NCBI RefSeq assembly: GCF_014200395.1 | Contig: NZ_JACHBS010000001.1 | Location: 1-64,000, forward strand | Direction: 5' to 3' | DNA length: 64,000 nt | Source: Microcella frigidaquae | GTDB lineage: Bacteria; Actinomycetota; Actinomycetes; Actinomycetales; Microbacteriaceae | In this document: positions 1-64,000 of the stretch, piece after piece | Position numbering within the stretch: position 1 is the first letter of the stretch | How the letters are laid out: each line of letters opens with the position of its first letter | The notes under the pieces: model-generated | Told to the model about the DNA's origin: nothing | The model's database searches: none | The model's input: the letters and a program-made list of their open reading frames with translations, nothing else | Made by a program: the position numbers and the translations under genes

Positions 1-1
1 C

Positions 2-1396
2 GCGTCGGGTGACGTGCCGCCCCTCGACCCGGTCGCGACGGGGCAGGCCCTCGCCGGCGACGGCCGCATGATCAACTCGGGGCCGCTCGACGGCCTCAGC
101 AAGCAGAACGCGATCCAGCGGGCGATCGAGCTGCTGGAGGAGCGCGGCACGGGGCGGGCATCCAAGACTTACCGCCTGCGCGACTGGCTGATCAGCCGCC
201 AGCGGTACTGGGGCACCCCGATCCCGATCATGTATGACGAGAACGGCGCCGAGATCCCGGTGCCGCTGGATGCTCTGCCCGTGCTGCTGCCCGACGCGAC
301 GGGCATCGACATGAAGCCGAAGGGCACCTCGCCCCTGGGCGGCGTCGCCGCGTTCGTCGAGACGACCACGCCCGACGGCCGCCCCGCCCGCCGCGACACG
401 GACACGATGGACACCTTCGTCGACTCGTCGTGGTACTTCCTGCGCTTCCTGAATCCGAACGACGACACGCAGGCCTTCGACCCCGCGAAGGCCGAGCAGT
501 GGGCGCCGGTCGACCAGTACGTGGGCGGCGTCGAGCACGCGATCCTGCACCTGCTCTACGCGCGCTTCATCACGAAGGTGCTGTTCGACCTCGGCTACGT
601 GAGCTTCACCGAGCCGTTCAGCGCGCTGCTCAACCAGGGCATGGTCATTCTCGACGGCGCGAAGATGTCGAAGTCGAAGGGCAACCTCGTCTACTTCACC
701 GAGGAGCTCGACCAGTACGGCGTCGATGCCGTGCGCCTGACGATGGCGTTCGCCGGCCCGCCGGAGGACGACATCGACTGGCGCGACGTGTCGGTGACGG
801 GCTCGCAGAAGTTCCTCGCGCGCGCCTGGCGCCTCTCGGGCGAGGTGACGTCGCCGGTGGATGCCGACCCGGCTCTCGGCGACCAGGCTCTGCGCCGGGT
901 GACGCACAAGTTCCTGGCCGAGGTGCCGCCGCTGATCGAATCGTTCAAGTTCAACGTGGCCGTCGCGCGCACGATGGAGCTCGTCAACGCGATCCGGAAG
1001 GCGGTCGACGGCGGCCCCGGTGCGGGCGACCCCGCCGTGCGCGAGGCCGTCGAGACGGTCGCGATCGCGCTCTCGCTGTTCGCGCCCTACACGGCCGAGG
1101 ACATGTGGGATCGCCTCGGCCGCCGCGACGAGGCCGCCGGCCGCGACGGGCTCGTGGCCTTCGCCGGCTGGCGCAAGGCCGACCCGCTGCTGCTGGTCGA
1201 AGACTCGGTGACGGCGATCGTGCAGGTCGACGGCAAGGTGCGCGACAAGCTCGAGGTGAGCCCGACGATCGGCGGGGAGGAGCTCGAGGCGCTCGCCCGC
1301 GCATCCGCCGCCGTACAGCGGGCGCTGGGCGACAAGGAGATCGCGACCGTCATCGTGCGCGCCCCGCGGGTCGTCAACATCGCCACCGCCAAGTAG
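2..1396 (+). CDS. leuS: Leucyl-tRNA synthetase, C-terminal part (5' end outside window)
   Basis: Charges tRNA-Leu with leucine in the cytoplasm (class I aminoacyl-tRNA synthetase). The frame is open from the first bases of the window, so the gene begins upstream and the HIGH motif is not visible. Seen here: the late catalytic block ([13 protein letters not shown], then [12 protein letters not shown]), the class I signature KMSKS at 662-676, the helical anticodon-binding region ([13 protein letters not shown]) and the small C-terminal domain with VDGKVRDK. These are hallmark LeuS sequences. About 464 residues are present, roughly the second half of the family's 830-870. comEA follows after 61 bp with its own promoter. 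Confidence 0.97.
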
Positions 1397-1445
1397 GCGA
1401 TTCCCCGGCTTCGTCGCCCGGCCTGGGCGGCGGGATGCGGCGGCC

Positions 1446-1451
1446 TAGCCT
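1446..1451 (+). promoter_or_regulatory. -10 element of leaderless comEA promoter
   Basis: TAGCCT ends 6 nt before the GTG of comEA, so the expected +1 is the first base of the start codon. No Shine-Dalgarno is present. Confidence 0.5.
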
Positions 1452-1457
1452 GCCGCG

Positions 1458-2183
1458 GTGACCGACCTCTCTGCCGCCGCTGCGTCGGGGAGCGACGGCC
1501 CGCCCGCGCGGCCCCTACCGGTGCGGAGCCCGCGCGTGCGCGCCGCACTCGGCGGCGTCGTGGTGCTCGCGCTGCTGGGGGTCGGAGCCGCGGTCGTGGC
1601 GACCGTTGCGACTCCGGGCGGAGAGGTCGTCGCCGTCCCCACCGGCTCGGAGGGAGCGGGAGGCGGAGTCCTCGATGGCGGCGACCCCTCGGCGGCAGGG
1701 TTCGGCGAACCCCCCGTCGTCGTGCTGCACGTGCTCGGTGCCGTCGTCGAACCGGGCATCGTCGAGCTGCCGCCCGGCAGCCGGGTGGTCGACGCGATCG
1801 CGGCCGCGGGCGGTCCGACCGATGAGGCCGATCTCGCGGCCGTGAACCTGGCGCGGGTCGTCGTCGATGGCGAGCAGCTGCGGCTGCCCGCGGTCGGGGA
1901 GGCCCCGGCGGCCGGGGTCCCGGGGGCGGGTCCGGGTTCGGGTTCGGGCGGTGCGGGCCCGGGGTCGGGGTCGGCGAGCGTGGCCGCTGACGGCCGCATC
2001 AACATCAACACGGCCGACGCGGCCGGGCTTGAGCAGCTGCCCGGCGTCGGGCCGGCCATCGCGGCCCGCATCATCGCCTGGCGCGAGCAGAACGGCCCCT
2101 TTCGCAGCGTCGACGAGCTGACCGCGGTCAGCGGCATCGGCGAGAAGACCCTCGACGGCCTGCGCGATCAGGCGACCGTGTGA
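1458..2183 (+). CDS. comEA: ComEA-like competence DNA-binding protein
   Basis: Membrane-anchored double-stranded DNA receptor of the natural transformation machinery; it hands DNA to the ComEC channel. The 241-residue product has a short cytoplasmic tail, one membrane helix at about residues 30-52, and an SLBB-type domain at about 80-140 (VVVLHVLGAVVEPG). A Gly/Pro/Ser linker follows, then a C-terminal helix-hairpin-helix pair at about 178-238 (INTADAAGLEQLPGVG and VSGIGEKTL), the DNA-binding signature. GTG is chosen because a -10 hexamer sits 6 nt upstream. The stop overlaps the start of comEC by 4 bp, so the two are translationally coupled. Whether the organism is actually competent cannot be told from sequence. 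Confidence 0.92.
   Translation: MTDLSAAAASGSDGPPARPLPVRSPRVRAALGGVVVLALLGVGAAVVATVATPGGEVVAVPTGSEGAGGGVLDGGDPSAAGFGEPPVVVLHVLGAVVEPGIVELPPGSRVVDAIAAAGGPTDEADLAAVNLARVVVDGEQLRLPAVGEAPAAGVPGAGPGSGSGGAGPGSGSASVAADGRININTADAAGLEQLPGVGPAIAARIIAWREQNGPFRSVDELTAVSGIGEKTLDGLRDQATV
1922..1972 (+). other. G-tract cluster with G-quadruplex potential inside comEA
   Basis: The ComEA linker is encoded by closely spaced runs of three to five G separated by 2-5 nt, including three consecutive GGGTTC-like units, on the coding strand. This fits the four-tract G3 quadruplex pattern but could simply reflect a GC-rich Gly/Pro/Ser linker. Confidence 0.4.
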
Positions 2184-4735
2184 GCGCGGCCCTCACGGGT
2201 GCGCCGGCGTCGCAGCCCGCCGCCGCGCCGAGTCGCCTCGACCTGCGGCTGGCGCTGCCCGCTCTCGTCGGCTGGCTGACCGCGGTCGTGCTCGTCGGGG
2301 TTCCGGGGGCGGCGGTGGGCGTGGGGCTCGCGGCCCTGCTGGGCACGGTCGCGGCGGTCGCGGTCGTGCGCCGCGGTGCGGCTGCGCGTCGGGGGCGCGC
2401 GGCGCGGGGGCGCGCCGTGGTCGCGGCGAGCATCCCGAGCCTCGTGGCGGTGGCGGTGGTCGCCGCCGCGGTCGCCCTCGTCGCTCCGAGCCGGATGCCG
2501 CCCGTGCTCGCCGCCGAGCTCGAGCGAGGGGCGACCGTTGCCGTGGTGCTCGAGCTCGAGCAGACGGTGCAGCCGCCCCGCGTCGATCAGCGCGTGACGG
2601 ACCCTGGGTTCGGCGGCGGTGCGAGCGCGGACGCGCTCATCGTCGCGATGGTGCCGAACGTCGCCACGGTGCCGAGCCCCGCCGCGGGAGGCGCCGTCGC
2701 GACGCAGAATGCGGGCGTGGTCGACCCGGCAGCCGTCGCCGTCCGGATACCCGTGCGGCTCCTCGGGCTGGAGGTCACCGAGCGGCTGCCGCTCGGCACG
2801 CGGCTCGAGGGGCGGGTGCGGGTGATCCCGCTCGACGCGGGCGATGACCGGGTGGCGCTCGTGCGCCCGGTCACCGGGCTCGAGCCGATCGGGGTGCCCC
2901 CGCCGCTCGTCGCGGGTGCCGACGGGCTCCGCGCGGGCTTCCTCGCCCTCATGGCTCCGTTCGCGGGCGACGGAGCCGCCCTGCTGCCGGGCCTCGCGAT
3001 CGGCGATACCACCGCGGTCAGCGACGAGCTCGACGCGGCGATGAAGCGCAGCGCGCTCAGCCACCTCACCGCGGTCTCGGGCGCCAACTGCGCGATCGTC
3101 GTCGGGCTCGTGCTCGGCGTCGGCGCCCTCGCCCGCTGGCCTCGCCCGGTGCGGGTCGGCACGGCGCTGGCCGCGCTCGGCGGCTTCGTCGTGCTCGTCA
3201 CGCCCGAACCGAGCGTCGTGCGCGCCGCCGTCATGGCCGCCGTCGTGCTGCTGGCGCTGTCGAGCGGTCGTCCGGCTCGCGGGCTGCCGGTGCTCGGGCT
3301 CGCGGTGCTCGGCATCGTCGTGCTCGACCCGTGGATCGCGCGGGAGTACGGCTTCGTGCTGTCGGTGCTCGCGACCGCCGCGCTGCTCGTGCTCGCCGGC
3401 CCGCTGACCACCCTCCTCGGGCGCTGGCTGCCCGCGCCGCTCGCCCTCGCCGTCGCGGTGCCGCTCGCTGCCCAGCTCGCGTGCCAGCCCGTGCTGATCC
3501 TGCTCGCGCCGGAGGTGCCGCTCAGCGGCGTGCTCGCGAACATGCTCGCGGCGCCCGCCGCCCCGGTGGCGACGATCGTCGGCATGATCGCGTGCCTGCT
3601 CGCGCCGGTCATCCCGCCCCTCGCGATGCTCGTCGCGGGCATCGCCTGGCTGCCCGCCGCCTGGATCGCCGGCGTCGCGCGCGTCTGCTCCCAGCTGCCC
3701 GGGGCCCTGCTGCCGTGGCCGGAGGGCGCCCTCGGCGCCGTGCTGCTCGGGGCCCTCACGGCCGCCGCCCTCGTCGCCGCGGGCCTGCCCGCCGCGATCG
3801 GCTCGGCCCGTCTGCGCGCGCGGTTCGCTCTCGCCGCGGTCGCGGCCCTCGTCATCACCGCGGGAGCCACGGCCGGGGCCGCTGCCCTGCGCGGCCTCGG
3901 CCGCCCCGCCGACTGGGCCGTTGCGCAGTGCGACATCGGGCAGGGGGATGCGGTGCTCGTGCGCAGTGCCGGCCAGGTCGCCCTCATCGACACCGGGGCC
4001 GACCCTGCCCTGCTGACGCACTGCCTCGACTCCCTCGGCATCGAGCGCATCGACCTGCTCGTGCTCACCCACTTCGACCTCGACCACGCCGGGGGAGTGC
4101 CCGCCGTCGTCGGCCGCGTCGACCACGCGCTCGTCGGCCCGACGGGACGGCCGGAGGACGAGGCCGTCGTTGCCGCGCTGCTCGGCGGGGGCGCCCGCGT
4201 CACCCCGAGCGGTGAGCACGACCACGGCCGACTCGGCGACTACGCCTGGCGGATGCTCGGCCCACCCGACCACCGCGGCGTCGAGCCCGGCAACGACGCC
4301 AGCCTCGTGCTCGAGCTGCGTCCCGGCCCGGGCTGCCCGGCGTGCCCGAGCGTGCTCGCCCTCGGCGACCTGGGGGCGGATGCGCAGCGCCGCCTCGCGG
4401 CAGTCCACGACCTGCGCCCGGTCGACGTCGTGAAGGTGAGCCACCACGGCTCGCCCGACCAGCATCTGCCGCTCTACACCGCGGTCGCGGCGCCCCTGGC
4501 CCTGATCGGGGTCGGCGCCGACAACACCTATGGGCACCCGGCGCCCGCCTTGCTCGACGCGCTCGTGGCCGACGGGACGCTCGTCGTGCGCAGCGATGAG
4601 CACGGGCTCGCGCTGATCGGGCCCCGCGACCCTGCAACCGGCGCTTTGCCGCTCTGGGTTGAGAGAGGCACGGTCGAGACAGGCACGGTCGAGAGAGGCG
4701 CCGTCGAACGCGGCACGGTCGGTGGCGCTGGATAG
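2180..4735 (+). CDS. comEC: ComEC/Rec2 DNA-uptake channel with metallo-beta-lactamase domain
   Basis: Integral membrane channel that moves single-stranded DNA into the cell during transformation. The 851-residue product has N-terminal membrane helices, an OB-like external segment at about 110-240, and the Competence helical bundle at about 270-540 (SHLTAVSGANCAIVVG). The C-terminal metallo-beta-lactamase-like domain, at about 585-815, carries HFDLDHAGG near residue 630 and VVKVSHHGS, thought to act on the non-transported strand. GTG overlaps the comEA stop (GTGTGA). The C terminus ends in four imperfect copies of a pentapeptide such as ERGTV, encoded by a 15-bp tandem repeat, which is unusual for the family. 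Confidence 0.94.
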   Translation: MSAALTGAPASQPAAAPSRLDLRLALPALVGWLTAVVLVGVPGAAVGVGLAALLGTVAAVAVVRRGAAARRGRAARGRAVVAASIPSLVAVAVVAAAVALVAPSRMPPVLAAELERGATVAVVLELEQTVQPPRVDQRVTDPGFGGGASADALIVAMVPNVATVPSPAAGGAVATQNAGVVDPAAVAVRIPVRLLGLEVTERLPLGTRLEGRVRVIPLDAGDDRVALVRPVTGLEPIGVPPPLVAGADGLRAGFLALMAPFAGDGAALLPGLAIGDTTAVSDELDAAMKRSALSHLTAVSGANCAIVVGLVLGVGALARWPRPVRVGTALAALGGFVVLVTPEPSVVRAAVMAAVVLLALSSGRPARGLPVLGLAVLGIVVLDPWIAREYGFVLSVLATAALLVLAGPLTTLLGRWLPAPLALAVAVPLAAQLACQPVLILLAPEVPLSGVLANMLAAPAAPVATIVGMIACLLAPVIPPLAMLVAGIAWLPAAWIAGVARVCSQLPGALLPWPEGALGAVLLGALTAAALVAAGLPAAIGSARLRARFALAAVAALVITAGATAGAAALRGLGRPADWAVAQCDIGQGDAVLVRSAGQVALIDTGADPALLTHCLDSLGIERIDLLVLTHFDLDHAGGVPAVVGRVDHALVGPTGRPEDEAVVAALLGGGARVTPSGEHDHGRLGDYAWRMLGPPDHRGVEPGNDASLVLELRPGPGCPACPSVLALGDLGADAQRRLAAVHDLRPVDVVKVSHHGSPDQHLPLYTAVAAPLALIGVGADNTYGHPAPALLDALVADGTLVVRSDEHGLALIGPRDPATGALPLWVERGTVETGTVERGAVERGTVGGAG
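4661..4720 (+). repeat. 4 x 15-bp tandem repeat at 3' end of comEC
   Basis: Four contiguous 15-bp units of the type GAGAGAGGCACGGTC, each with 0-3 changes, encode E(R/T)G(T/A)V. Being in frame, copy-number changes would alter only the length of the ComEC tail. Confidence 0.85.
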
Positions 4736-4738
4736 GCT
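4733..4738 (+). promoter_or_regulatory. Putative -10 element upstream of holA
   Basis: TAGGCT overlaps the comEC stop codon (TAG). The expected start point lies about 40 nt before the holA ATG, so this promoter would give a normal leader carrying the GAGGAG ribosome site. Confidence 0.4.
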
Positions 4739-4785
4739 GGCACGGTCCGAGTCCGCCCACCTGTCGACCCATGCCGAGGAGCCCC

Positions 4786-5808
4786 ATGGCCGCGCCGAAG
4801 AAGCCCGCCGGCTCCGCCCGGGCGGCGGCGAGCATCCCGCAGGTGCCGTGGCACCAGGTGCGGGCAGCGCCGGTGATCCTCGTGACCGGGCCGGAGGACT
4901 TCCTGGCCGAGCGCGCCAGCCGACTGCTGCGGGATGCCCTCCGTGCGCAGGATCCGAGCCTCGAGGTGCACGACCTCCGCGCCGACAGCTACCAGCCCGG
5001 CGAGCTCGTCACCCTGGCCAGCCCCTCGCTGTTCGGCGAGCCGCGGCTGATCCGGGTCGACGCGGCCTCGACGATGAGCGATGCCTTCCTCGAGGAGGCA
5101 CTGGAGTACATCGCCGCGCCCGCCGACGACACGGTCGTGATGATCCGGCACAGCGGGGGCGTGCGCGGCAAGAAGCTGCTCGACGCGATCCGCGCGGGAA
5201 CCGGCGGGGGCATCGAGGTGCTCTGCTCCGAGCTGAAGCGCGACAGTGACCGCTTCGACTTCGCTGCGGCCGAGTTCCGCACCGCGGGCCGGCGCATCGA
5301 GCCGGCCGCCCTGCGCGCCCTCGTCAGTGCCTTCACGGATGACCTCGCCGAGCTCGCGGGTGCCTGCCAGCAGCTGCTGGCCGACAGCGAGGGCGACATC
5401 ACCGAGCAGACGGTCGCGAAGTACTACGGCGGCCGCGTCGAGACGAACGCGTTCGCGGTCGCGGATGCCGCCATTGCGGGCCGGCACGGCGAGGCCCTCG
5501 TGCTGCTGCGTCACGCACTCGCGACCGGGGCAGACCCGGTGCCGATGGTCGCGGCCTTCGCGATGAAGCTGCGAACGATGGCGAAGGTCGGCGGCGCACG
5601 CGGCGGATCGGCCGGGCAGCTCGGCCTCGCGCCCTGGCAGATCGACCGCGCACGCCGAGACCTGCAGGGCTGGACGGAGCCGGGCCTCGGCCGGGCGATC
5701 GTCGTCGCCGCCGAGACCGACGCGGCCGTCAAGGGCGCCGCGCGCGACGCGGTCTACGCGCTCGAGACCCTGGTGCGCGTCGTCGCCGCCCGCGGCCTCG
5801 ACCAGTAG
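4786..5808 (+). CDS. holA: DNA polymerase III subunit delta
   Basis: Clamp-loader subunit that opens the beta sliding clamp at the replication fork. The 340-residue product begins with the delta-family fold ILVTGPEDFLAERASRLL at about residues 30-47, continues with VVMIRHSGGVRGKKLLDAIR, and ends in the helical collar domain (YGGRVETNAFAVADA). An in-frame ATG 15 bp earlier exists, but GAGGAG with good spacing precedes this one. The comEA-comEC-holA-rpsT-lepA order is widely conserved in Actinobacteria, which supports the call. The gene is convergent with rpsT across a strong hairpin. Confidence 0.93.
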   Translation: MAAPKKPAGSARAAASIPQVPWHQVRAAPVILVTGPEDFLAERASRLLRDALRAQDPSLEVHDLRADSYQPGELVTLASPSLFGEPRLIRVDAASTMSDAFLEEALEYIAAPADDTVVMIRHSGGVRGKKLLDAIRAGTGGGIEVLCSELKRDSDRFDFAAAEFRTAGRRIEPAALRALVSAFTDDLAELAGACQQLLADSEGDITEQTVAKYYGGRVETNAFAVADAAIAGRHGEALVLLRHALATGADPVPMVAAFAMKLRTMAKVGGARGGSAGQLGLAPWQIDRARRDLQGWTEPGLGRAIVVAAETDAAVKGAARDAVYALETLVRVVAARGLDQ

Positions 5809-5863
5809 TCGCGCATCCCGTCGCCCTCCGCTGCCGCCCGGCCGCACGGCAGTGCGCAGAACG

Positions 5864-5899
5864 ACGTCGCCCCCGCCGGGGGACCGGCGGGGGCGACGT
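5864..5899. terminator. Bidirectional hairpin between holA and rpsT
   Basis: A perfect 16-bp GC-rich inverted repeat (arms 5864-5879 and 5884-5899) with a GGGA loop lies between the convergent holA and rpsT stops. There is no U-run on either side, so it is best read as a shared, non-canonical terminator or 3'-end stabiliser. Confidence 0.75.
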
Positions 5900-5916
5900 G
5901 ACGTGCGGGGTGCGGG

Positions 5917-6177
5917 CTAGAGCGCCGCGACCTTCTTGGCGATGGCCGACTTGCGGTTCGCCGCCTGGTTCTCGTGGATGACGCCCTTGCTCACGGCCTT
6001 GTCGAGCTTCTTGGTGGCGAGCTTGAGCGCGTCCTGCGCCGCGGCCTTGTCGCCCGCGGCGACGGCCTCGTTGGTGCGACGGATGGCCGTCTTCAGCTCG
6101 CTCTTGACGGCCTTGTTGCGCTGCTGCGCCTTGAGGTTGGTCTTGATGCGCTTGATCTGCGACTTGATGTTTGCCAC
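5917..6177 (-). CDS. rpsT: 30S ribosomal protein S20
   Basis: Small basic 86-residue protein that binds 16S rRNA early in 30S assembly. The sequence is typical S20: [13 protein letters not shown] at the N terminus, a Lys/Ala-rich helical bundle, and [13 protein letters not shown] at the end. The start is GTG, preceded by a GAAGAAAG ribosome site 8-10 nt upstream; upstream codons in the same frame do not look like coding sequence. It is transcribed from its own promoter in the 250-bp gap shared with lepA and ends at the hairpin facing holA. Confidence 0.97.
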
Positions 6178-6317
6178 GTGGGTGCTTTCTTCTTCAGGAA
6201 CGGTGCGAGGTGTGCGACCGCGGTGGGGTGCCCGCGCATCCGATGCGCTGCGGCGAAGTCGTGGTCGCGTTCCGTGTCGAAAGAGAGAGGGCTTTCTGAC
6301 ACGCAAGCCAAGGGCCT

Positions 6318-6347
6318 ACGTTACCAGCCCGTCGCCGCAGCCGACAA
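6318..6347 (-). promoter_or_regulatory. sigma70-type promoter for rpsT
   Basis: Reading the minus strand, TTGTCG (6347-6342) and TAACGT (6323-6318) are separated by 18 bp and lie about 140 nt before the rpsT start. This is one of the few classical -35/-10 pairs in the window. Confidence 0.55.
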
Positions 6348-6427
6348 TCGAGACCCGCCCCGGATACGGAGCCGAGGCCCGCCCTGCGCACCGCCGCCCG
6401 GCCCGGCCATGGGAGAATGTCGGCAAT

Positions 6428-8281
<1,854 letters not shown>

Positions 8282-8291
8282 GGCAGGGGCG

Positions 8292-8816
8292 GTGGATGCG
8301 CAGGCGCGACCCGCGCTGACCTACACCCCGCACGGCGGCAGTCGCGACCTCGACCCCGCGCGCATTCCCGCGGGGTTCCGGGCGTTTCGGCACGAGGCCG
8401 CGATCGGCTCGGGTGCCGAGCGCTGGGAGGAGGCTGCGGCCGCGGTGCTCGCGTGGGGGCTGCAGCGGGGAGCGGGCATCCGTGTCAGCACCCCGCGGGT
8501 GGTCGTCGGGGACGACGTGACGCTCACGATCCCGCTGCTCGGCGTCGTGCCGGTCAGGGCCTACGCCCGCGTGCTCGAGCTCGTCGATGAGCCGGCGCGG
8601 CGCGGGTTCGTCTACGGAACGCTGCCCGGGCATCCCGAGCGCGGTGAAGAGGCCTTTCTCGTGACGCTCGATCACGAAGGAACCGTGCGCGTGGTCGTGC
8701 AGGGCTTCTCACGACCAGCACCGGGCATCTGGACGCTCGGCGCTCCGGTACTGCGGATCGTGCAGGCGATCTACACGAAGCGCTATCTGCGCGCCCTCGT
8801 GCGTACGGCACACTGA
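8292..8816 (+). CDS. DUF1990 family protein
   Basis: A 174-residue protein of the DUF1990 family, whose function is unknown. Family features are visible: the RRVGHG-like start replaced by AIGSGAERWEEA, a central GAGIRV strand, and the signature YGTLPGHPERGEEAF followed by V.V.GFSRPAP. It has no signal peptide; a hydrophobic C-terminal stretch may associate with the membrane. It starts with GTG 10 bp after lepA. A second, longer family member lies two genes downstream, so the locus carries a duplicated pair. Plant members of this family bind fatty acids or modulate stress genes, but no role should be inferred here. Confidence 0.8.
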   Translation: MDAQARPALTYTPHGGSRDLDPARIPAGFRAFRHEAAIGSGAERWEEAAAAVLAWGLQRGAGIRVSTPRVVVGDDVTLTIPLLGVVPVRAYARVLELVDEPARRGFVYGTLPGHPERGEEAFLVTLDHEGTVRVVVQGFSRPAPGIWTLGAPVLRIVQAIYTKRYLRALVRTAH

Positions 8817-8820
8817 GCGC

Positions 8821-9315
8821 ATGGCACCCGATACAGCCGCCGACACCGCCGCGCTCGACGCCCTCATCGCCGAGGTTGCGGCACAGGAGGAGCGCCTGCA
8901 GTTCTCGACGTTCAGCCCCGACGACGCCTGGATGCTCGGCTCGCGCCTGCGCGCCCTCGGCGTCGAGCGCGCCCTCGCCATCACGATCGACATCGCCCTC
9001 GGTGAGCAGCGGCTCTTCCACTGCGCGCTGCCCGGCACAGCCGCCCACAACGGCGCCTGGATCGAGCGCAAGAAGGCGACCGTGCGCGAGTTCGGCACGT
9101 CGAGCTACCTCGTCGGCCTGCGCGCGAAGCGTGGCGGTGGCGTCTTCGAGGCCCAGCCCTGGATCGACCCGCTGCGATACGCGGGCCACGGCGGCGGCTT
9201 TCCGGTCACTCTCCGCGGCACGGGCGTCGTCGGCACGATCGCCGTCTCCGGTCAGCCGCAGAAGGTCGACCACGCCCTCATCGTCGAGGCGCTCACGGCC
9301 CACCTCGGAGCCTGA
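8821..9315 (+). CDS. UPF0303 / heme-degrading-domain family protein
   Basis: A 164-residue cytosolic protein matching the UPF0303 group of the GlcG/HbpS-like fold. Typical segments are AIDIALGEQRLFHCALPGT, NGAWIERKKATV and GGGFPVTLRGTGVVGTIAVSG near the C terminus. HbpS relatives bind heme or cobalamin, but the substrate of this branch is not established. It begins 4 bp after the upstream DUF1990 gene and probably shares its transcript. No cofactor-binding residue can be assigned with confidence. Confidence 0.8.
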   Translation: MAPDTAADTAALDALIAEVAAQEERLQFSTFSPDDAWMLGSRLRALGVERALAITIDIALGEQRLFHCALPGTAAHNGAWIERKKATVREFGTSSYLVGLRAKRGGGVFEAQPWIDPLRYAGHGGGFPVTLRGTGVVGTIAVSGQPQKVDHALIVEALTAHLGA

Positions 9316-9342
9316 GCCCGGTTCACCGTCAGGCGCGAGCCC

Positions 9343-9348
9343 TACGCT
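9343..9348 (+). promoter_or_regulatory. -10 element, leaderless promoter
   Basis: TACGCT ends 7 nt before the ATG of the second DUF1990 gene; no Shine-Dalgarno lies between. Confidence 0.45.
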
Positions 9349-9355
9349 GGATCGC

Positions 9356-10039
9356 ATGAGCGTCGACAGCCCCCGCGATCGTGAGCGCCTGCAGCAGGCC
9401 GTCACGTACGCGGCCGTGGGCGCGACGCAGTCGCCCGACCTGATGCGCTATCCGCCGGCGGGTTACCGGCCGCTCGAGCAGCGCCGCCGGGTCGGGCACG
9501 GCGACGAGCGCTGGGCGTGGGCGGTCGACGAGCTGCTCACTGGCGGGGTCTACCGCGGGGCGGGCATGGGCGTGCGCATCACGCCCGTCACGGCGGCGGA
9601 TGCGGAGCGCACGTACCACCCGGTCGCGTTCGACGACGAGGGTGCGCCGGCCGCGGCCGCCGGGGTCGGCGCCGACGACGAGGTCTACACGGCGAGCGGC
9701 GCGCGGCACCTGCGCCCGGGCGACGTCATCGTGGTCGGCCTCGAGGTGGGGCGGCAGCTGTGGCTGCCCCTGCCGACCAAGGTCGTCCTGCTCGAGCAGG
9801 AGGGGCAGCGCGTGATGTACGCGGTCGGCACCCTGCCCGGGCATCCGTTCGGGGGCGAGGAGGCGTTCACGCTGGAGCAGACGGAGGACGGCTCGGTGTG
9901 GCTCACCGTGCGCAGCTTCGCGCGGCCCGCCACCTGGTGGGCGTGGCCTTTGCTGCCCGGCCTGCTGCTGGCGCGCATCCTGATCGCTCGACGATTCCTG
10001 CACGCGCTGATGGGCCCGCTTCCCGTTCAGCAAGCCTGA
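9356..10039 (+). CDS. DUF1990 family protein (second copy)
   Basis: A 227-residue paralogue of the gene at 8292. It keeps RRRVGHGDERW near residue 45, the GAGMGVRI strand, and the hallmark YAVGTLPGHPFGGEEAF with VRSFARPA. It differs by a roughly 40-residue insert in the middle and a more hydrophobic C terminus (WWAWPLLPGLLLARILIARRFLHALMG) that could form a membrane anchor. The ATG is fixed by a -10 hexamer 7 nt upstream; the frame is open further upstream only as a shadow of the UPF0303 gene. Confidence 0.8.
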   Translation: MSVDSPRDRERLQQAVTYAAVGATQSPDLMRYPPAGYRPLEQRRRVGHGDERWAWAVDELLTGGVYRGAGMGVRITPVTAADAERTYHPVAFDDEGAPAAAAGVGADDEVYTASGARHLRPGDVIVVGLEVGRQLWLPLPTKVVLLEQEGQRVMYAVGTLPGHPFGGEEAFTLEQTEDGSVWLTVRSFARPATWWAWPLLPGLLLARILIARRFLHALMGPLPVQQA

Positions 10040-10041
10040 CC

Positions 10042-10047
10042 TAGGCT
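10042..10047 (+). promoter_or_regulatory. -10 element, leaderless promoter
   Basis: TAGGCT ends 7 nt before the ATG of the small membrane protein gene. Confidence 0.5.
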
Positions 10048-10054
10048 GGGCACG

Positions 10055-10489
10055 ATGAGCGACGAACCCCGCCCGACGAGCTCCGGCATCGGCCGTGTGC
10101 TGATCGCCGTGTACGCGATCCTCGCCCTGGCCTCTCTCGGCCGATCCGGCTACCAGATCGCCACCAAGTTCGACGAGGCGCCGCTGGCGTACAGTCTCTC
10201 GGCGCTCGCCGCCGTGGTCTACGTGCTCGCCACCGTCGCCCTGATCGCGCGCGGTGCGACCTGGTTCACGGTTGCGGTCGTCGCGATCGGCTTCGAGCTC
10301 GCGGGCGTGCTCATCGTCGGCACGCTGAGCATCATCGACCCGGCGCTGTTCCCCGACGACACTGTCTGGAGCCAGTTCGGCCGGGGCTACGCCTTCATCC
10401 CGCTCGTCCTGCCGATCCTCGGCCTGCTCTGGCTGCGACGGGTCGCGCGGGCGCGGCGGGCCGAGACTGTCGACGAGGCGGCGGCATGA
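10055..10489 (+). CDS. Small four-helix membrane protein, unknown
   Basis: A 144-residue protein with four predicted membrane helices: VLIAVYAILALASLG, LAYSLSALAAVVYVLATVALIA, WFTVAVVAIGFELAGVLIVGTL and FIPLVLPILGLLWLRRV. A short basic tail follows. The layout is that of conserved small membrane proteins in Microbacteriaceae; no catalytic or transport motif is visible. Its stop overlaps the ribF ATG by 4 bp, so it is coupled to flavin cofactor synthesis, but that may only reflect operon packing. Confidence 0.75.
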   Translation: MSDEPRPTSSGIGRVLIAVYAILALASLGRSGYQIATKFDEAPLAYSLSALAAVVYVLATVALIARGATWFTVAVVAIGFELAGVLIVGTLSIIDPALFPDDTVWSQFGRGYAFIPLVLPILGLLWLRRVARARRAETVDEAAA

Positions 10490-11430
10490 CCGGCACCGTC
10501 GTCACCGGCATCGAGGCGCTGCCGCGGGATGCCGTTCCGAGCGCCGTGACGATCGGGAAGTTCGACGGCGTGCACCGCGGCCACCAGGCGGTGCTCGAGC
10601 GCCTCGTGGCCGAGGCTGGGGGCCGCCGCACCGTGGTCGTCACCTTCGACCGGCACCCCGCGGCGCTGTTCACGCCCGACGAGGCCCCCGTGCCGCTCGT
10701 GAGCACCGCGCAGAAGACCGAGGCCTTGCTCGCGCTCGGAATCGACCTCGTCGTCGTGCTGCCCTTCACGCGCGAGTTCGCGGCGCTCGAGCCCGACGCC
10801 TTCGTCGACGACATCCTCGTCGCGGGTCTCGCGGCCGAGCGCGTGCTCGTCGGCGCCGACTTCCGCTACGGCGCGCGCGGCGCGGGAACGGTCGAGACGC
10901 TGCGGGCGGCGGGGGAGCGCGCGGGGTTCGCCGTGGCGCTCGTCGACGACGTGTGCGAGCTCGACGGCACGCGGGTGTCGTCCACGGGCATCCGGAGCGA
11001 TCTCGACGCCGGCCGCCTCGCCGAGGCGACCGAGGCGCTCGGCCGCCCGCACCGCATCCGCTCGACCGTCGTGCCGGGCTACCAGCGGGGGCGCGAGCTC
11101 GGCTATCCGACGGCGAACCTCGCGCGTGACGCCGAGGGCTTCATCCCCGCCGACGGCGTCTACGCCTGCTGGCTGCACGCCGAGGGCGAGCGCTTCGGCG
11201 CGGCGGTGTCGATCGGCAACAACCCGACCTTCGGCGACGTGCCCGAGAAGACGATCGAGGCGCACGCGATCGACGCGCACCTCGACCTCTACGGCAAGAC
11301 CGTCGAGCTCGAGTTCGTCGCCTACATCCGCCCCATGAACAAGTTCCCATCGGCGGATGCCCTCGCCGAGCAGATGGGCCGCGACGAGCTGCGCATCCGC
11401 GAGACGCTCGGCCTGTCGCGGCCCCAGTGA
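10486..11430 (+). CDS. ribF: Bifunctional riboflavin kinase / FAD synthetase
   Basis: Converts riboflavin to FMN and then FAD. The 314-residue product has the N-terminal nucleotidyltransferase domain with GKFDGVHRGHQ near residue 22 and STGIRSDL near 165. The C-terminal riboflavin kinase domain carries GYQRGRELGYPTANL, ADGVYACW, SIGNNPTFG and the end motif FPSADALAEQM. Length and domain order are normal. In many relatives ribF directly follows truB; here truB is about 11.7 kb away. Its stop overlaps the GTG of a flavin-dependent amine oxidase, linking FAD supply to a consumer enzyme. Confidence 0.96.
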   Translation: MTGTVVTGIEALPRDAVPSAVTIGKFDGVHRGHQAVLERLVAEAGGRRTVVVTFDRHPAALFTPDEAPVPLVSTAQKTEALLALGIDLVVVLPFTREFAALEPDAFVDDILVAGLAAERVLVGADFRYGARGAGTVETLRAAGERAGFAVALVDDVCELDGTRVSSTGIRSDLDAGRLAEATEALGRPHRIRSTVVPGYQRGRELGYPTANLARDAEGFIPADGVYACWLHAEGERFGAAVSIGNNPTFGDVPEKTIEAHAIDAHLDLYGKTVELEFVAYIRPMNKFPSADALAEQMGRDELRIRETLGLSRPQ

Positions 11431-12818
11431 CCACGATCTCGCGTCGGCAGTTCGCCGGAGGCGCCATGGGCGTCGCGGCCGCGGCCGCGCTGGCCGCGTG
11501 CGCGCCGCTCGGCGGCGGCAGCACCGGCGGCGGCAGCACCCGCGGCGACGGCCTCACCGTGGTCGTCGTGGGTGCGGGGGTCGCCGGTCTCACGGCCGCG
11601 CGCGACCTGCAGGCCGCGGGAGCCATCGTGATCGTGCTGGAGGCGCGCGACCGCAGCGGTGGTCGTACGGTCACCGAGGTGCGGGAGGGCTTTCCGCTCG
11701 ACCTGGGCGCGTCGTGGATCCACGGCGTCGACGGCAACCCCGTCAGCGCGCTCGTCCTCGACGCGGGGCTCGGCACGATCCCGACCGACGTCGAGAGCGC
11801 GGTCGGCTACGACGTCGAGACGCCGGACGGCCAGCTCGATGACGCGCTGCTCGCGCGCGCCGCCGCGCGGCTTGACGAGGCGGTGCAGCGCGGCGACGAC
11901 GCCGAGGTCGACCAGCCGCTGCAGGTGATCGTCGACGCCGCGGCGAGCGGCGCCCCCGCCGACCAGGCCCGCCTCGTGCGCTACCTCGCCGCGAGCGCGA
12001 TCGAGAACGAGTACGCAGGCCCGCTCTCCGAGCTCTCGGCCTTCTGGTTCGATGAGGCCGAGACCTACGGCGGCGGCGACGCGATGATCGACGGCGGCTA
12101 CGGCCAGGTGCCCGCCGTGCTCGCCGAGGGCCTCGATGTGCGGCTCTCGAGTCCCGTGACCGCGATCGCGCTGGGCGACGACGGCGTCAGCGTGACGGTC
12201 GCGAGCGGAACGGTCGAGGCCGACGCGGTCGTGGTGACCGTGCCGCTCGGGGTGCTGCGGCGAGGAACGATCGCCGTCGACCCGCCGCTGCCCGCCGAGC
12301 ACCAGGCGGCCATCGCCGGCCTCGGCATGGGCTCGCTCAACAAGGTCTTCCTGCGCTTCGACAGCGTCTTCTGGGACGACGACGTCGACTGGATCGGCAT
12401 CGTTCCGCCCACTGGCGTCGACCCCTGGGTCGACTGGGTCACGATCGGCCGTGCTGCCGACGCGCCCGTGCTGCTCGGCTTCGCGGCCGGCGATCTCGGG
12501 CGCTGGGTGGATGCGCAGCCCGACGCCGCCGTCGTGGCGAGCGCCCTCACCGCGCTGCGCACGGCCTACCCGGATGCTCCCGAGCCGCTCGAGGTGCTCG
12601 TCACGCGCTGGGGGGCCGACCCGTACGCGGGCGGCTCCTACTCGTTCGCCGCGGTCGGATCCGACCCGGCGATGCGCGACACGCTGGCCGAGCCGGTCGG
12701 TGAGCGGCTCGTGCTCGCGGGCGAGGCGACCTCGCGCGAGCATCCGTCAACCGTGCACGGCGCCCTGCTGAGCGGCCAGCGTGCCGCCGCGGCCGTACTC
12801 GACGCGCTCGGCGCCTGA
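11427..12818 (+). CDS. Tat-exported flavin monoamine/polyamine oxidase (lipoprotein)
   Basis: FAD-dependent amine oxidase of the MAO/polyamine oxidase family, 463 residues. The N terminus has a twin-arginine signal (SRRQFAGG) running into a lipobox (LAAC near residue 26), so the folded FAD-loaded enzyme is probably exported and lipid-anchored. The Rossmann motif VVVGAGVAGLTAARDL is near residue 45, followed by EARDRSGGR. The substrate-binding middle domain and the C-terminal FAD motif (LVLAGEATSREHPSTVHGALLSG) are intact. The amine substrate cannot be predicted. GTG start, 4-bp overlap with ribF. Confidence 0.88.
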   Translation: MTTISRRQFAGGAMGVAAAAALAACAPLGGGSTGGGSTRGDGLTVVVVGAGVAGLTAARDLQAAGAIVIVLEARDRSGGRTVTEVREGFPLDLGASWIHGVDGNPVSALVLDAGLGTIPTDVESAVGYDVETPDGQLDDALLARAAARLDEAVQRGDDAEVDQPLQVIVDAAASGAPADQARLVRYLAASAIENEYAGPLSELSAFWFDEAETYGGGDAMIDGGYGQVPAVLAEGLDVRLSSPVTAIALGDDGVSVTVASGTVEADAVVVTVPLGVLRRGTIAVDPPLPAEHQAAIAGLGMGSLNKVFLRFDSVFWDDDVDWIGIVPPTGVDPWVDWVTIGRAADAPVLLGFAAGDLGRWVDAQPDAAVVASALTALRTAYPDAPEPLEVLVTRWGADPYAGGSYSFAAVGSDPAMRDTLAEPVGERLVLAGEATSREHPSTVHGALLSGQRAAAAVLDALGA

Positions 12819-12858
12819 GCCCGGTGCGCCCTGCCCGGCCGCGGCCGACGCGCGCGGG

Positions 12859-13131
12859 CTAGCCCTTCAGCAGGTCGTTGAGCGGAACCTTGGCGCCGTT
12901 CTTGAGGTCTTCGATCGTGCTGTCCGGGATGTCCTTGAGCAGCGGCAGGTCGAGACCCTTCGCCCACTCGCCGACCGTGTCGAGGATCTGATCGGTGTCG
13001 AGGCCCTGCAGGGTCGGCTGCACGGTCTCCCAGAGCCCCTGCAGCGCATCCATGTCGAGACCCTTGCCGCTCATGAGGTCGCCGACCATGTCGCCGAGAC
13101 CGCCCAGGTCGAATCCGCCGCTCTGCGCCAT
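12859..13131 (-). CDS. Small hypothetical protein
   Basis: A 90-residue acidic protein rich in Asp, Gly and Leu (start MAQSGGFDLGGLGDMVGDLM). It has amphipathic helices and no membrane segment, cysteine or recognisable domain. A GGAG site lies 9 nt before the ATG and a TAGGCT -10 lies about 50 nt upstream, so it looks genuinely expressed. The gene is convergent with the amine oxidase. Codon use is normal for the window. No function is assigned. Confidence 0.65.
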   Translation of the reverse strand: MAQSGGFDLGGLGDMVGDLMSGKGLDMDALQGLWETVQPTLQGLDTDQILDTVGEWAKGLDLPLLKDIPDSTIEDLKNGAKVPLNDLLKG

Positions 13132-13179
13132 CGCGCTGCTCCTTCGCTCGTGGCCGTGCCGGGTGCTCGACCTTTGCTC

Positions 13180-13185
13180 AGCCTA
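13180..13185 (-). promoter_or_regulatory. Putative -10 for the 90-residue gene
   Basis: TAGGCT on the minus strand overlaps the stop codon of the upstream 218-residue gene, giving a leader of about 43 nt that contains the GGAG site. Confidence 0.4.
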
Positions 13186-13839
13186 GGCGTCGAGCGACGC
13201 GGATGGCAGGGGCTCGTCGACTTCGGGTGGGAGACCCGCGCGGCGGGCGAGGAACAGGACGATCGCTGCCCCGGTCGAGGGCAGGCGCGGCCCTGACCCG
13301 ACCTGCCAATCGCCGTCGATCGCGACCAGGGTGCGCGCGGTGAGCAGCGCACGCTCGGGGGTGCGCGACCGCAGGGCGAGATCGACGGCGACCGCGCCGC
13401 AGGGGAGCGGGTCGACCGTCAGCATGAGCCCGTGCGCCGCCCGCAGATCGAGCGCCAGTACGAGGGCCGCCCCGAGGTCGCGGATGCCCGCACGGCGTCC
13501 GGGAGCGGCCAGGGCGGCGGCCCGCGCGCGCAGGGCGCTCGACAGGGCATCGTCGGGCGTCGCCGCGACGGCGGGAGTCACCCGCTCGGCCGCGCCGAGG
13601 GCGCGGGCCCAGCGCGTCCACCACGGCACCCCGAGGTCGCTGAGCGTCTCGCGCACCGCGGCCGCGGTCGTGACGCCGGGCCGCAGGCTGGGCTCAGCGA
13701 GCAACGCGGGGCGGGCATCCAGCACCGCGGCGAGCTGCTCGAGCAGGGCGGCGGTGGGCTGCGACCAGTCGCCGGTCGCTGCACCGTCGCCGCTGCGGTC
13801 GCGGTTGCTGAGCGGCAGGTAGCGGCCCCAGTCGGTCAT
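13183..13839 (-). CDS. Hypothetical Ala/Leu-rich protein
   Basis: A 218-residue protein without a recognised family. It starts MTDWGRYLPLSNRD, is helical and Ala/Leu/Arg-rich, and ends in a short acidic tail. No signal peptide, membrane segment or conserved catalytic cluster is visible. The ATG is supported by a -10 hexamer 7 nt upstream on the minus strand. That hexamer is part of a palindrome also used by the divergent MFS gene, so the two genes are likely co-expressed. GC content is like its neighbours. Confidence 0.65.
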   Translation of the reverse strand: MTDWGRYLPLSNRDRSGDGAATGDWSQPTAALLEQLAAVLDARPALLAEPSLRPGVTTAAAVRETLSDLGVPWWTRWARALGAAERVTPAVAATPDDALSSALRARAAALAAPGRRAGIRDLGAALVLALDLRAAHGLMLTVDPLPCGAVAVDLALRSRTPERALLTARTLVAIDGDWQVGSGPRLPSTGAAIVLFLARRAGLPPEVDEPLPSASLDA

Positions 13840-13846
13840 GCCGCCC

Positions 13847-13856
13847 AGCCTAGGCT
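13847..13856. promoter_or_regulatory. Palindromic bidirectional -10 for two leaderless genes
   Basis: AGCCTAGGCT is a perfect palindrome in the 23-bp gap between divergent genes. Its plus-strand TAGGCT (13851-13856) ends 6 nt before the MFS GTG; its minus-strand TAGGCT (13852-13847) ends 7 nt before the ATG of the other gene. Confidence 0.55.
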
Positions 13857-13862
13857 GGAGCG

Positions 13863-15140
13863 GTGAGCGCCGCCCCCGAACCCGCCGCCGCCCCGCGGCC
13901 GTCGTCGCGCCGCGGCGAACTGCTGCTCGGCATCGCGGCAATCGTGCTGATGGCGGCGACCATGCGGCTGCCGGTGGCCGCGCTCTCGCCGCTCGCCGGC
14001 CGCATCGACGCCGACATCCCGCTCAGTGCGCTCGCGCTCGGAGCCCTCGGCACGGCCCCTCCGCTCGCGTTCGCGCTCGCGGGGCTGCTCGCGCCGCGGG
14101 TCGGCAGGCGGCTGGGTCTCGAGTCGGCGCTGCTGCTGGCCCTGCTCGCGATGATCGCCGGCCACCTGCTGCGGGCCGCCGCCGTCGACTACGCGATGCT
14201 GCTCGCCGCGACCGTGCTCCTGCTGCTCGGAGCGGGCTTCGGCAACGTGCTGCTGCCCGCGGCCGTGAAGACGATCACGCCCGATCGCATCGGCATGATG
14301 ACCGCCGCCTACGCGATGATCATGTCGATCGGGGCCGCGGTGCCGCCGCTCGTCGCGGTGCCGCTCGCCGAGCTCGGCGACTGGCGACTCGCGCTCGCGG
14401 TGTGGGCGGCGCTCGTCGGCGTCGCCGCCGTGCCCTGGGTCGTGCTCGCCACGCGGGCCGGGCGTGCCCGGCGAGTCGCCGCTGCGGCCGTCGCCGACGG
14501 TGGGGCGGATGCGCACCCGCAGCCGCGCCGCATCGCCCGCTCGGCCCTGCTGCGGTCGCCGACGGTCTGGGGCATCGGCATCCCCTTCACGGTGTCGAGC
14601 ATCTCGGCCTATGCCGGATACGCCCTGCTGCCGCCGCTGCTGCGCGAGACCGCGGGCGTCGGCGAGGCGCAGGCGGGCGCGCTGCTCGCCCTGCTGGGCT
14701 TCCTGGGCCTGCCGCTCGCGGCGCTCGGGCCGCTGCTCGCGACGCGGCTGCGTACGCCGACGCCTCTGCTCATCGCGTCGACCGTGCTGTTCACGACCGC
14801 CTACGGCGGACTGCTGCTGGCTCCGGCCACCGCCACGCTGCTCTGGATGGGGGCGCTCGGCCTCGCCTACATCACCTTCCCGATGTGCCTGGCGCTGTTC
14901 GCCCTGCGCAGCCGCACGCCCGCCACGGCGAGCGTCGTGAGCGGAGCCGTGCAGGGCGTGGGCTACGCCGTGGCGGCCGTCGCACCGCTGCTGCTCGGCG
15001 GCCTGCGCGACGCGACCGGCAGCTGGAGCGCAGCGCTCGTCGTGATGCTCGTCGTCGGGCTCGGCAACCTCGTCGCGGTGCCGCTGCTCGCGCGCCGGGG
15101 CACGGTCGACGACGAGGTCGGGGTCGGCCTCAGCCGATGA
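13863..15140 (+). CDS. MFS transporter, CynX/NimT type
   Basis: A 425-residue major facilitator permease with twelve hydrophobic segments. The first helix region MRLPVAALSPLAGRIDADI and the absence of the sugar-porter motif fit the CynX/NimT group (cyanate or nitroimidazole-type exporters and importers). The substrate cannot be inferred. GTG is fixed by the leaderless -10 six bases upstream. The last codons (VGVGLSR) lie in the first unit of a 24-bp triplication that also encodes the end of the convergent ROK kinase. Confidence 0.85.
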   Translation: MSAAPEPAAAPRPSSRRGELLLGIAAIVLMAATMRLPVAALSPLAGRIDADIPLSALALGALGTAPPLAFALAGLLAPRVGRRLGLESALLLALLAMIAGHLLRAAAVDYAMLLAATVLLLLGAGFGNVLLPAAVKTITPDRIGMMTAAYAMIMSIGAAVPPLVAVPLAELGDWRLALAVWAALVGVAAVPWVVLATRAGRARRVAAAAVADGGADAHPQPRRIARSALLRSPTVWGIGIPFTVSSISAYAGYALLPPLLRETAGVGEAQAGALLALLGFLGLPLAALGPLLATRLRTPTPLLIASTVLFTTAYGGLLLAPATATLLWMGALGLAYITFPMCLALFALRSRTPATASVVSGAVQGVGYAVAAVAPLLLGGLRDATGSWSAALVVMLVVGLGNLVAVPLLARRGTVDDEVGVGLSR

Positions 15141-15195
15141 GGCGCGATCGGCCTCAGCCGATGAGGCGCTTTCGGCCTCAGCCGATGAGGTCGGT
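15124..15195. repeat. 3 x 24-bp tandem repeat spanning two convergent gene ends
   Basis: Units at 15124, 15148 and 15172 share TCGGCCTCAGCCGATGAGG. Each contains the small inverted repeat CCTCA-N5-TGAGG. Unit 1 holds the stop of the MFS gene and unit 3 the stop of the ROK kinase, so the original 3' end of the kinase seems to have been copied twice, possibly serving as a stem-loop terminator array. Confidence 0.85.
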
Positions 15196-16122
15196 GCGGT
15201 GCACGAGCGCCGCGGCCCCGATGAGCGGGCCCTCGCCGCTCAACCCGGAGGCGACCACCCGGGTCTTGGTGACGAAGCTGAAGTCGCTGTGCTCGGCGAC
15301 CGCGGCGCCCACGAGCGCGATGTAGTCGTCGCTGACGTGACTGAAGCCGCCGCCGATCGCGACGACGTCGAGGTCGACGAGGGCGCTCGCGCTCGCGATG
15401 GCGCGACCGACTGCGGCGGCCGAGCGCTGCACGGCGCGCCGGGCGACGTCGTCGCCGGCCGCGGCGGCGGCCGCGAGCTCCTCGCCCGTCGTGCCCCCGA
15501 AGCCGTGCTCGCGCGCCCAGGCCACGGTGCGCGGACCCGAGGCGATCGCCTCGAGGCAGCCGCGCGCACCGCAGGCGCAGCGGTCGTCGTGCCCGGCCAC
15601 CGCGACGTGCCCGATGTGCCCGGCGTTGCCGGTCGGCCCCGCGACGACCCGCCCGCCCAGGATGAGGCCGCCGCCGACACCCGTCGACACGATCATGCCC
15701 ATGACGTTGGTCTCGCCTTGCGCCGCACCGAGCCACACCTCGGCGAGGGCGATGCAGATGCCGTCCATGCGGAGAGTGACGGGGAGGCCACCGAGTCCGG
15801 CCGAGGTGAGCGTCTCGGCGACGAGCCCGCCGAGCGGGTAGCTGCGCCACGCCGGCAGGTTGAGTGGGGACACGTCGCCCGTGGTGCCGGCGATGGGGCC
15901 CGCGCTGCCGATGCCGGCGCCGCGCAGGGTCGCGCCGGCGGGGAGGGCCGCGAGGGCATCCCGTACCGCGTCGGTCACGGCGGCCGCCAGCTGCTCGCTC
16001 GTCGCGCTCGAGCCGGTCGGGCGCCGGTGGCGCGAGCCGGTGAGCACGCTGCCGGCGGCATCGACGAGGGCGGCTTCGACCTTGGTGCCGCCGAGGTCGA
16101 CGGCGAGGGCGTAGTCGGTCAC
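15178..16122 (-). CDS. ROK family sugar kinase
   Basis: A 314-residue ROK kinase, probably a glucokinase or related hexose kinase. It has the N-terminal phosphate loop DLGGTKVEAALVD at about residues 8-20, a central GNAGHIGHVAV segment, and the zinc site CACGARGCLEAIASG at about 183, diagnostic of ROK proteins. No N-terminal HTH is present, so it is an enzyme and not a ROK repressor. GTG is chosen for its GGAAGG ribosome site. It is divergent from the SorC regulator and deoC cluster, suggesting a linked sugar-catabolism role; the substrate is not determined. Confidence 0.88.
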   Translation of the reverse strand: MTDYALAVDLGGTKVEAALVDAAGSVLTGSRHRRPTGSSATSEQLAAAVTDAVRDALAALPAGATLRGAGIGSAGPIAGTTGDVSPLNLPAWRSYPLGGLVAETLTSAGLGGLPVTLRMDGICIALAEVWLGAAQGETNVMGMIVSTGVGGGLILGGRVVAGPTGNAGHIGHVAVAGHDDRCACGARGCLEAIASGPRTVAWAREHGFGGTTGEELAAAAAAGDDVARRAVQRSAAAVGRAIASASALVDLDVVAIGGGFSHVSDDYIALVGAAVAEHSDFSFVTKTRVVASGLSGEGPLIGAAALVHRTDLIG

Positions 16123-16244
16123 GGGAGTCCTTCCGCGGGATGGTGGCGGGCCGGGTCCGCGCGAGGGAGCGACGCGGCCACGCCCAGCGTACCCACGCGA
16201 ATGCGCCCCCTCGGCACACCCCTTGCTCATCTGAGCACGGAGTG

Positions 16245-16256
16245 CAACAAATGTTG
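16245..16256. promoter_or_regulatory. Candidate operator upstream of the SorC-type regulator
   Basis: CAACA-AA-TGTTG is a 12-bp dyad in the AT-richest part of the divergent gap, about 20 bp before a TAGCCT -10. It is placed where an autoregulatory SorC repressor could block the -35 region. Inference only. Confidence 0.35.
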
Positions 16257-16276
16257 TTGGGTCACCCGCGCAGGCC

Positions 16277-16282
16277 TAGCCT
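16277..16282 (+). promoter_or_regulatory. Putative -10 for the sorC-like/deoC operon
   Basis: TAGCCT lies about 68 nt before the ATG of the regulator and just downstream of the CAACA/TGTTG dyad. Confidence 0.35.
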
Positions 16283-16349
16283 GGATGTCGGGCCGCCCTC
16301 GGCGCCCCTCGTCGTCCTCCGTCGTCGACCGCAGAGAGTGAGAACGCGC

Positions 16350-17369
16350 ATGGCTCCCGCCGACAGCACCGCCGCGAACGAGCTGCTCGCCGTGCGCGCC
16401 GCCGAGCTGTACTACGAGGAGAACAAGACCCAGGACGAGATCGGTGCCATCCTGCGGGTCACGCGCTGGAAGGTGGGCCGCCTGCTCGCCCAGGCGCGGG
16501 AACGCGGCATCATCCGCATCGAGATCGTGCACCCGCGCGCCCGTCGCCTCGCCCTCGAGCGCGACCTCGCGTCCCGCTTCGGGCTCAAGGACGCGGTGGT
16601 CGTCCCCGCGCCGGCCGATGACGTCGAGTTGCAGGCGCGCGTGAGTGAGGCCGCCGCCGACTGGCTCGTCAGCCACCGGCCCGTGCCGCGCCTGCTCGGT
16701 GTGAGCTGGGGCCGCACTCTGCATCAGGTCGCCGACGCGCTGCCCAGCGGCTGGTCGACGGCCGTCAACGTCGTGCAGATCAACGGCGGCGTGAGCCTGA
16801 GCAAGCGCCCCGGCACCGCGGCCGCCACGGCCGTCATGATCGCCCAGAAGGCGGGCGGTCAGGCGACCCTGCTGCCGAGCCCCGCCATTCTCGAGCGCCT
16901 CGAGACCAAGAAGGCGATCGAGGGCGACCGCACCGTCGGCGGCGTGCTCAGCATGGCTCGCGGCGCCAGCGCGTACCTCTACAGCGCCGGGGTCGCCGAC
17001 ACCAGCTCGGTGCATGTCGACAGCGGCTACCTGACCCCCGCCGACATCGCCCGGCTCGTCGAGCGCGGCGCCGTCGGCGACGTCATCGGCCGGTACATCA
17101 CGGCCGAGGGCACGATCGCCGACCCTGAACTGGATGCCCGCACCCTCGGCCTCGGCCTCGAAGAGCTCCGAGCCGCACCGTGGAGCATCCTCGTGATCGG
17201 CGGCGAGGCGAAGCACCCCGTCGCCCGGGCCATCGTCACCCACGGACTCTGCTCGGTACTCGTCACGGACGAGCACACCGCCCGCGCCCTGCTCGAGGAG
17301 CCGGACGCCGCGGTGCCCGATTTCGCTCAGACCGACTCCGCCACCACCTCCCGAGAGGACCTCTCATGA
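16350..17369 (+). CDS. SorC/DeoR-type sugar-responsive transcription regulator
   Basis: A 339-residue SorC-family regulator. The N-terminal helix-turn-helix is seen in ELYYEENKTQDEIGAILRVTRW (split here as ELYYEENKTQ then DEIGAILRVTRWKVGRLL), and is followed by the large sugar-phosphate-binding domain (LLGVSWGRTLHQVADAL, VVQINGGVS, IGRYITAEG). Such proteins sense phosphorylated sugars; next to deoC the likely effector is deoxyribose-5-phosphate. Its stop overlaps the deoC ATG by 4 bp, so the regulator is co-transcribed with its presumed targets. Confidence 0.88.
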   Translation: MAPADSTAANELLAVRAAELYYEENKTQDEIGAILRVTRWKVGRLLAQARERGIIRIEIVHPRARRLALERDLASRFGLKDAVVVPAPADDVELQARVSEAAADWLVSHRPVPRLLGVSWGRTLHQVADALPSGWSTAVNVVQINGGVSLSKRPGTAAATAVMIAQKAGGQATLLPSPAILERLETKKAIEGDRTVGGVLSMARGASAYLYSAGVADTSSVHVDSGYLTPADIARLVERGAVGDVIGRYITAEGTIADPELDARTLGLGLEELRAAPWSILVIGGEAKHPVARAIVTHGLCSVLVTDEHTARALLEEPDAAVPDFAQTDSATTSREDLS

Positions 17370-18379
17370 CCATCACCCAGCCCGCCGGCCTCGCGCCGGC
17401 GGAGCGCGCCGTGCGCCTGCTCGGCGCCGACCTCACCGAGACCGCCCTGCGGCGCCACCTCGAGGGGCTCAGCGGAGTCGACGCCGTCGGCCTCGAGCAG
17501 CGGGCCGCCGGCCTCGCGACGCGCTCCATCAAGACCAGCTCGAAGGCCTGGGCCCTCGACACGATCATCCGCACCTGCGACCTGACGACGCTCGAGGGCG
17601 CCGACACGCCCGGCAAGGTGCGCTCGCTCGTCGCCAAGGCGGTCACGCCCGACGCGAGCGACCCGACGACGCCCAGTGTCGCCGCCGTCTGCGTCTACGG
17701 CGACATGGTGCCGTACGCCGTCGAGGCGCTCGGCAGCCGCCACGGCGACCCCGAGAAGGGGCTCGTCAGCGTCGCGGCGGTCGCCACCGCCTTCCCCTCC
17801 GGCCGCGCGAGCCTCGCCGTCAAGCTCGCCGACACGCGCGACGCCGTCGCGGCTGGCGCCGATGAGATCGACATGGTGATCGACCGCGGGGCCTTCCTGT
17901 CGGGCAACTACGGTCTCGTCTTCGACCAGATCGTCGCCGTGAAGGAGGCCTGCCGTCGGGCCGACGGCAGCTATGCCCACCTCAAGGTCATCCTCGAGAC
18001 CGGCGAGCTGCAGACCTACGACAATGTGCGGCGCGCATCCTGGCTGTCGATTCTCGCCGGTGCCGACTTCATCAAGACCTCCACGGGCAAGGTGAGCCCC
18101 GCGGCCACCCTGCCGGTCACGCTGCTCATGCTCGAGGTGATCCGCGACTGGCACCGCCTCACGGGCGAGAAGGTCGGCATGAAGCCCGCGGGCGGCATCC
18201 GCGCGTCGAAAGACGCCGTGCGCTACCTCGTCACCGTCGCCGAGACCGTCGGCGAAGAGTGGCTGACGCCGCACCTGTGGCGCTTCGGGGCCTCGAGCCT
18301 CGTCAACGATGTGCTGCTGCAGCGGCAGAAGATGCGAACCGGTCACTACAGTGGCCCCGACTACGTGACGGTGGACTAG
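17366..18379 (+). CDS. deoC: Deoxyribose-phosphate aldolase
   Basis: Splits 2-deoxyribose-5-phosphate into acetaldehyde and glyceraldehyde-3-phosphate in deoxynucleoside catabolism. The 337-residue product carries the Schiff-base lysine in DFIKTSTGK (near residue 235), the second lysine in GMKPAGGI (near 275), and the DEIDMVIDRG strand. It is longer than the 220-residue E. coli type, as is common in Actinobacteria. The frame is open upstream only as a shadow of the regulator; ATG with GAGAGGAC upstream is used. Two aldehyde dehydrogenase-type genes follow, consistent with oxidation of the acetaldehyde released. Confidence 0.95.
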   Translation: MTITQPAGLAPAERAVRLLGADLTETALRRHLEGLSGVDAVGLEQRAAGLATRSIKTSSKAWALDTIIRTCDLTTLEGADTPGKVRSLVAKAVTPDASDPTTPSVAAVCVYGDMVPYAVEALGSRHGDPEKGLVSVAAVATAFPSGRASLAVKLADTRDAVAAGADEIDMVIDRGAFLSGNYGLVFDQIVAVKEACRRADGSYAHLKVILETGELQTYDNVRRASWLSILAGADFIKTSTGKVSPAATLPVTLLMLEVIRDWHRLTGEKVGMKPAGGIRASKDAVRYLVTVAETVGEEWLTPHLWRFGASSLVNDVLLQRQKMRTGHYSGPDYVTVD

Positions 18380-18382
18380 ATC

Positions 18383-19954
18383 ATGGCATTCCTCGAGTAC
18401 GCGCCGGCTCCGGAGTCGGCGTCGATTCTGAACCTCAAGGCCCAGTACGGGCTCTTCATCGACGGCGAGTTCGTCGACGGCGGCGGAGAGGTGTTCGACA
18501 CCATCTCGCCGGCCACCGAGCAGGTCATCGCGCGCATCGCGCAGGCCGACGCCCACGACGTCGACCGCGCGGTCGCCGCCGCTCGTCGCGCCTACGAGAC
18601 CGTCTGGTCGCGCATGTCGGGCAGCGACCGCGGCAAGTACCTCTTCCGCATCGCCCGCCTCGTGCAGGAGCGCGCCCGCGAGCTCGCCGTCGCCGAGAGC
18701 CTCGACAACGGCAAGCCGATCCGCGAGACCCGCGACGTCGACGTGCCGCTCGTCGCCGCGTGGTTCTTCTACTACGCCGGCTGGGCCGACAAGCTCGAGT
18801 ACGCCGGGCTCGGCCCGAACCCGCGCGCGCTCGGTGTCGCCGCGCAGGTGATCCCCTGGAACTTCCCGCTGCTCATGCTCGCGTGGAAGATCGCCCCGGC
18901 CCTCGCCGCCGGCAACACCGTGGTCATCAAGCCCGCCGAGACGACGTCGCTGACCGCGATGCTGTTCGCCGAGATCCTGCAGCAGGCCGACCTGCCTGCG
19001 GGCGTCGTGAACATCGTCACCGGCCCGGGCTCAACCGGTCAGGCCCTCGTCACGCACGACGACGTGAACAAGGTGGCCTTCACCGGGTCGACGAACGTCG
19101 GGCGGATGATCGCGCGCCAGGTCGCGGGAACCCAGAAGAAGCTCACCCTCGAGCTCGGGGGCAAGGCGGCGAACATCGTCTTCGACGACGCCCCCATGGA
19201 CCAGGCGATCGAGGGCATCGTCAACGGCATCTTCTTCAACCAGGGCCACGTGTGCTGCGCCGGCTCGCGCCTGCTCGTGCAGGAGACCGTGCACGACGAG
19301 GTCGTCGAGCGGCTCAAGGAGCGCCTGTCGACCCTGCGGCTCGGCGACCCGCTCGACAAGAACACCGACATCGGCGCGATCAACTCGGCCGCCCAGCTGG
19401 AGCGCATCCGCACTCTCAGCGACACGGGCGAGAACGAGGGCGCGGAGCGCTGGACCGCCGACTGCCGGATTCCCGAGAAGGGCTTCTGGTTCGCGCCGAC
19501 CATCTTCACCAAGGTCAGCGCCGCCCACTCGATCGCCCGCGAGGAGATCTTCGGCCCCGTGCTGTCGGTGCTGACCTTCCGCACCCCGGCCGAGGCGATC
19601 GCGAAGGCGAACAACACCCCGTACGGCCTCTCGGCCGGCATCTGGACGGAGAAGGGCAGCCGCATGCTCGCTCTCGTCGACCAGCTGCGCGCGGGCGTGG
19701 TCTGGGCGAACACGTTCAACCGCTTCGACCCCAGCTCGCCGTTCGGCGGGTACAAGGAGTCGGGCTACGGCCGCGAGGGCGGCCGCCACGGGCTCGCCGC
19801 CTACCTCGAGGCGAGCGGGTGGGATGCTCCAGCCGGGCTCGGCTCCGCATCCGCCCCCGCCGCTCTCGTGACGGCGCCCGCCGCCGGTGATGCCGGCGCG
19901 AAGGCCGCGGGCAAGCCTGCGAAGAAGTCGACCCGGAAGGGGGCCGCGAAGTGA
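18383..19954 (+). CDS. Aldehyde dehydrogenase (catalytically complete)
   Basis: NAD(P)-dependent aldehyde dehydrogenase, 523 residues, probably oxidising acetaldehyde made by DeoC. It has the general-base glutamate in LELGGKAANIVFDDA (near residue 257), the catalytic cysteine in NQGHVCCAGSR (near 291), and the cofactor motif FTGSTNVGRMI. A 40-residue Ala/Lys-rich tail extends past the usual end. It begins 3 bp after deoC and overlaps the next ALDH-like gene by 4 bp, so the two are made together and may form a complex. Confidence 0.93.
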   Translation: MAFLEYAPAPESASILNLKAQYGLFIDGEFVDGGGEVFDTISPATEQVIARIAQADAHDVDRAVAAARRAYETVWSRMSGSDRGKYLFRIARLVQERARELAVAESLDNGKPIRETRDVDVPLVAAWFFYYAGWADKLEYAGLGPNPRALGVAAQVIPWNFPLLMLAWKIAPALAAGNTVVIKPAETTSLTAMLFAEILQQADLPAGVVNIVTGPGSTGQALVTHDDVNKVAFTGSTNVGRMIARQVAGTQKKLTLELGGKAANIVFDDAPMDQAIEGIVNGIFFNQGHVCCAGSRLLVQETVHDEVVERLKERLSTLRLGDPLDKNTDIGAINSAAQLERIRTLSDTGENEGAERWTADCRIPEKGFWFAPTIFTKVSAAHSIAREEIFGPVLSVLTFRTPAEAIAKANNTPYGLSAGIWTEKGSRMLALVDQLRAGVVWANTFNRFDPSSPFGGYKESGYGREGGRHGLAAYLEASGWDAPAGLGSASAPAALVTAPAAGDAGAKAAGKPAKKSTRKGAAK

Positions 19955-20832
19955 CCCGCCTCAGCGTTCCGAAGACGTACAAGCTCGCGATCGGCGGCGC
20001 GTTCCCGCGCAGCGAGAGCGGCCGCACCTACGAGGTGCTCGCCGCCGACGGTGGCTTCCTCGCCAACGCCGCGAAGGCCTCGCGCAAGGATGCCCGCGAC
20101 GCGGTCGTCGCTGCACGCAGCGCGTTCGCCAAGTGGTCGGGTGCCACGGCCTACAACCGCGGCCAGGTGATCTACCGCATCGCCGAGCTGCTCGAGGGGC
20201 GCCGCGCGCAGTTCATCGACGAGATCAGCCGCACCGAGGGTGTCTCCTCCGCCGAGGCCTCGGCCCAGGTCGATCTCGCGATCGACGTGTGGGTCTGGTA
20301 CGCCGGCTGGGCCGACAAGTACGCGCAGGTGGCGGGCAACGCCAACCCGGTCGCGGGCCCGTACTTCAACCTCTCGGTGCCCGAGCCGACGGGCGTCGTC
20401 GCCGCGGTCGCGCCGCAGGGCGTGACGGGCGGCTCGCTGCTCGGCATCGTGTCGGTCGTGGCCCCGATCATCCTCACCGGCAACACGGTCGTGGTCATCG
20501 CCGACGAGAGGGCGCCGCTGTCGGCGATCTCGCTCGCCGAGGTGCTCGCGACCTCGGATGTTCCGGGCGGCGTCGTCAACACGCTCACCGGCTCGCCGGC
20601 GGAGATCATGCCGTGGCTCGCCGCGCACGCCGACGTGAACGCGCTCGACCTCGCCGGAGCCGGCGGGCTCGACGGTGCGTCGGGCGCCAGCTGGGTCGAC
20701 CTGCAGCTCGCCGCCGCCGAGACCCTCAAGCGCGTGCTGCCGCCCGTCTCGGGCGTACCGCGCCCCGCGCTCGAGCGCATCAGCGCCTTCGTCGAGACGA
20801 AGACGGTCTGGCACACGAAGTCGATGCTCTAG
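19951..20832 (+). CDS. Truncated ALDH-like protein lacking the catalytic cysteine region
   Basis: A 293-residue homologue of the aldehyde dehydrogenase N-terminal (cofactor) half, from FPRSESGRTYEV through PEPTGVVAAVAPQG and PGGVVNTLTGSPAEI. It then diverges and ends before any LELGG glutamate or GQxC cysteine motif. It cannot be an active dehydrogenase by the normal mechanism. The ending is orderly (KSML then stop) with normal codon use, so it looks like a preserved partner and not a decayed gene. It resembles the arrangement in ALDH16-type proteins, where an inactive ALDH domain pairs with an active one. GTG start overlaps the upstream stop. Confidence 0.8.
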   Translation: MTRLSVPKTYKLAIGGAFPRSESGRTYEVLAADGGFLANAAKASRKDARDAVVAARSAFAKWSGATAYNRGQVIYRIAELLEGRRAQFIDEISRTEGVSSAEASAQVDLAIDVWVWYAGWADKYAQVAGNANPVAGPYFNLSVPEPTGVVAAVAPQGVTGGSLLGIVSVVAPIILTGNTVVVIADERAPLSAISLAEVLATSDVPGGVVNTLTGSPAEIMPWLAAHADVNALDLAGAGGLDGASGASWVDLQLAAAETLKRVLPPVSGVPRPALERISAFVETKTVWHTKSML

Positions 20833-20877
20833 CCGGGCACCTGCCCGCACCCGCGCCGCCCGCCCCGCGCCGCCGAT

Positions 20878-20975
20878 CTCCACAATTCAGGAGTCGGCGG
20901 CGCGGGGCGTGGTCGTTGAGCGCTCTCACGGCGTGTTGGGCGGCTACAGGCGGGTGCGACTCCTGAGTTGTGGAA
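20878..20975 (-). repeat. Dispersed element copy R1 (98 bp, inverted arms)
   Basis: Arms at 20878-20893 (CTCCACAATTCAGGAG) and 20960-20975 (CTCCTGAGTTGTGGAA) are inverted around a 66-bp interior. The core reads on the minus strand (20939-20929), 20 nt from the right arm. It lies in the 237-bp gap between convergent genes. It shares a 19-bp interior block (20918-20936) with copy R8. Apart from this unit, 20833-21069 holds nothing recognisable. Confidence 0.85.
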
Positions 20976-21069
20976 ATGGGCGGGAGGGCTGCGGGCGGCT
21001 TCCGGAACTGCGGAAGCGAATGCACTCGGCTCACTCCCATCCGCAGATCGGGAAGGCGAGTGCGGAGCC

Positions 21070-22119
21070 TCAGGCGTCCGCGGGTCGCGCTTCGGTGCTG
21101 TCGATGCGCGCCGCGAGCGCGGCCGCGAAGTCGGTGGAGGCGAGGTGCCGACCCGTGCGCTCGACCTCGTGCACGAGGGCGACGAGAGCGGCGTTCACCG
21201 GGGTCGCGACGCCGAGCGAGGCGCCCAGGGCGACGACCGCGCCGTTGATCTGATCGACCTCGGTCGTGCAGCCGCGGCGGATGCTCTGCAGCATCGACGC
21301 GGGGTTGGGCACCTCGCCCATCCCGGCGGCGAGGGCGCGAGCGAGCTCGTCGGCCGCCGCCGTGCCACCCGTGCGGATGCGCGCCACGGCCTCCGCATCC
21401 ACCCCGCCGATGCGGCCCCAGGCGACACCGGCCGCGTCGCCGACCGCGACCGTCTCGACCATGCCGCGCGCGAGGATCGGCAGCAGCCCTGCGTCGGCGA
21501 CGGTCTGCTGCACGCTGAGTCCGGTGATCGCGGGCAGGGCGTTGACCTGGTTGACGAGCAGCTTCGTGAACTGGGCTCCGCGGATGTCGGGGGCGAGCAC
21601 GAGTTCCGCGGTGCCGTCGGGGGCGCCGCCGCCCGGCAGCGCGCTGCGCAGCAGCGGCTCGGCGACGGCGACCGCGGCCGGGTCGCCGCCGAGCGTGAGG
21701 CCGTTCGGTCCGGTGACGGTGATGCGGCCCGGGCCGGCGAGACTCACGGCGAAGAGCGCCAGGCCGATCGCGACGGGGGAGTGCGGCAGCGCATCCCGCA
21801 CCGCCTGCTCGCCGCCGAGGCCGTTCTGCAGCACGAGCACGGGGGTGCCGTCGTGCTCCGACCAGGGGGCGAGGGCGGCTGTTGAGTCGTGGGCCTTCGT
21901 CGCGAGCACGAGCAGGTCGACTGTCTCGTTCGGGATGCTGCGCACGAGCTCGACCGGGGCAACCCACGCTCCCCAGCCGCCGTCGACGCGCAGCCCGGCG
22001 GCGGCGATGGCGTCGGCGTGCTCGCCGCGCGCGGTCACGAGCACCTCGTGCCCCGCGCGCGCGGCCAGAGCGGCCAGGAGGCCGCCGACCGCGCCCGCTC
22101 CGATGACCGCGATGCGCAT
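21070..22119 (-). CDS. panE: Ketopantoate reductase family protein
   Basis: NADPH-dependent 2-dehydropantoate 2-reductase family (pantothenate synthesis), 349 residues. The N-terminal Rossmann loop is IGAGAVGGLLAALAARAG, followed by LVLATKAHD and LQNGLGG. The catalytic-type lysine is in FTKLLVNQVNALPAI near residue 180, and the C-terminal domain has SMLQSIRRGCTTEVDQINGAVV, a strong PanE/ApbA signature. Several paralogues with other substrates exist, so the exact reaction is not certain. The ATG has a TAGGCT -10 seven bases upstream. Confidence 0.82.
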   Translation of the reverse strand: MRIAVIGAGAVGGLLAALAARAGHEVLVTARGEHADAIAAAGLRVDGGWGAWVAPVELVRSIPNETVDLLVLATKAHDSTAALAPWSEHDGTPVLVLQNGLGGEQAVRDALPHSPVAIGLALFAVSLAGPGRITVTGPNGLTLGGDPAAVAVAEPLLRSALPGGGAPDGTAELVLAPDIRGAQFTKLLVNQVNALPAITGLSVQQTVADAGLLPILARGMVETVAVGDAAGVAWGRIGGVDAEAVARIRTGGTAAADELARALAAGMGEVPNPASMLQSIRRGCTTEVDQINGAVVALGASLGVATPVNAALVALVHEVERTGRHLASTDFAAALAARIDSTEARPADA

Positions 22120-22126
22120 GCTCGTC

Positions 22127-22132
22127 AGCCTA
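22127..22132 (-). promoter_or_regulatory. -10 element, leaderless panE promoter
   Basis: TAGGCT on the minus strand ends 7 nt before the ATG. Confidence 0.5.
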
Positions 22133-22188
22133 AGCGCGCGAGCCGCGCCGGCCGAGTGCCTCGCGCCCGCGCCGGGCCTCGCGCCCGC

Positions 22189-22194
22189 TAGCGT
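22189..22194 (+). promoter_or_regulatory. -10 element, leaderless truB promoter
   Basis: TAGCGT ends exactly 6 nt before the GTG of truB. Confidence 0.5.
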
Positions 22195-22200
22195 GGAGTT

Positions 22201-23157
22201 GTGCCCACCGGACTGCTGCTCGTCGACAAGCCGCAGGGTCTCACCAGCCACGACGTGGTCGCGCGTGCGCGCCGCGCCCTCGGCACCCGCAAGGTCGGCC
22301 ACGCCGGCACGCTCGACCCGATGGCGACCGGCCTGCTCACGCTCGGAGCCGATTCGGCCACGCGCCTGCTCACCTACCTGGTCGGCCTCGACAAGACCTA
22401 CGAGACGACGATGCGGCTCGGCGCCGCGACGACGACCGACGACGCCGAGGGCGAGACCGTCAGCACGGCCGAGCCGGCGGCGGTCGCGGCGGTGACCGAC
22501 GCGGCGCTCGCGGAGGGCATCCGTGCGCTCACGGGCGAGATCGACCAGCGGCCGAGCTCGGTGAGCGCGATCAAGGTCGACGGCAAACGCGCCTACGACC
22601 GCGTGCGGGCAGGCGAAGAGGTCGAGCTCGCGTCGCGCCGCGTCACGATCAGCGCGTTCGAGGTGCTCGCCGTGCGGCGCATCGACGCTGGCTCGGGCAC
22701 ACACGCCGCGATCGAGGTGGATGCCCGCATCGACTGCAGCTCGGGCACCTACATCCGCGCCCTCGCGCGCGACCTCGGCGCGGCCCTCGGTATCGGCGGG
22801 CATCTCACGGCGCTGCGGCGCACGCGTGTCGGGCCGTTCGAGGTGGCCGACGCCGTGAGTCTCGAGGCGCTGGCCAAGCAGGGCGCGAGTCTGCTCGCGA
22901 GCCCCGCGGAGGTTGCCGAACGACTGTTCCCGGTGCTCGAGGTCGACGCCGCGCAGGCCCGCGACCTCGGGCACGGCAAGCTGCTGGCGCTGCCCCAGCA
23001 CCCCGACGCCGAGCCGGTCGCCGCGATCGAGCGCGGCAGCGGCGCGCATCCCGACCGTCTGATCGCCCTCATCAGGGTGCGTCAGGGACGCGGTCGTACG
23101 CTGGTCGGGTTCCCGCAGGAGCACACGTCCGCATCCGCCCAGGAGGCCCCCCAGTGA
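22201..23157 (+). CDS. truB: tRNA pseudouridine-55 synthase
   Basis: Makes pseudouridine 55 in the T loop of tRNAs. The 318-residue product begins LLLVDKPQGLTSHDVVARAR, has the catalytic aspartate in GHAGTLDPMATGLL near residue 40, and continues with KTYETTMRLGAATTTDDAEG and CSSGTYIRALARDLG. These are all TruB hallmarks. The C-terminal extension is typical of Actinobacteria. GTG start with a leaderless promoter. Its stop overlaps the GTG of a small membrane protein by 4 bp. It is not next to ribF here, although that pairing is common in relatives. Confidence 0.96.
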   Translation: MPTGLLLVDKPQGLTSHDVVARARRALGTRKVGHAGTLDPMATGLLTLGADSATRLLTYLVGLDKTYETTMRLGAATTTDDAEGETVSTAEPAAVAAVTDAALAEGIRALTGEIDQRPSSVSAIKVDGKRAYDRVRAGEEVELASRRVTISAFEVLAVRRIDAGSGTHAAIEVDARIDCSSGTYIRALARDLGAALGIGGHLTALRRTRVGPFEVADAVSLEALAKQGASLLASPAEVAERLFPVLEVDAAQARDLGHGKLLALPQHPDAEPVAAIERGSGAHPDRLIALIRVRQGRGRTLVGFPQEHTSASAQEAPQ

Positions 23158-23534
23158 TCGAGTGGTTCAGCACGATCGCCATCGCCGTCAGCGTCATCGC
23201 CGGGCTCGTCGCCCTCGTGCTCGGCGGCATCGGCCGCAAGCCGGACGACTACAGCGTGCTGGCCACCGCGGCGGTCGCGCTCGTGCTCATCGTGCAGATC
23301 GTCATCGGCATCGTGGCCCCGTTCGTCGGCAACGAGCCGACCGGCGACATCGTCGAGTGGTGGATTTACCTCGTGACCGCCCTCGTGCTGCCGGTCGGGG
23401 CGATCATCTGGGCCCTGGTCGACCGCTCGCGCTGGGCGACCATCGTCATGGGCGTGGCGAGCCTCGCGGTCGCGGTCATGGTCTTCCGCATGAACCAGAT
23501 CTGGTTCGTGCAGGGCGTCGCGCTCGTCAGCTGA
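23154..23534 (+). CDS. Small four-helix membrane protein, unknown
   Basis: A 126-residue hydrophobic protein with four membrane helices: FSTIAIAVSVIAGLVALVLGGI, YSVLATAAVALVLIVQIVIGIV, WWIYLVTALVLPVGAIIWAL and WATIVMGVASLAVAVMVFRM. It is translationally coupled to truB. No family signature is recognised; similar small proteins next to truB occur in Microbacteriaceae. A role in RNA modification is not implied. Confidence 0.75.
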   Translation: MIEWFSTIAIAVSVIAGLVALVLGGIGRKPDDYSVLATAAVALVLIVQIVIGIVAPFVGNEPTGDIVEWWIYLVTALVLPVGAIIWALVDRSRWATIVMGVASLAVAVMVFRMNQIWFVQGVALVS

Positions 23535-23560
23535 CCCGAGCCCTGCTCCGGGATGCTCCC

Positions 23561-24229
23561 CTAGAGCCCCTCGATCGCCGCGAGCACCTCGTCGAGCGAC
23601 CCGGCGAGGTCGGCCACCACGAGCACCGCGCCCGTCTCGCGCAGGTCGTCGACCGAGAACACGCCCGTCGCAACGCCGATGAACGGCAGGCCCGCTGCGG
23701 CCGCGGCCTCGTCGTCGCGCGGGGTGTCGCCGACGATGACGAGGGTCTCGTCGGGCAGCGCCGCGCGCGCCGCGCGGGTGATCTCACTGCGGTCGCGGGC
23801 CGTCGCGCCGAAGAAGGAGCGGTCCCAGTCAAACCACTCCGGCCCGAGCCCGGCACCCTCGAGCTTGACGCGGGCGCGCACCAGCGAGTTGCCCGTCAGC
23901 AGCGCGTTGTGCCAGCCGCGGGCGGCGACCGCGGTGAGAGCATCCACCACGCCCGGAGCGGGCTCGCGCCGATCGCCCGCCTGCGCCCTCTCGATCGAGA
24001 GCTCGTCGAGCACCGCCCGGGCGCGCTCGTGCCACGCGTCGTCGTACCCGAAGTGGGCGAGGATCTCGCTGAGGATCAACCCGTCGGGCTTGCCGTGGGT
24101 GCGCGGCAGGGGCGGGTGCAGCTCGCGGCCGACGGTGCGCTCGACGGCCGTGTGGTACAGCTCGCCGCCGCCCGTGTAGCTGTTGAGCAGCAGGGTGCCG
24201 TCGACGTCCCAGAGAATCGTGGTGGTCAC
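23561..24229 (-). CDS. HAD superfamily phosphatase
   Basis: A 222-residue haloacid dehalogenase-type hydrolase with a helical cap, in the phosphoglycolate phosphatase/PGMB-like group. Motif I is DVDGTLL at about residues 8-14 with both catalytic aspartates, motif II is LLTGN, and motif IV is GDTPRDDEAAAAAG. The sequence between motif I and II suits a C1 cap. The substrate is not predictable from sequence. GTG start; an imperfect -10 (CAGGGT) lies 6 nt upstream. It is divergent from hemW across a long inverted repeat. Confidence 0.85.
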   Translation of the reverse strand: MTTTILWDVDGTLLLNSYTGGGELYHTAVERTVGRELHPPLPRTHGKPDGLILSEILAHFGYDDAWHERARAVLDELSIERAQAGDRREPAPGVVDALTAVAARGWHNALLTGNSLVRARVKLEGAGLGPEWFDWDRSFFGATARDRSEITRAARAALPDETLVIVGDTPRDDEAAAAAGLPFIGVATGVFSVDDLRETGAVLVVADLAGSLDEVLAAIEGL

Positions 24230-24257
24230 CCGTCAACCCTGCCAGACCCGTTGGGCC

Positions 24258-24337
24258 CCGTTCGCAACTCAGGCTGAGACGACATCGATGACCGGTTTAC
24301 GCGCCACACGTGTGAGCTCTGCCTGAGTTACGAACGG
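24258..24337. repeat. Long inverted repeat between HAD and hemW (distant relative of the dispersed element)
   Basis: Arms 24258-24278 and 24317-24337 match at 19 of 21 positions in inverted orientation around 38 bp. The arm contains CAACTCAGG, as does the divergent arm of R1, but the interior lacks the core motif and the spacing is shorter. It occupies most of the 132-bp divergent gap and could be a regulatory cruciform. Confidence 0.7.
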
Positions 24338-24361
24338 AACGCGGGCTGGGAGGATAGGCGG

Positions 24362-25600
24362 GTGCCCAGCGCCCTGCCCCTCGCCGACCCGGCACCCGAT
24401 GACGGGATGCTGCCGCCGAGCGTCATCGACGGCGCGGAGCACCGCGACCTCGGTGTGTACCTGCACGTGCCGTTCTGCCGCGTGCGCTGCGGCTACTGCG
24501 ACTTCAACACGTACACGGCCGACGAGATCCGCGGGGTCAAGCAGAGCGATTTCGCCGACCAGGCGATCGCCGAGGTCGCGCTCGCCGCGCGCGTGCTGCG
24601 CGACAGCGGGCTTCCGTCAAGGCCCGTGAGCACGGTCTTCTTCGGCGGCGGCACCCCGACACTGCTGCCCACGGACGACCTCGCGCGCATGCTCGCCGCG
24701 GTGCGCGACACATTCACGCTCGCGCCCGACGCCGAGGTGACGACCGAGGCCAACCCCGACTCGATCGACGCAGCGGGCCTGCAGCGCCTCGCCGCCGCCG
24801 GCTTCACGCGGGTCAGCGTCGGCATGCAGTCGGCCGTGCCGCACGTGCTCGCCGTGCTCGAGCGCACGCACGACCCCGAGAACGTGCCGCGCGTCGTCCA
24901 GGCCGCGAAGGAAGCGGGGCTCCAGGTCAGCCTCGACCTCATCTACGGCACCCCCGGTGAGTCGGCCGACGACTGGGCGCGCAGCCTCGACGCCGCCCTC
25001 GCGTGCGAGCCCGACCACATCAGCGCCTACGCGCTCATCGTCGAGGAGGGCACGAAGCTCGCCCGGCAGATCGCGCGCGGCGAGGTTCCGCCCGTCGACG
25101 ACGACCTCCACGCCGCGTTCTACGAGGCGGCGGATGCCCGGCTCACCGCCGCCGGCTACCACTGGTACGAGGTCAGCAACTGGGCGCGTGGCACGGCCGA
25201 CGCACCCGCCCACCGCTCGCGCCACAACCGCGCCTACTGGCTCGGCCACGACTGGTGGGGCGTCGGCCCCGGCGCGCACAGCCACGTCGGCGGTGTGCGC
25301 TGGTGGAACGTCAAGCACCCCGCCGCCTACGCCCAGCGCCTCGCGGCGGGCGTGAGCCCGGCCGCCGGGCGCGAGACGCTCGACGCCGAGACCCGCCGCG
25401 TCGAGCGCGTACTGCTGCAGACCCGACTCGTCGAGGGTCTGCCGACGGATGCCCTCACCCCGCTCGGCCGCCGAGCGGTCGCCCAGCTCATCGCCGATGA
25501 GCTCGTCGAGCCGGGGCTCGCGCTGCGCGGAACCGTCGTGCTCACCCTGCGCGGGCGCCTGCTCGCCGACGCCGTCGTGCGGCGCCTGCTGCCCGACTGA
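24362..25600 (+). CDS. hemW: Radical SAM heme chaperone HemW
   Basis: A 412-residue radical SAM protein of the HemW/HemN-like family, which binds heme and delivers it to targets; older annotation is oxygen-independent coproporphyrinogen oxidase. It has the cluster motif CRVRCGYC (CxxxCxxC) near residue 39, then FFGGGTPTLL and EANPDSID. VSVGMQSAVPHVLAVLERTHDP and the C-terminal HemN domain (YWLGHDWWGVGPGAHSH) follow. The cysteine arrangement fits HemW, not true HemN. GTG start. Its place between lepA and hrcA follows the ancestral actinobacterial order. Confidence 0.93.
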   Translation: MPSALPLADPAPDDGMLPPSVIDGAEHRDLGVYLHVPFCRVRCGYCDFNTYTADEIRGVKQSDFADQAIAEVALAARVLRDSGLPSRPVSTVFFGGGTPTLLPTDDLARMLAAVRDTFTLAPDAEVTTEANPDSIDAAGLQRLAAAGFTRVSVGMQSAVPHVLAVLERTHDPENVPRVVQAAKEAGLQVSLDLIYGTPGESADDWARSLDAALACEPDHISAYALIVEEGTKLARQIARGEVPPVDDDLHAAFYEAADARLTAAGYHWYEVSNWARGTADAPAHRSRHNRAYWLGHDWWGVGPGAHSHVGGVRWWNVKHPAAYAQRLAAGVSPAAGRETLDAETRRVERVLLQTRLVEGLPTDALTPLGRRAVAQLIADELVEPGLALRGTVVLTLRGRLLADAVVRRLLPD

Positions 25601-25606
25601 CGCGGC

Positions 25607-25993
25607 CTACTTCAGGAAGGTGATCGTCAGCGGGTAGGCGTAGGCCTCACCGCGGTTCGCCGCGAGAGCGGCGATGATCGAGAACACCAGAATCAGGATG
25701 CTGACCGCAGCGAGGATGATGACGCCGATCACGATCAGCGAGGTGATGACGCCGATCGCGGAGGCGATGAGCATCGTCAGCTGGAAGTTCAGGGCCGTGG
25801 CGGTGTGCCCGCGCACGAACGGGCCGCGATCCTTGAGCAGCAGGTAGCCGAGCAGCGCCGGGATGAACCCGAAGAAGATACCGCCGATGTGCACGAGAGT
25901 GGCCCAGAGCTTCTCGTCGCCGGGGCTCATCGGCTGCGGCGCCGAGGCGTAGGGGTTGGCGGGCGGCGGGGTCATGGGGGGCTGATCGCTCAT
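25607..25993 (-). CDS. DUF4870 membrane protein
   Basis: A 128-residue protein with a Pro-rich N-terminal tail (PPMTPPPANPYASAP) and a DUF4870 domain. It shows WATLVHIGGIFFGFIPALLGYLLLKDRG, ALNFQLTMLIA and hydrophobic helices ending RGEAYAYPLTITFLK. Function is unknown. A GTG five codons upstream is also possible. It is a tandem paralogue of the next gene, separated from it by a hairpin. It faces hemW with only 6 bp between stops. Confidence 0.85.
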   Translation of the reverse strand: MSDQPPMTPPPANPYASAPQPMSPGDEKLWATLVHIGGIFFGFIPALLGYLLLKDRGPFVRGHTATALNFQLTMLIASAIGVITSLIVIGVIILAAVSILILVFSIIAALAANRGEAYAYPLTITFLK

Positions 25994-26010
25994 GCGGTCA
26001 TTAAACACCG

Positions 26011-26041
26011 GCGGGCCCCGACCGGAGAGGTCGAGGCCCGC
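26011..26041 (-). terminator. Hairpin between the two DUF4870 genes
   Basis: GCGGGCC and GGCCCGC pair (7 bp), extended by five more pairs after one mismatch, with a GGAGA loop. On the minus strand it is followed by a short T-rich stretch (GTGTTTAATG), so it probably terminates the upstream DUF4870 transcript. Confidence 0.6.
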
Positions 26042-26059
26042 TGGTCGCGCCGACAGCGC

Positions 26060-26449
26060 CTACTTGATGAGGCGGATCGAAACGGGGTAGCGGTAGTTCA
26101 CGCCGTCCTTGGCCTTGACGAAGCCGAGGATCGAGAAGATCACGGCGGCGATCCAGACGAGCGGGATCAGGAACGAGATCAGCCCGCCGATGCCGAAGGT
26201 GACGGCGGCGAGGATGAAGCTCAGCACGTTCAGCGCCACGTAGGCGATGGTGACGGCGATCTGGAAGTTCAGGGCCTCCTTCGCCTCGGTGTTGGTGAAC
26301 GAGCCGCGGTCCTTGAACACGAGCCAGATGATGAGGGCCGGGAGGAAGCCGAGCACGCCGCCGAGGTGGGCGAACGAACCCCACTGGCGGTCCTCCGCCT
26401 CCGAGAGCGGGGCGGCCGGCTGGGCGGGGGGCGGAGTCTGGTCAGTCAT
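26060..26449 (-). CDS. DUF4870 membrane protein (paralogue)
   Basis: A 129-residue protein with a Pro-rich tail, then QWGSFAHLGGVLGFLPALIIWLVFKDRG (shown as two parts: QWGSFAHLGGVLGFLPAL, IIWLVFKDRG). KEALNFQIAVTIAY and a C-terminal VNYRYPVSIRLIK complete the DUF4870 fold with about three membrane helices. It has an AAAGG site 8 nt before the ATG. Similarity to the neighbouring gene indicates tandem duplication. Function is unknown. Confidence 0.85.
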   Translation of the reverse strand: MTDQTPPPAQPAAPLSEAEDRQWGSFAHLGGVLGFLPALIIWLVFKDRGSFTNTEAKEALNFQIAVTIAYVALNVLSFILAAVTFGIGGLISFLIPLVWIAAVIFSILGFVKAKDGVNYRYPVSIRLIK

Positions 26450-26563
26450 GGGCACTGCCTTTCAATGTTCTTAGTTCGGACGGATGGGTCCCGGGGTGGA
26501 GCACGAGGCAAACCTAGCGTCGAGCATCCGGCCCGGCAATAGGGGCACGCGGGAAGCCGGGGG

Positions 26564-26595
26564 TAGAATTGGCAGTCCGAAGCGGCGAGTGCCAG
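26564..26595 (+). promoter_or_regulatory. CIRCE operator with -10 element upstream of hrcA-dnaJ
   Basis: TTGGCAGTC-N9-GAGTGCCAG at 26569-26595 matches the HrcA operator CIRCE in its high-GC form (two mismatches between half-sites). A TAGAAT -10 at 26564-26569 directly abuts it, so HrcA bound here would sit on the start point and repress its own operon. Confidence 0.8.
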
Positions 26596-26655
26596 CACGA
26601 GGTGCGGGCCCGCCAACGGGAGACGACAGTCGATCAGGCGAGGGGAGTCGGAGCC

Positions 26656-27675
26656 ATGGTCTCGGAACGCGCCCTGCACGTGTTGCGCGTCATCGTGCTC
26701 GACTACGTCGAATCGCGCGAGCCCGTCGGCTCGAAGGCGATCGTCGATCGGCACCAGTTCGGCGTCTCGGCCGCGACGATCCGCAACGACATGGCCCTGC
26801 TCGAGGAGGAGGAGCTGATCACGGCCCCGCACACCTCCTCCGGGCGTGTGCCGACCGACAAGGGCTACCGCGTCTTCGTCGACCAGTTCGCCGATCTGCG
26901 GCCGCTGAGCACGGCGCAGCGGCAGGCCATCGCCGCCTTCCTCGACCAGTCCGTCGACCTCGACGACGTCTTTGCGCGCACGGTTCGGCTGCTCTCCCAC
27001 CTGACGAATCAGGTCGCGCTCGTGCAGTACCCGACCCTCGGCAACGCCCGGGTGCGCCACATCGAGCTGGTGCCGATGTCGGCGACCCGCCTCATGACAG
27101 TGTTCATCACCGACGGGGGCCGGGTCGACCAGCGCATCATCGAGCTACCGATGGAGGCCGACGAGGTGTTCGTCGGCGAGCTGCGCGCGAAGCTGAACGC
27201 GGCGCTCGCCGGCCAGGCGCTGACCGAGGTGCCGGAACTGGCCGCGCGCCTCGCCGACCGCTTCGCTCCCGACCGCGGGGCGGCCGTCTCCGTCATCGCC
27301 GAAGCACTCGTCGGGCACGTGGATGCGCAGCGCACCGACCGCCTCGTCATGGCTGGCGCGGCGAACCTGGTGCGCACCGAGGGCGACTTCGCCGGCAGCG
27401 TGTACCCGGTGCTCGAGGCGCTCGAGGAGCAGGTCACCCTGCTGAAGCTGTTCAGCGAGATGAACGTCGACGAGAACGGCGTCACCACGCGCATCGGCCG
27501 CGAGAACGCCGAGGCGCTGAAGGAGACCGCCGTGGTCACCAGCGCATACCGCGTGGGCGCCGACAGCACCGCGAAGCTCGGGGTGCTCGGCCCCACCCGC
27601 ATGGATTACTCGAACAACATGGCAGCAGTGCGCGCCGTCGCCCGGTACGTGTCGCGCCTGCTCGGTGAGGAATAA
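26656..27675 (+). CDS. hrcA: Heat-inducible transcription repressor HrcA
   Basis: Repressor of class I heat-shock genes that binds CIRCE and needs GroEL for activity. The 339-residue product has the N-terminal winged helix (SREPVGSKAIVDRH then VSAATIRNDMALLEE), the TSSGRVPTDKGYRVFVD motif and the C-terminal DYSNNMAAVRAVARYVSRLL. All are diagnostic. An upstream in-frame start would run through the CIRCE site; ATG with AGGGGAG upstream is preferred. dnaJ begins immediately after the stop. Confidence 0.96.
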   Translation: MVSERALHVLRVIVLDYVESREPVGSKAIVDRHQFGVSAATIRNDMALLEEEELITAPHTSSGRVPTDKGYRVFVDQFADLRPLSTAQRQAIAAFLDQSVDLDDVFARTVRLLSHLTNQVALVQYPTLGNARVRHIELVPMSATRLMTVFITDGGRVDQRIIELPMEADEVFVGELRAKLNAALAGQALTEVPELAARLADRFAPDRGAAVSVIAEALVGHVDAQRTDRLVMAGAANLVRTEGDFAGSVYPVLEALEEQVTLLKLFSEMNVDENGVTTRIGRENAEALKETAVVTSAYRVGADSTAKLGVLGPTRMDYSNNMAAVRAVARYVSRLLGEE

Positions 27676-28779
27676 GTGGCAGACCATTACGAGGTGCTCG
27701 GCGTCGACCGGCAGGCGAGCGCCGATGACATCAAGAAGGCGTACCGCCGACTGGCCCGCGAGCTGCACCCCGACGTGAACCCCAGTGCCGAGGCGGCCGA
27801 GCGGTTCAAGCTCGTCACGCACGCCTACGACGTGCTGAGCGACCCGCAGCAGCGGCAGCAGTACGACCTCGGCGGGTCGGGCGGCTTCGGCGGCGCATCC
27901 GGATTCGGCGGCTTCGGCGACATCTTCGAGACCTTCTTCGGCGGCGGCCAGCAGCAGCGCGGGCCCCGCAGCCGCCGCGAGCGCGGGCAGGACGCCCTGC
28001 TGCGGGTCGAGGTCGACCTCGACGAGATCGTCTTCGGCACCACCCGCACGATCGAAGTCGACACGGCGATCCTCTGCAGCACCTGCGAAGGATCCTGCTG
28101 CTCGCCCGGCACGAGCCCGCAGACCTGCGACATCTGCCGCGGTTCCGGGCAGATCCAGCGCACCGTGCGGAGCCTGCTCGGCAACGTCATGACCTCGAGC
28201 CCCTGCGGCTCGTGCCGGGGCTACGGCACGGTCATCCCCAGCCCGTGCCCCACCTGCGCGGGGCAGGGCCGCGTGCGGGCCCGCCGGGCGATCCCCGTCG
28301 ACATCCCGGCCGGCGTCGACACCGGCGTCCGCATCCAGCTGCCCAGCCAGGGCGAGGTCGGCCCGGCCGGCGGCCCCAACGGCGACCTCTACCTCGAGAT
28401 CAAGGTCAAGACGCACGATACCTTCAGCCGCAACGGCGACGACCTGCTCGCCACGGTCGAGGTGCAGATGACCGACGCCATCCTCGGCACGACCGTCGTG
28501 CTGCCGGGACTCGACGGCGACGTGCCCGTGGAGATCAAGCCCGGCACCCAGAGCGCCGAGATCATCACCATCAAGGAGCGCGGCATCACGCGCCTGCGCG
28601 GCTCCGGCCGGGGTGACCTCAAGATCGGCGTGCAGGTGGTGACGCCCGTCCGGCTCAACAGCAAGGAGACCGAGCTGATCCGCCAGTTCGCCTCCAGCCG
28701 CCGTCCGGTGCCGCCGCAGTTCTCGACCTTCCAGCAGGGCATCTTCGCCAAGCTGCGCGACCGCTTCCTCAACCTCTAG
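27676..28779 (+). CDS. dnaJ: Chaperone DnaJ (DnaJ2 type)
   Basis: Hsp40 co-chaperone stimulating DnaK ATPase. The 367-residue product has a J domain with HPD in [10 protein letters not shown] near residue 32, a Gly/Phe-rich linker ([17 protein letters not shown]), and four zinc-finger repeats ([32 protein letters not shown]). The first repeat has C in place of the last G, a common variant in actinobacterial DnaJ2. GTG start directly after hrcA; being in the HrcA operon, it should be CIRCE-controlled. Confidence 0.96.
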
Positions 28780-28788
28780 CGCGCGGCC

Positions 28789-29547
28789 GTGGCCCACTTC
28801 TACCTCGACGAGACCCTCGCGGCGCAACTGGCCGCCGCTGACGCGTCGTCGGGGGAGGCGGTCGTGCACCTGCGCGGCTCCGACGCGCGCCACGCCGCGA
28901 CCGTCGCGCGCGTACGCGTCGGCGAGCAGCTGCGGCTGGGCGACGGGGCGGGACTCGTCGTGCACGGGGTCGTCGCGAGCGTCGAGCCGGGCGACGTCGC
29001 GCTCGCGGTCGACCGGGTCGAGCGGTATGAGCGGCCGCGGCCGAGCATCCACCTCGTGCAGGCGCTCGCGAAGGGCGACCGCGACGAGCTCGCCGTGCAG
29101 GCCGCGACTGAGCTCGGCGTCGACGGCATCATCCCCTGGCAGGCCGCGCGCAGCGTCTCGCGCTGGGATGCCGCGAAGGCGGCGAAGGGCCGCGAGCGCT
29201 GGCAGACGATCGCGCGCGAGGCGACCAAGCAGGCCATTCGGCCCTGGATGCCCACGGTCGAGCCTCTCGCCACGACCGCCGACCTGGCGGCGCGGGCCGC
29301 GGCGTCGACCGTGCTCGTGCTCGAGCCGACCGCCGAGCATGCCCTCACCGGGCTCGACGCCGCGACGCTCGGGCACGGCGACGTGCTCATCGTCGTCGGC
29401 CCGGAGGGCGGAGTCGCCCCCGAGGAGCTGCAGCGGCTCGTCGCGGGCGGAGCCCGCGCCGTGCGGCTCGGCTCCAGCGTGCTGCGCACCTCGACCGCGG
29501 GCCCGGCGGCGATCGCCGTGCTCTCCGCCCGTCTCGGCCGCTGGTGA
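28789..29547 (+). CDS. rsmE: 16S rRNA (uracil-1498-N3) methyltransferase
   Basis: SAM-dependent methylation of U1498 in 16S rRNA. The 252-residue SPOUT-class protein has an N-terminal PUA-like part (VVHLRGSDARHAATVARVRVG), VQALAKGDRDELAVQAATELG, and the knot region LIVVGPEGGVAPEEL with LGSSVLRTSTAGPAAI. These are characteristic of RsmE. GTG start 9 bp after dnaJ, in the conserved hrcA-dnaJ-rsmE order. Confidence 0.95.
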   Translation: MAHFYLDETLAAQLAAADASSGEAVVHLRGSDARHAATVARVRVGEQLRLGDGAGLVVHGVVASVEPGDVALAVDRVERYERPRPSIHLVQALAKGDRDELAVQAATELGVDGIIPWQAARSVSRWDAAKAAKGRERWQTIAREATKQAIRPWMPTVEPLATTADLAARAAASTVLVLEPTAEHALTGLDAATLGHGDVLIVVGPEGGVAPEELQRLVAGGARAVRLGSSVLRTSTAGPAAIAVLSARLGRW

Positions 29548-29558
29548 GGGCGGCGCTC

Positions 29559-29564
29559 TAGACT
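29559..29564 (+). promoter_or_regulatory. -10 element, leaderless HIT promoter
   Basis: TAGACT ends 7 nt before the ATG. Confidence 0.5.
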
Positions 29565-29571
29565 GGAGCCC

Positions 29572-29914
29572 ATGACCACGCCCGCACCGTCGATCTTCAG
29601 CCGCATCATCGCGCGCGAGATCCCGGCCGAGATCGTGCACGAGACCGAGACGGTGATCGCCTTCCGCGACATCGCTCCGCAGGCGCCCGTGCACCTGCTC
29701 GTCGTGCCGAAGACCTCGCGCTATCGCGATGTCGCCGAGCTCGCCGCGGGCGACCCCGCCCTGCTGGCCGACGTGGTGGCCACCGCCCACCAGCTCGCGA
29801 ACGAGCACGCCGACGGGCAGTTCCGGCTCGTCTTCAACACCGGTGCGAACGCCGGGCAGACCGTCTTCCACGTGCACGCCCACGTGCTCGCGGGAGGCCT
29901 GACCGAGGGAACCC

Positions 29915-29925
<11 letters not shown>
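29572..29925 (+). CDS. Histidine triad (HIT) nucleotide-binding protein
   Basis: A 117-residue HINT-type purine nucleoside phosphoramidase. It begins IFSRIIAREIPAEIV, contains QAPVHLLVVPK, and ends with the histidine triad HVHAHVLAGG. Size and motif are normal for HinT. It lies between rsmE and phoH as in many Actinobacteria. Its stop lies inside the first codons of phoH if that gene starts at TTG. Confidence 0.93.
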
Positions 29926-31033
<1,108 letters not shown>

Positions 31034-31036
31034 GCC

Positions 31037-31504
31037 GTGGCCGTCGAGATCAACAACGAGTCGGGCATCCCCGTCGATGAGGCGTCGCTGCAGCGCCTCG
31101 CCCTGCACGCCTTCGAGCACCTCAACGTGCATCGCGACGCCGAGCTCGCGATCGTGCTCGTCGACGAGGCCGCGATCGAGCAGCTGCACGTGCAGTGGAT
31201 GGACGAGCCCGGCCCGACCGACGTGCTGAGCTTCCCGATGGACGAGCTGCGCCCCGGCAGCGACGACGAGCCGACCCCGCCCGGGCTGCTCGGCGACATC
31301 GTGCTCTGCCCGCAGGTCGCCATTCAGCAGGCCGAGGCCGCCGGTCACTCGACCCAGGACGAGCTGCTTCTGCTGACCACCCACGGCATCCTGCACCTGC
31401 TCGGGTTCGACCACGCCGAGCCGGAGGACGAGAAGGAGATGTTCGGCATCCAGCGCGACATCCTCGTGAGCTTCGCCCTCGACGAGCGGAGGCGGCGCCG
31501 GTGA
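31037..31504 (+). CDS. ybeY: Endoribonuclease YbeY (rRNA maturation)
   Basis: Metal-dependent RNase for 16S rRNA 3'-end maturation and 70S quality control. The 155-residue product has the zinc motif HGILHLLGFDHAEPEDEKEM near residue 115 and the upstream TDVLSFPMDE signature. GTG start 3 bp after phoH; the stop overlaps the next GTG by 4 bp. Length and motifs are normal. Confidence 0.96.
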   Translation: MAVEINNESGIPVDEASLQRLALHAFEHLNVHRDAELAIVLVDEAAIEQLHVQWMDEPGPTDVLSFPMDELRPGSDDEPTPPGLLGDIVLCPQVAIQQAEAAGHSTQDELLLLTTHGILHLLGFDHAEPEDEKEMFGIQRDILVSFALDERRRRR

Positions 31505-32823
31505 CGGCGACCCTCGTCTTCTTCCTCGTCGCGCTGCTGCTCGTCGGCATCGGTGGTCTGCTGGCATCCCTCGACGCCGCGCTCGGAGTCGTGAGCCGCA
31601 TCGAACTCGTCGACATCGCGGGCACCCGCAAGCATTCGAAGCGCCTGCACGCCGTCGCCGCCGACGTCGGGGCGCACGTCAACGCGTTGAACTTCCTCCG
31701 CATCGTCGCGGAGACGATCGCGGCCGTGCTCGTCACCATCGGCTTCGCGACGATCATCGACGAGTGGTGGTGGGTGCTGCTGATCAGCGCGGGCATCATG
31801 ATCGGCGTCTCGTTCATCCTGGTCGGGTCGAGCCCGCGCTCGGTCGGCCGCGCGCACCCGCGCGCGATGATCGGCACCTTCGACGGCCTGATCCGTGCGG
31901 TGCGGGTGATCACCGGGCCCTTGGCGGATGCCCTCGTCGCGCTCGGCAACCGCGTGACCCCGGGCCGCCCCTCGAGCGCGAGCTTCTCGAGCGAGGAGCA
32001 GCTGCTGAGCATGGTGGACGAGGCCACGGAGCTCGACGTGCTCGAAGAGGAGGACCGCGAGCTCATCCACTCGATCTTCGAGTTCAACGACACGATCGTG
32101 CGCGAGGTCATGGTGCCCCGCACCGACATGGTCGTGCTCGAGCAGGGCGCGACGGTCGCCGACGCCATGACGCTCTTCCTGCGCACCGGTCACTCGCGCG
32201 CCCCCCTCGTCGGCGAGGACACCGACGAGGTGCTCGGCGTCGTGTACCTGCGCGATGCCGCGCGGCTCACGTTCGAGCGGCCCGCCGACGCCGCGAGCGC
32301 TCTCGTCGACGAGCTCGCGCGGCCCGCGCTGTTCATCCCCGAGTCGAAGAAGGCCGACGATGCGCTGCGGCAGCTGCAGCTCGAGTCGAACCACCTCGCG
32401 CTCGTCGTCGACGAGTACGGCGGCATCGCCGGCCTCGTGACCATGGAAGACCTCATCGAAGAGCTGGTGGGCGACATCGTCGACGAGTACGACCGCGAGT
32501 CGCCCCACAGCGAGCAGCTCGACGACACCCGCTTCCGCGTGAGCGCGCGGCTGCCGATCGACGAGCTCGGCGACCTGTTCGGCATCGAGCTCGACGACGA
32601 CGACGTCGACACCGTCGGAGGACTGCTCGCCAAGCACCTCGGGCGGCTGCCAGTGCGCGGGTCGACCGTCTCCGTCGACGGACTGCACCTCACCGCCGAG
32701 CGCGTCGAAGGCCGCGGCAAGCAGGTCGTCACCGTGCTTGTCGAGGCCGATCAGGCGCTGCTGGATGCCCGCATCGCGTTCGCCGGCGACCGCGAGGGTC
32801 GCGACGGGGAGGTCGACGAGTGA
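31501..32823 (+). CDS. CBS-domain transporter-associated protein (CorC/HlyC type)
   Basis: A 440-residue membrane protein: a DUF21-type N-terminal membrane region with about four helices (VFFLVALLLVGIGGLLASLD onward), tandem CBS domains at about 205-330 (VREVMVPRTDMV, VVDEYGGIAGLVTMEDL), and a C-terminal CorC/HlyC transporter-associated domain. Relatives act in magnesium or cobalt efflux. Its place between ybeY and era is the standard actinobacterial arrangement. Both flanking genes overlap it by 4 bp. Confidence 0.92.
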   Translation: MTATLVFFLVALLLVGIGGLLASLDAALGVVSRIELVDIAGTRKHSKRLHAVAADVGAHVNALNFLRIVAETIAAVLVTIGFATIIDEWWWVLLISAGIMIGVSFILVGSSPRSVGRAHPRAMIGTFDGLIRAVRVITGPLADALVALGNRVTPGRPSSASFSSEEQLLSMVDEATELDVLEEEDRELIHSIFEFNDTIVREVMVPRTDMVVLEQGATVADAMTLFLRTGHSRAPLVGEDTDEVLGVVYLRDAARLTFERPADAASALVDELARPALFIPESKKADDALRQLQLESNHLALVVDEYGGIAGLVTMEDLIEELVGDIVDEYDRESPHSEQLDDTRFRVSARLPIDELGDLFGIELDDDDVDTVGGLLAKHLGRLPVRGSTVSVDGLHLTAERVEGRGKQVVTVLVEADQALLDARIAFAGDREGRDGEVDE

Positions 32824-33746
32824 GCGAGCGAAAGCCGCGCGGGGGCACGGCCGCGTCGGCCGAGCCCTTCCGCGCGGGGTTCGTCACCTTCGTCGGGCGG
32901 CCCAACGTCGGCAAGTCGACGCTCACCAACGCGCTCGTCGGAGAGAAGGTCGCGATCACGAGCTCGAAACCGCAGACGACGCGGCGCGCCATCCGCGGCA
33001 TCGTGCATCGAGCATCCGGCCAATTGATCGTCGTGGACACGCCCGGCATGCACCGCCCGCGCACTCTGCTGGGCGAGCGCCTCAACGCGGTCGTGCAGGA
33101 GACCCTCGGCGATGTCGACGTCATCGGCTTCTGCGTGCCGGCGAACGAGCCGATCGGGCCGGGCGACCGCTATATCAACGAGCAGCTCGATTCGGTCGGC
33201 CGGGTGAAGAAGGTCGCGATCGTGACCAAGACCGACACGGCCGGCGGCGCGAAGGTCGCCGAGCAGCTGCTCGCGGTGTCGGAACTGCGCGAGTGGGACC
33301 TCATCATCCCGCTGTCGGCGCTCACGGGCGACCAGGTCGACATCCTCGCCGAGCAGCTGATCGCGCTCATGCCCGAATCGCCGGCGCTGTATGAGGCCGA
33401 CGCCGTCACCGACGAGTCGACCGAGGACCGCATCGCGGAGCTCATTCGCGAGGCTGCGCTCGAAGGGGTCAGCGACGAGCTGCCGCACTCGCTCGCCGTC
33501 ACCATCGACGAGATGAGCACGCGCGACAACGGCCTGGTCGAGATCTACGCCAACGTCTGGGTCGAGCGCGACAGCCAGAAGGGCATCGTCATCGGGCACC
33601 GCGGCGCGCGCCTCGGCGAGGTCGGCGCCCGCGCCCGCGTCGGCATCGAGCAGCTGCTCGGCGCGCGCGTCTTCCTCAAGCTGCACGTCAAGGTCGCCAA
33701 GGAGTGGCAGCGCGACCCCAAACAGCTCGGCAAGCTCGGGTTCTAG
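32820..33746 (+). CDS. era: Ribosome-assembly GTPase Era
   Basis: Essential GTPase that binds the 3' end of 16S rRNA. The 308-residue product has G1 GRPNVGKST near residue 25, G3 DTPGMHRPR, G4 in the TKTD form and G5 SAL, then the C-terminal KH domain with GIVIGHRGARLGEVG. GTG overlaps the upstream stop. It ends the ybeY-CorC-era run and faces the response regulator with 16 bp between stops; no terminator hairpin is visible there. Confidence 0.96.
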   Translation: MSERKPRGGTAASAEPFRAGFVTFVGRPNVGKSTLTNALVGEKVAITSSKPQTTRRAIRGIVHRASGQLIVVDTPGMHRPRTLLGERLNAVVQETLGDVDVIGFCVPANEPIGPGDRYINEQLDSVGRVKKVAIVTKTDTAGGAKVAEQLLAVSELREWDLIIPLSALTGDQVDILAEQLIALMPESPALYEADAVTDESTEDRIAELIREAALEGVSDELPHSLAVTIDEMSTRDNGLVEIYANVWVERDSQKGIVIGHRGARLGEVGARARVGIEQLLGARVFLKLHVKVAKEWQRDPKQLGKLGF

Positions 33747-33762
33747 AGCGTCTCGGCCCGAC

Positions 33763-34464
33763 TCAGCGGCGGGGCAGCAGCCCGTGGTCGTGGGCGTAGA
33801 GCACGACCTGCACGCGATCGCGCAGACCGAGCTTCGCGAGAATGCGTCCGACATGCGACTTCACCGTCGCCTCGGTCACGAACTCGCGGGCGGCGATCTC
33901 GGCGTTGCTGAGCCCCTCGGCGATGGCGGTGAAGATCTCGCGCTCGCGCCTGCTGAGGGCGGGCAGCACGGCATCGCGCGCCGCGGCGAGCTCGGCGGGA
34001 GTGCGGGGTCGGCGGGCATCCACCGCGGGCCCCACGTGCGCGAGCAGGTCGGTGATCGCGCCGGGTGCGACGACCGCGTGCCCGCCGTGCACGGCGCGGA
34101 TCGCGGCGAGCAGGAACTCGGGCTCGGCATCCTTGAGCAGGAAGCCGCTCGCGCCCACCCGGATCGCGCGCAGCGCCGCGTCGTCGAGGTCGAAGGTCGT
34201 GAGCACGATGACGCGCGGCGGCGTGCGCCCCGCGTCGGTGGCCGATCGCAGGATGCTCGCCGTTCCCGCGATGCCGTCCGCGTTCGGCATCCGGATGTCC
34301 ATGAGCACCACGTCCGGCAGTGTCTCGGCGGCGACGACCGCGGCCTGCTCGCCGTCGCTGGCCTCGCCGACCACAGTGAGGTCGGGCTGCGAGTCGACGA
34401 GCATGCGAACGCCGCGCCGGAATAGCGGCTGGTCGTCGACCAGCAGCACGCGGATCGCGGTCAC
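33763..34464 (-). CDS. NarL/LuxR-type response regulator
   Basis: A 233-residue two-component output protein. The receiver has acidic residues in LLVDDQPLF, the phosphorylation site aspartate in VVLMDIRMPNADG near residue 57, threonine in VLTTFDLDD and lysine in LLKDAEPEF. The C-terminal LuxR helix-turn-helix is LSRREREIFTAIAEG then SNAEIAAREFVTEATVKSH. It overlaps the partner kinase gene by 4 bp. The stimulus and target genes are unknown. Confidence 0.94.
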   Translation of the reverse strand: MTAIRVLLVDDQPLFRRGVRMLVDSQPDLTVVGEASDGEQAAVVAAETLPDVVLMDIRMPNADGIAGTASILRSATDAGRTPPRVIVLTTFDLDDAALRAIRVGASGFLLKDAEPEFLLAAIRAVHGGHAVVAPGAITDLLAHVGPAVDARRPRTPAELAAARDAVLPALSRREREIFTAIAEGLSNAEIAAREFVTEATVKSHVGRILAKLGLRDRVQVVLYAHDHGLLPRR

Positions 34465-35693
34465 GTCAGCACCTCGGCGAGCTCCTGCTCGAGCGGCAGC
34501 CGCGCTCGCACGCGGAACACGTCGCCCACGTGCACGCTCAACTCGCCACCAGCGAGGGATGCCCGCTCGCGCATCCCGTCGATGCCGTGCCCGCGATCCG
34601 TGGATTCGGGAGTCTGCGGTTCTTCATGCCCCGCAGCCGCACCATTCGTCACCACGAGGTCGACGGCCTGCTCGCCCCACTCCAGCTCGAGCGTCGCGGC
34701 TCCGTCGCCGTGCCGCAGCGCGTTCGTCAGCGACTCCTGCACGATGCGGTAGAGCGCGAGCTCGCGCGTCTCGGTGAGACGCCCGCGGTCGCCGAACTCG
34801 CGCACCTCGAGCGCGAGCCCGGAGTCGCGCATCGACTGCAGCAGGGCGTCGAGGTCGGCGAGCCCCGGCTGCGGCCCGGACTCCTGCGTGTGGCGCAGCT
34901 CGGTGAGCAGCACGCGCACGTCGGAGAGGGCATCCCGCGCGGTCTGCGCGATCGTCTCGAAGGCGTCGGCCGCCGCGGGGGAGTCGCCCGCCGTCGCGTA
35001 CCGCGCCCCATCGGCCTGCGCGATGACGACGGTGAGCGAGTGGGCGACGATGTCGTGCACATCGCGCGCGACCCGCGTGCGCTCGGCCTCCAGGTCGGCG
35101 CGCGTGAGGGCCGCGTCGCGCTGCGTGCTGACGGTCGCGACGGTCGCGCTGAGCTGGCGGCGGTTCCGGATGCTGCGCACGAGCTCGCCGAGCACCCACG
35201 GCAGCAGGGCAATGATCGGCCAGATCATCCACATCAGCACCTGGGCGACGAGAGACATGAACCGCACGCCCGAGACGTCCGCGCCACCGAACAGAATCAT
35301 CAGCGCGATACCTACGGCGACGAGAATCGACACCACGAGGGAGACGCGTCGAGCCAGTGGCGAACCATACGCGGCCCCGCCGAAGACGATGATCGCTGCG
35401 CCCAGGAACGTCAACGGGTTCGGACTGGCTCCGAACAGGGCCGCGAACAGCAGGCCGATCACCGCAGCGAGCAATCCCACCTGCGCGAGCTCTGGTCGCA
35501 CGCGGTGCAGTGCGACACCGGCTCCCACCGCGAGAGCGATGCCCACGTTGAGCAACGCGTGCAGAACGCCTCCCCACCACTGCTGGTTGAGCAGCACGGC
35601 CAGCGCGAGCCACGCCCCGAGCGCGATCTCGAGCGGGAAGAGGAAGCGCGCACGGCGCTCGGGCGTGAACCAGGCAATGGCGGAATCGAACAT
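34461..35693 (-). CDS. Sensor histidine kinase (HisKA_3 type)
   Basis: A 410-residue membrane kinase. It has five to six N-terminal helices (e.g. FPLEIALGAWLALAVLLN, MLWMIWPIIALLPWVLG), a short coiled linker, and the HisKA_3 phospho-acceptor RDVHDIVAHSLTVVIAQADG (histidine in DVHDI). A C-terminal HATPase follows with GLALEVREFG and a GHGIDGMRERASLAGG G-box. An ATG 26 codons upstream is possible; this start gives a normal cytoplasmic tail. The N-terminal coding part is visibly lower in GC. It is paralogous to the kinase at 59471. Confidence 0.9.
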   Translation of the reverse strand: MFDSAIAWFTPERRARFLFPLEIALGAWLALAVLLNQQWWGGVLHALLNVGIALAVGAGVALHRVRPELAQVGLLAAVIGLLFAALFGASPNPLTFLGAAIIVFGGAAYGSPLARRVSLVVSILVAVGIALMILFGGADVSGVRFMSLVAQVLMWMIWPIIALLPWVLGELVRSIRNRRQLSATVATVSTQRDAALTRADLEAERTRVARDVHDIVAHSLTVVIAQADGARYATAGDSPAAADAFETIAQTARDALSDVRVLLTELRHTQESGPQPGLADLDALLQSMRDSGLALEVREFGDRGRLTETRELALYRIVQESLTNALRHGDGAATLELEWGEQAVDLVVTNGAAAGHEEPQTPESTDRGHGIDGMRERASLAGGELSVHVGDVFRVRARLPLEQELAEVLT

Positions 35694-35841
35694 GTCCGCC
35701 ACGGTACGGGCCGTGCGGCCCGCACCCGAGCGAAACTCGCGCGGCTCACCCGAGCGGATGACCCTTTTCATCCGAAAGGCTGACGGCAGAGCATCCCGAA
35801 CCGCATTCGCGGCTCGCAGAACGCGGGTGTACCCTGAAAGC

Positions 35842-35883
35842 GTGTTCGGCCAGCTCCTTCTTCGCTGCCGCGACGAGGCTTAG
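35842..35883 (+). CDS. leuA leader peptide (leucine attenuator)
   Basis: A 13-codon open frame (GTG start, FGQLLLRCRDEA, TAG) with three consecutive leucine codons (CTC CTT CTT). A GAAAG site lies 4-5 nt before the GTG. It sits 70 bp upstream of leuA, and its end and stop codon lie inside overlapping hairpins, the hallmark of translation-coupled attenuation. Leucine leaders before actinobacterial leuA are known as a class; this assignment is by layout and codon content. Confidence 0.75.
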   Translation: MFGQLLLRCRDEA

Positions 35884-35906
35884 ACCCGTAGCCTCCCTCG
35901 TCGCGG
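35868..35906 (+). promoter_or_regulatory. leuA: Alternative hairpins in the leuA leader
   Basis: A perfect 11-bp stem (35868-35878 with 35896-35906) competes with an inner 6-bp stem GAGGCT/AGCCTC (35875-35880 with 35890-35895). The leader stop codon is in the loop, so ribosome position on the Leu codons versus the stop would choose between the folds. No U-run follows, so control may be through the leuA ribosome site or Rho. Confidence 0.65.
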
Positions 35907-35923
35907 AGTTCGTCGTCGGCTGA

Positions 35924-37714
<1,791 letters not shown>

Positions 37715-37717
37715 CGA

Positions 37718-38464
37718 TCAGCGGGCGGTCGCGGCCCAGTCGGCGAAGCGGATGCCCGGGCCGGGCGACCCGGTCGTGTGCAGCCCCGCGCGGTAGGCGC
37801 CGACGAGCCTGCCGGGCGCATGCCACTCGACGACGCGGCGCTCGGCGGGCTCGGGTGCCGAGCCGCGCGCGACGAGCCACTGCCGGGCGAGCTCGGCCAT
37901 CGGCAGCACCTCGGGCCCGCCGAGGTCGTCGACGCGCCCGTTCGCGGGCTCCGCGCCCACGAGCGACGCGAGCCGTGCTGCGACGGCGCCCGTGTCGATC
38001 GGCTGGAACGGCACGTCGAGCGTGATCACCTTCGGCAGCCGCCGCTGCGCGCGGAAGGCTCCGGCGACGAAGTCGTGGAACTGCGTCGCGCGCAGGATCG
38101 TGAACGGCACGCCCGACCCTTCGACGAGCTGCTCGCACGCGAGCTTCGAGCGGTAGTAGCCGAGCGGCACGGCGTCGACGCCGACGATCGACAGGTACAC
38201 GAGGTGCTGCACGCCGGCGGAACGGGCGGCCTGCAGTAGGTTCTGCGTCGCGCGAGCATCCGACCGCCGGTTCGTCGCGAGGTGCAGCACGGTCTCGACG
38301 CCCGCGAGCGCCTCGGGCAGCCCGGCGCCCGACTGCAGGTCGGCGACGACGTGATCGGGCCCCGGGCGGCGGCTCAGGATGCGCGGCTCGATCCCGCCCG
38401 CCCGCAGCGCCTCGACGGCGGGGCGGCCGAGGGTTCCGGTGCCGCCGGTGATGAGAAGGGTCAC
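37718..38464 (-). CDS. NmrA/NAD(P)-binding atypical SDR protein
   Basis: A 248-residue atypical short-chain dehydrogenase-like protein. The cofactor loop is ITGGTGTLGRPAVEALRAGG at residues 5-24, then a shortened second strand with ILSRRPG and HLATNRRSD. YYRSKLACEQLV holds the Tyr-x-x-x-Lys-like pair (YRSK). Relatives are NAD(P)H sensors or quinone/nucleoside-sugar reductases; no substrate can be given. GTG is used; a longer frame would run into the R2 element region. An imperfect -10 (CAGGAT) is 6 nt upstream. Confidence 0.82.
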   Translation of the reverse strand: MTLLITGGTGTLGRPAVEALRAGGIEPRILSRRPGPDHVVADLQSGAGLPEALAGVETVLHLATNRRSDARATQNLLQAARSAGVQHLVYLSIVGVDAVPLGYYRSKLACEQLVEGSGVPFTILRATQFHDFVAGAFRAQRRLPKVITLDVPFQPIDTGAVAARLASLVGAEPANGRVDDLGGPEVLPMAELARQWLVARGSAPEPAERRVVEWHAPGRLVGAYRAGLHTTGSPGPGIRFADWAATAR

Positions 38465-38515
38465 GCCCGTATCCTGCCGCAGCCGACGCGCTGCCCCCGC
38501 CCCGACCTGCGGCAT

Positions 38516-38612
38516 CTCCACAATTCAGGAAGAACGTCGTGACGGGATGCCCGCCGAGGCGCGCGTCGGCGTGTCGCGGCTCGCTCAACCCGCGCGCTCC
38601 TGAATTGTGGAG
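38516..38612 (-). repeat. Dispersed element copy R2 (97 bp)
   Basis: Arms 38516-38531 (ending GGAA) and 38597-38612 enclose 65 bp. The core CGGCGTGTCGC (38567-38577) reads on the minus strand 19 nt from the right arm. It fills the gap between two minus-strand genes (38465-38636), downstream of the TRIC channel gene and upstream of the NmrA-like gene. Confidence 0.88.
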
Positions 38613-38636
38613 ATCCGCCCGGGTCGGGCAGCCCCG

Positions 38637-39464
38637 CTACCCGCGCCGCTGGCTCGCGCCGGGGATGGGGGAGCGGCGGCGCGCCCGCGGTTCCGAGCCG
38701 ACGATGGGGATCGACGAGGTCGTCGGGTGCAGGTGGATGACCCCGGTCGCCGTGGTGACCGTGCGCCCGCGGTCGGCCGCGGCGTCTTCGTCGCGCCGCC
38801 CGCGCTTGGGCAGGGCGGGCAGCTTGGGCAGGCGCGTGATCGCGCGCTGCTCGGGCAGGCTCCAGCCGAACAGCACCGAGGCGACGCGCACCCCGAACGT
38901 GATGGCCACGCCGATCGCACCCGCCACGAGCACGTCGACGTCGAGGGCGAGCAGCACGGCGATCGTGCCCGAGCCGGCCGCGGCGGCGACGGCGTAGAGC
39001 GACCCCACGTGCATGAGCGCGATGGGCAGGTTCAGCAGCAGGTCGCGCAGGATCGACCCGCCGACCGCGGCGAGCACACCCACGAACACGGCCGCGACCT
39101 CGGGCAGGCCGAGCGCCAGAGCCTTGGTCGTGCCGATCGCGCCGAAGAGGCCGATGGTGAGGGCATCCAGCACCGTGATGAAGCGATTGAGGCGCGAGAA
39201 GACGCGCTCGAGCAGCATGCCGAGCAGTGCCGCCGCGGTGGCGACGACGACGTACCAGTTCGACTGCAGGGGCGCGAGCGGCACATCGAGCAGCAGGTCG
39301 CGCAGCAGACCGCCGCCGAAGCCCACGACGATGCCGATGATCGCGACGCCGAGCCAGTCGAGCCGCCGATCGCGGAACTGCGCCGCGAACAGCGCGCCCT
39401 GCAGCGCGCCGATGCCGACCGCGAGCAGGTCGACCCAGAGGGGGATCACGAAGACGTCGTCCAC
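38637..39464 (-). CDS. TRIC-type cation channel family protein (UPF0126)
   Basis: A 275-residue membrane protein with seven helices and the two internally repeated GG(G/S)xLRDLLL motifs (GGGLLRDLLLDVP near residue 50 and GGSILRDLLLNLP near 137) typical of the UPF0126/TRIC family. The C-terminal 70 residues form a basic hydrophilic tail that most relatives lack. GTG start. Likely ion conduction; physiological ion unknown. Confidence 0.87.
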   Translation of the reverse strand: MDDVFVIPLWVDLLAVGIGALQGALFAAQFRDRRLDWLGVAIIGIVVGFGGGLLRDLLLDVPLAPLQSNWYVVVATAAALLGMLLERVFSRLNRFITVLDALTIGLFGAIGTTKALALGLPEVAAVFVGVLAAVGGSILRDLLLNLPIALMHVGSLYAVAAAAGSGTIAVLLALDVDVLVAGAIGVAITFGVRVASVLFGWSLPEQRAITRLPKLPALPKRGRRDEDAAADRGRTVTTATGVIHLHPTTSSIPIVGSEPRARRRSPIPGASQRRG

Positions 39465-39541
39465 AGCCCCATTCTGGTGGGTGGATGCTCGGCGCCCGTG
39501 CCGCGGATCCCTCGTGTTCGTGTCACGCATACCCGAAGTGC

Positions 39542-39573
39542 TAGACTCTGTTCAGGTCAGCATGACTATTACA
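39542..39573 (+). promoter_or_regulatory. -10 and candidate operator of the nad operon
   Basis: TAGACT (39542-39547) is followed at 39549-39573 by a dyad TGT-N4-GTCA-N3-TGAC-N4-ACA covering the expected start point, 27 nt before the NrtR-like gene. It is a good candidate site for that regulator. Confidence 0.5.
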
Positions 39574-39599
39574 CCGGGGTTCGAGCGGAAGGAGCATCC

Positions 39600-40322
39600 A
39601 TGACCAGCACCATCGGCCTGGGGCTCGCCGTCTCGACCGTCATCTTCGCGCTGCGGCCCGATGCGACCGGGGCGCCGAGCGTCTGGCTGCCGCTCGTGCG
39701 GCGCACGCGCGAGCCCTTCCTCGACCGCTGGGCGCTGCCCGGCGGCATGGTGCGCGTCGACGAGAGCCTCGAGGGCGCCGCGCGGCGCAACCTCGGCGAG
39801 ACGACGCGTCTCGAGCCCACCTATCTCGAGCAGCTCTACGCCTTCGGCGACGTCGACCGCTCGCCCGACCAGCGCATGGTCTCGATCGTCTACTGGGCCC
39901 TCGTTCGGCCCGATGAGGCCGAGCGCGTGAGCCTCGGCGAGAACGTGCGGTGGTTCGCCGCCGACGAGCTGCCCGACCTGGCTTTCGACCACAACCTCAT
40001 CGTCGACTACGCGCTCTGGCGGCTGCGCACGAAGATGGAGTACTCCCGCATCGCCCACGCCTTCCTCGGCCCGCGGTTCACGCTCGCCGAGCTGCGCGAG
40101 GTCTACGAGGCCGTGCTGCGCAAGCCCCTCGACCCCGCGAACTTCCGCCGCCAGATGGAGACGAGCGGCGTCATCGAGCCCACGGGCGAGGTCGTCACGG
40201 GTGGTCGCCACCGCCCGCCGCGCCTCTACCGCTACACCGGCGCCGTCGACCTCGTCGACGCCGGCCCCCTGAGCCGTCGCGCCGCCGGCGCGGCCCGGCC
40301 CGACACGAGGATCCCCGCATGA
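39600..40322 (+). CDS. NrtR-like Nudix transcription regulator of NAD synthesis
   Basis: A 240-residue protein with an N-terminal Nudix fold (FLDRWALPGGMVRVDESLEG, with a degenerate Nudix box RRNLGETT) and a C-terminal winged helix (FTLAELREVYEAVLRKPLDP, FRRQMETSGVIEPTGE). This matches NrtR, which represses NAD genes and senses ADP-ribose-type ligands. It is the first gene before nadA-nadB-nadC, with 4-bp overlap to nadA, strongly supporting the role. GGAAGGAG precedes the ATG. Confidence 0.9.
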   Translation: MTSTIGLGLAVSTVIFALRPDATGAPSVWLPLVRRTREPFLDRWALPGGMVRVDESLEGAARRNLGETTRLEPTYLEQLYAFGDVDRSPDQRMVSIVYWALVRPDEAERVSLGENVRWFAADELPDLAFDHNLIVDYALWRLRTKMEYSRIAHAFLGPRFTLAELREVYEAVLRKPLDPANFRRQMETSGVIEPTGEVVTGGRHRPPRLYRYTGAVDLVDAGPLSRRAAGAARPDTRIPA

Positions 40323-41605
40323 CCACGATCGACGCCAGCGTCGCCACGACCATCCGCCTGATCACGAACGGCCAGGCGCCGGGCGAGACGTGCACGCCCG
40401 AGCTCGACAAGGGCCCGTGGCAGTTCGACCCGACCCCCGGCTACGGCCCCGGCTCGTCGATGCACGACGTCATCCCCACCGGTTCGCCGCGCCAGGGCGC
40501 CCTGCCCGAGCAGTACCAGGTGGCCTCGAACGACGAGTTGCACGCGCGCATCCGCGCCGCGAAAGAGACGCTCGGCGACCGCCTCGTCATTCTCGGCCAC
40601 TTCTACCAGCGCGACGAGGTCGTGCAGCACGCCGACTTCCTCGGCGACTCGTTCCAGCTCGCCAACGCCGCGCTCACGAAGCCCGACGCCGAGTACATCG
40701 TGTTCTGCGGCGTGCACTTCATGGCCGAGACGGCTGACATCCTCGCGCGCGACGAGCAGAAGGTGATCCTGCCGAATCTTGCTGCCGGATGCTCGATGGC
40801 CGATATGGCCGACATCGACTCGGTGCAAGCGGCGTGGGACGAGCTGCTCTCCGTCTACGGTGCCGAGCCCGACGCCGAGGGGCGCGCGCCGATCATCCCG
40901 GTCACGTACATGAACTCCTCCGCCGCGCTCAAGGCGTTCTGCGGCGCGAACGGCGGCATCGTGTGCACCTCCTCGAACGCCAAGACGGTGCTCGAGTGGG
41001 CCTTCGAGCGCGGGCAGCGCGTGCTGTTCTTCCCCGACCAGCACCTCGGCCGCAACACCGCCAAGGCCATGGGCGTGCCGCTCGAGCAGATGCCGATGTG
41101 GAACCCGCGGCGACCGCTCGGCGGCTCGACGCGCGAGGGGCTGCTCGATGCGAAGGTGATCCTCTGGCACGGCTTCTGCAGCGTGCACAAGCGCTTCACG
41201 GTTGGCCAGATTGATGCCGCTCGCGCGCAGTACCCCGATGTGCGCGTCGTCGTGCACCCCGAGTGCCCGATGGAGGTCGTGGACGCGGCCGACGAGGCCG
41301 GCTCGACCGACTACATCCGTCGTGCCGTCGCGGGGGCGACCGAGCCGACGACGTTCGCGATCGGCACCGAGGTCAACATGGTGAACCGGCTCGCGGCCGA
41401 GTACCCGCAGCACACGATCTTCTGCCTCGACCCCGTCATCTGCCCGTGCTCGACGATGTACCGCATCCACCCCGGCTACCTCGCCTGGGTGCTGGAGGAG
41501 CTCGTCGCGGGCCGTGTCGTCAACGAGATCGTCGTCGACGCCGGTGTGCAGGCCGACGCCAAGCTCGCGCTCGAGCGCATGCTCGCCGCCAAGCCGCGGG
41601 ACTGA
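40319..41605 (+). CDS. nadA: Quinolinate synthase
   Basis: 4Fe-4S enzyme condensing iminoaspartate with dihydroxyacetone phosphate to quinolinate. The 428-residue long-type NadA shows GHFYQRDEV near residue 92, CGVHFMAETADIL, AGCSMADM, WHGFCSVHKRF, HPECPMEV and VICPCSTMYRIHPGYL; three conserved cysteines are available for the cluster. ATG overlaps the regulator stop. nadB follows after 3 bp. Confidence 0.97.
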   Translation: MTTIDASVATTIRLITNGQAPGETCTPELDKGPWQFDPTPGYGPGSSMHDVIPTGSPRQGALPEQYQVASNDELHARIRAAKETLGDRLVILGHFYQRDEVVQHADFLGDSFQLANAALTKPDAEYIVFCGVHFMAETADILARDEQKVILPNLAAGCSMADMADIDSVQAAWDELLSVYGAEPDAEGRAPIIPVTYMNSSAALKAFCGANGGIVCTSSNAKTVLEWAFERGQRVLFFPDQHLGRNTAKAMGVPLEQMPMWNPRRPLGGSTREGLLDAKVILWHGFCSVHKRFTVGQIDAARAQYPDVRVVVHPECPMEVVDAADEAGSTDYIRRAVAGATEPTTFAIGTEVNMVNRLAAEYPQHTIFCLDPVICPCSTMYRIHPGYLAWVLEELVAGRVVNEIVVDAGVQADAKLALERMLAAKPRD

Positions 41606-41608
41606 GCC

Positions 41609-43282
41609 GTGGCCCACATCCTCGTCATCGGCAGCGGCATGGCCGGCCTCGTCGCCGCGCTGCGCGCCGCTCGTCGGCACGACGTCACGATCGTCACGAA
41701 AGACGTGCTCACGGCCGGCTCGACCGCCTGGGCGCAGGGCGGCATCGCGGCCGCCGTCTTCCCCGACGACTCGGCCGCGCTGCACGCGCGCGACACGCTG
41801 CTCGCCGGCGCGGGACTCAGTGATCCCGCCGCCGTCGACATCCTCTGCACCGAGGGGCCCGCCCGCGTGCACGACCTCGTCGCCCTCGGGGTGGCCTTCG
41901 ACCCGGCCGAGGGCGCCGTCGCCCCCTTCGACGAGGTGAGCGACTGGGCTCGCGGGCTCGAGGCCGCGCACTCCGTCGCCCGCGTGCTGCATGCGGGTGG
42001 GGATGCCACGGGGCGCGTGATCGAGACGGCCCTCGCCGCCGCCGTGCGCGAGGGGCGCATCCGGGCTCGAGAATTCGCGCGCGCGACCTCGCTCATCGTG
42101 CGCGACGGCGCGATCGCGGGAGCGATCGTCGAGGGGCCCGACGGCGTTGCCGAGGTCGCGGCCGACGCCGTGATCCTCGCGACGGGCGGCAACGGGCGGC
42201 TCTACCGCCACACGACCAACCCGCCCGTGTCGACGGGCGATGGCGTGATCCTCGCCTACGCGGCCGGGGCGGCGATCGCCGACCTCGAGTTCGTGCAGTT
42301 CCACCCGACCGTGCTCGCCGGGGGAGGGCTCGTCTCCGAGGCCGTTCGCGGCGAGGGGGCGACGCTGCTCGACGCCGAGGGCCGCCGTTTCATGCTCGAC
42401 GTCGACCCGCGTGCCGAGCTCGCGCCGCGCGACATCGTGGCGCGCGCGATCGCCCGCCAGATGCGGGCGCAGGATGGCCAGCCGGTGATGCTCGACGCGA
42501 CGATGCTCGGCGCGGCGGTGCTGGCCGAGCGCTTCCCGACGATCGACGCGCTCGTGCGCGCGACCGGCGTCGACTGGGCGCGTCAGCCCGTGCCGGTCAC
42601 GCCGGCCGCGCACTACGCGATGGGCGGGGCCCTCACCGACATGGATGGCCGCACGACGGTGCCGGGCCTGTTCGCTGTGGGCGAAACCGGGTCGACGGGC
42701 GTCCACGGGGCCAACCGCCTCGCCTCCAACTCGCTGCTCGAGGCCCTCGTCGTGGGCTGGCGCGCGGGCGACGCCGTCGGCGCCGCGGGCTCGGTGCCCC
42801 CGCTGCCGCTGCCCGCCCTCGCCGCCGCGTCGCCCGTCCCGACCCCGCCGCGCGCCTCCACAATTCAGGAGTCGCCCTCGGACGAGCAGCTCGGCACCCC
42901 GGTGCCGGTGAGCCGCGCGATGGCGCCCGACGCCCTGCTCGCCGGGGGAGTCCCCTGGACGGCCGACCGCATCCGGGACCGCGCCTGGCAGGCGCTCGGC
43001 CTCGAGCGCACGGGCGACGAGATGGCTGATTTCGCCCGAGAACTCGAGGATGCCCGGCCTGCCGACGACGAAGCCCGCTCGCTGCTGCCGCTCGCGCGCC
43101 TGACCGCCGCGGCCGCGCTCGCCCGCACCGAATCGCGCGGCGCCCACTGGCGCGACGACTATCCCCACACCGACCCCGCGCAGCGCGTGCGGCGTGTCGT
43201 CGTGCGCCCCGATGCCGATTCTCCTGAATTGTGGAGATCGACCGCGGTCGAGCGGCCGCGCGCCGAGGAGGTTCCCGCATGA
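41609..43282 (+). CDS. nadB: L-aspartate oxidase carrying two repeat-derived segments
   Basis: FAD enzyme making iminoaspartate for NadA. The 557-residue product has GSGMAGLVAALRAA at the N terminus, STAWAQGGIAAAV, LATGGNGRLYRHTTNP, EFVQFHPTVL and ETGSTGVHGANRLASNSLLE. The C-terminal helical domain is present (RTESRGAHWRDDYPHTDP). Two copies of the dispersed element arm are read through in frame: STIQES at about residue 416, in the linker before the helical domain, and SPELWRS at about 538 near the end. Both seem tolerated. GTG start; stop overlaps the nadC ATG. Confidence 0.95.
   Translation: MAHILVIGSGMAGLVAALRAARRHDVTIVTKDVLTAGSTAWAQGGIAAAVFPDDSAALHARDTLLAGAGLSDPAAVDILCTEGPARVHDLVALGVAFDPAEGAVAPFDEVSDWARGLEAAHSVARVLHAGGDATGRVIETALAAAVREGRIRAREFARATSLIVRDGAIAGAIVEGPDGVAEVAADAVILATGGNGRLYRHTTNPPVSTGDGVILAYAAGAAIADLEFVQFHPTVLAGGGLVSEAVRGEGATLLDAEGRRFMLDVDPRAELAPRDIVARAIARQMRAQDGQPVMLDATMLGAAVLAERFPTIDALVRATGVDWARQPVPVTPAAHYAMGGALTDMDGRTTVPGLFAVGETGSTGVHGANRLASNSLLEALVVGWRAGDAVGAAGSVPPLPLPALAAASPVPTPPRASTIQESPSDEQLGTPVPVSRAMAPDALLAGGVPWTADRIRDRAWQALGLERTGDEMADFARELEDARPADDEARSLLPLARLTAAAALARTESRGAHWRDDYPHTDPAQRVRRVVVRPDADSPELWRSTAVERPRAEEVPA
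42856..42871 (+). repeat. Repeat arm R3a inside nadB
   Basis: A perfect CTCCACAATTCAGGAG in frame in nadB. No core motif lies 20 nt downstream, and the nearest inverted partner (R3b) is 349 bp away instead of 65-66. Confidence 0.85.
43221..43236 (-). repeat. Repeat arm R3b near the 3' end of nadB
   Basis: A perfect inverted arm. Upstream, GGCGTGTCGT (43191-43200) resembles the core at the expected distance (about 20 nt), so this may be half of a minus-oriented unit whose other arm is lost. Confidence 0.8.
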
Positions 43283-44199
43283 GCGACGACCTGAGCGGCG
43301 CGACCCTCGCGGCTGTCACCGCCATCGTCGACCGCGCGCTCGATGAGGACGCGCCCTGGGGCGACGCCACGAGCGAGGCCGCGATCCCGGCGAGCGCCAC
43401 GGCCACGGCGCGCATCGTCAGCCGCGTCGACGGGGTGCTCGCCGGCGGCCTGGTGCTCGAGCTCGCCTTCACGCGCGTCGACCCGACCCTGGTCGTCGAG
43501 CGGCCCCTCGCCGACGGCGACCCGCTCGCCCCGGGCGCCGTCGTCGCCACGATCACGGGCTCGGCCCGGAGCATCCTGCGCGGCGAACGCGTCGCGCTCA
43601 ACCTCGCGCAACGCCTCAGCGGAGTCGCGACCCTGACTCGCCGCTACGTCGACGTGGTCGCGGGCTCGGCCTCCGCATCCGGCCAGCCGGTGCGCCTCGT
43701 CGACACGCGCAAGACCACGCCCGGCCTGCGCGTGCTCGAGAAGGCCGCCGTGCGCGCGGGCGGTGGGCACAACCACCGCTTCTCGCTCAGCGACGCCGTG
43801 ATGCTGAAAGACAACCACCTCGCCGTTCTCCGCGAGCAGGGGCTCGACCTCACGGGGGCGATCCGGGCCGTGCGCGCGCGCATCCCGCACACCATGCACC
43901 TCGAGGTCGAGGTCGACCGGCTCGACCAGCTGCCCGCTGTCATCGCGGCCGAGCCCGACACGATCATGCTCGACAACTTCGGCCTCGACGACCTGCGCAC
44001 GGGCGTCGCCCTCATCGCCGGCCGTGCGACCGTCGAGGCGAGCGGCGGGGTGACCCTCGACACCGTGCGCGCGATCGCCGAGACCGGCGTCGACGTCATC
44101 TCGGTCGGCGCGCTCACCCACAGCGCCCCCGCGCTCGACCTCGGGCTCGACATCGTGATCACCTCCGGTACGGGCGGCGCGGCGGGCGGCGCGCGCTAG
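43279..44199 (+). CDS. nadC: Nicotinate-nucleotide pyrophosphorylase (quinolinate phosphoribosyltransferase)
   Basis: Converts quinolinate and PRPP to nicotinate mononucleotide. The 306-residue product has DTRKTTPGLRVLEKAAVRAG near residue 140, GGGHNHRFSLSDAVMLKDNH (GGGHNHRF, SLSDAVMLKDNH) and C-terminal SGGVTLDTVRAIAETGVDVIS. ATG overlaps nadB. Some upstream codons in frame derive from the R3b arm and are not counted as coding. The cysteine desulfurase gene follows 9 bp later. Confidence 0.97.
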   Translation: MSDDLSGATLAAVTAIVDRALDEDAPWGDATSEAAIPASATATARIVSRVDGVLAGGLVLELAFTRVDPTLVVERPLADGDPLAPGAVVATITGSARSILRGERVALNLAQRLSGVATLTRRYVDVVAGSASASGQPVRLVDTRKTTPGLRVLEKAAVRAGGGHNHRFSLSDAVMLKDNHLAVLREQGLDLTGAIRAVRARIPHTMHLEVEVDRLDQLPAVIAAEPDTIMLDNFGLDDLRTGVALIAGRATVEASGGVTLDTVRAIAETGVDVISVGALTHSAPALDLGLDIVITSGTGGAAGGAR

Positions 44200-44208
44200 C
44201 GAGCATCC

Positions 44209-45363
44209 ATGACCCTCATCGATCTCGACCAGGCGGCGACGACCGCGACCCGCCGCGAGGTGCTCGAGGCCATGTGGCCGTGGCTCACGGGCGAGCACGG
44301 CAACCCCTCGTCGACGCACGCGCTCGGCCGCCGGGCCGCCGATGCCCTCGCGGATGCCCGCGCGCGCATCGCCCGCATCGCCGGCGTGCGCCCGGCGCAG
44401 GTCGTCTTCACGAGCGGCGGCACGGAGAGCGACAACCTCGCCGTCATCGGCCTCACCCTGGCGGCGATCGCGCGAGGGCGCGACCGTCACGTGCTCGTGA
44501 GCGCGATCGAGCACGAGGCGGTGCTCGAGTCGGCGGCGTACCTGGAGCGCTGGCACGGCGTCGAGGTGACGCGCATCCCGGTCGATGCCGACGGCGTGGT
44601 GGATGCCGATGCCGCGCTCGCCGCCCTCCGACCCGGCACGGCGCTCGTGAGCGTGCAGGCCGCCAACAACGAGGTCGGAACCCTCCAGCCGCTCGACGCG
44701 GTGCTCACGGCCGCGCGCAGCGTGGGCGCCCTCGTGCATACCGATGCCGTGCAGTACGCCGGGTGGTACCCGCTCGTAGACCTGCCCGCGCTCGACGCCG
44801 TGACGATCTCGGGCCACAAGCTCGGCGCCCCGAAGGGGGTCGGCGCGCTGCTGCTGCCGACGGGCGCGGCGATCGAGCCGCTCATCCACGGCGGAGGGCA
44901 GGAGCGCGACCGCCGGTCGGGCACCGAGAACGTGGCCGGGGCCGTGGGGCTCGCCGTCGCCCTCGAACGGGCGGAAGCCGAGCGGGGGGCGCATCCGCTC
45001 GCCGCGCTCGAAGCCCGCCGCGACGCGTTCATCGCGTGCGTGCTCGAGACCGTGCCCGGCGCGCGGTCGACCGGGCACGCGACGCGGCGGCTGCCCTGCC
45101 ACGCCTCGTTCGTCGTGCCCGGCATCGGCGGCGAACCGCTGCTCATCGCGCTCGACGACCGCGGCATCCTCGCCTCGAGCGGCTCGGCGTGCGCGGCCGG
45201 CCGCGACGAGCCCTCGCCCGTGCTGCTCGCGATGGGCTGCGACCCCGACACCGCCCGAACCGCGGTGCGCTTCAGCTGGGGGGCCTCCACAATTCAGGAG
45301 TCGCTCGACACGGCGGCGCGTGAGCTCGCGGAATCAGCGGCCTCTCTGCGCGGCCTGGGCTGA
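44209..45363 (+). CDS. Cysteine desulfurase (NifS/IscS type)
   Basis: PLP enzyme taking sulfur from cysteine; in this operon it most likely builds the NadA iron-sulfur cluster. The 384-residue product has the PLP lysine in ISGHKLGAPKGVGALLLP near residue 203, HTDAVQYAGW, and the catalytic cysteine in SSGSACAAGRDEP near 327. The last 26 residues (STIQES onward) begin in a dispersed-element arm (45285-45300), so the C terminus is partly repeat-encoded. Association of a NifS-like gene with nadABC is common. Confidence 0.93.
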   Translation: MTLIDLDQAATTATRREVLEAMWPWLTGEHGNPSSTHALGRRAADALADARARIARIAGVRPAQVVFTSGGTESDNLAVIGLTLAAIARGRDRHVLVSAIEHEAVLESAAYLERWHGVEVTRIPVDADGVVDADAALAALRPGTALVSVQAANNEVGTLQPLDAVLTAARSVGALVHTDAVQYAGWYPLVDLPALDAVTISGHKLGAPKGVGALLLPTGAAIEPLIHGGGQERDRRSGTENVAGAVGLAVALERAEAERGAHPLAALEARRDAFIACVLETVPGARSTGHATRRLPCHASFVVPGIGGEPLLIALDDRGILASSGSACAAGRDEPSPVLLAMGCDPDTARTAVRFSWGASTIQESLDTAARELAESAASLRGLG

Positions 45364-45392
45364 GCATCCGCCGAATCTCCTGAATTGTGGAG
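45285..45392. repeat. Dispersed element copy R4 (108 bp, long interior)
   Basis: Arms 45285-45300 and 45377-45392 are perfect and inverted, but the interior is 76 bp and the only core-like sequence (CGACACGGCGG) is 4-5 nt from the left arm. Probably a rearranged copy. It spans the desulfurase 3' end and the gap before recO. Confidence 0.8.
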
Positions 45393-45452
45393 ACGGGCGC
45401 CCGAATCGTGGATGCCCGCCGCGCCGTCGGGCCCGTTCGCACCCGCGCGCGG

Positions 45453-45458
45453 GATACT
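45453..45458 (+). promoter_or_regulatory. -10 element, leaderless recO promoter
   Basis: GATACT ends 6 nt before the GTG. It lies downstream of R4, so recO expression should not depend on that insertion. Confidence 0.45.
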
Positions 45459-45464
45459 GGAGCG

Positions 45465-46220
45465 GTGCCGACCTACCGTGACGAGATCGTCGTGCTGCGC
45501 ACCCACAAGCTGGGCGAAGCCGACCGCATCGTCACGATGCTCAGTCGCAATCACGGCAAGATCCGCGCGGTGGCCAAGGGGGTGCGGCGCACGGCGAGCA
45601 AGTTCGGCGCGCGCCTCGAGCCGTTCATGGTCGCCGACGTGCAGCTCTACGCCGGCCGCAGTCTCGACATCGTGCAGCAGGCCGACACGCTCGGCGCGTA
45701 CGGCGCCGAGATCTCGGGCGACTACGCGCGCTACACGGCCGCCACCGCGATGGTCGAGACGGCCGACAAACTGACGGGCGACGACGGCGGGGGCATCCAG
45801 CAGTACCTGCTGCTGGTCGGCGCGCTGCGGTCGCTGGCCCGCGGCGATCATCCGCCGAGCCTCACCCTCGACAGCTACCTGCTGCGGGCGCTGTCGATCG
45901 CGGGATGGGCGCCGACCTTCGGCGACTGCGCCGTGACCGGCGCGCCCGGCCCCCACAGCGCCTTCGTGGTGCAGCTCGGAGGCATGGTCGCCGACGAGGT
46001 CGCCCCACCCGGGTCGCCGCGCGTCTCGGACGAGACGCGCGGGCTGCTCGCCGCCCTGCTCACCGGCGACTGGGCCGCGGCCGAGGCGAGCGCGCCGGCC
46101 GCGCGCGCGCAGGCCACCGGCATCGTGGCGGCCTACACGCAGTTCCACCTCGAGCGCGGGCTGCGGTCGCTGCCGCACGTCGACCGGTCAGAGCCTGTCT
46201 CGCGGGCGGCGACGGCGTGA
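45465..46220 (+). CDS. recO: DNA repair protein RecO
   Basis: Recombination mediator that loads RecA with RecR and anneals strands. The 251-residue product has an N-terminal OB fold ([23 protein letters not shown], i.e. [19 protein letters not shown]), then [16 protein letters not shown], and a helical C-terminal half. Only part of the zinc-finger cysteines seen in some RecO proteins are present (DCAVTGAPG). GTG is chosen because of the -10 six bases upstream; the open frame starting in R4 is ignored. Confidence 0.93.
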
Positions 46221-46260
46221 GCATCCCGCCCGCCGGCCGCGCGCCCCGCCCCGCCGCCGT

Positions 46261-46358
46261 CTCCACAATTCAGGAGCTGTGATGGCCCGCGAGCCGCGAC
46301 ACGCCGAGCCGCTGCGTCCGATCGACTGGACGGGCGAGCATCCTCCTGAATTGCGGAG
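46261..46358 (+). repeat. Dispersed element copy R5 (98 bp) overlapping the uppS start
   Basis: Arms 46261-46276 and 46343-46358 (one G-for-T change: CTCCTGAATTGCGGAG) enclose 66 bp with the core GCGACACGCCG at 46296-46306, 19 nt from the left arm, plus orientation. The left arm ends in CAGGAG, 5 nt before the uppS ATG, and the rest encodes the first 25 residues of UppS. Confidence 0.9.
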
Positions 46359-47076
46359 AGAAGCGGTGCCGCAGCACGTCGCCATCGTCATGGACGGCAA
46401 CGGCCGCTGGGCCAACCGGCAGGGCCTCACGCGCGTCGAGGGCCACCGCGCGGGCGAGGCGAGCCTGCTCGACGTCGTCGCCGGGGCGATCCAGATCGGC
46501 GTGCGGCACCTCAGCGTCTACGCGTTCAGCACCGAGAACTGGAGCCGCAGCCCCGACGAGGTGCGCTTCCTCATGGGCTTCAACCGCGAGGTGCTGCGTC
46601 GCCGCCGCGACCAGCTCGATGCGTGGAACGTGCGCATCCGCTGGGCCGGGCGTCGCCCCCGCCTGTGGCGCAGCGTCATCAGCGAGCTGGAGGAGGCGCA
46701 GGCCCGCACGGCCCGCAACACGGGCCTGACGCTGACGATGTGCGTCAACTACGGGGGCCGCATCGAACTGGTGGATGCGGTGCGCACCCTCGCCGCCGAC
46801 GTGCAGTCGGGCCGCCTCGACCCGGCGCGCATCACCGAGCGCACGATCGCGAAGCACCTCTACGAGCCCGACCAGCCCGACGTCGACCTCTTCGTGCGCT
46901 CGAGCGGCGAGCAGCGCACGAGCAACTTCCTGCTTTGGCAGAGTGCCTACGCCGAGATGGTCTTCCTCAACACGCTGTGGCCCGACTTCCGGCGGCGCCA
47001 TCTGTGGGCGGCGATTGAAGACTTCGCGCAGCGCGACCGCCGCTTCGGCGGGGCGGTGGATGCTCCCTCCGCCTAG
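46282..47076 (+). CDS. uppS: Isoprenyl diphosphate (undecaprenyl/decaprenyl) synthase with repeat-derived N terminus
   Basis: cis-Prenyltransferase making the polyprenyl carrier for cell-wall synthesis. The 264-residue product has [19 protein letters not shown] with the catalytic aspartate near residue 34, [15 protein letters not shown], and [20 protein letters not shown] ([28 protein letters not shown]). The ribosome site AGGAG (46272-46276) and the first 25 codons are contributed by element R5, upstream of the conserved domain. A GTG directly before the ATG is too close to the ribosome site. Confidence 0.94.
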
Positions 47077-47110
47077 CTCGTCGGCGCGCAGCCGCGCGAC
47101 TCGCGGTCAG

Positions 47111-47116
47111 TAGACT
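47111..47116 (+). promoter_or_regulatory. Putative -10 for glyS
   Basis: TAGACT lies about 55 nt upstream of the expected ribosome-bound leader and 61 nt before the GTG; AGGAG precedes that start. Confidence 0.4.
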
Positions 47117-47177
47117 TCTGCCTTACGTGCTACTCGGCCCCGGGCATCCAGCTCGGGCGGAACAGGAGAACCCCACC

Positions 47178-48563
47178 GTGGCTGCCCCCTCTCGGCTCGA
47201 CAAGGTCATCGCGCTCGCCAAGCGGCGCGGATTCGTCTTCCAGGCCGGTGAGATCTACGGCGGTTCGCGCTCGGCGTGGGACTACGGCCCCCTCGGCGTC
47301 GAGCTGAAGGAGAACATCAAGCGCCAGTGGTGGCGGTCGATGGTGACGCGTCGTGACGACGTCGTGGGGCTCGACTCGAGCGTGATCCTGCCGAAGCGCG
47401 TCTGGGAGGCCTCCGGCCACGTCGAGGTCTTCAGCGACCCGCTCGTCGAATGCCTGAGCTGCCACAAGCGCTACCGCGCCGATCACCTCGAGGAGGAGTT
47501 CGAGGAGAAGAAGGGGCGCGCACCCGAGGGCGGGCTGGCCGAGATCGCGTGCGCCAACTGCGGAACCCGCGGCCAGTGGACCGAGCCGAAGGAGTTCTCG
47601 GGCCTGCTGAAGACCTACCTCGGCCCCGTGGACGACGAGTCTGGCCTGCACTACCTGCGTCCCGAGACCGCGCAGGGCATCTTCGTGAACTTCGCCAACG
47701 TGCTGAATGCCGCGCGTATGAAGCCCCCGTTCGGCATCGGTCAGATCGGCAAGTCGTTCCGCAACGAGATCACCCCCGGCAACTTCATCTTCCGCACCCG
47801 CGAGTTCGAGCAGATGGAGATGGAGTTCTTCGTCGAGCCGGGCACCGACGAGGAGTGGCACCAGTACTGGATCGACACCCGCTTGCAGTGGTACGTCGAC
47901 CTCGGCGTGAACCCCGAGAACCTCCGGCTCTACGAGCACCCGGCCGAGAAGCTGTCGCACTACTCGAAGCGCACCGTCGACATCGAGTACCGCTTCGGCT
48001 TCTCGGGCTCGGAGTTCGGCGAGCTCGAGGGCATCGCGAACCGAACCGACTTCGACCTCTCGACCCACTCGCAGCATTCCGGCGTCGACCTCTCATACTT
48101 CGACCAGAGCAAGGAGGAGCGCTGGACCCCGTACGTCATCGAGCCGGCGGCCGGCCTCACCCGCTCGCTGATGGCCTTCCTCGTCGACGCCTACTACGAG
48201 GATGAGGCGCCCAACACGAAGGGCGGCGTGGATGTCCGCACCGTGCTGCGTCTCGACCGCCGCCTGGCCCCGGTGAAGGCGGCGGTGCTGCCGCTGTCGC
48301 GCAACGAGCAGCTCTCGCCGGTCGCGCGCGAGCTTGCCGACCGCCTGCGCCAGCACTGGAACGTCGACTTCGACGACGCGGGAGCGATCGGCCGCCGCTA
48401 CCGCCGGCAGGACGAGATCGGCACGCCGTTCTGCGTCACCGTCGACTTCGACACCCTCGACGACCAGGCCGTGACCGTGCGCGAGCGCGACACCATGGCG
48501 CAGGAGCGCATCCCGCTCTCGACGCTCGAGGGCTACCTGGCCGGGCACCTGCTCGGCGCCTAG
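47178..48563 (+). CDS. glyS: Glycyl-tRNA synthetase (single-chain class II)
   Basis: Charges tRNA-Gly. The 461-residue homodimeric-type enzyme has [20 protein letters not shown] near residue 30, a zinc site (CLSCHKRYR and CANCGTRGQ), class II motif 2 [32 protein letters not shown], and the C-terminal anticodon-binding domain ([14 protein letters not shown] [16 protein letters not shown]). GTG has AGGAG 9 nt upstream; the 17 upstream codons are rejected. Conserved recO-uppS-glyS-dgt-dnaG order. Confidence 0.96.
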
Positions 48564-48604
48564 CCGCGCGGCCCTCGCTGCCTCCGCCTCCTCACCTGCG
48601 CCGT

Positions 48605-48701
48605 CTCCACAATTCAGGAGTCATGGTGCCCGGAGGGTCATCCGCGGCCCCGTTTCGGCGTGTCGCGGCGCCTTCCGCGCGCCGACTCCTGAGTTGTGGA
48701 G
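48605..48701 (-). repeat. Dispersed element copy R6 (97 bp)
   Basis: Arms 48605-48620 and 48686-48701 (GAGTTG variant) enclose 65 bp; core CGGCGTGTCGC at 48656-48666 reads on the minus strand, 19 nt from the right arm. It lies between glyS and the DUF559 gene. The rest of the 241-bp gap (48564-48804) holds only a weak -10 (CATTCT) 6 nt before the DUF559 ATG. Confidence 0.9.
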
Positions 48702-48804
48702 CGGGGCTGGCCCGAGGCTCCTCCCCACGAAGCGAGCGCGGCTCCCGCGCTGTCAGCCCGTGCGCGTCGGCGCAGGGCGAGCGTGGGCCGGGCATTCTGC
48801 GCCG

Positions 48805-49809
48805 ATGGATGCTGCTGCCCTGGTCGCCCGTTGCGGCGGCGCCCTCGACCGACGCCGGCTGCACGAGCTGGGCGCCACCGATCACGACCTTCGGCGCGCC
48901 CTCCGCGCCGGAGCGCTGAACCGTCCCCGTCGCGGCTGGTACTCGACCTGGCCGGAGGACGATCCGCGCTTCCGCGCGATGCGCGTCGGTGGGCGGCTCA
49001 CCGGCATCAGCGCGGTGGCCGCTCTCGGCGGCTGGGTGCTCGGCCGCCACCCGCTGCATGTCGCGGTCGCCACCAACGCTTCCCGATTGCGCACGCAGTG
49101 GCGGCGCGATCTCAGGCGGGCGGATGCTCTCCCGGACGGCGTCGTCGTCCACTGGGTCGCCCCCGCGCACGATCGGGGTTCGTCGACGGCCATCGTTCCT
49201 CTGCTCGACGTTCTCGAGCGCGTCTGCCGCGATGAGTCCGTCGAGCAGGCGATTGCCGTGCTCGACTGGGCGCGCCACACGGGTCGGCTCGACCGGATCG
49301 GTCTGGTACAGCTCGGTGAGCGGTTGGGCGAGCTTCGCTGGCTCATGGGGGCGAGCACCGACAACGCCGACTCTCTGCCCGAGAGTCTGGCGCGAACGCG
49401 CCTCCGTGCGGCGGGGCTCGACGTGCAACCCCAGCAGGGGTTCCGCGACACCGTCGAGCGCATCGACCTCGTGATCGAGGGCACTGTCGCGCTCGAGGTC
49501 GATGGTGACGAGCATCACCGCGAGACGTTCGAGTCCGATCGCGCTCGCGATCTCGACATCACCGCCGCAGGGCTGCACGCTCTCCGCCCGAGCGCTCGGC
49601 AGGTCTACACCCGCTGGCCCCGGGTCGAGCAAGCCGTGGTGCGCGCGCTGCACGAGCGCGGCATCCTCGTCTATCTCCACAATTCAGGAGTTGCCCAGGT
49701 CGGACGCCCCGCGACACGCGCGGAGAGCCCTCCACCGGGCCTCGTGAGCGGGCCGAATCCTGAATTGTGGAGACGTGCGGAAGGAATACGGGAGGCGCCC
49801 GCACGTTGA
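48805..49809 (+). CDS. AbiEi-like HTH plus DUF559 (Vsr-like nuclease fold) protein
   Basis: A 334-residue protein. The N-terminal part (HELGATDHDLRRALRAGALN, RPRRGWYS) resembles the winged-helix domain of AbiEi-type regulators. The C-terminal DUF559 domain carries IDLVIEGTVALEVDGDEHH, with the acidic D...E.D pattern of the Vsr/PD-(D/E)xK nuclease fold near residue 225. Such proteins are common in Microbacteriaceae and their role is unknown. ATG is chosen because upstream codons run into R6. The last 44 residues (after HERGILVY) come from element R7 and flanking DNA. The gene is bracketed by element copies. Confidence 0.8.
   Translation: MDAAALVARCGGALDRRRLHELGATDHDLRRALRAGALNRPRRGWYSTWPEDDPRFRAMRVGGRLTGISAVAALGGWVLGRHPLHVAVATNASRLRTQWRRDLRRADALPDGVVVHWVAPAHDRGSSTAIVPLLDVLERVCRDESVEQAIAVLDWARHTGRLDRIGLVQLGERLGELRWLMGASTDNADSLPESLARTRLRAAGLDVQPQQGFRDTVERIDLVIEGTVALEVDGDEHHRETFESDRARDLDITAAGLHALRPSARQVYTRWPRVEQAVVRALHERGILVYLHNSGVAQVGRPATRAESPPPGLVSGPNPELWRRAEGIREAPAR
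49675..49772 (+). repeat. Dispersed element copy R7 (98 bp) in the 3' end of the DUF559 gene
   Basis: Arms 49675-49690 and 49757-49772 (first base A) enclose 66 bp; core GCGACACGC at 49711-49719, plus orientation, 20 nt from the left arm. It is read in frame by the DUF559 gene as LHNSG...NPELWRR. Confidence 0.9.
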
Positions 49810-49816
49810 CCTCAGC

Positions 49817-50491
49817 GTGAGCAACCCCATCGACGTGCAGATCTGGTCCGACGTGCAGTGCCCCTGGTGCTACATCGGCAAGCGGAAGTTCGAGGCCGCC
49901 GTCGACGAGTTCCGCCAGCGTGGCGGCGACGTCACCGTCACCTACCGCAGCTTCGAGCTCGCGCCCGACACGCCCGTCGACTTCGAGGGCACGCCGATCG
50001 ACTACCTCAGCCAGCGCAAGGGCATCAGCCCTGAGCAGGCGCAGCAAATGGTCGACCGCGTGAGCAGCATCGCCGCGAGTGTGGGGCTCGAGTACCACTA
50101 CGACCGCATCCACCAGACGAACACCGTGCTCGCGCACGAGCTGCTGCACTTCGCGAAGGCGCACGACAAGCAGGGTGAGCTCAAGGAGCGTCTGCTCCGC
50201 GCCTACTTCACCGAGGGGCGCCACATCGGCCGAGCCGACGAGTTGGCCGAGCTCGCCGCCGAGGTCGGGCTCGACCGTGAGGCTGCCGCGGCCGCGCTCG
50301 CCGAGCACACCTACCTGCCCGACGTGAAGGCCGACATGGCGCAAGCCGTCGCGTACGGCATCCAGGGCGTGCCGTTCTTCGTCATCGACGCGAAGTACGG
50401 CATCTCGGGTGCCCAGGAGTCCGCGAGCTTCCTGGCCGCCCTGCAGCAGGCCGCCGCCGAGCGCGACGCCGTCGGGGCCGACGCCTCATGA
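49817..50491 (+). CDS. FrnE-like DsbA family oxidoreductase
   Basis: A 224-residue cytosolic thioredoxin-fold protein with the CPWC active site (SDVQCPWCYIGKRKFE) near residue 12, a helical insertion, and cis-proline GVPFFVID near 183. This fits the FrnE/2-hydroxychromene isomerase-like DsbA group. The GTG start is uncertain: a GGGAGG lies 22 nt upstream and an in-frame GTG at 49775 is inside repeat R7. Its stop overlaps a 42-codon frame by 4 bp. Confidence 0.88.
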   Translation: MSNPIDVQIWSDVQCPWCYIGKRKFEAAVDEFRQRGGDVTVTYRSFELAPDTPVDFEGTPIDYLSQRKGISPEQAQQMVDRVSSIAASVGLEYHYDRIHQTNTVLAHELLHFAKAHDKQGELKERLLRAYFTEGRHIGRADELAELAAEVGLDREAAAAALAEHTYLPDVKADMAQAVAYGIQGVPFFVIDAKYGISGAQESASFLAALQQAAAERDAVGADAS

Positions 50492-50616
50492 CAACGGATG
50501 CGGCGCCCCAGCCCTTCGCCATGCTCGGCGACCCCGCCGCCGAGGCCTGCCAGGGCGACGCCTGCCTGGTCCCCGGCGCTGCCCCCGCGCCCGTTGCCTC
50601 CGCAATTCAGGAGTAG
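50488..50616 (+). CDS. 42-residue peptide coupled to the FrnE-like gene
   Basis: ATG overlaps the preceding stop (ATGA). The product is TTDAAPQPFAMLGD then PAAEACQGDACLVPG and an Ala/Pro run, with two cysteines spaced CxxxxC. Many FrnE-like proteins carry a short Cys-containing tail, so this may be a detached tail or a small partner peptide. The last residues (ASAIQE) and the stop come from the left arm of element R8. Not recognised as a known family. Confidence 0.5.
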   Translation: MTTDAAPQPFAMLGDPAAEACQGDACLVPGAAPAPVASAIQE

Positions 50617-50694
50617 CGGTCGCCGCGGGTGCTCGACACGCCGTGAGAGCGCTCCCGCAGCTCTGCCCGCTCGCTCGTCTCCTGAATTGTGGAG
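50598..50694 (+). repeat. Dispersed element copy R8 (97 bp)
   Basis: Arms 50598-50613 (CTCCGCAATTCAGGAG) and 50679-50694 enclose 65 bp; core CGACACGCCG at 50634-50643, plus orientation. The block 50636-50654 is identical, in inverse, to 20918-20936 of R1. It lies between convergent genes. Confidence 0.9.
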
Positions 50695-50721
50695 ACGAGC
50701 GGGGGTCAGGCGAGCGAGGAC

Positions 50722-51204
50722 TCAGCGCGGGGCGACCGGCTCGCTGATGTCGGCGACGACGGCGCCGAGCGCCGCGATGAGCTCGTCGGCCTGCACGAAC
50801 AGCGAGTAGCCGTGCTCGCCCGCGCCCATCGAGACGCGCCGCCCGACCATTCCGGCGTCGGCATACACGGGCCAGGCGGTCGTCGAGCCCAGGGGAGTGA
50901 TCGTTCCCCGCTCGTAGCCCGTCGCCTCGAGCGCCGCTTCCGGCGAGGGCAGCTGCAGCTTGTTCACACCGACGAGCGCCCGCAGCTTCGGCCACGCGAT
51001 CTGCCGGTCGCCGGGAATCAGCGCGAAGAGGAACGTGCCGTCGCTGCGCTTGACGACCAACGACTTCACGATGTCAGCCGGGGTGATGCCGAGCAGCGAC
51101 GCGGCCTCCTCGAGCGAGCTCGCCCGCATCCGTTCGATGAATTCGACCGTGAGCCCGCGGGCCGCCGCATCGGCCGCCACCCGCTCCCGTCCACCCTGCG
51201 TCAT
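50722..51204 (-). CDS. YbaK/EbsC-type aminoacyl-tRNA deacylase
   Basis: A 160-residue trans-editing protein of the YbaK/ProX family that hydrolyses mischarged tRNAs (Cys-tRNA-Pro or similar). It has SLEEAASLLGITPADIVKSLVV with the conserved lysine (KSLVVK), FLFALIPGDRQIAWPKL, and GYERGTITPLG. The lineage resembles general YbaK-domain proteins and the tRNA substrate is unknown. CACAAT lies 6 nt before the ATG, a likely leaderless -10. It is divergent from the Gfo/Idh gene with 31 bp between. Confidence 0.87.
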   Translation of the reverse strand: MTQGGRERVAADAAARGLTVEFIERMRASSLEEAASLLGITPADIVKSLVVKRSDGTFLFALIPGDRQIAWPKLRALVGVNKLQLPSPEAALEATGYERGTITPLGSTTAWPVYADAGMVGRRVSMGAGEHGYSLFVQADELIAALGAVVADISEPVAPR

Positions 51205-51223
51205 GCCTCCATTGTGCGCGCCC

Positions 51224-51229
51224 TAGGCT
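51224..51229 (+). promoter_or_regulatory. -10 element, leaderless Gfo/Idh promoter
   Basis: TAGGCT ends 6 nt before the ATG in the 31-bp gap shared with the divergent YbaK gene. Confidence 0.5.
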
Positions 51230-51235
51230 GAGCCC

Positions 51236-52282
51236 ATGACCAACGGCGCCCCCCTCCGCACCGGCATCATCGGCTTCGGGCTCGCGGGACGCGTGTTCCA
51301 CGCTCCGTTCCTCGCCACGAATCCGGCGTTCACGATCAGCGCGATCGCGACCGGCGACCCGGAGCGTGCCGCGCAGGCCACGGCCGCGCACCCCGACGCG
51401 GCGATCATGAGCACGGATGCCCTTCTCGCGCAGGCCGCCGACCTCGACCTTGTCGTGCTCGCGTCACCGCCGCACGTTCATCGTGAGCAGGCGGTCGCGG
51501 CGCTCGAGGCCGGGGCGGCCGTCGTGATCGACAAGCCGTTCGTGCCGACGGTAGCCGACGCGGAGGCGATCATCGCCGCGGCGGAGGCCGCGCAGCGCCC
51601 GCTGACGGTGTTCCAGAACCGTCGGTGGGACGGCGACTTCCGCACGGTGCGCACGCTCGTCGAGAGCGGCGCACTCGGCACCGTGCACCGCTTCGAGTCG
51701 ACCTTCGAGCGATTCGGGGCGCCCAAGCGCGACCAGTGGCAGGGGCAGATCAGCCCCGCGCAGGGCGGCGGCATCCTCTTCGACCTCGGCAGCCACCTCA
51801 TCGACCAGGCGCTCACGCTCTTCGGCCCCGCGACCCTCGAGGTGGCCGAGCTGCGCGCGGTGCGCGACGGCCTCGGCAGCGAGGACGACGCGTTCGTCTC
51901 GCTGCGGCACGAGAGCGGCGTGCGCAGCCACCTCACGATGAGCCGCGTCGCTGCGCAGAGCGGCCCGCGTTTCCGCGTGCTCGGTGACGCGAGCGGCTAC
52001 ACGGTCTACGGCCTCGACGGGCAGGAGCCCGACCTCAAGGTCGGCCGCTGGCCCGGCTCCGACGGGTACGGCGAGACGCCGAAGGCCCAGTGGGGCCTGC
52101 TCGGCGTCGACAACGGCGAGCAGCCGCTCGTGCCCGTGCCCACCGAGCAGGGCGCCTATCCCGACTTCTACGCGCAGGTCGCGGCGAGCATCCGCGACGG
52201 CGCCCCGGTGCCGGTGGATGCCCGCCACGCGCTCGAGACGGTCCGCATCATCGAGCAGGCCCACGCCCTGAACCCGCGCTGA
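51236..52282 (+). CDS. Gfo/Idh/MocA family oxidoreductase
   Basis: A 348-residue NAD(P)-dependent oxidoreductase. The Rossmann loop is GIIGFGLAGRVFHAPFL, the conserved EKP-type motif is VIDKPFVPTVADAE near residue 97, and the substrate domain has GILFDLGSHLIDQALTLFG with the catalytic-type histidine near 185. It may act on inositol, hexose or a modified sugar; neighbours give no hint. Confidence 0.87.
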   Translation: MTNGAPLRTGIIGFGLAGRVFHAPFLATNPAFTISAIATGDPERAAQATAAHPDAAIMSTDALLAQAADLDLVVLASPPHVHREQAVAALEAGAAVVIDKPFVPTVADAEAIIAAAEAAQRPLTVFQNRRWDGDFRTVRTLVESGALGTVHRFESTFERFGAPKRDQWQGQISPAQGGGILFDLGSHLIDQALTLFGPATLEVAELRAVRDGLGSEDDAFVSLRHESGVRSHLTMSRVAAQSGPRFRVLGDASGYTVYGLDGQEPDLKVGRWPGSDGYGETPKAQWGLLGVDNGEQPLVPVPTEQGAYPDFYAQVAASIRDGAPVPVDARHALETVRIIEQAHALNPR

Positions 52283-52300
52283 CCGAACGCGACACCGCCT

Positions 52301-52846
52301 CTAGGGGGTGGATGACGTGAGTCGGGAGACTTCGGTGGCGACGGCACTTTCATACTGAGCTCGGTCGAACACAATCGCGAATTCGCCGCTGAAGCACTCT
52401 TCGAACCACCCGCTCGGCGGCGCGGTTGTACGACCAGGCTTCCCGTACCGCCCGAAGTTGTCGGAGTCGTTGTCGATTCCGAAGCGGTCCCACGTGACTG
52501 TCGTGTCGGTCGTGCGTATTCGACAGGCCAGAACCCATCCATCGGTGTCGCTGAAGCACTGTGGACAGTAAGCGATAGCAGTGCGGCCCGGCTCGAGCAC
52601 CGTGAGAGATGGCCCGCCCGTGAGAGAGGTCAACCACGCAACTTGCTCAGGGGGCTCGAACAAGCTGGTCAAGGGGCACGCGATGTCCAGTTCTTCTCTG
52701 TGCCGCGTGGCGTGCAGGGGGGCAAGGACGTCCCGCAAGGGAACGTCATCGATCGAGGGCGAGCGGAACTCAGCCGGCTCTTCGCCCCAGTGCCGCTGCA
52801 TCGGGATGTCACAGAACCCCAGCACCGCAAGGGAGTCTGTCGCCAT
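52301..52846 (-). CDS. Hypothetical protein of low GC
   Basis: A 181-residue protein with no recognised family. It contains YCPQCFSDTDGWVLACRI (a CxxC pair plus a third Cys), several Trp/Phe, and ends SRLTSSTP. My count over 52321-52860 gives about 63% GC, clearly below the roughly 70% of its neighbours, suggesting recent acquisition. The ATG is preferred over a GTG six codons upstream, but no good ribosome site is seen for either. There is no signal peptide. It could be an immunity-like or sensor protein, but this is unsupported. Confidence 0.6.
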   Translation of the reverse strand: MATDSLAVLGFCDIPMQRHWGEEPAEFRSPSIDDVPLRDVLAPLHATRHREELDIACPLTSLFEPPEQVAWLTSLTGGPSLTVLEPGRTAIAYCPQCFSDTDGWVLACRIRTTDTTVTWDRFGIDNDSDNFGRYGKPGRTTAPPSGWFEECFSGEFAIVFDRAQYESAVATEVSRLTSSTP

Positions 52847-52925
52847 AGGGGCAGTATCTCGCACGAACCCATGCTCATCGCGGTTGTTACGCCCCTACAG
52901 CACGACCTGGGAGACTAGAAGCACC

Positions 52926-54077
52926 ATGTCGACCGCCACCCTGCCCGCACCGCTCAGCATCGGCCCGATCCCGCTGAGCGTGCCGGTCGTGCTCGCGCCG
53001 ATGGCGGGGATCACGAACACGGCGTTCCGGCGGCTGTGCCGCGAGTACGGCGCGGGGCTCTACGTGAGCGAGATGATCACGAGCCGCGCGCTCGTCGAGC
53101 GCACGCCCGAGAGCCTCCGGCTGATCCGCCACCACGAGAGCGAGACGCCGCGCAGCATCCAGCTGTACAGCGTCGACCCGGTGACGGCGGGCGAGGCGGC
53201 GCGGTTCCTCGTCGGCGAGGGGCTGACCGACCACATCGACATGAACTTCGGATGCCCGGTGCCGAAGGTCACGAAGAAGGGCGGGGGAGCCGCCCTGCCG
53301 TGGAAGCTCGAGCACTTCCGCCGCATCGTCGAGGCGACCGTGAAGGCCGCGGGCGACATCCCCGTGACGGTGAAGATGCGCAAGGGCATCGACGCCGACC
53401 ACCTCACCTACCTCGAGGCGGCTCGTGCCGCGGAGGGGGCGGGCGTCGCCGCCGTCGCCCTGCACGCGCGCACCGCTGCCGACTTCTACAGCGGAAACGC
53501 CGACTGGGACGCCATCGGCACCCTGAAGGCGACCATCAGCAGCATCCCGGTGCTCGGCAACGGCGACATCTGGTCGGCGGAGGATGCCCTGCGCATGGTC
53601 GAGCAGTCGGGCTGCGACGGAATCGTCGTCGGGCGCGGGTGCCTCGGCCGCCCGTGGCTGTTCGGCGATCTGGCGGCCGCCTTCCGGGGTGAGCAGCACA
53701 AGGCCATGCCGAGCCTCGGCGAGGTGGGCGACGCCTTCCGCCGGCACGCCGAGCTGCTGGTTGAATTCTTCGACGACGAGACGAAGGCCTGCCGCGACAT
53801 CCGCAAGCACGTCGCGTGGTACTTCAAGGGCTACCCGGTCGGGGGCGAGCTGCGCGCGAAGCTCGCGGCCGTGGAGAGCCTGCAGCAGATGGACGACCTG
53901 CTCGGCGAGCTCGACCGCGACGAGCCGTACCCGGGCGCCCCGGCCGAGGGCCAGCGCGGCCGTGCCGGCAGGCCGAAGAAGCCCGCCCTGCCCGATCGCT
54001 GGCTCGAGAGCCGCGAGCTGACCGGCGCGAGCCGCGCCGAAGTCACCGCCGCCGAGCTGCACCACTCGGGCGGGTAG
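52926..54077 (+). CDS. dusB: tRNA-dihydrouridine synthase
   Basis: FMN enzyme reducing uridines in tRNA D loops. The 383-residue product has APMAGITNTAFRRLC near residue 24, NFGCPVPKVTKKGGGAAL with the catalytic cysteine near 107, KMRKGID, LHARTAADFYSG and VVGRGCLGRPW. The last 70 residues form a basic actinobacterial extension. A long upstream open frame belongs to the antisense of the low-GC gene and is rejected. dgt follows after 3 bp. Confidence 0.95.
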   Translation: MSTATLPAPLSIGPIPLSVPVVLAPMAGITNTAFRRLCREYGAGLYVSEMITSRALVERTPESLRLIRHHESETPRSIQLYSVDPVTAGEAARFLVGEGLTDHIDMNFGCPVPKVTKKGGGAALPWKLEHFRRIVEATVKAAGDIPVTVKMRKGIDADHLTYLEAARAAEGAGVAAVALHARTAADFYSGNADWDAIGTLKATISSIPVLGNGDIWSAEDALRMVEQSGCDGIVVGRGCLGRPWLFGDLAAAFRGEQHKAMPSLGEVGDAFRRHAELLVEFFDDETKACRDIRKHVAWYFKGYPVGGELRAKLAAVESLQQMDDLLGELDRDEPYPGAPAEGQRGRAGRPKKPALPDRWLESRELTGASRAEVTAAELHHSGG

Positions 54078-54080
54078 CGC

Positions 54081-55334
54081 GTGCACGATCACCTCACGCC
54101 CGGCTACACGCCGGCCGACACCGAGCGCTGGCTGCCCGAGGAGCATTCCAGCCGCCGCAGCGACTTCGCCCGCGACCGCGGACGCCTGCTGCACTCGAGC
54201 GCCCTGCGCCGCCTCGCCGCGAAGACGCAGGTGCTGAGCCCGACCGCGGGACTCGACTTCGCGCGCAACCGCCTCACGCACTCGCTCGAGGTGGCCCAGG
54301 TGGGCCGCGAGCTCGCCGCGAGCCTCGGCCTCGACCCCGATGTCGTCGACACGGCATGCCTCGCCCACGATCTCGGCCACCCGCCGTTCGGGCACAACGG
54401 CGAGCGCGCCCTCAACGACTGGGCCCGCGACATCGGCGGCTTCGAGGGCAACGCGCAGACGCTGCGCCTGCTGACCCGCATCGAGCCGAAGGTGCTCGGC
54501 CCCGACGGCCGCAGCTACGGGCTGAATCTCACGCGCGCGAGCCTCGACGCGAGCACGAAGTACCCCTGGCCGCAGGCCCAGGGAATCCCCGACCCGAGCG
54601 GGCGCAGCAAGTTCGGCTTCTACGACGACGACGCGGCCGCCTTCGAGTGGATGCGCGCCGACGCCCCCGACCGCGTGCGCTGCATCGAGGCGCAGGTCAT
54701 GGACCTCAGCGACGACATCGCCTACAGCGTGCACGACTTCGAGGACGCGATCGTGAGCGGCTACCTCGATGTGCCCGCGCTGGGCGCCCGCGTGAACCAT
54801 GACGAGCTCGTCGACGCGATGTTCGAGTGGATCGGCGGCGAGATCAGCCACGACGAGCTCATCGCCGCGTTCGACCGCCTCGATCACCTCGATGCCTGGC
54901 TCGACAGCTGGGACGGCTCGCGGAGTGACCTCGCCCGACTGAAGAACCTCACGAGCTCGCTCATCGGCCGGTTCGCCCACGAGGCCGTGCACGCCACGAG
55001 GGCGGCGCATCCGGATGCTCCGCTCGCGCGCTTCGGCGGCCAGGTGGTCGTCCCGCGCGCGACCCAGGCCGAGATCGCCGTGCTGAAGGGCATCGTGGCC
55101 GCCAATGTCATGTCGACGAACGCGCGGCAGCCGATCTACGCCCGGCAGCGCGCGCTGCTGGTCGAGCTCGCCGACGCGCTGTGGGCCGCCGGGCCGTCCG
55201 CTCTCGACCGCGCCTTCGCGGACGACTTCGTCGCCGCGCCGAGCGACGTCGCCCGCAAGCGGGTCATCGTCGACCAGGTGGCGTCCCTCACCGACCAGGG
55301 GGCGATGAGCTGGCACGAGCGGCTCGTCGCGTGA
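54081..55334 (+). CDS. dgt: Deoxyguanosinetriphosphate triphosphohydrolase-like protein
   Basis: HD-domain dNTP triphosphohydrolase, 417 residues. Metal-binding motifs are RNRLTHSLEVAQVGREL near residue 60 and ACLAHDLGHPPFGHNGERAL (HD pair) near 93, with DLSDDIAYSVHDFED further on. It regulates dNTP pools. GTG start, in the standard dgt-dnaG order. Confidence 0.95.
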   Translation: MHDHLTPGYTPADTERWLPEEHSSRRSDFARDRGRLLHSSALRRLAAKTQVLSPTAGLDFARNRLTHSLEVAQVGRELAASLGLDPDVVDTACLAHDLGHPPFGHNGERALNDWARDIGGFEGNAQTLRLLTRIEPKVLGPDGRSYGLNLTRASLDASTKYPWPQAQGIPDPSGRSKFGFYDDDAAAFEWMRADAPDRVRCIEAQVMDLSDDIAYSVHDFEDAIVSGYLDVPALGARVNHDELVDAMFEWIGGEISHDELIAAFDRLDHLDAWLDSWDGSRSDLARLKNLTSSLIGRFAHEAVHATRAAHPDAPLARFGGQVVVPRATQAEIAVLKGIVAANVMSTNARQPIYARQRALLVELADALWAAGPSALDRAFADDFVAAPSDVARKRVIVDQVASLTDQGAMSWHERLVA

Positions 55335-55360
55335 CGGTCCGACCCTCAGCGCCCCGCGCC

Positions 55361-55366
55361 TAGAAT
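55361..55366 (+). promoter_or_regulatory. -10 element, leaderless dnaG promoter
   Basis: TAGAAT, close to consensus, ends 7 nt before the GTG of dnaG. Confidence 0.55.
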
Positions 55367-55373
55367 CGGGCCT

Positions 55374-57335
55374 GTGGCAGGCCTCATTCGACGAAGCGAC
55401 ATCGATGAGGTCCGGTCGCGCACGAATCTGGCCGACATCGTCGGCGACTACGTCGCCCTGAAGAGCGCCGGCGTCGGGTCGATGAAGGGGCTGTGCCCTT
55501 TCCACGACGAGCGCAGCCCGAGCTTCCACGTGCGTCCGCAGGTCGGCTTCTACCACTGCTTCGGCTGCGGCGAGGGCGGCGACGTCTACTCCTTCCTGCA
55601 GAAGATGGACCACATCACCTTCCAGGAGGCGGTCGAGCGGCTCGCCGCCCGCATCGGCTACACCCTGCACTACGAGGACGGCGGGCAGGCAGCCGATCAG
55701 GGCAACCGCAGCCGGCTGCTCGCCGCCAACGCTGCTGCCGAGCAGTTCTTCCGCGCCCAGCTCTCGAGCCCCGAGGCGGAGCCGGCCCGCCGGTTCCTCG
55801 GCGAGCGCGGCTTCGATGCCGCGGCCGCCGAGCGCTTCTCGATCGGCTACGCGCCCAACGCCTACGACGTGCTCGGTGCGCACCTGCGGGGGCTCGGCTT
55901 CACGGCGGAGGAGATCCTCGCCGCCGGGCTGCAGGGGCAGGGCGATCGCTCGCCCTACGACCGGTTCCGCGGGCGGCTGATCTGGCCGATCAAGGACGTC
56001 ACCGGGCAGACCCTCGGCTTCGGCGCGCGCAAGCTGCTCGAGACCGACCAGGGGCCGAAGTACCTCAACACCCCCGAGACCCCAGTCTACTCGAAGTCGA
56101 AGGTGCTCTACGGACTCGACCTGGCGAAGCGCGACATCGCGAAGGGCAAGCAGGTCGTCGTGGTGGAGGGCTACACCGACGTGATGGCCTGCCACCTCGC
56201 GGGCGTCACGACCGCGGTGGCCACCTGCGGCACGGCCTTCGGCAGCGACCACATCACGATCATCCGCCGCGTCATGGGCGACATCGACAACCGCGACTCC
56301 CACGGCCTGGGCGAGGTGGTCTTCACCTTCGACCCCGACGAGGCCGGTCAGAAGGCGGCGAGCCGGGCCTTCGCCGATGAGCACCGGTTCGCCGCGCAGA
56401 CCTTCGTCGCCGTCGCTCCCGACGGCCTCGACCCCTGCGACCTGCGCCTCCAGCGCGGGGATGACGCCGTGCGGCTGCTGATCCAGGGCAAGAAGCCGAT
56501 GTACGAGTTCATGGTCCGTCGGCAGCTCGAGCTGTACGACCTCGAGACCGTCGAGGGCCGGGTCGCCGCCCTGCGGGCCACCGCTCCGGTCGTCGCGGGT
56601 ATTCGCGACGAGGCGCTCTCGATCGGCTACGCCCGCACGCTCGCCGGCTGGATCGGCACCGACCCCGCCGAGGTCACGGCCGCCGTGCGGGCCGCGCGAC
56701 GCGCGGCTCCGACGAGTCGGCGGGGGGCGGCCTCCGCACCGGGCGCGGCTCCGGCGGGCGGCGTCGCCGGCCCTGGGGGGATGACGGGGGCCGCGGCCGC
56801 GGGTGCCTCGAGCATCCCGCCCGGGGACGCCACGGCGGCGATGGCCGACGCGACCGTGCCGACCATCGGGATCGCCCAGCTGCCCAACGACCCGGTCACG
56901 CGGCTCGAGCGCGAGCTGCTCATGGCCCTGCTGCAGCATCCCGATCACATCGACCGCACGGTCGCGGAGCGCTCGCTGCACACCGCCTTCGGGCAGCCAG
57001 CCCTGGCGACCGTTCGCGACGCCATGCTCGCCGCCTTCGAGGCCTACGGTGCCGCCGACTGGCCCCGTCGGGTCACGGAGGAGGCGCCAAGCGCCTTCGA
57101 GCCGCTCGTCACGCAGCTCGCGATCGCGCCCCTGCCGCTGCGCGAGGGTTTCGAGGCCGAGTATTGCCGCGGCGTCACCACCTCGCTCATCGAGCGCGAC
57201 CTGCTGCGCCGCAAGACCGAGCTGCTCGGCGCGCTGCAGCGCACCGATGCCGAGGCGGAGCCCGAGCGCCACCGCACTTTGCAGCGCGAGCTCGTCGAGC
57301 TGGAGGCCGAGCGCCGCCGCGTGCGCGGCGACTGA
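55374..57335 (+). CDS. dnaG: DNA primase
   Basis: Synthesises RNA primers for replication. The 653-residue product has the CHC2 zinc finger (CPFHDERSPSFHV then HCFGCGEGGD) at about residues 40-65, and the RNA polymerase core with KSKVLYGLDLAKRDI. The TOPRIM motifs VVVEGYTDVMACHLAG and FTFDPDEAG follow near 265-325. A low-complexity Ala/Gly/Pro linker at about 445-490 separates the core from the C-terminal helicase-binding domain. Leaderless GTG start. Confidence 0.97.
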   Translation: MAGLIRRSDIDEVRSRTNLADIVGDYVALKSAGVGSMKGLCPFHDERSPSFHVRPQVGFYHCFGCGEGGDVYSFLQKMDHITFQEAVERLAARIGYTLHYEDGGQAADQGNRSRLLAANAAAEQFFRAQLSSPEAEPARRFLGERGFDAAAAERFSIGYAPNAYDVLGAHLRGLGFTAEEILAAGLQGQGDRSPYDRFRGRLIWPIKDVTGQTLGFGARKLLETDQGPKYLNTPETPVYSKSKVLYGLDLAKRDIAKGKQVVVVEGYTDVMACHLAGVTTAVATCGTAFGSDHITIIRRVMGDIDNRDSHGLGEVVFTFDPDEAGQKAASRAFADEHRFAAQTFVAVAPDGLDPCDLRLQRGDDAVRLLIQGKKPMYEFMVRRQLELYDLETVEGRVAALRATAPVVAGIRDEALSIGYARTLAGWIGTDPAEVTAAVRAARRAAPTSRRGAASAPGAAPAGGVAGPGGMTGAAAAGASSIPPGDATAAMADATVPTIGIAQLPNDPVTRLERELLMALLQHPDHIDRTVAERSLHTAFGQPALATVRDAMLAAFEAYGAADWPRRVTEEAPSAFEPLVTQLAIAPLPLREGFEAEYCRGVTTSLIERDLLRRKTELLGALQRTDAEAEPERHRTLQRELVELEAERRRVRGD

Positions 57336-57356
57336 CCGCCCTCCGCGCGCTCCGGC

Positions 57357-57362
57357 TAGGCT
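57357..57362 (+). promoter_or_regulatory. -10 element, leaderless ABC ATPase promoter
   Basis: TAGGCT ends 7 nt before the GTG. Confidence 0.5.
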
Positions 57363-57369
57363 CGGGAGC

Positions 57370-58173
57370 GTGACCGAATCGGCAGTGTGCGCGCGCGATC
57401 TGACGCTGCGGTATCGCTCCGGTCTCGGCCGCGCGCCCGTCACGGCCATCGCCGGGCTGAGCCTCGATATCGCCCCGGGCGAGACGCTCGCGGTGATCGG
57501 CGACGCCGGCAGCGGCAAGAGCACGCTCGCCCGCGCGATCGCGGGCTACACCTCCCGCAGCGTCGACCGCGGGGTCGAGATCGTCGGCGGTGCGCTCGCG
57601 GTGCTCGGCGTTGACGTGCGTCACCTCGGCCGGCGGGGCGACAACGCGCTCGCCCTCCGCGTCGGCTACGTTCCGCAGGACGCCGGCCTCGTGCTCGACC
57701 CGCACCTCACGGTCGCCGAGAACGTCGCCCTCCCGCTCTTCCTCCGCGACCCGAAGTTCTCGCGCAAGGCCGCCGGCGGCATCGCCGCGGAGGCGATCGA
57801 TGCCATGCACCTGACCCTCGCGACGATGCCGAAGTTCCCGCACGAGCTCAGCCGCGGGCAGCGGCAGCGGGTCGCCATCGCGCGCGCCCTCGTGCTCGAG
57901 CCTGAGCTGCTCGTCGCCGACGAGGCGACCGCCGGCATCGACGCGACCGTCCGCGGGATGATCCTCGACCACCTCGCCGAGGTGCAGCGGCAGCGCGGCT
58001 TCACCGCGTTCGTCGTCAGCAGCGAGATCGGCGAGGTGCGCCGGCTCGCGCAACGGCTCGCCGTGCTGCACCGCGGCGGCATCGTCGGGCTCGGCGCCGT
58101 CGACGCGGTGCTCGACGACCCGCAGCACCCGTACGTCCACCGCCTCGCCGAGCTCGCGCGCACGCGCGCGTGA
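57370..58173 (+). CDS. Orphan ABC transporter ATP-binding protein
   Basis: A 267-residue ABC ATPase resembling the Dpp/Opp peptide group. Walker A is GDAGSGKSTLARAIAG near residue 44, the Q-loop is VGYVPQDAG, the signature is LSRGQRQRVAIARAL near 165, Walker B is LLVADEATAGID, and the H-loop position is occupied by serine (VVSSE) where histidine is usual. No permease or binding protein gene lies nearby, so its membrane partner is elsewhere or absent. GTG start. Confidence 0.85.
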   Translation: MTESAVCARDLTLRYRSGLGRAPVTAIAGLSLDIAPGETLAVIGDAGSGKSTLARAIAGYTSRSVDRGVEIVGGALAVLGVDVRHLGRRGDNALALRVGYVPQDAGLVLDPHLTVAENVALPLFLRDPKFSRKAAGGIAAEAIDAMHLTLATMPKFPHELSRGQRQRVAIARALVLEPELLVADEATAGIDATVRGMILDHLAEVQRQRGFTAFVVSSEIGEVRRLAQRLAVLHRGGIVGLGAVDAVLDDPQHPYVHRLAELARTRA

Positions 58174-58208
58174 AAACCGGGAGCGGGCCGCGCCCGGAAG
58201 GAGCATCC

Positions 58209-59258
58209 GTGACCGACCCCGACCGCATGACCGCCTCGGCGACGTTCGCCGCCGATGCCGTGTTCGCGCTGACCGATCAGCACCGCGACCCCGTCGCGGG
58301 GCAGGGTCGCCAGCCCGCGCGCGCGGTCGAGCCCGGCCGCATCGCCGTGCTGCCGACCGCTTCTGAGTTCTTCACCGCCGCGGTGGTGGCCGGTGGGGGA
58401 GAGGTGGCCCCGCTCGACGCGGACACGCGCGGCCTCGTCTGGCTGAGCGAGAAGCGCGCCGACGAGCTCTTGGAGATCCTCGACGCGCACCCGGCGATCG
58501 GCTGGGTGCAGCTGCCCTGGGCCGGGGTCGACGGCTTCGCGAGCGTGCTTGAGCGCTACGCCGACGGCTCGGGGCCCGTGTTCACGAGCGCCAAGGGCGC
58601 CTACTCCGAGCCCGTGGCCGAGCACGCCGTCACGCTCGCCCAGGCGGTGCTGCGCGAGCTCGGCCCGAAGGCCCGCGCCGCCGGATGGGCGCCGGTGCGC
58701 ACCGGTCTGTCGCTCTACGGGCGGCACGTCACCATCGTCGGCGCGGGCGGCATCGCGGCCGAGATCCTGCGCCTGCTGCAGCCGTACCGGGTGCGGACGA
58801 CCGTCGTGCGCCGCAGCGCCGAGCCGATGCCCGGTGCCGATCGCACGGTGACGACGGATGCCCTCCCGAACGCCCTCCCCACCACCGACGTGCTCATCCT
58901 CGCGGCGGCCGCGACCTCCGAGACGCGCCAACTGATCGGCTCCGAGGAGCTGGCGCTGCTGCCGCCGACGGCCGCGCTCGTCAACATCGCCCGCGGTGCT
59001 CTCGTCGACCAGCTGGCGCTGGCCGCGGCGCTGCGCGAGGGGCGGCTGCTCGGCGCAGGCCTCGATGTCACGACCCCGGAGCCGCTCGAGGCCGACCACC
59101 CGCTGTGGGCAGAACCGCGCTGCATCATCACCTCGCACTCGGCCGACACGCCCGAGATGACCGCGCCGCTCCTGGCGGGCCGCATCACCGAGAACGTGCG
59201 CGGGTTCCTCGCCGGAGGGCCGCTGGTCGGCATCGTCGACGCCGCTCTGGGGTACTGA
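58209..59258 (+). CDS. D-isomer-specific 2-hydroxyacid dehydrogenase family protein
   Basis: A 349-residue NAD-dependent dehydrogenase. The cofactor loop is VGAGGIAAEILRLL near residue 180, and the catalytic triad candidates are Arg in NIARGALVDQ, Glu in TTPEPLEADHPLW and His in ITSHSADTP. AAGG-AG (GGAAGGAG) sits 5 nt before this GTG; an earlier GTG overlapping the ATPase stop is less likely. The substrate is unknown (phosphoglycerate, glyoxylate or other 2-keto acid). Confidence 0.87.
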   Translation: MTDPDRMTASATFAADAVFALTDQHRDPVAGQGRQPARAVEPGRIAVLPTASEFFTAAVVAGGGEVAPLDADTRGLVWLSEKRADELLEILDAHPAIGWVQLPWAGVDGFASVLERYADGSGPVFTSAKGAYSEPVAEHAVTLAQAVLRELGPKARAAGWAPVRTGLSLYGRHVTIVGAGGIAAEILRLLQPYRVRTTVVRRSAEPMPGADRTVTTDALPNALPTTDVLILAAAATSETRQLIGSEELALLPPTAALVNIARGALVDQLALAAALREGRLLGAGLDVTTPEPLEADHPLWAEPRCIITSHSADTPEMTAPLLAGRITENVRGFLAGGPLVGIVDAALGY

Positions 59259-59357
59259 GCCCGACCGCGCCGGGAGCTCGCGACCTCGGCGCGAGGGTCG
59301 TGCAGCGGTGCATCGAGCCCCTCCAGTTCTGCTACCGTAGAGGTGCTGTTTCAGCGA

Positions 59358-59433
59358 TCCTCGATAGCTCAATTGGCAGAGCAGCCGGCTGTTAACCGGC
59401 AGGTTCTTGGTTCGAGTCCAAGTCGGGGAGCCA
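59358..59433 (+). tRNA. tRNA-Asn (GTT)
   Basis: A full cloverleaf: acceptor stem TCCTCGA with TCGGGGA, D arm ATAGCTCAATTGGCAGAGC, anticodon stem GCCGG/CCGGC with anticodon GTT at 59391-59393, T arm with GGTTCGAGTCC, discriminator G, and an encoded CCA (59431-59433). Isolated, not in a cluster. No integrase or att duplication is seen beside it. Confidence 0.97.
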
Positions 59434-59470
59434 CACCTCCCGCCGCACGCGCCCTTGTCGCCCGGGTGCG

Positions 59471-60430
59471 ATGAACGGCCACCCCGAGAGGAGCCCCGTG
59501 CAGGTCGAGGCCCGCAATGCTGTGCAGACCGACCCGCTCGGGGCCGTGCTCCTGCAGCCGCTCGGCATCGGCCTGATCGTCGCCGCCGGCGTGCTGCTGG
59601 TGCTGGTCGTCGTGCTACTCGTGGCGTGGCTGCGGGCCCGCGGCCGGGCGCGGGGCACCGCCTTCGACCGCACCGCGGCCGAGCGTCAGCGCATCGAGCT
59701 CGAGCTCGCCCTCGCTGAGCAGACCGGTCGGCTGCGCGTCATCCGCGAGCTCCACGAGGTCTCGGTGCATGCTCTCTCCGTGATCATCAGCCAGGCCGAC
59801 GGCGCCCGCTACGCGGCGACCGCCGACCCCTCGGCGGCCGGTCGTGCCGCCGCGGTCATCGCCGAGTCGGCCCGCGCGACGCTCGCCGACCTCCGCCGCG
59901 TCATGGGGCTCGTGCGCGAGGGCGAGGCGAGCGTGGCCCCGCACCCGCGCCTGAAGTCGACGCGTGACCTGTTCGCGGTCATGCGCGACAGCGGCCTCGA
60001 GGTCGAGTTCGAGGAGCTCGGCGACTCGTTCGACCTCAAGCAGGGGGCCGAGCTCGCCATCTACCGCATCCTGCAGGAGGCCCTGGCCAACGCGCTGAGC
60101 TACGGCGGCCCCGGCACCACCGCGCGCGTCACCTTCACCTGGGGTTCCGACGGCCTCCACGTGAAGGTCGACGACGACGGCATCCGCGCCACCGCGCGGC
60201 GCGAGGGCCTCGACCCGAACGACCCCGCCGCAGTCGGCTACACGATCGACGACGACCTGAAGGCGCTGACCGCCGAGCCCACCGGTCGCGGCATCACCGA
60301 GATGCGATCGCGTGCCGAGCTCTACGGCGGCATCCTCACGGCCACGACCGTCCCCGGTGTCGGCTTCTCGCTCTCCGTCGTCTTCCCGGCCCTTCGCAGC
60401 CAGACCGGAGCCCCGCGGGAGCGCTCGTGA
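59471..60430 (+). CDS. Sensor histidine kinase without sensory domain
   Basis: A 319-residue kinase with a single membrane helix (IGLIVAAGVLLVLVVVLLVAWL, about residues 32-53, split IGLIVAAGVLLV and LVVVLLVAWL), a short coil, the HisKA_3 site RELHEVSVHALSVIISQADG, and a HATPase domain with GLHVKVDDDG and GRGITEMRSRAELYGG. It lacks a loop or cytosolic sensor domain, so it may read membrane state or a partner. Paralogous to the kinase at 34461. Overlaps the receiver gene by 4 bp. Confidence 0.88.
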   Translation: MNGHPERSPVQVEARNAVQTDPLGAVLLQPLGIGLIVAAGVLLVLVVVLLVAWLRARGRARGTAFDRTAAERQRIELELALAEQTGRLRVIRELHEVSVHALSVIISQADGARYAATADPSAAGRAAAVIAESARATLADLRRVMGLVREGEASVAPHPRLKSTRDLFAVMRDSGLEVEFEELGDSFDLKQGAELAIYRILQEALANALSYGGPGTTARVTFTWGSDGLHVKVDDDGIRATARREGLDPNDPAAVGYTIDDDLKALTAEPTGRGITEMRSRAELYGGILTATTVPGVGFSLSVVFPALRSQTGAPRERS

Positions 60431-60852
60431 CCGCGGCCGCGGCCGTGCGGGTGCTGATCGCGGATGACGCGCCCGCCCAACGGGAGGGCTGGCGGATGCT
60501 CCTCGACTCGCAGCCCGGCATCACCGTCGTCGGGGAGGTCGGTGACGGAGCCCGCGCGCTCGCGGTCGTGCGCCGCGAGCCCGTCGACGTCGTCCTGATG
60601 GACCTCCACATGCCGCGCGTGAACGGCCTCGCCGCCAGCGCGCGCATCACCAGCGACGCCGAGGTCCGGCAGCAGGGTCCCGCCCCGCGCATCGTGCTCG
60701 CCACGGCGCTCGACCTCGACGACCACGTCGCCGAGGCGGCTCGCGCCGGTGTCTTCGCGGTCGTCTACAAGGACATCGAGCCGGATGCCCTCCTCGAGAT
60801 CGTCCGCGCGGCGGCCGCCTCCGGCGATGGCCTCGGTGAGCGCCGAGACTGA
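60427..60852 (+). CDS. Receiver-only response regulator
   Basis: A 141-residue NarL-type receiver with ADDAPAQREG acidic residues, phospho-aspartate in VVLMDLHMPRVNG near residue 57, ATALDLDDH and lysine in VVYKDIEPD. The protein stops right after the receiver; the LuxR helix-turn-helix expected of its subfamily is missing, and azlC begins inside its last codons. It may act by protein contact, or be a truncated regulator. The GTG overlaps the kinase stop. Confidence 0.85.
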   Translation: MTAAAAVRVLIADDAPAQREGWRMLLDSQPGITVVGEVGDGARALAVVRREPVDVVLMDLHMPRVNGLAASARITSDAEVRQQGPAPRIVLATALDLDDHVAEAARAGVFAVVYKDIEPDALLEIVRAAAASGDGLGERRD

Positions 60853-61543
60853 ACGCCGGGCCGCCTGGCGAGCCTCTCTCGCTGTCGGTCTGGCGGTCTC
60901 GGCGTACGGCGTGTCGTTCGGCGCGCTCGCGGTGGCCTCCGGTCTCGACATCGGGCAGGCCTGCGTGCTGAGCCTCGTGATGTTCTCCGGCGGCTCGCAG
61001 TTCGCGCTCATCGGCGTGCTGGCCACCGGCGGCACCGCGGCCGGTCCGGCGGCCATCGCGGGTGCCACGCTGCTGGGCCTGCGCAACGGCCTGTACGCGA
61101 TCCGGGTCTCGCCGATCATCGGCCCCGGATTCGCCAAGCGTCTGGTTGCTGGCCATCTCACCATCGACGAGTCGACGGCGGTGGCCACGGCCCAGCCCAC
61201 GCTCGCCGCGCAACGCGTCGGCTTCTGGGCGACCGGGGCGATCATCTACCTCGGCTGGAACCTCATGACGCTCCTGGGCGCCATTCTCGGCGACCTGCTC
61301 GGCGACGTCCGGCAGTTCGGGCTGGATGCGGCCGCTGGCGCGGCCTTCCTCGGCCTCATCTGGCCCCGTCTGCGGGCTCTGCAGCCCATCGCCGTCGCGG
61401 TCGGAGCGGCGGTGGTCGCGGCCGTGCTCCTGCCCGTGCTGCCGCAGGGCGTGCCGGTGCTGGCCGCGGCCCTCGTGTCGCTCGCGGTGGGCATCCCGAA
61501 CCTGTTCGCCGACCGCCGCCGCGACGCGGGGGAGGCGTCGTGA
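60827..61543 (+). CDS. azlC: AzlC family branched-chain amino acid exporter subunit
   Basis: Large membrane subunit of the AzlCD exporter (branched-chain or other amino acids). The 238-residue product has VGLAVSAYGVSFGALAVASG, the signature QACVLSLVMFSGGSQFALIG near residue 55, and LGLRNGLYAIRVSPII. ATG is used; a GTG 9 bp later is an equal alternative. Either way the gene overlaps the response regulator in a different frame by 17-26 bp. Its stop overlaps azlD by 4 bp. Confidence 0.9.
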   Translation: MASVSAETERRAAWRASLAVGLAVSAYGVSFGALAVASGLDIGQACVLSLVMFSGGSQFALIGVLATGGTAAGPAAIAGATLLGLRNGLYAIRVSPIIGPGFAKRLVAGHLTIDESTAVATAQPTLAAQRVGFWATGAIIYLGWNLMTLLGAILGDLLGDVRQFGLDAAAGAAFLGLIWPRLRALQPIAVAVGAAVVAAVLLPVLPQGVPVLAAALVSLAVGIPNLFADRRRDAGEAS

Positions 61544-61851
61544 CCGTCTGGCAGATCATCCTGCTCGCGTCGATCCTCGTGCTGGCGACGAAGCTCCTCG
61601 GCTACTTGGTGCCGCCCCGCGTGCTCGAGACGCCGACGGCGAGCCGCACGGCCGAGCTCATGACGGTCGCCCTGCTGTCGGCGCTCATCGTCGTCCAGAC
61701 GGTCGGTGCGGGCCAGGGCATCGTCATCGACGCGCGGCTGCCGGCCCTGGCGGTCGCGGCCGGGTTGTTCGCCCTGCGCGTGCCGTTCATCCTCGTGATC
61801 ATCGCGGCCGCGGCGACGGCGGCGGGCCTGCGCGCGCTCGGCTGGGCCTGA
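61540..61851 (+). CDS. azlD: AzlD family exporter small subunit
   Basis: Small partner of AzlC, 103 residues with four hydrophobic segments, beginning VWQIILLASILVLATKLLGYLVP. ARLPALAVAAGLFALRVPFILVII near the C terminus (split ARLPALAVAAGL, FALRVPFILVII) is typical. GTG overlaps azlC. Convergent with def. Confidence 0.9.
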   Translation: MTVWQIILLASILVLATKLLGYLVPPRVLETPTASRTAELMTVALLSALIVVQTVGAGQGIVIDARLPALAVAAGLFALRVPFILVIIAAAATAAGLRALGWA

Positions 61852-61880
61852 GAACACCCCGCTGGGGCGGAGGGCGCGCC

Positions 61881-62447
61881 TCAGCCCTCGAGGTCGTCCA
61901 CGCCGGGCATCCAGCTCTGACCGGGTGAGCCCCACGAGCGCTTGCGCACGGCCTTCTGGGCCGCCTTCGCGTGCGGGTGTGCGAGCCGGTCGACGTAGAG
62001 CACTCCGTCGAGGTGGTCGTTCTCGTGCTGGAAGATGCGGGCCAGCCAGCCGACCGCGTCGATCTCGTACGGCTCGCCATCGAGGTCGACCGCCCGCAGC
62101 AGGGCGCGGTCGCTGCGCAGCAGCGGAAAGCGCTCGCCCGGCACCGAGAGGCAGCCCTCGCTGTCGTATTCCTCGTCGGCCTCGCCGACCGGGGGAGGAC
62201 TGACCAGCAGTTCGGGGTTGATCGCCACGCCCCGCCAGCGCACGGCGTCGTCGTCGGTCCAGTCGTAGACGAAGATGCGGGCGTCGACACCGATCTGCGG
62301 GGCCGCGAGGCCGACCCCGGGCGCCGCCTCCATGGTCTCGAACATGTCGGCGACGAGCGCGCGCACGGCGTCGTCGATGACCGCCACCTCTGCGGCGCTG
62401 CGGTGCAGAACGGACTCGCCGGTGATGCAGATCGGACGCACGGCCAT
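61881..62447 (-). CDS. def: Peptide deformylase
   Basis: Removes the N-formyl group from new proteins. The 188-residue product has all three motifs: GVGLAAPQIG near residue 44, EGCLSVPG near 96 and QHENDHLDGVLY near 137, giving the Cys/His/His metal ligands and catalytic Glu. TATCCT lies 6 nt before the ATG. Confidence 0.96.
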   Translation of the reverse strand: MAVRPICITGESVLHRSAAEVAVIDDAVRALVADMFETMEAAPGVGLAAPQIGVDARIFVYDWTDDDAVRWRGVAINPELLVSPPPVGEADEEYDSEGCLSVPGERFPLLRSDRALLRAVDLDGEPYEIDAVGWLARIFQHENDHLDGVLYVDRLAHPHAKAAQKAVRKRSWGSPGQSWMPGVDDLEG

Positions 62448-62453
62448 TCAGCC

Positions 62454-62459
62454 AGGATA
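62454..62459 (-). promoter_or_regulatory. -10 element, leaderless def promoter
   Basis: TATCCT on the minus strand ends 6 nt before the def ATG. Confidence 0.5.
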
Positions 62460-62475
62460 TCGACGCCCCGCGGGG

Positions 62476-62481
62476 TAGATT
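62476..62481 (+). promoter_or_regulatory. -10 element, leaderless DMT permease promoter
   Basis: TAGATT ends 6 nt before the GTG; it and the def -10 lie 16 bp apart in a 40-bp divergent gap. Confidence 0.5.
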
Positions 62482-62487
62482 GACCGC

Positions 62488-63405
62488 GTGCCGCCCGAGC
62501 TGACTGACCTGACCGAGCAGATCACGCTCACCCCCTACCAGGCGATCGGCATCCCCATCGCCCTGATCGGAGCGGTGTTCCTCTCGCTCGGCGCCCAGCT
62601 GCAGCACCGCGGTGTCGCGCGGGTCGAGCTGTCGCACGGCGACGGCACCAAGGCGGGGCTCAGCATGCGCCAGCTGCTCCACCTGGCGGCCCGTCCGTCG
62701 TGGCTGTTCGGCACGGTTCTGCTCGGGCTCGCGATCCTCTTCCAGCTCACCAGCCTCGGCTTCGCGCCGCTGATCGTCGTGCAGCCGCTCGGCGTTGTCG
62801 CCCTCGTCATCACGGCGATCGTCAACGCACGGGTGTCCCGCATCCGTCTGGAGCGTCCCGCGATCCGTGCCATCGTGATGTGCGTCGGCGGCGTCGGCGT
62901 CTTCGTCGCCATCGCCGCCGTGTACGCGATCGAGCAGGAGATCTCCGAGCGACAGCTCCTGATCGTCCTCGGCATCCTCGGGGTCACGCTCGCCGCGTTC
63001 GGCGTCGCCTTCGCGCTCGCCCGTCGGAGCGTCGGCGCGATGTTCTACATCCTGGGCGCCGGCGTGCTGTTCGGGTTCGTCGCCACCCTCGCCAAGGTCG
63101 TCATCAACCGCATCCTGAACGGCAACTTCGAATGGCTGACGGTGCTTGCCATCGTCGCTCTGCTCGCCTCCGCCGCGCTCGGCAGCTACTTCGTCCAGAC
63201 CGCCTACTCGGTGGGCTCGCCCGATCTGGTCATCGCGGGCCTCACGGTCGTCGACCCGCTCGTCGCGGTGCTCATCGGCGTGATCGTGCTCGGCGAGGCG
63301 GCTCTCATCCCGCCGCTGTTCGCGGTCGTCGCGGTCGCCGCGGGAGCCCTCGCCGTCTTCGGGGTGATCCAGCTGGCGAAGCACCATCCGCAGACCCACC
63401 GCTGA
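62488..63405 (+). CDS. DMT family (NIPA/EamA-like) permease
   Basis: A 305-residue membrane protein with nine to ten helices, e.g. AIGIPIALIGAVFLSLGAQLQH and APLIVVQPLGVVALVITAIV. The internal duplication and PLGVVALV/VVDPLVAVLIG motifs fit drug/metabolite-type or NIPA magnesium transporters. The substrate is undetermined. Leaderless GTG start. A 121-bp gap follows before the glycosyltransferase. Confidence 0.82.
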   Translation: MPPELTDLTEQITLTPYQAIGIPIALIGAVFLSLGAQLQHRGVARVELSHGDGTKAGLSMRQLLHLAARPSWLFGTVLLGLAILFQLTSLGFAPLIVVQPLGVVALVITAIVNARVSRIRLERPAIRAIVMCVGGVGVFVAIAAVYAIEQEISERQLLIVLGILGVTLAAFGVAFALARRSVGAMFYILGAGVLFGFVATLAKVVINRILNGNFEWLTVLAIVALLASAALGSYFVQTAYSVGSPDLVIAGLTVVDPLVAVLIGVIVLGEAALIPPLFAVVAVAAGALAVFGVIQLAKHHPQTHR

Positions 63406-63526
63406 GCCCCGGGCGGCGGATGCCCGCTCTGCGGTAGCGTAGAGCCCGGTATTCCTCGTGTCCCCGTCGCGCTCGCGCCCGATTGTCGAGCAGCGCCCAC
63501 CATCGAGAAGCAAGGATCACCCCACT

Positions 63527-64000
63527 GTGTCTGACGCCCCGTACGACGGCGGCTCGCCCGGCCGGCCCCTGCGCATCCTGATCGGTGCCGACACCTTCCC
63601 GCCCGACGTCAACGGCGCCGCGAAGTTCGCCGAGCGGCTCGCCGCCGGACTCGTCGAGCGCGGTCACGAGGTGCACATCGTCGCGCCCGGCGCGGAGGCC
63701 GGCCCCAACGTCACCCGCACCGAGGAGCACGAGGGTCAGCCGATGACCGTGCACCGCCTGCGCTCCTGGCGCTGGTACCCGCACCCGTGGCTGCGCTACG
63801 CCCTGCCCTGGCGCATCGAGCAGAACGCCGCCCGCATCCTCGATGCGGTCAAGCCCGACGTCGTGCACTTCCAGTCGCACATCGTGGTCGGCCGCGGTCT
63901 CGCCCGCGAGGCGGTGAAGCGCGGCATCCGCGTGATCGGAACCAACCACTTCATGCCCGAGAACGGCCTGCAGTTCACTCCCTTCATCGGCGCTCTGCGC
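63527..64000 (+). CDS. Glycosyltransferase family 4, N-terminal part (runs off window)
   Basis: The first 158 residues of a GT-B glycosyltransferase. After a short linker, RILIGADTFPPDVNGAAKFAERLAAGLVERGHEVHIVAPG (RILIGADTFPPDVNGAAKF, AERLAAGLVERGHEVHIVAPG region) shows the donor-independent N-terminal fold, followed by ILDAVKPDVVHFQSHIVVGRG and GTNHFMPENG. Related to PimB-like mannosyltransferases of actinobacterial lipoglycan synthesis, but the acceptor is not known. GTG has AAGGA 11 nt upstream. The C-terminal domain lies outside. Confidence 0.88.
   Translation, partial: MSDAPYDGGSPGRPLRILIGADTFPPDVNGAAKFAERLAAGLVERGHEVHIVAPGAEAGPNVTRTEEHEGQPMTVHRLRSWRWYPHPWLRYALPWRIEQNAARILDAVKPDVVHFQSHIVVGRGLAREAVKRGIRVIGTNHFMPENGLQFTPFIGALR

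Follow-up and report, generated by a model that had tools for sequence, protein, structure and literature searches.

Convergent arm pairs around an AbiEi-Vsr fusion gene of Microcella are probable binding sites of its product

The window considered here, a stretch of 64,000 nucleotides from Microcella frigidaquae, carries eight convergent pairs of short arms (R1 to R8), several of them within or between housekeeping genes and two flanking a nuclease-like gene that lies between glyS and a dsbA-like gene. The pairs and the genes of this slot are as follows:

R1, 20878..20975, minus strand: convergent arm pair of 98 bp; minus-strand core with two mismatches
R2, 38516..38612, minus strand: convergent arm pair of 97 bp; minus-strand core exact
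R3, 42856..43236, minus strand: convergent pair of 381 bp, arm spacing 365 bp, both arms within nadB
R4, 45285..45392, plus strand: convergent pair of 108 bp with an arm spacing of 92; the left arm falls in the desulfurase gene and the right one ahead of recO
R5, 46261..46358, plus strand: convergent pair of 98 bp at the recO/uppS junction; exact core at 46296-46306
glyS, 47127..48563, plus strand: left neighbour of the nuclease slot
R6, 48605..48701, minus strand: convergent pair of 97 bp upstream of the nuclease gene; minus-strand core exact
Nuclease-like gene, 48805..49806, plus strand: probable cognate protein of 334 aa; R6 and R7 flank the gene, which lies between glyS and dsbA
R7, 49675..49772, plus strand: convergent pair of 98 bp inside the nuclease gene, at its 3' end; core with two mismatches
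dsbA-like gene, 49775..50491, plus strand: right neighbour of the slot; open reading frame as listed, the true start may be later
R8, 50598..50694, plus strand: convergent pair of 97 bp downstream of the dsbA-like gene; plus-strand core with one mismatch

All 16 arm positions given by the first-pass annotation, and the 97-98 bp lengths of its six regular units, were recovered; the arms form eight convergent pairs, and with up to three mismatches allowed, shuffled sequence gives a mean of 0.16 and a maximum of 1 arm match in 100 shuffles. Genome-wide, the arm has 34 matches at two or fewer mismatches and the reversed pattern has none. The core is not enriched as a word in the window (104 matches vs 178 expected at up to two mismatches), and its meaning thus depends on position. 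In R3 it lies at 43190-43200 with one mismatch, 20 nt from the right arm, and R4 has only a two-mismatch match at a different offset. The right arm of R5 lies in the uppS codons for PPELRR, and R7 overlies the coding part of the nuclease protein's low-confidence tail.

The refuting check proposed at the outset was absence of the pattern elsewhere or loss of its spacing and core; the pattern proved widespread, with both conserved. Microcella loci, this window among them, yielded 102 distinct 97/98-bp elements. In 97 of these the best core (two or fewer mismatches) lies at 19/35, 20/35 or 19/36 nt from the arms, which bears out the claim of an oriented core at constant distance; three of the others carry it at a different place (in one case shifted by 1 nt) and two have a three-mismatch core only. 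These elements were found by near-consensus arm searches, so that part of their arm conservation was selected for by the search; their interior holds little information outside the core. R3 and R4 had been taken for rearranged pairs, a description that does not hold, as their spacings of 365 and 92 are repeated at orthologous places in other species (365 in G005, G011, G013, G017, G022 and G023, among others). Pair lengths are mostly helically phased, with spacing changing mainly in helical-turn steps (counted in 6 of 12 genomes and, for G077, in 17 of 22 pairs).

The gene between R6 and R7, which probably encodes the cognate protein of the arms, had been overlooked. Its start, the ATG at 48805, was chosen by alignment within an open frame that begins further upstream, at 48694. 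The AlphaFold model of its product looks like an AbiEi antitoxin joined to a Vsr/EDxHD homing-endonuclease fold: residues 1-185, which align with AbiEi 6y8q, are predicted to adopt the AbiEi two-domain fold with an N-terminal winged helix; residues 186-288 form a catalytic fold like that of Vsr, in which acidic residues and a histidine are conserved and the nuclease residues are invariant; and a low-confidence tail follows. A profile match to PF18741 (MTES_1575-type) falls under the cut-off at E 4e-7, and the same match is precomputed for many relatives. Many genera retain the glyS/dsbA slot, and filled and empty alleles at one slot are both seen.

The sites track this gene in presence, distance and sequence. 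Pair density drops more than 1000-fold with distance from it, in a count confined to paired arms and to genomes with complete, unfragmented coordinates, which used exact arms only for GTC-type genomes and rounded genome lengths for G085 and G158. Two near-complete Microcella genomes (G007 and G009) have neither gene nor sites; one genome (G025) has sites while a nuclease ortholog was not detected. Absence of the sites from half of Microcella was first suggested, but most such genomes bear another arm; among the types are CTCC, to which Microcella pacifica belongs, and GTC. Within a genome almost all arms are of one type, and arm type requires two changes on the nuclease tree vs six on the flanking-gene tree; orthologous pair positions are kept although the arm sequence varies by genome. 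This better fit to the nuclease tree suggests that sites have been retuned in place.

Over about 104 kb, eight stretches of more than 250 bp are missing from G009. Three of them exceed 1 kb, namely one of 8.4 kb to the left of the window, one of 2.8 kb (78331-81136) and one of 1.25 kb at glyS-dsbA. The 8.4-kb stretch is absent from G015 too, although G015 has sites. None of the other loci compared, site-bearing genomes included, has a match to the 2.8-kb stretch, which is thereby ruled out as a general partner of the sites. The pair at 69.8 kb amounts to about 105 bp that G009 lacks, through either an insertion or a deletion.

Comparable arrangements occur beyond Microcella. AbiEi-Vsr family matches were found in 80 of 120 Microbacteriaceae genomes, and in a survey of 30 loci, minus two Microcella loci, family genes in many Microbacteriaceae are bracketed up- and downstream by comparable pairs with other arms. 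At locus L169 a paralog unit of pair, gene and pair, in which two cores face each other, is cleanly present or absent as a whole, in a comparison to which G017 and G022, without alignment on the strand searched, do not contribute; 20 paralog loci were hand-picked from weaker family matches. The Microcella-type arm itself appears sparsely in three further genera (G150, G165 and G169). Between the pairs of G165 there is a family gene; in G150 and G169 none was seen by eye among open reading frames of at least 200 aa. A phage origin or target was set aside, there being no viral contigs with ACAAYTCAGGA pairs, the one arm searched.

We read the units as paired convergent sites, serving as operators or targets, to which the AbiEi-Vsr fusion protein from 48805-49806 binds, with a probability of about 0.7, because gene and sites occur and are missing together, because the sites crowd around the gene, and because arm sequence follows the nuclease allele. 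A protein-binding unit, offered earlier as a fallback, fits this reading, and the 48805-49806 protein is very probably the binder of the arm pairs. Arm recognition would fall to its winged-helix domain; protomers bound to two facing arms, usually separated by whole helical turns, may meet across the intervening DNA; and another domain of the protein may contact the core. Existing sites appear to be retuned in place when the nuclease allele differs.

As to the purpose of such an array, we tentatively favour a selfish gene fortifying its neighbourhood over a chromosome organiser or a local regulator. The gene could be a free-standing selfish gene of homing type whose surrounding sites protect the chromosome segment carrying it, for example through the protein biasing or blocking recombination with gene-free DNA. 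This would account for the confinement of most sites to within tens of kb of the gene and for their agreement with the resident allele. More speculatively, a homing-type nuclease with an antitoxin-derived part might have ringed itself with many matched pairs over about 100 kb so as to guard the haplotype it belongs to; DNA arriving without matching sites would be rejected, or corrected toward the gene-bearing segment, and after an allele swap the sites would evolve to fit the new allele.

A domesticated chromosome organiser seems to us unlikely. With logic like that of ParB-parS or MatP-matS, the protein would bridge pairs and fold about 100 kb round its gene into a domain, and its nuclease domain would act in DNA binding or regulation. 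The convergent pairs and their mostly helical phasing do suggest looping, the glyS/dsbA slot is retained in many genera, and sites are conserved inside coding sequence. Against this, G007 and G009 dispense with gene and sites, the nuclease residues are invariant, and the sites centre on the nuclease gene itself. In G000 the cluster is centred neither on the sole dif-like site, about 280 kb away, nor on dnaA, at a distance of about 1.06 Mb. There is one dif-like match per genome, in G000 at 328725 with the nuclease gene at 49 kb, and the gene-to-dif distance is 275-287 kb in G017 and G004; a terminus organiser with a dif-centred, MatP-matS-like cluster was rejected on this ground. ParB-parS, MatP-matS, Noc and RacA are systems in which a DNA-binding protein has many dispersed sites in one chromosomal region, and ParB sites lie near ParB's own gene. 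The Microcella cluster differs in lying at neither the origin nor dif, in its paired, mostly phased sites and nuclease fold, and in a sequence specificity that varies between close species.

Local transcription control by looping, in which the operators of an AbiEi-type autoregulator would have spread to neighbouring promoters, is improbable. Pairs do sit up- and downstream of family genes, and AbiEi of S. agalactiae and Rv2827c of M. tuberculosis are described as binding inverted repeats and autoregulating (PMC7319586). However, both R3 arms lie inside nadB and both R7 arms inside the nuclease gene's own 3' end, the site-adjacent genes (nad genes, recO, uppS and leuA) share no evident common role, and regulation alone leaves the fall in density with distance unexplained. 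Compared with the AbiEi type IV antitoxins, to which it is related by the alignment of residues 1-185, the Microcella protein is fused to a nuclease fold, has glyS and dsbA rather than an AbiEii (DUF1814) toxin partner as neighbours at the locus, and has sites spread across about 100 kb.

It is very improbable that another, unlinked DNA-binding protein owns the sites and that the nuclease gene is a passenger: G025 would fit such a reading, but arm type fits the nuclease tree, pair density is gene-centred, and other family members bear pairs with other arms. No more credible is the MITE/REP-like unit, moved in trans, that the first-pass annotation had put forward. Constant length, inverted arms and both orientations speak for it, as do the clean presence or absence of the L169 unit and the possible insertion at 69.8 kb. 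The arms in nadB, the desulfurase gene and uppS, however, overlie conserved codons, sit on the same codons again in other species, and were not inserted there; for R3, R4 and R5 the relatives have these codons without an insert, rather than empty sites. Moreover, the scarcely conserved interior does not look transposon-derived, spacing moves mostly in helical-turn steps, and arm type, nearly uniform per genome, differs at shared positions, the arms having been switched in place. A structured RNA, the other fallback, was rejected on a stem with three both-sided compensating cells vs 62 broken ones, besides 13 one-sided G-U cells, and on an Rfam search of the window at gathering thresholds, which returned one tRNA and nothing else.

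A chromosome that carries a homing endonuclease gene usually retains no intact copy of the target; relative to the EDxHD/Vsr homing endonucleases such as I-Bth0305I, the Microcella gene is instead free-standing and chromosomal, encodes an AbiEi-like N-terminal part, and is surrounded by many matched sites in carrier genomes. The profile match under the cut-off places the protein in the same nuclease family as MTES_1575, described as a novel Vsr restriction endonuclease fused to HEPN and winged-helix domains; judging from the positions given, that protein is at least some 2000 aa long, vs 334 aa here, and the accessible part of its description makes no mention of a site array (PMC3710099). In the literature searched, mostly outside subscription journals, no earlier description of such gene-centred site pairs was apparent.

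With these pairs, the AbiEi-Vsr proteins, a large and poorly understood family, gain probable DNA sites, and natural specificity variants together with natural loss strains make binding, cleavage and drive testable. If the reading is true, an array centred on a gene and retuned once its allele has been exchanged would give that gene a new means of shaping the surrounding chromosome, with a reach that extends into the codons of housekeeping genes. Should the haplotype-guarding interpretation also prove true, Microcella would present one case of a family-wide strategy in which a selfish gene re-engineers its neighbourhood base by base.

The 16-bp arm occurs 16 times in the window, where 0.16 copies were expected, and its copies form eight convergent pairs (R1-R8), of which six are 97-98 bp long, one 108 bp and one 381 bp; the inverted pairs of fixed length described in the first-pass annotation are thus confirmed. 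The arm pattern also extends outside the window. The complete Microcella frigidaquae contig (2.549 Mb) carries 34 arm matches at up to two mismatches, with no match to the reversed arm pattern across the whole genome. The relatives compared carry names in Microcella, Microbacteriaceae or broader groups. Across 87 partly overlapping loci there are 170 cases of facing arms within 450 bp and 9 back-to-back cases, all 9 of which sit between two complete pairs. The oriented core likewise holds its proposed fixed distance from the arm: 97 of 102 distinct 97/98-bp elements have it 19/35, 20/35 or 19/36 nt away from the two arms. Some pairs have additional tandem arms 34-36 bp outside, and each arm taken alone is visibly an imperfect palindrome, a common trait of operators. 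In one compared genome six arms are arranged symmetrically as two opposed groups of three, spaced 55-56 in tandem and 68 at the centre (G015:1704823-1705122, locus L153).

Alignment with a second Microcella genome, G009, is colinear over about 104 kb with eight gaps longer than 250 bp, one of which encloses a single gene:

48805-49806, plus strand: gene joining an AbiEi-like part to a Vsr/EDxHD nuclease fold, with R6 and R7 on either side; the sole gene in gap 48557-49803, between glyS and dsbA, which is missing in G009

In G007 and G009 the glyS and dsbA protein matches are separated by only 4 and 0 bp, respectively. A protein search found the gene at 240 bits or more in 23 of 26 genus genomes, and G007, G009 and G025 gave weak family matches only, none reaching that score. 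Gene and sites occur together in 23 genomes, sites only in one, and neither in two (G007 and G009 have two arm matches and one, respectively, at two mismatches). The genome with sites only, G025, has 13 matches to the CTCC arm type and no detected ortholog; it is 71% complete, so either the gene falls in a gap or the array stands there without it.

Other features of this chromosome were also recorded. A dif-like site (actinobacterial pattern) is present once in each of eight genomes tested, at 328725 in M. frigidaquae. Three equal-score DnaA family matches in the same genome (673623, 1054953 and 1809730) may be insertion-sequence genes of the IstB type, and the sole Rfam match in the window is a tRNA gene at 59358-59430. 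A 2.8-kb stretch at 78331-81136 in window numbering (L068), unmatched among the other loci fetched, has by eye look-alikes of an IS481-kind transposase and an FAD-linked oxidase. An 8.4-kb stretch beside two site pairs, about -18.4 to -10.0 kb left of the window (L071), is absent from syntenic stretches of G009 and G015.

Pairs are concentrated around the gene. For 120 pairs in nine genomes, density per kb falls from 0.89 within 1 kb to 0.28 (1-3 kb), 0.14 (3-10), 0.10 (10-30), 0.019 (30-100), 0.0017 (100-300) and 0.0005 (beyond 300 kb). Arm type is nearly uniform within each genome, the most mixed being G008, G024 and G003, and over 18 genomes the nuclease tree accounts for it with two changes, the fewest that three arm types allow; a tree built from GlyS, UppS and DsbA, several of whose nodes are weakly supported, needs six. 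Shuffled arm labels required at least four changes on both trees, and six or fewer on the flank tree in 157 of 2000 shuffles. G008 and G024 combine CTCC arms and a CTCC-type nuclease, yet their flanking genes group with genomes of the GTC type; G022 shows the opposite discordance. The simplest account is that nuclease alleles were exchanged and the surrounding sites then retuned.

Twenty mostly syntenic stretches were fetched to compare the sites across species. Microcella genomes without the CTCC arm have another arm, GTC[AG]ACAAYTCAGGA[CG], in all examined except G007 and G009; it occurs in pairs, often with the place and spacing of CTCC-type pairs. Of 19 genomes compared, 15 carry the left nadB arm, 17 the right one, 15 the desulfurase arm and 12 the uppS arm; all match their own genome's type, the uppS arm being mixed in G008, G024 and G022 and intermediate in form in G008 and G024, and none of these arms occurs in G007 or G009. 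The 172-bp spacing at recO/uppS is common to G002, G003, G008 and G024 despite their differing arm types. The uppS protein of G007 and G009 has the identical HPPELRR, encoded by different codons, and some arm changes alter amino acids (desulfurase STIQES versus TTTAEQ in G009). Because own-type arms occupy shared coding positions and the same HPPELRR is written in other codons, sites appear to arise and alter through base substitution, sometimes with amino-acid changes. A mobile element, the MITE/REP-like spread originally proposed, is made very unlikely by these arms within coding sequence, which take each genome's own type at the nadB, desulfurase and uppS positions and change by substitution.

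The association recurs in other genera. Among AbiEi-Vsr loci sampled in 24 other Microbacteriaceae genera, 25 of 28 have a perfect inverted pair of at least 11 bp near an end of the gene (upstream in 18, downstream in 20); shuffles average 2.4 and never exceed 6. Many of the arms, not all, are variations on CAAYTCAGGA or GAAAYTCAGGA. Of 120 family genomes, 16 contain pairs of the latter type, each with 1 to 22 of them, and all 16 fall among the 80 with a family gene; the gene and pair searches covered the same genomes as far as shown, and the overlap is a consistency check rather than a blind test, as the arm was picked from gene-bearing loci. The gene adjoins glyS, dsbA or both in 17 of 30 family loci, two of the 17 being Microcella. 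In loci of two other genera (L226-L228 of G085, L229-L231 of G161), inward GTCGC/GTCAC motifs lie near each arm within the pair, around a central CGCGG..CGCG-like dyad. Within Microcella, 14 of 20 paralog loci, which match the family more weakly, have an inverted pair of at least 12 bp, compared with 4.9% of random places. One paralog forms a discrete unit:

L169, about 9570-10725 (about 1.25 Mb in M. frigidaquae): pair-gene-pair unit of about 1.2 kb, arms like GCAC[AG]ARTGAAGGA

G009, G011 and G013 lack this unit, their flanks being 5 to 38 bp apart. Its right pair differs in its arms but carries the GACACGCC core twice, the copies facing each other as ACGGCGTGTC-GCAGA-GACACGCCGT, which makes the core two-sided. 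This points to an arm recognition that varies and a core recognition that is held in common.

Pair lengths are also phased. For the 75 pairs used from six other genomes, total lengths are solely 77-80, 88-90 and 100 bp though 74-102 was allowed; the phase statistic is 65, where 2000 null draws reached at most 17. An additional pair measures 81 bp. Most Microcella pairs, converted by hand into the same measure, lie near 78, 89-90, 100 and 111, the long ones near 216, 352 and 373; pairs with spacings of 94-95 and 172 fall outside this pattern. This overall phasing suggests that proteins touch each other on one helix face. The winged helix would read the arm, a conserved domain would sit on the core, and a dimer or higher-order contact would span the pair.

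Co-occurrence, gene-centred density, allele tracking, in-place retuning, phasing and fold are supported by comparison. Both a local regulator and a domesticated organiser are possible explanations of the array. A linked selfish interest fits best in our judgement, because the array corresponds to the allele present, is found mostly within tens of kilobases of it, and does not occur where the gene is lacking. The component folds are already known, and no paper in the literature searched seems to cover the gene with its site array; the arrangement appears to be new, with a putative function.
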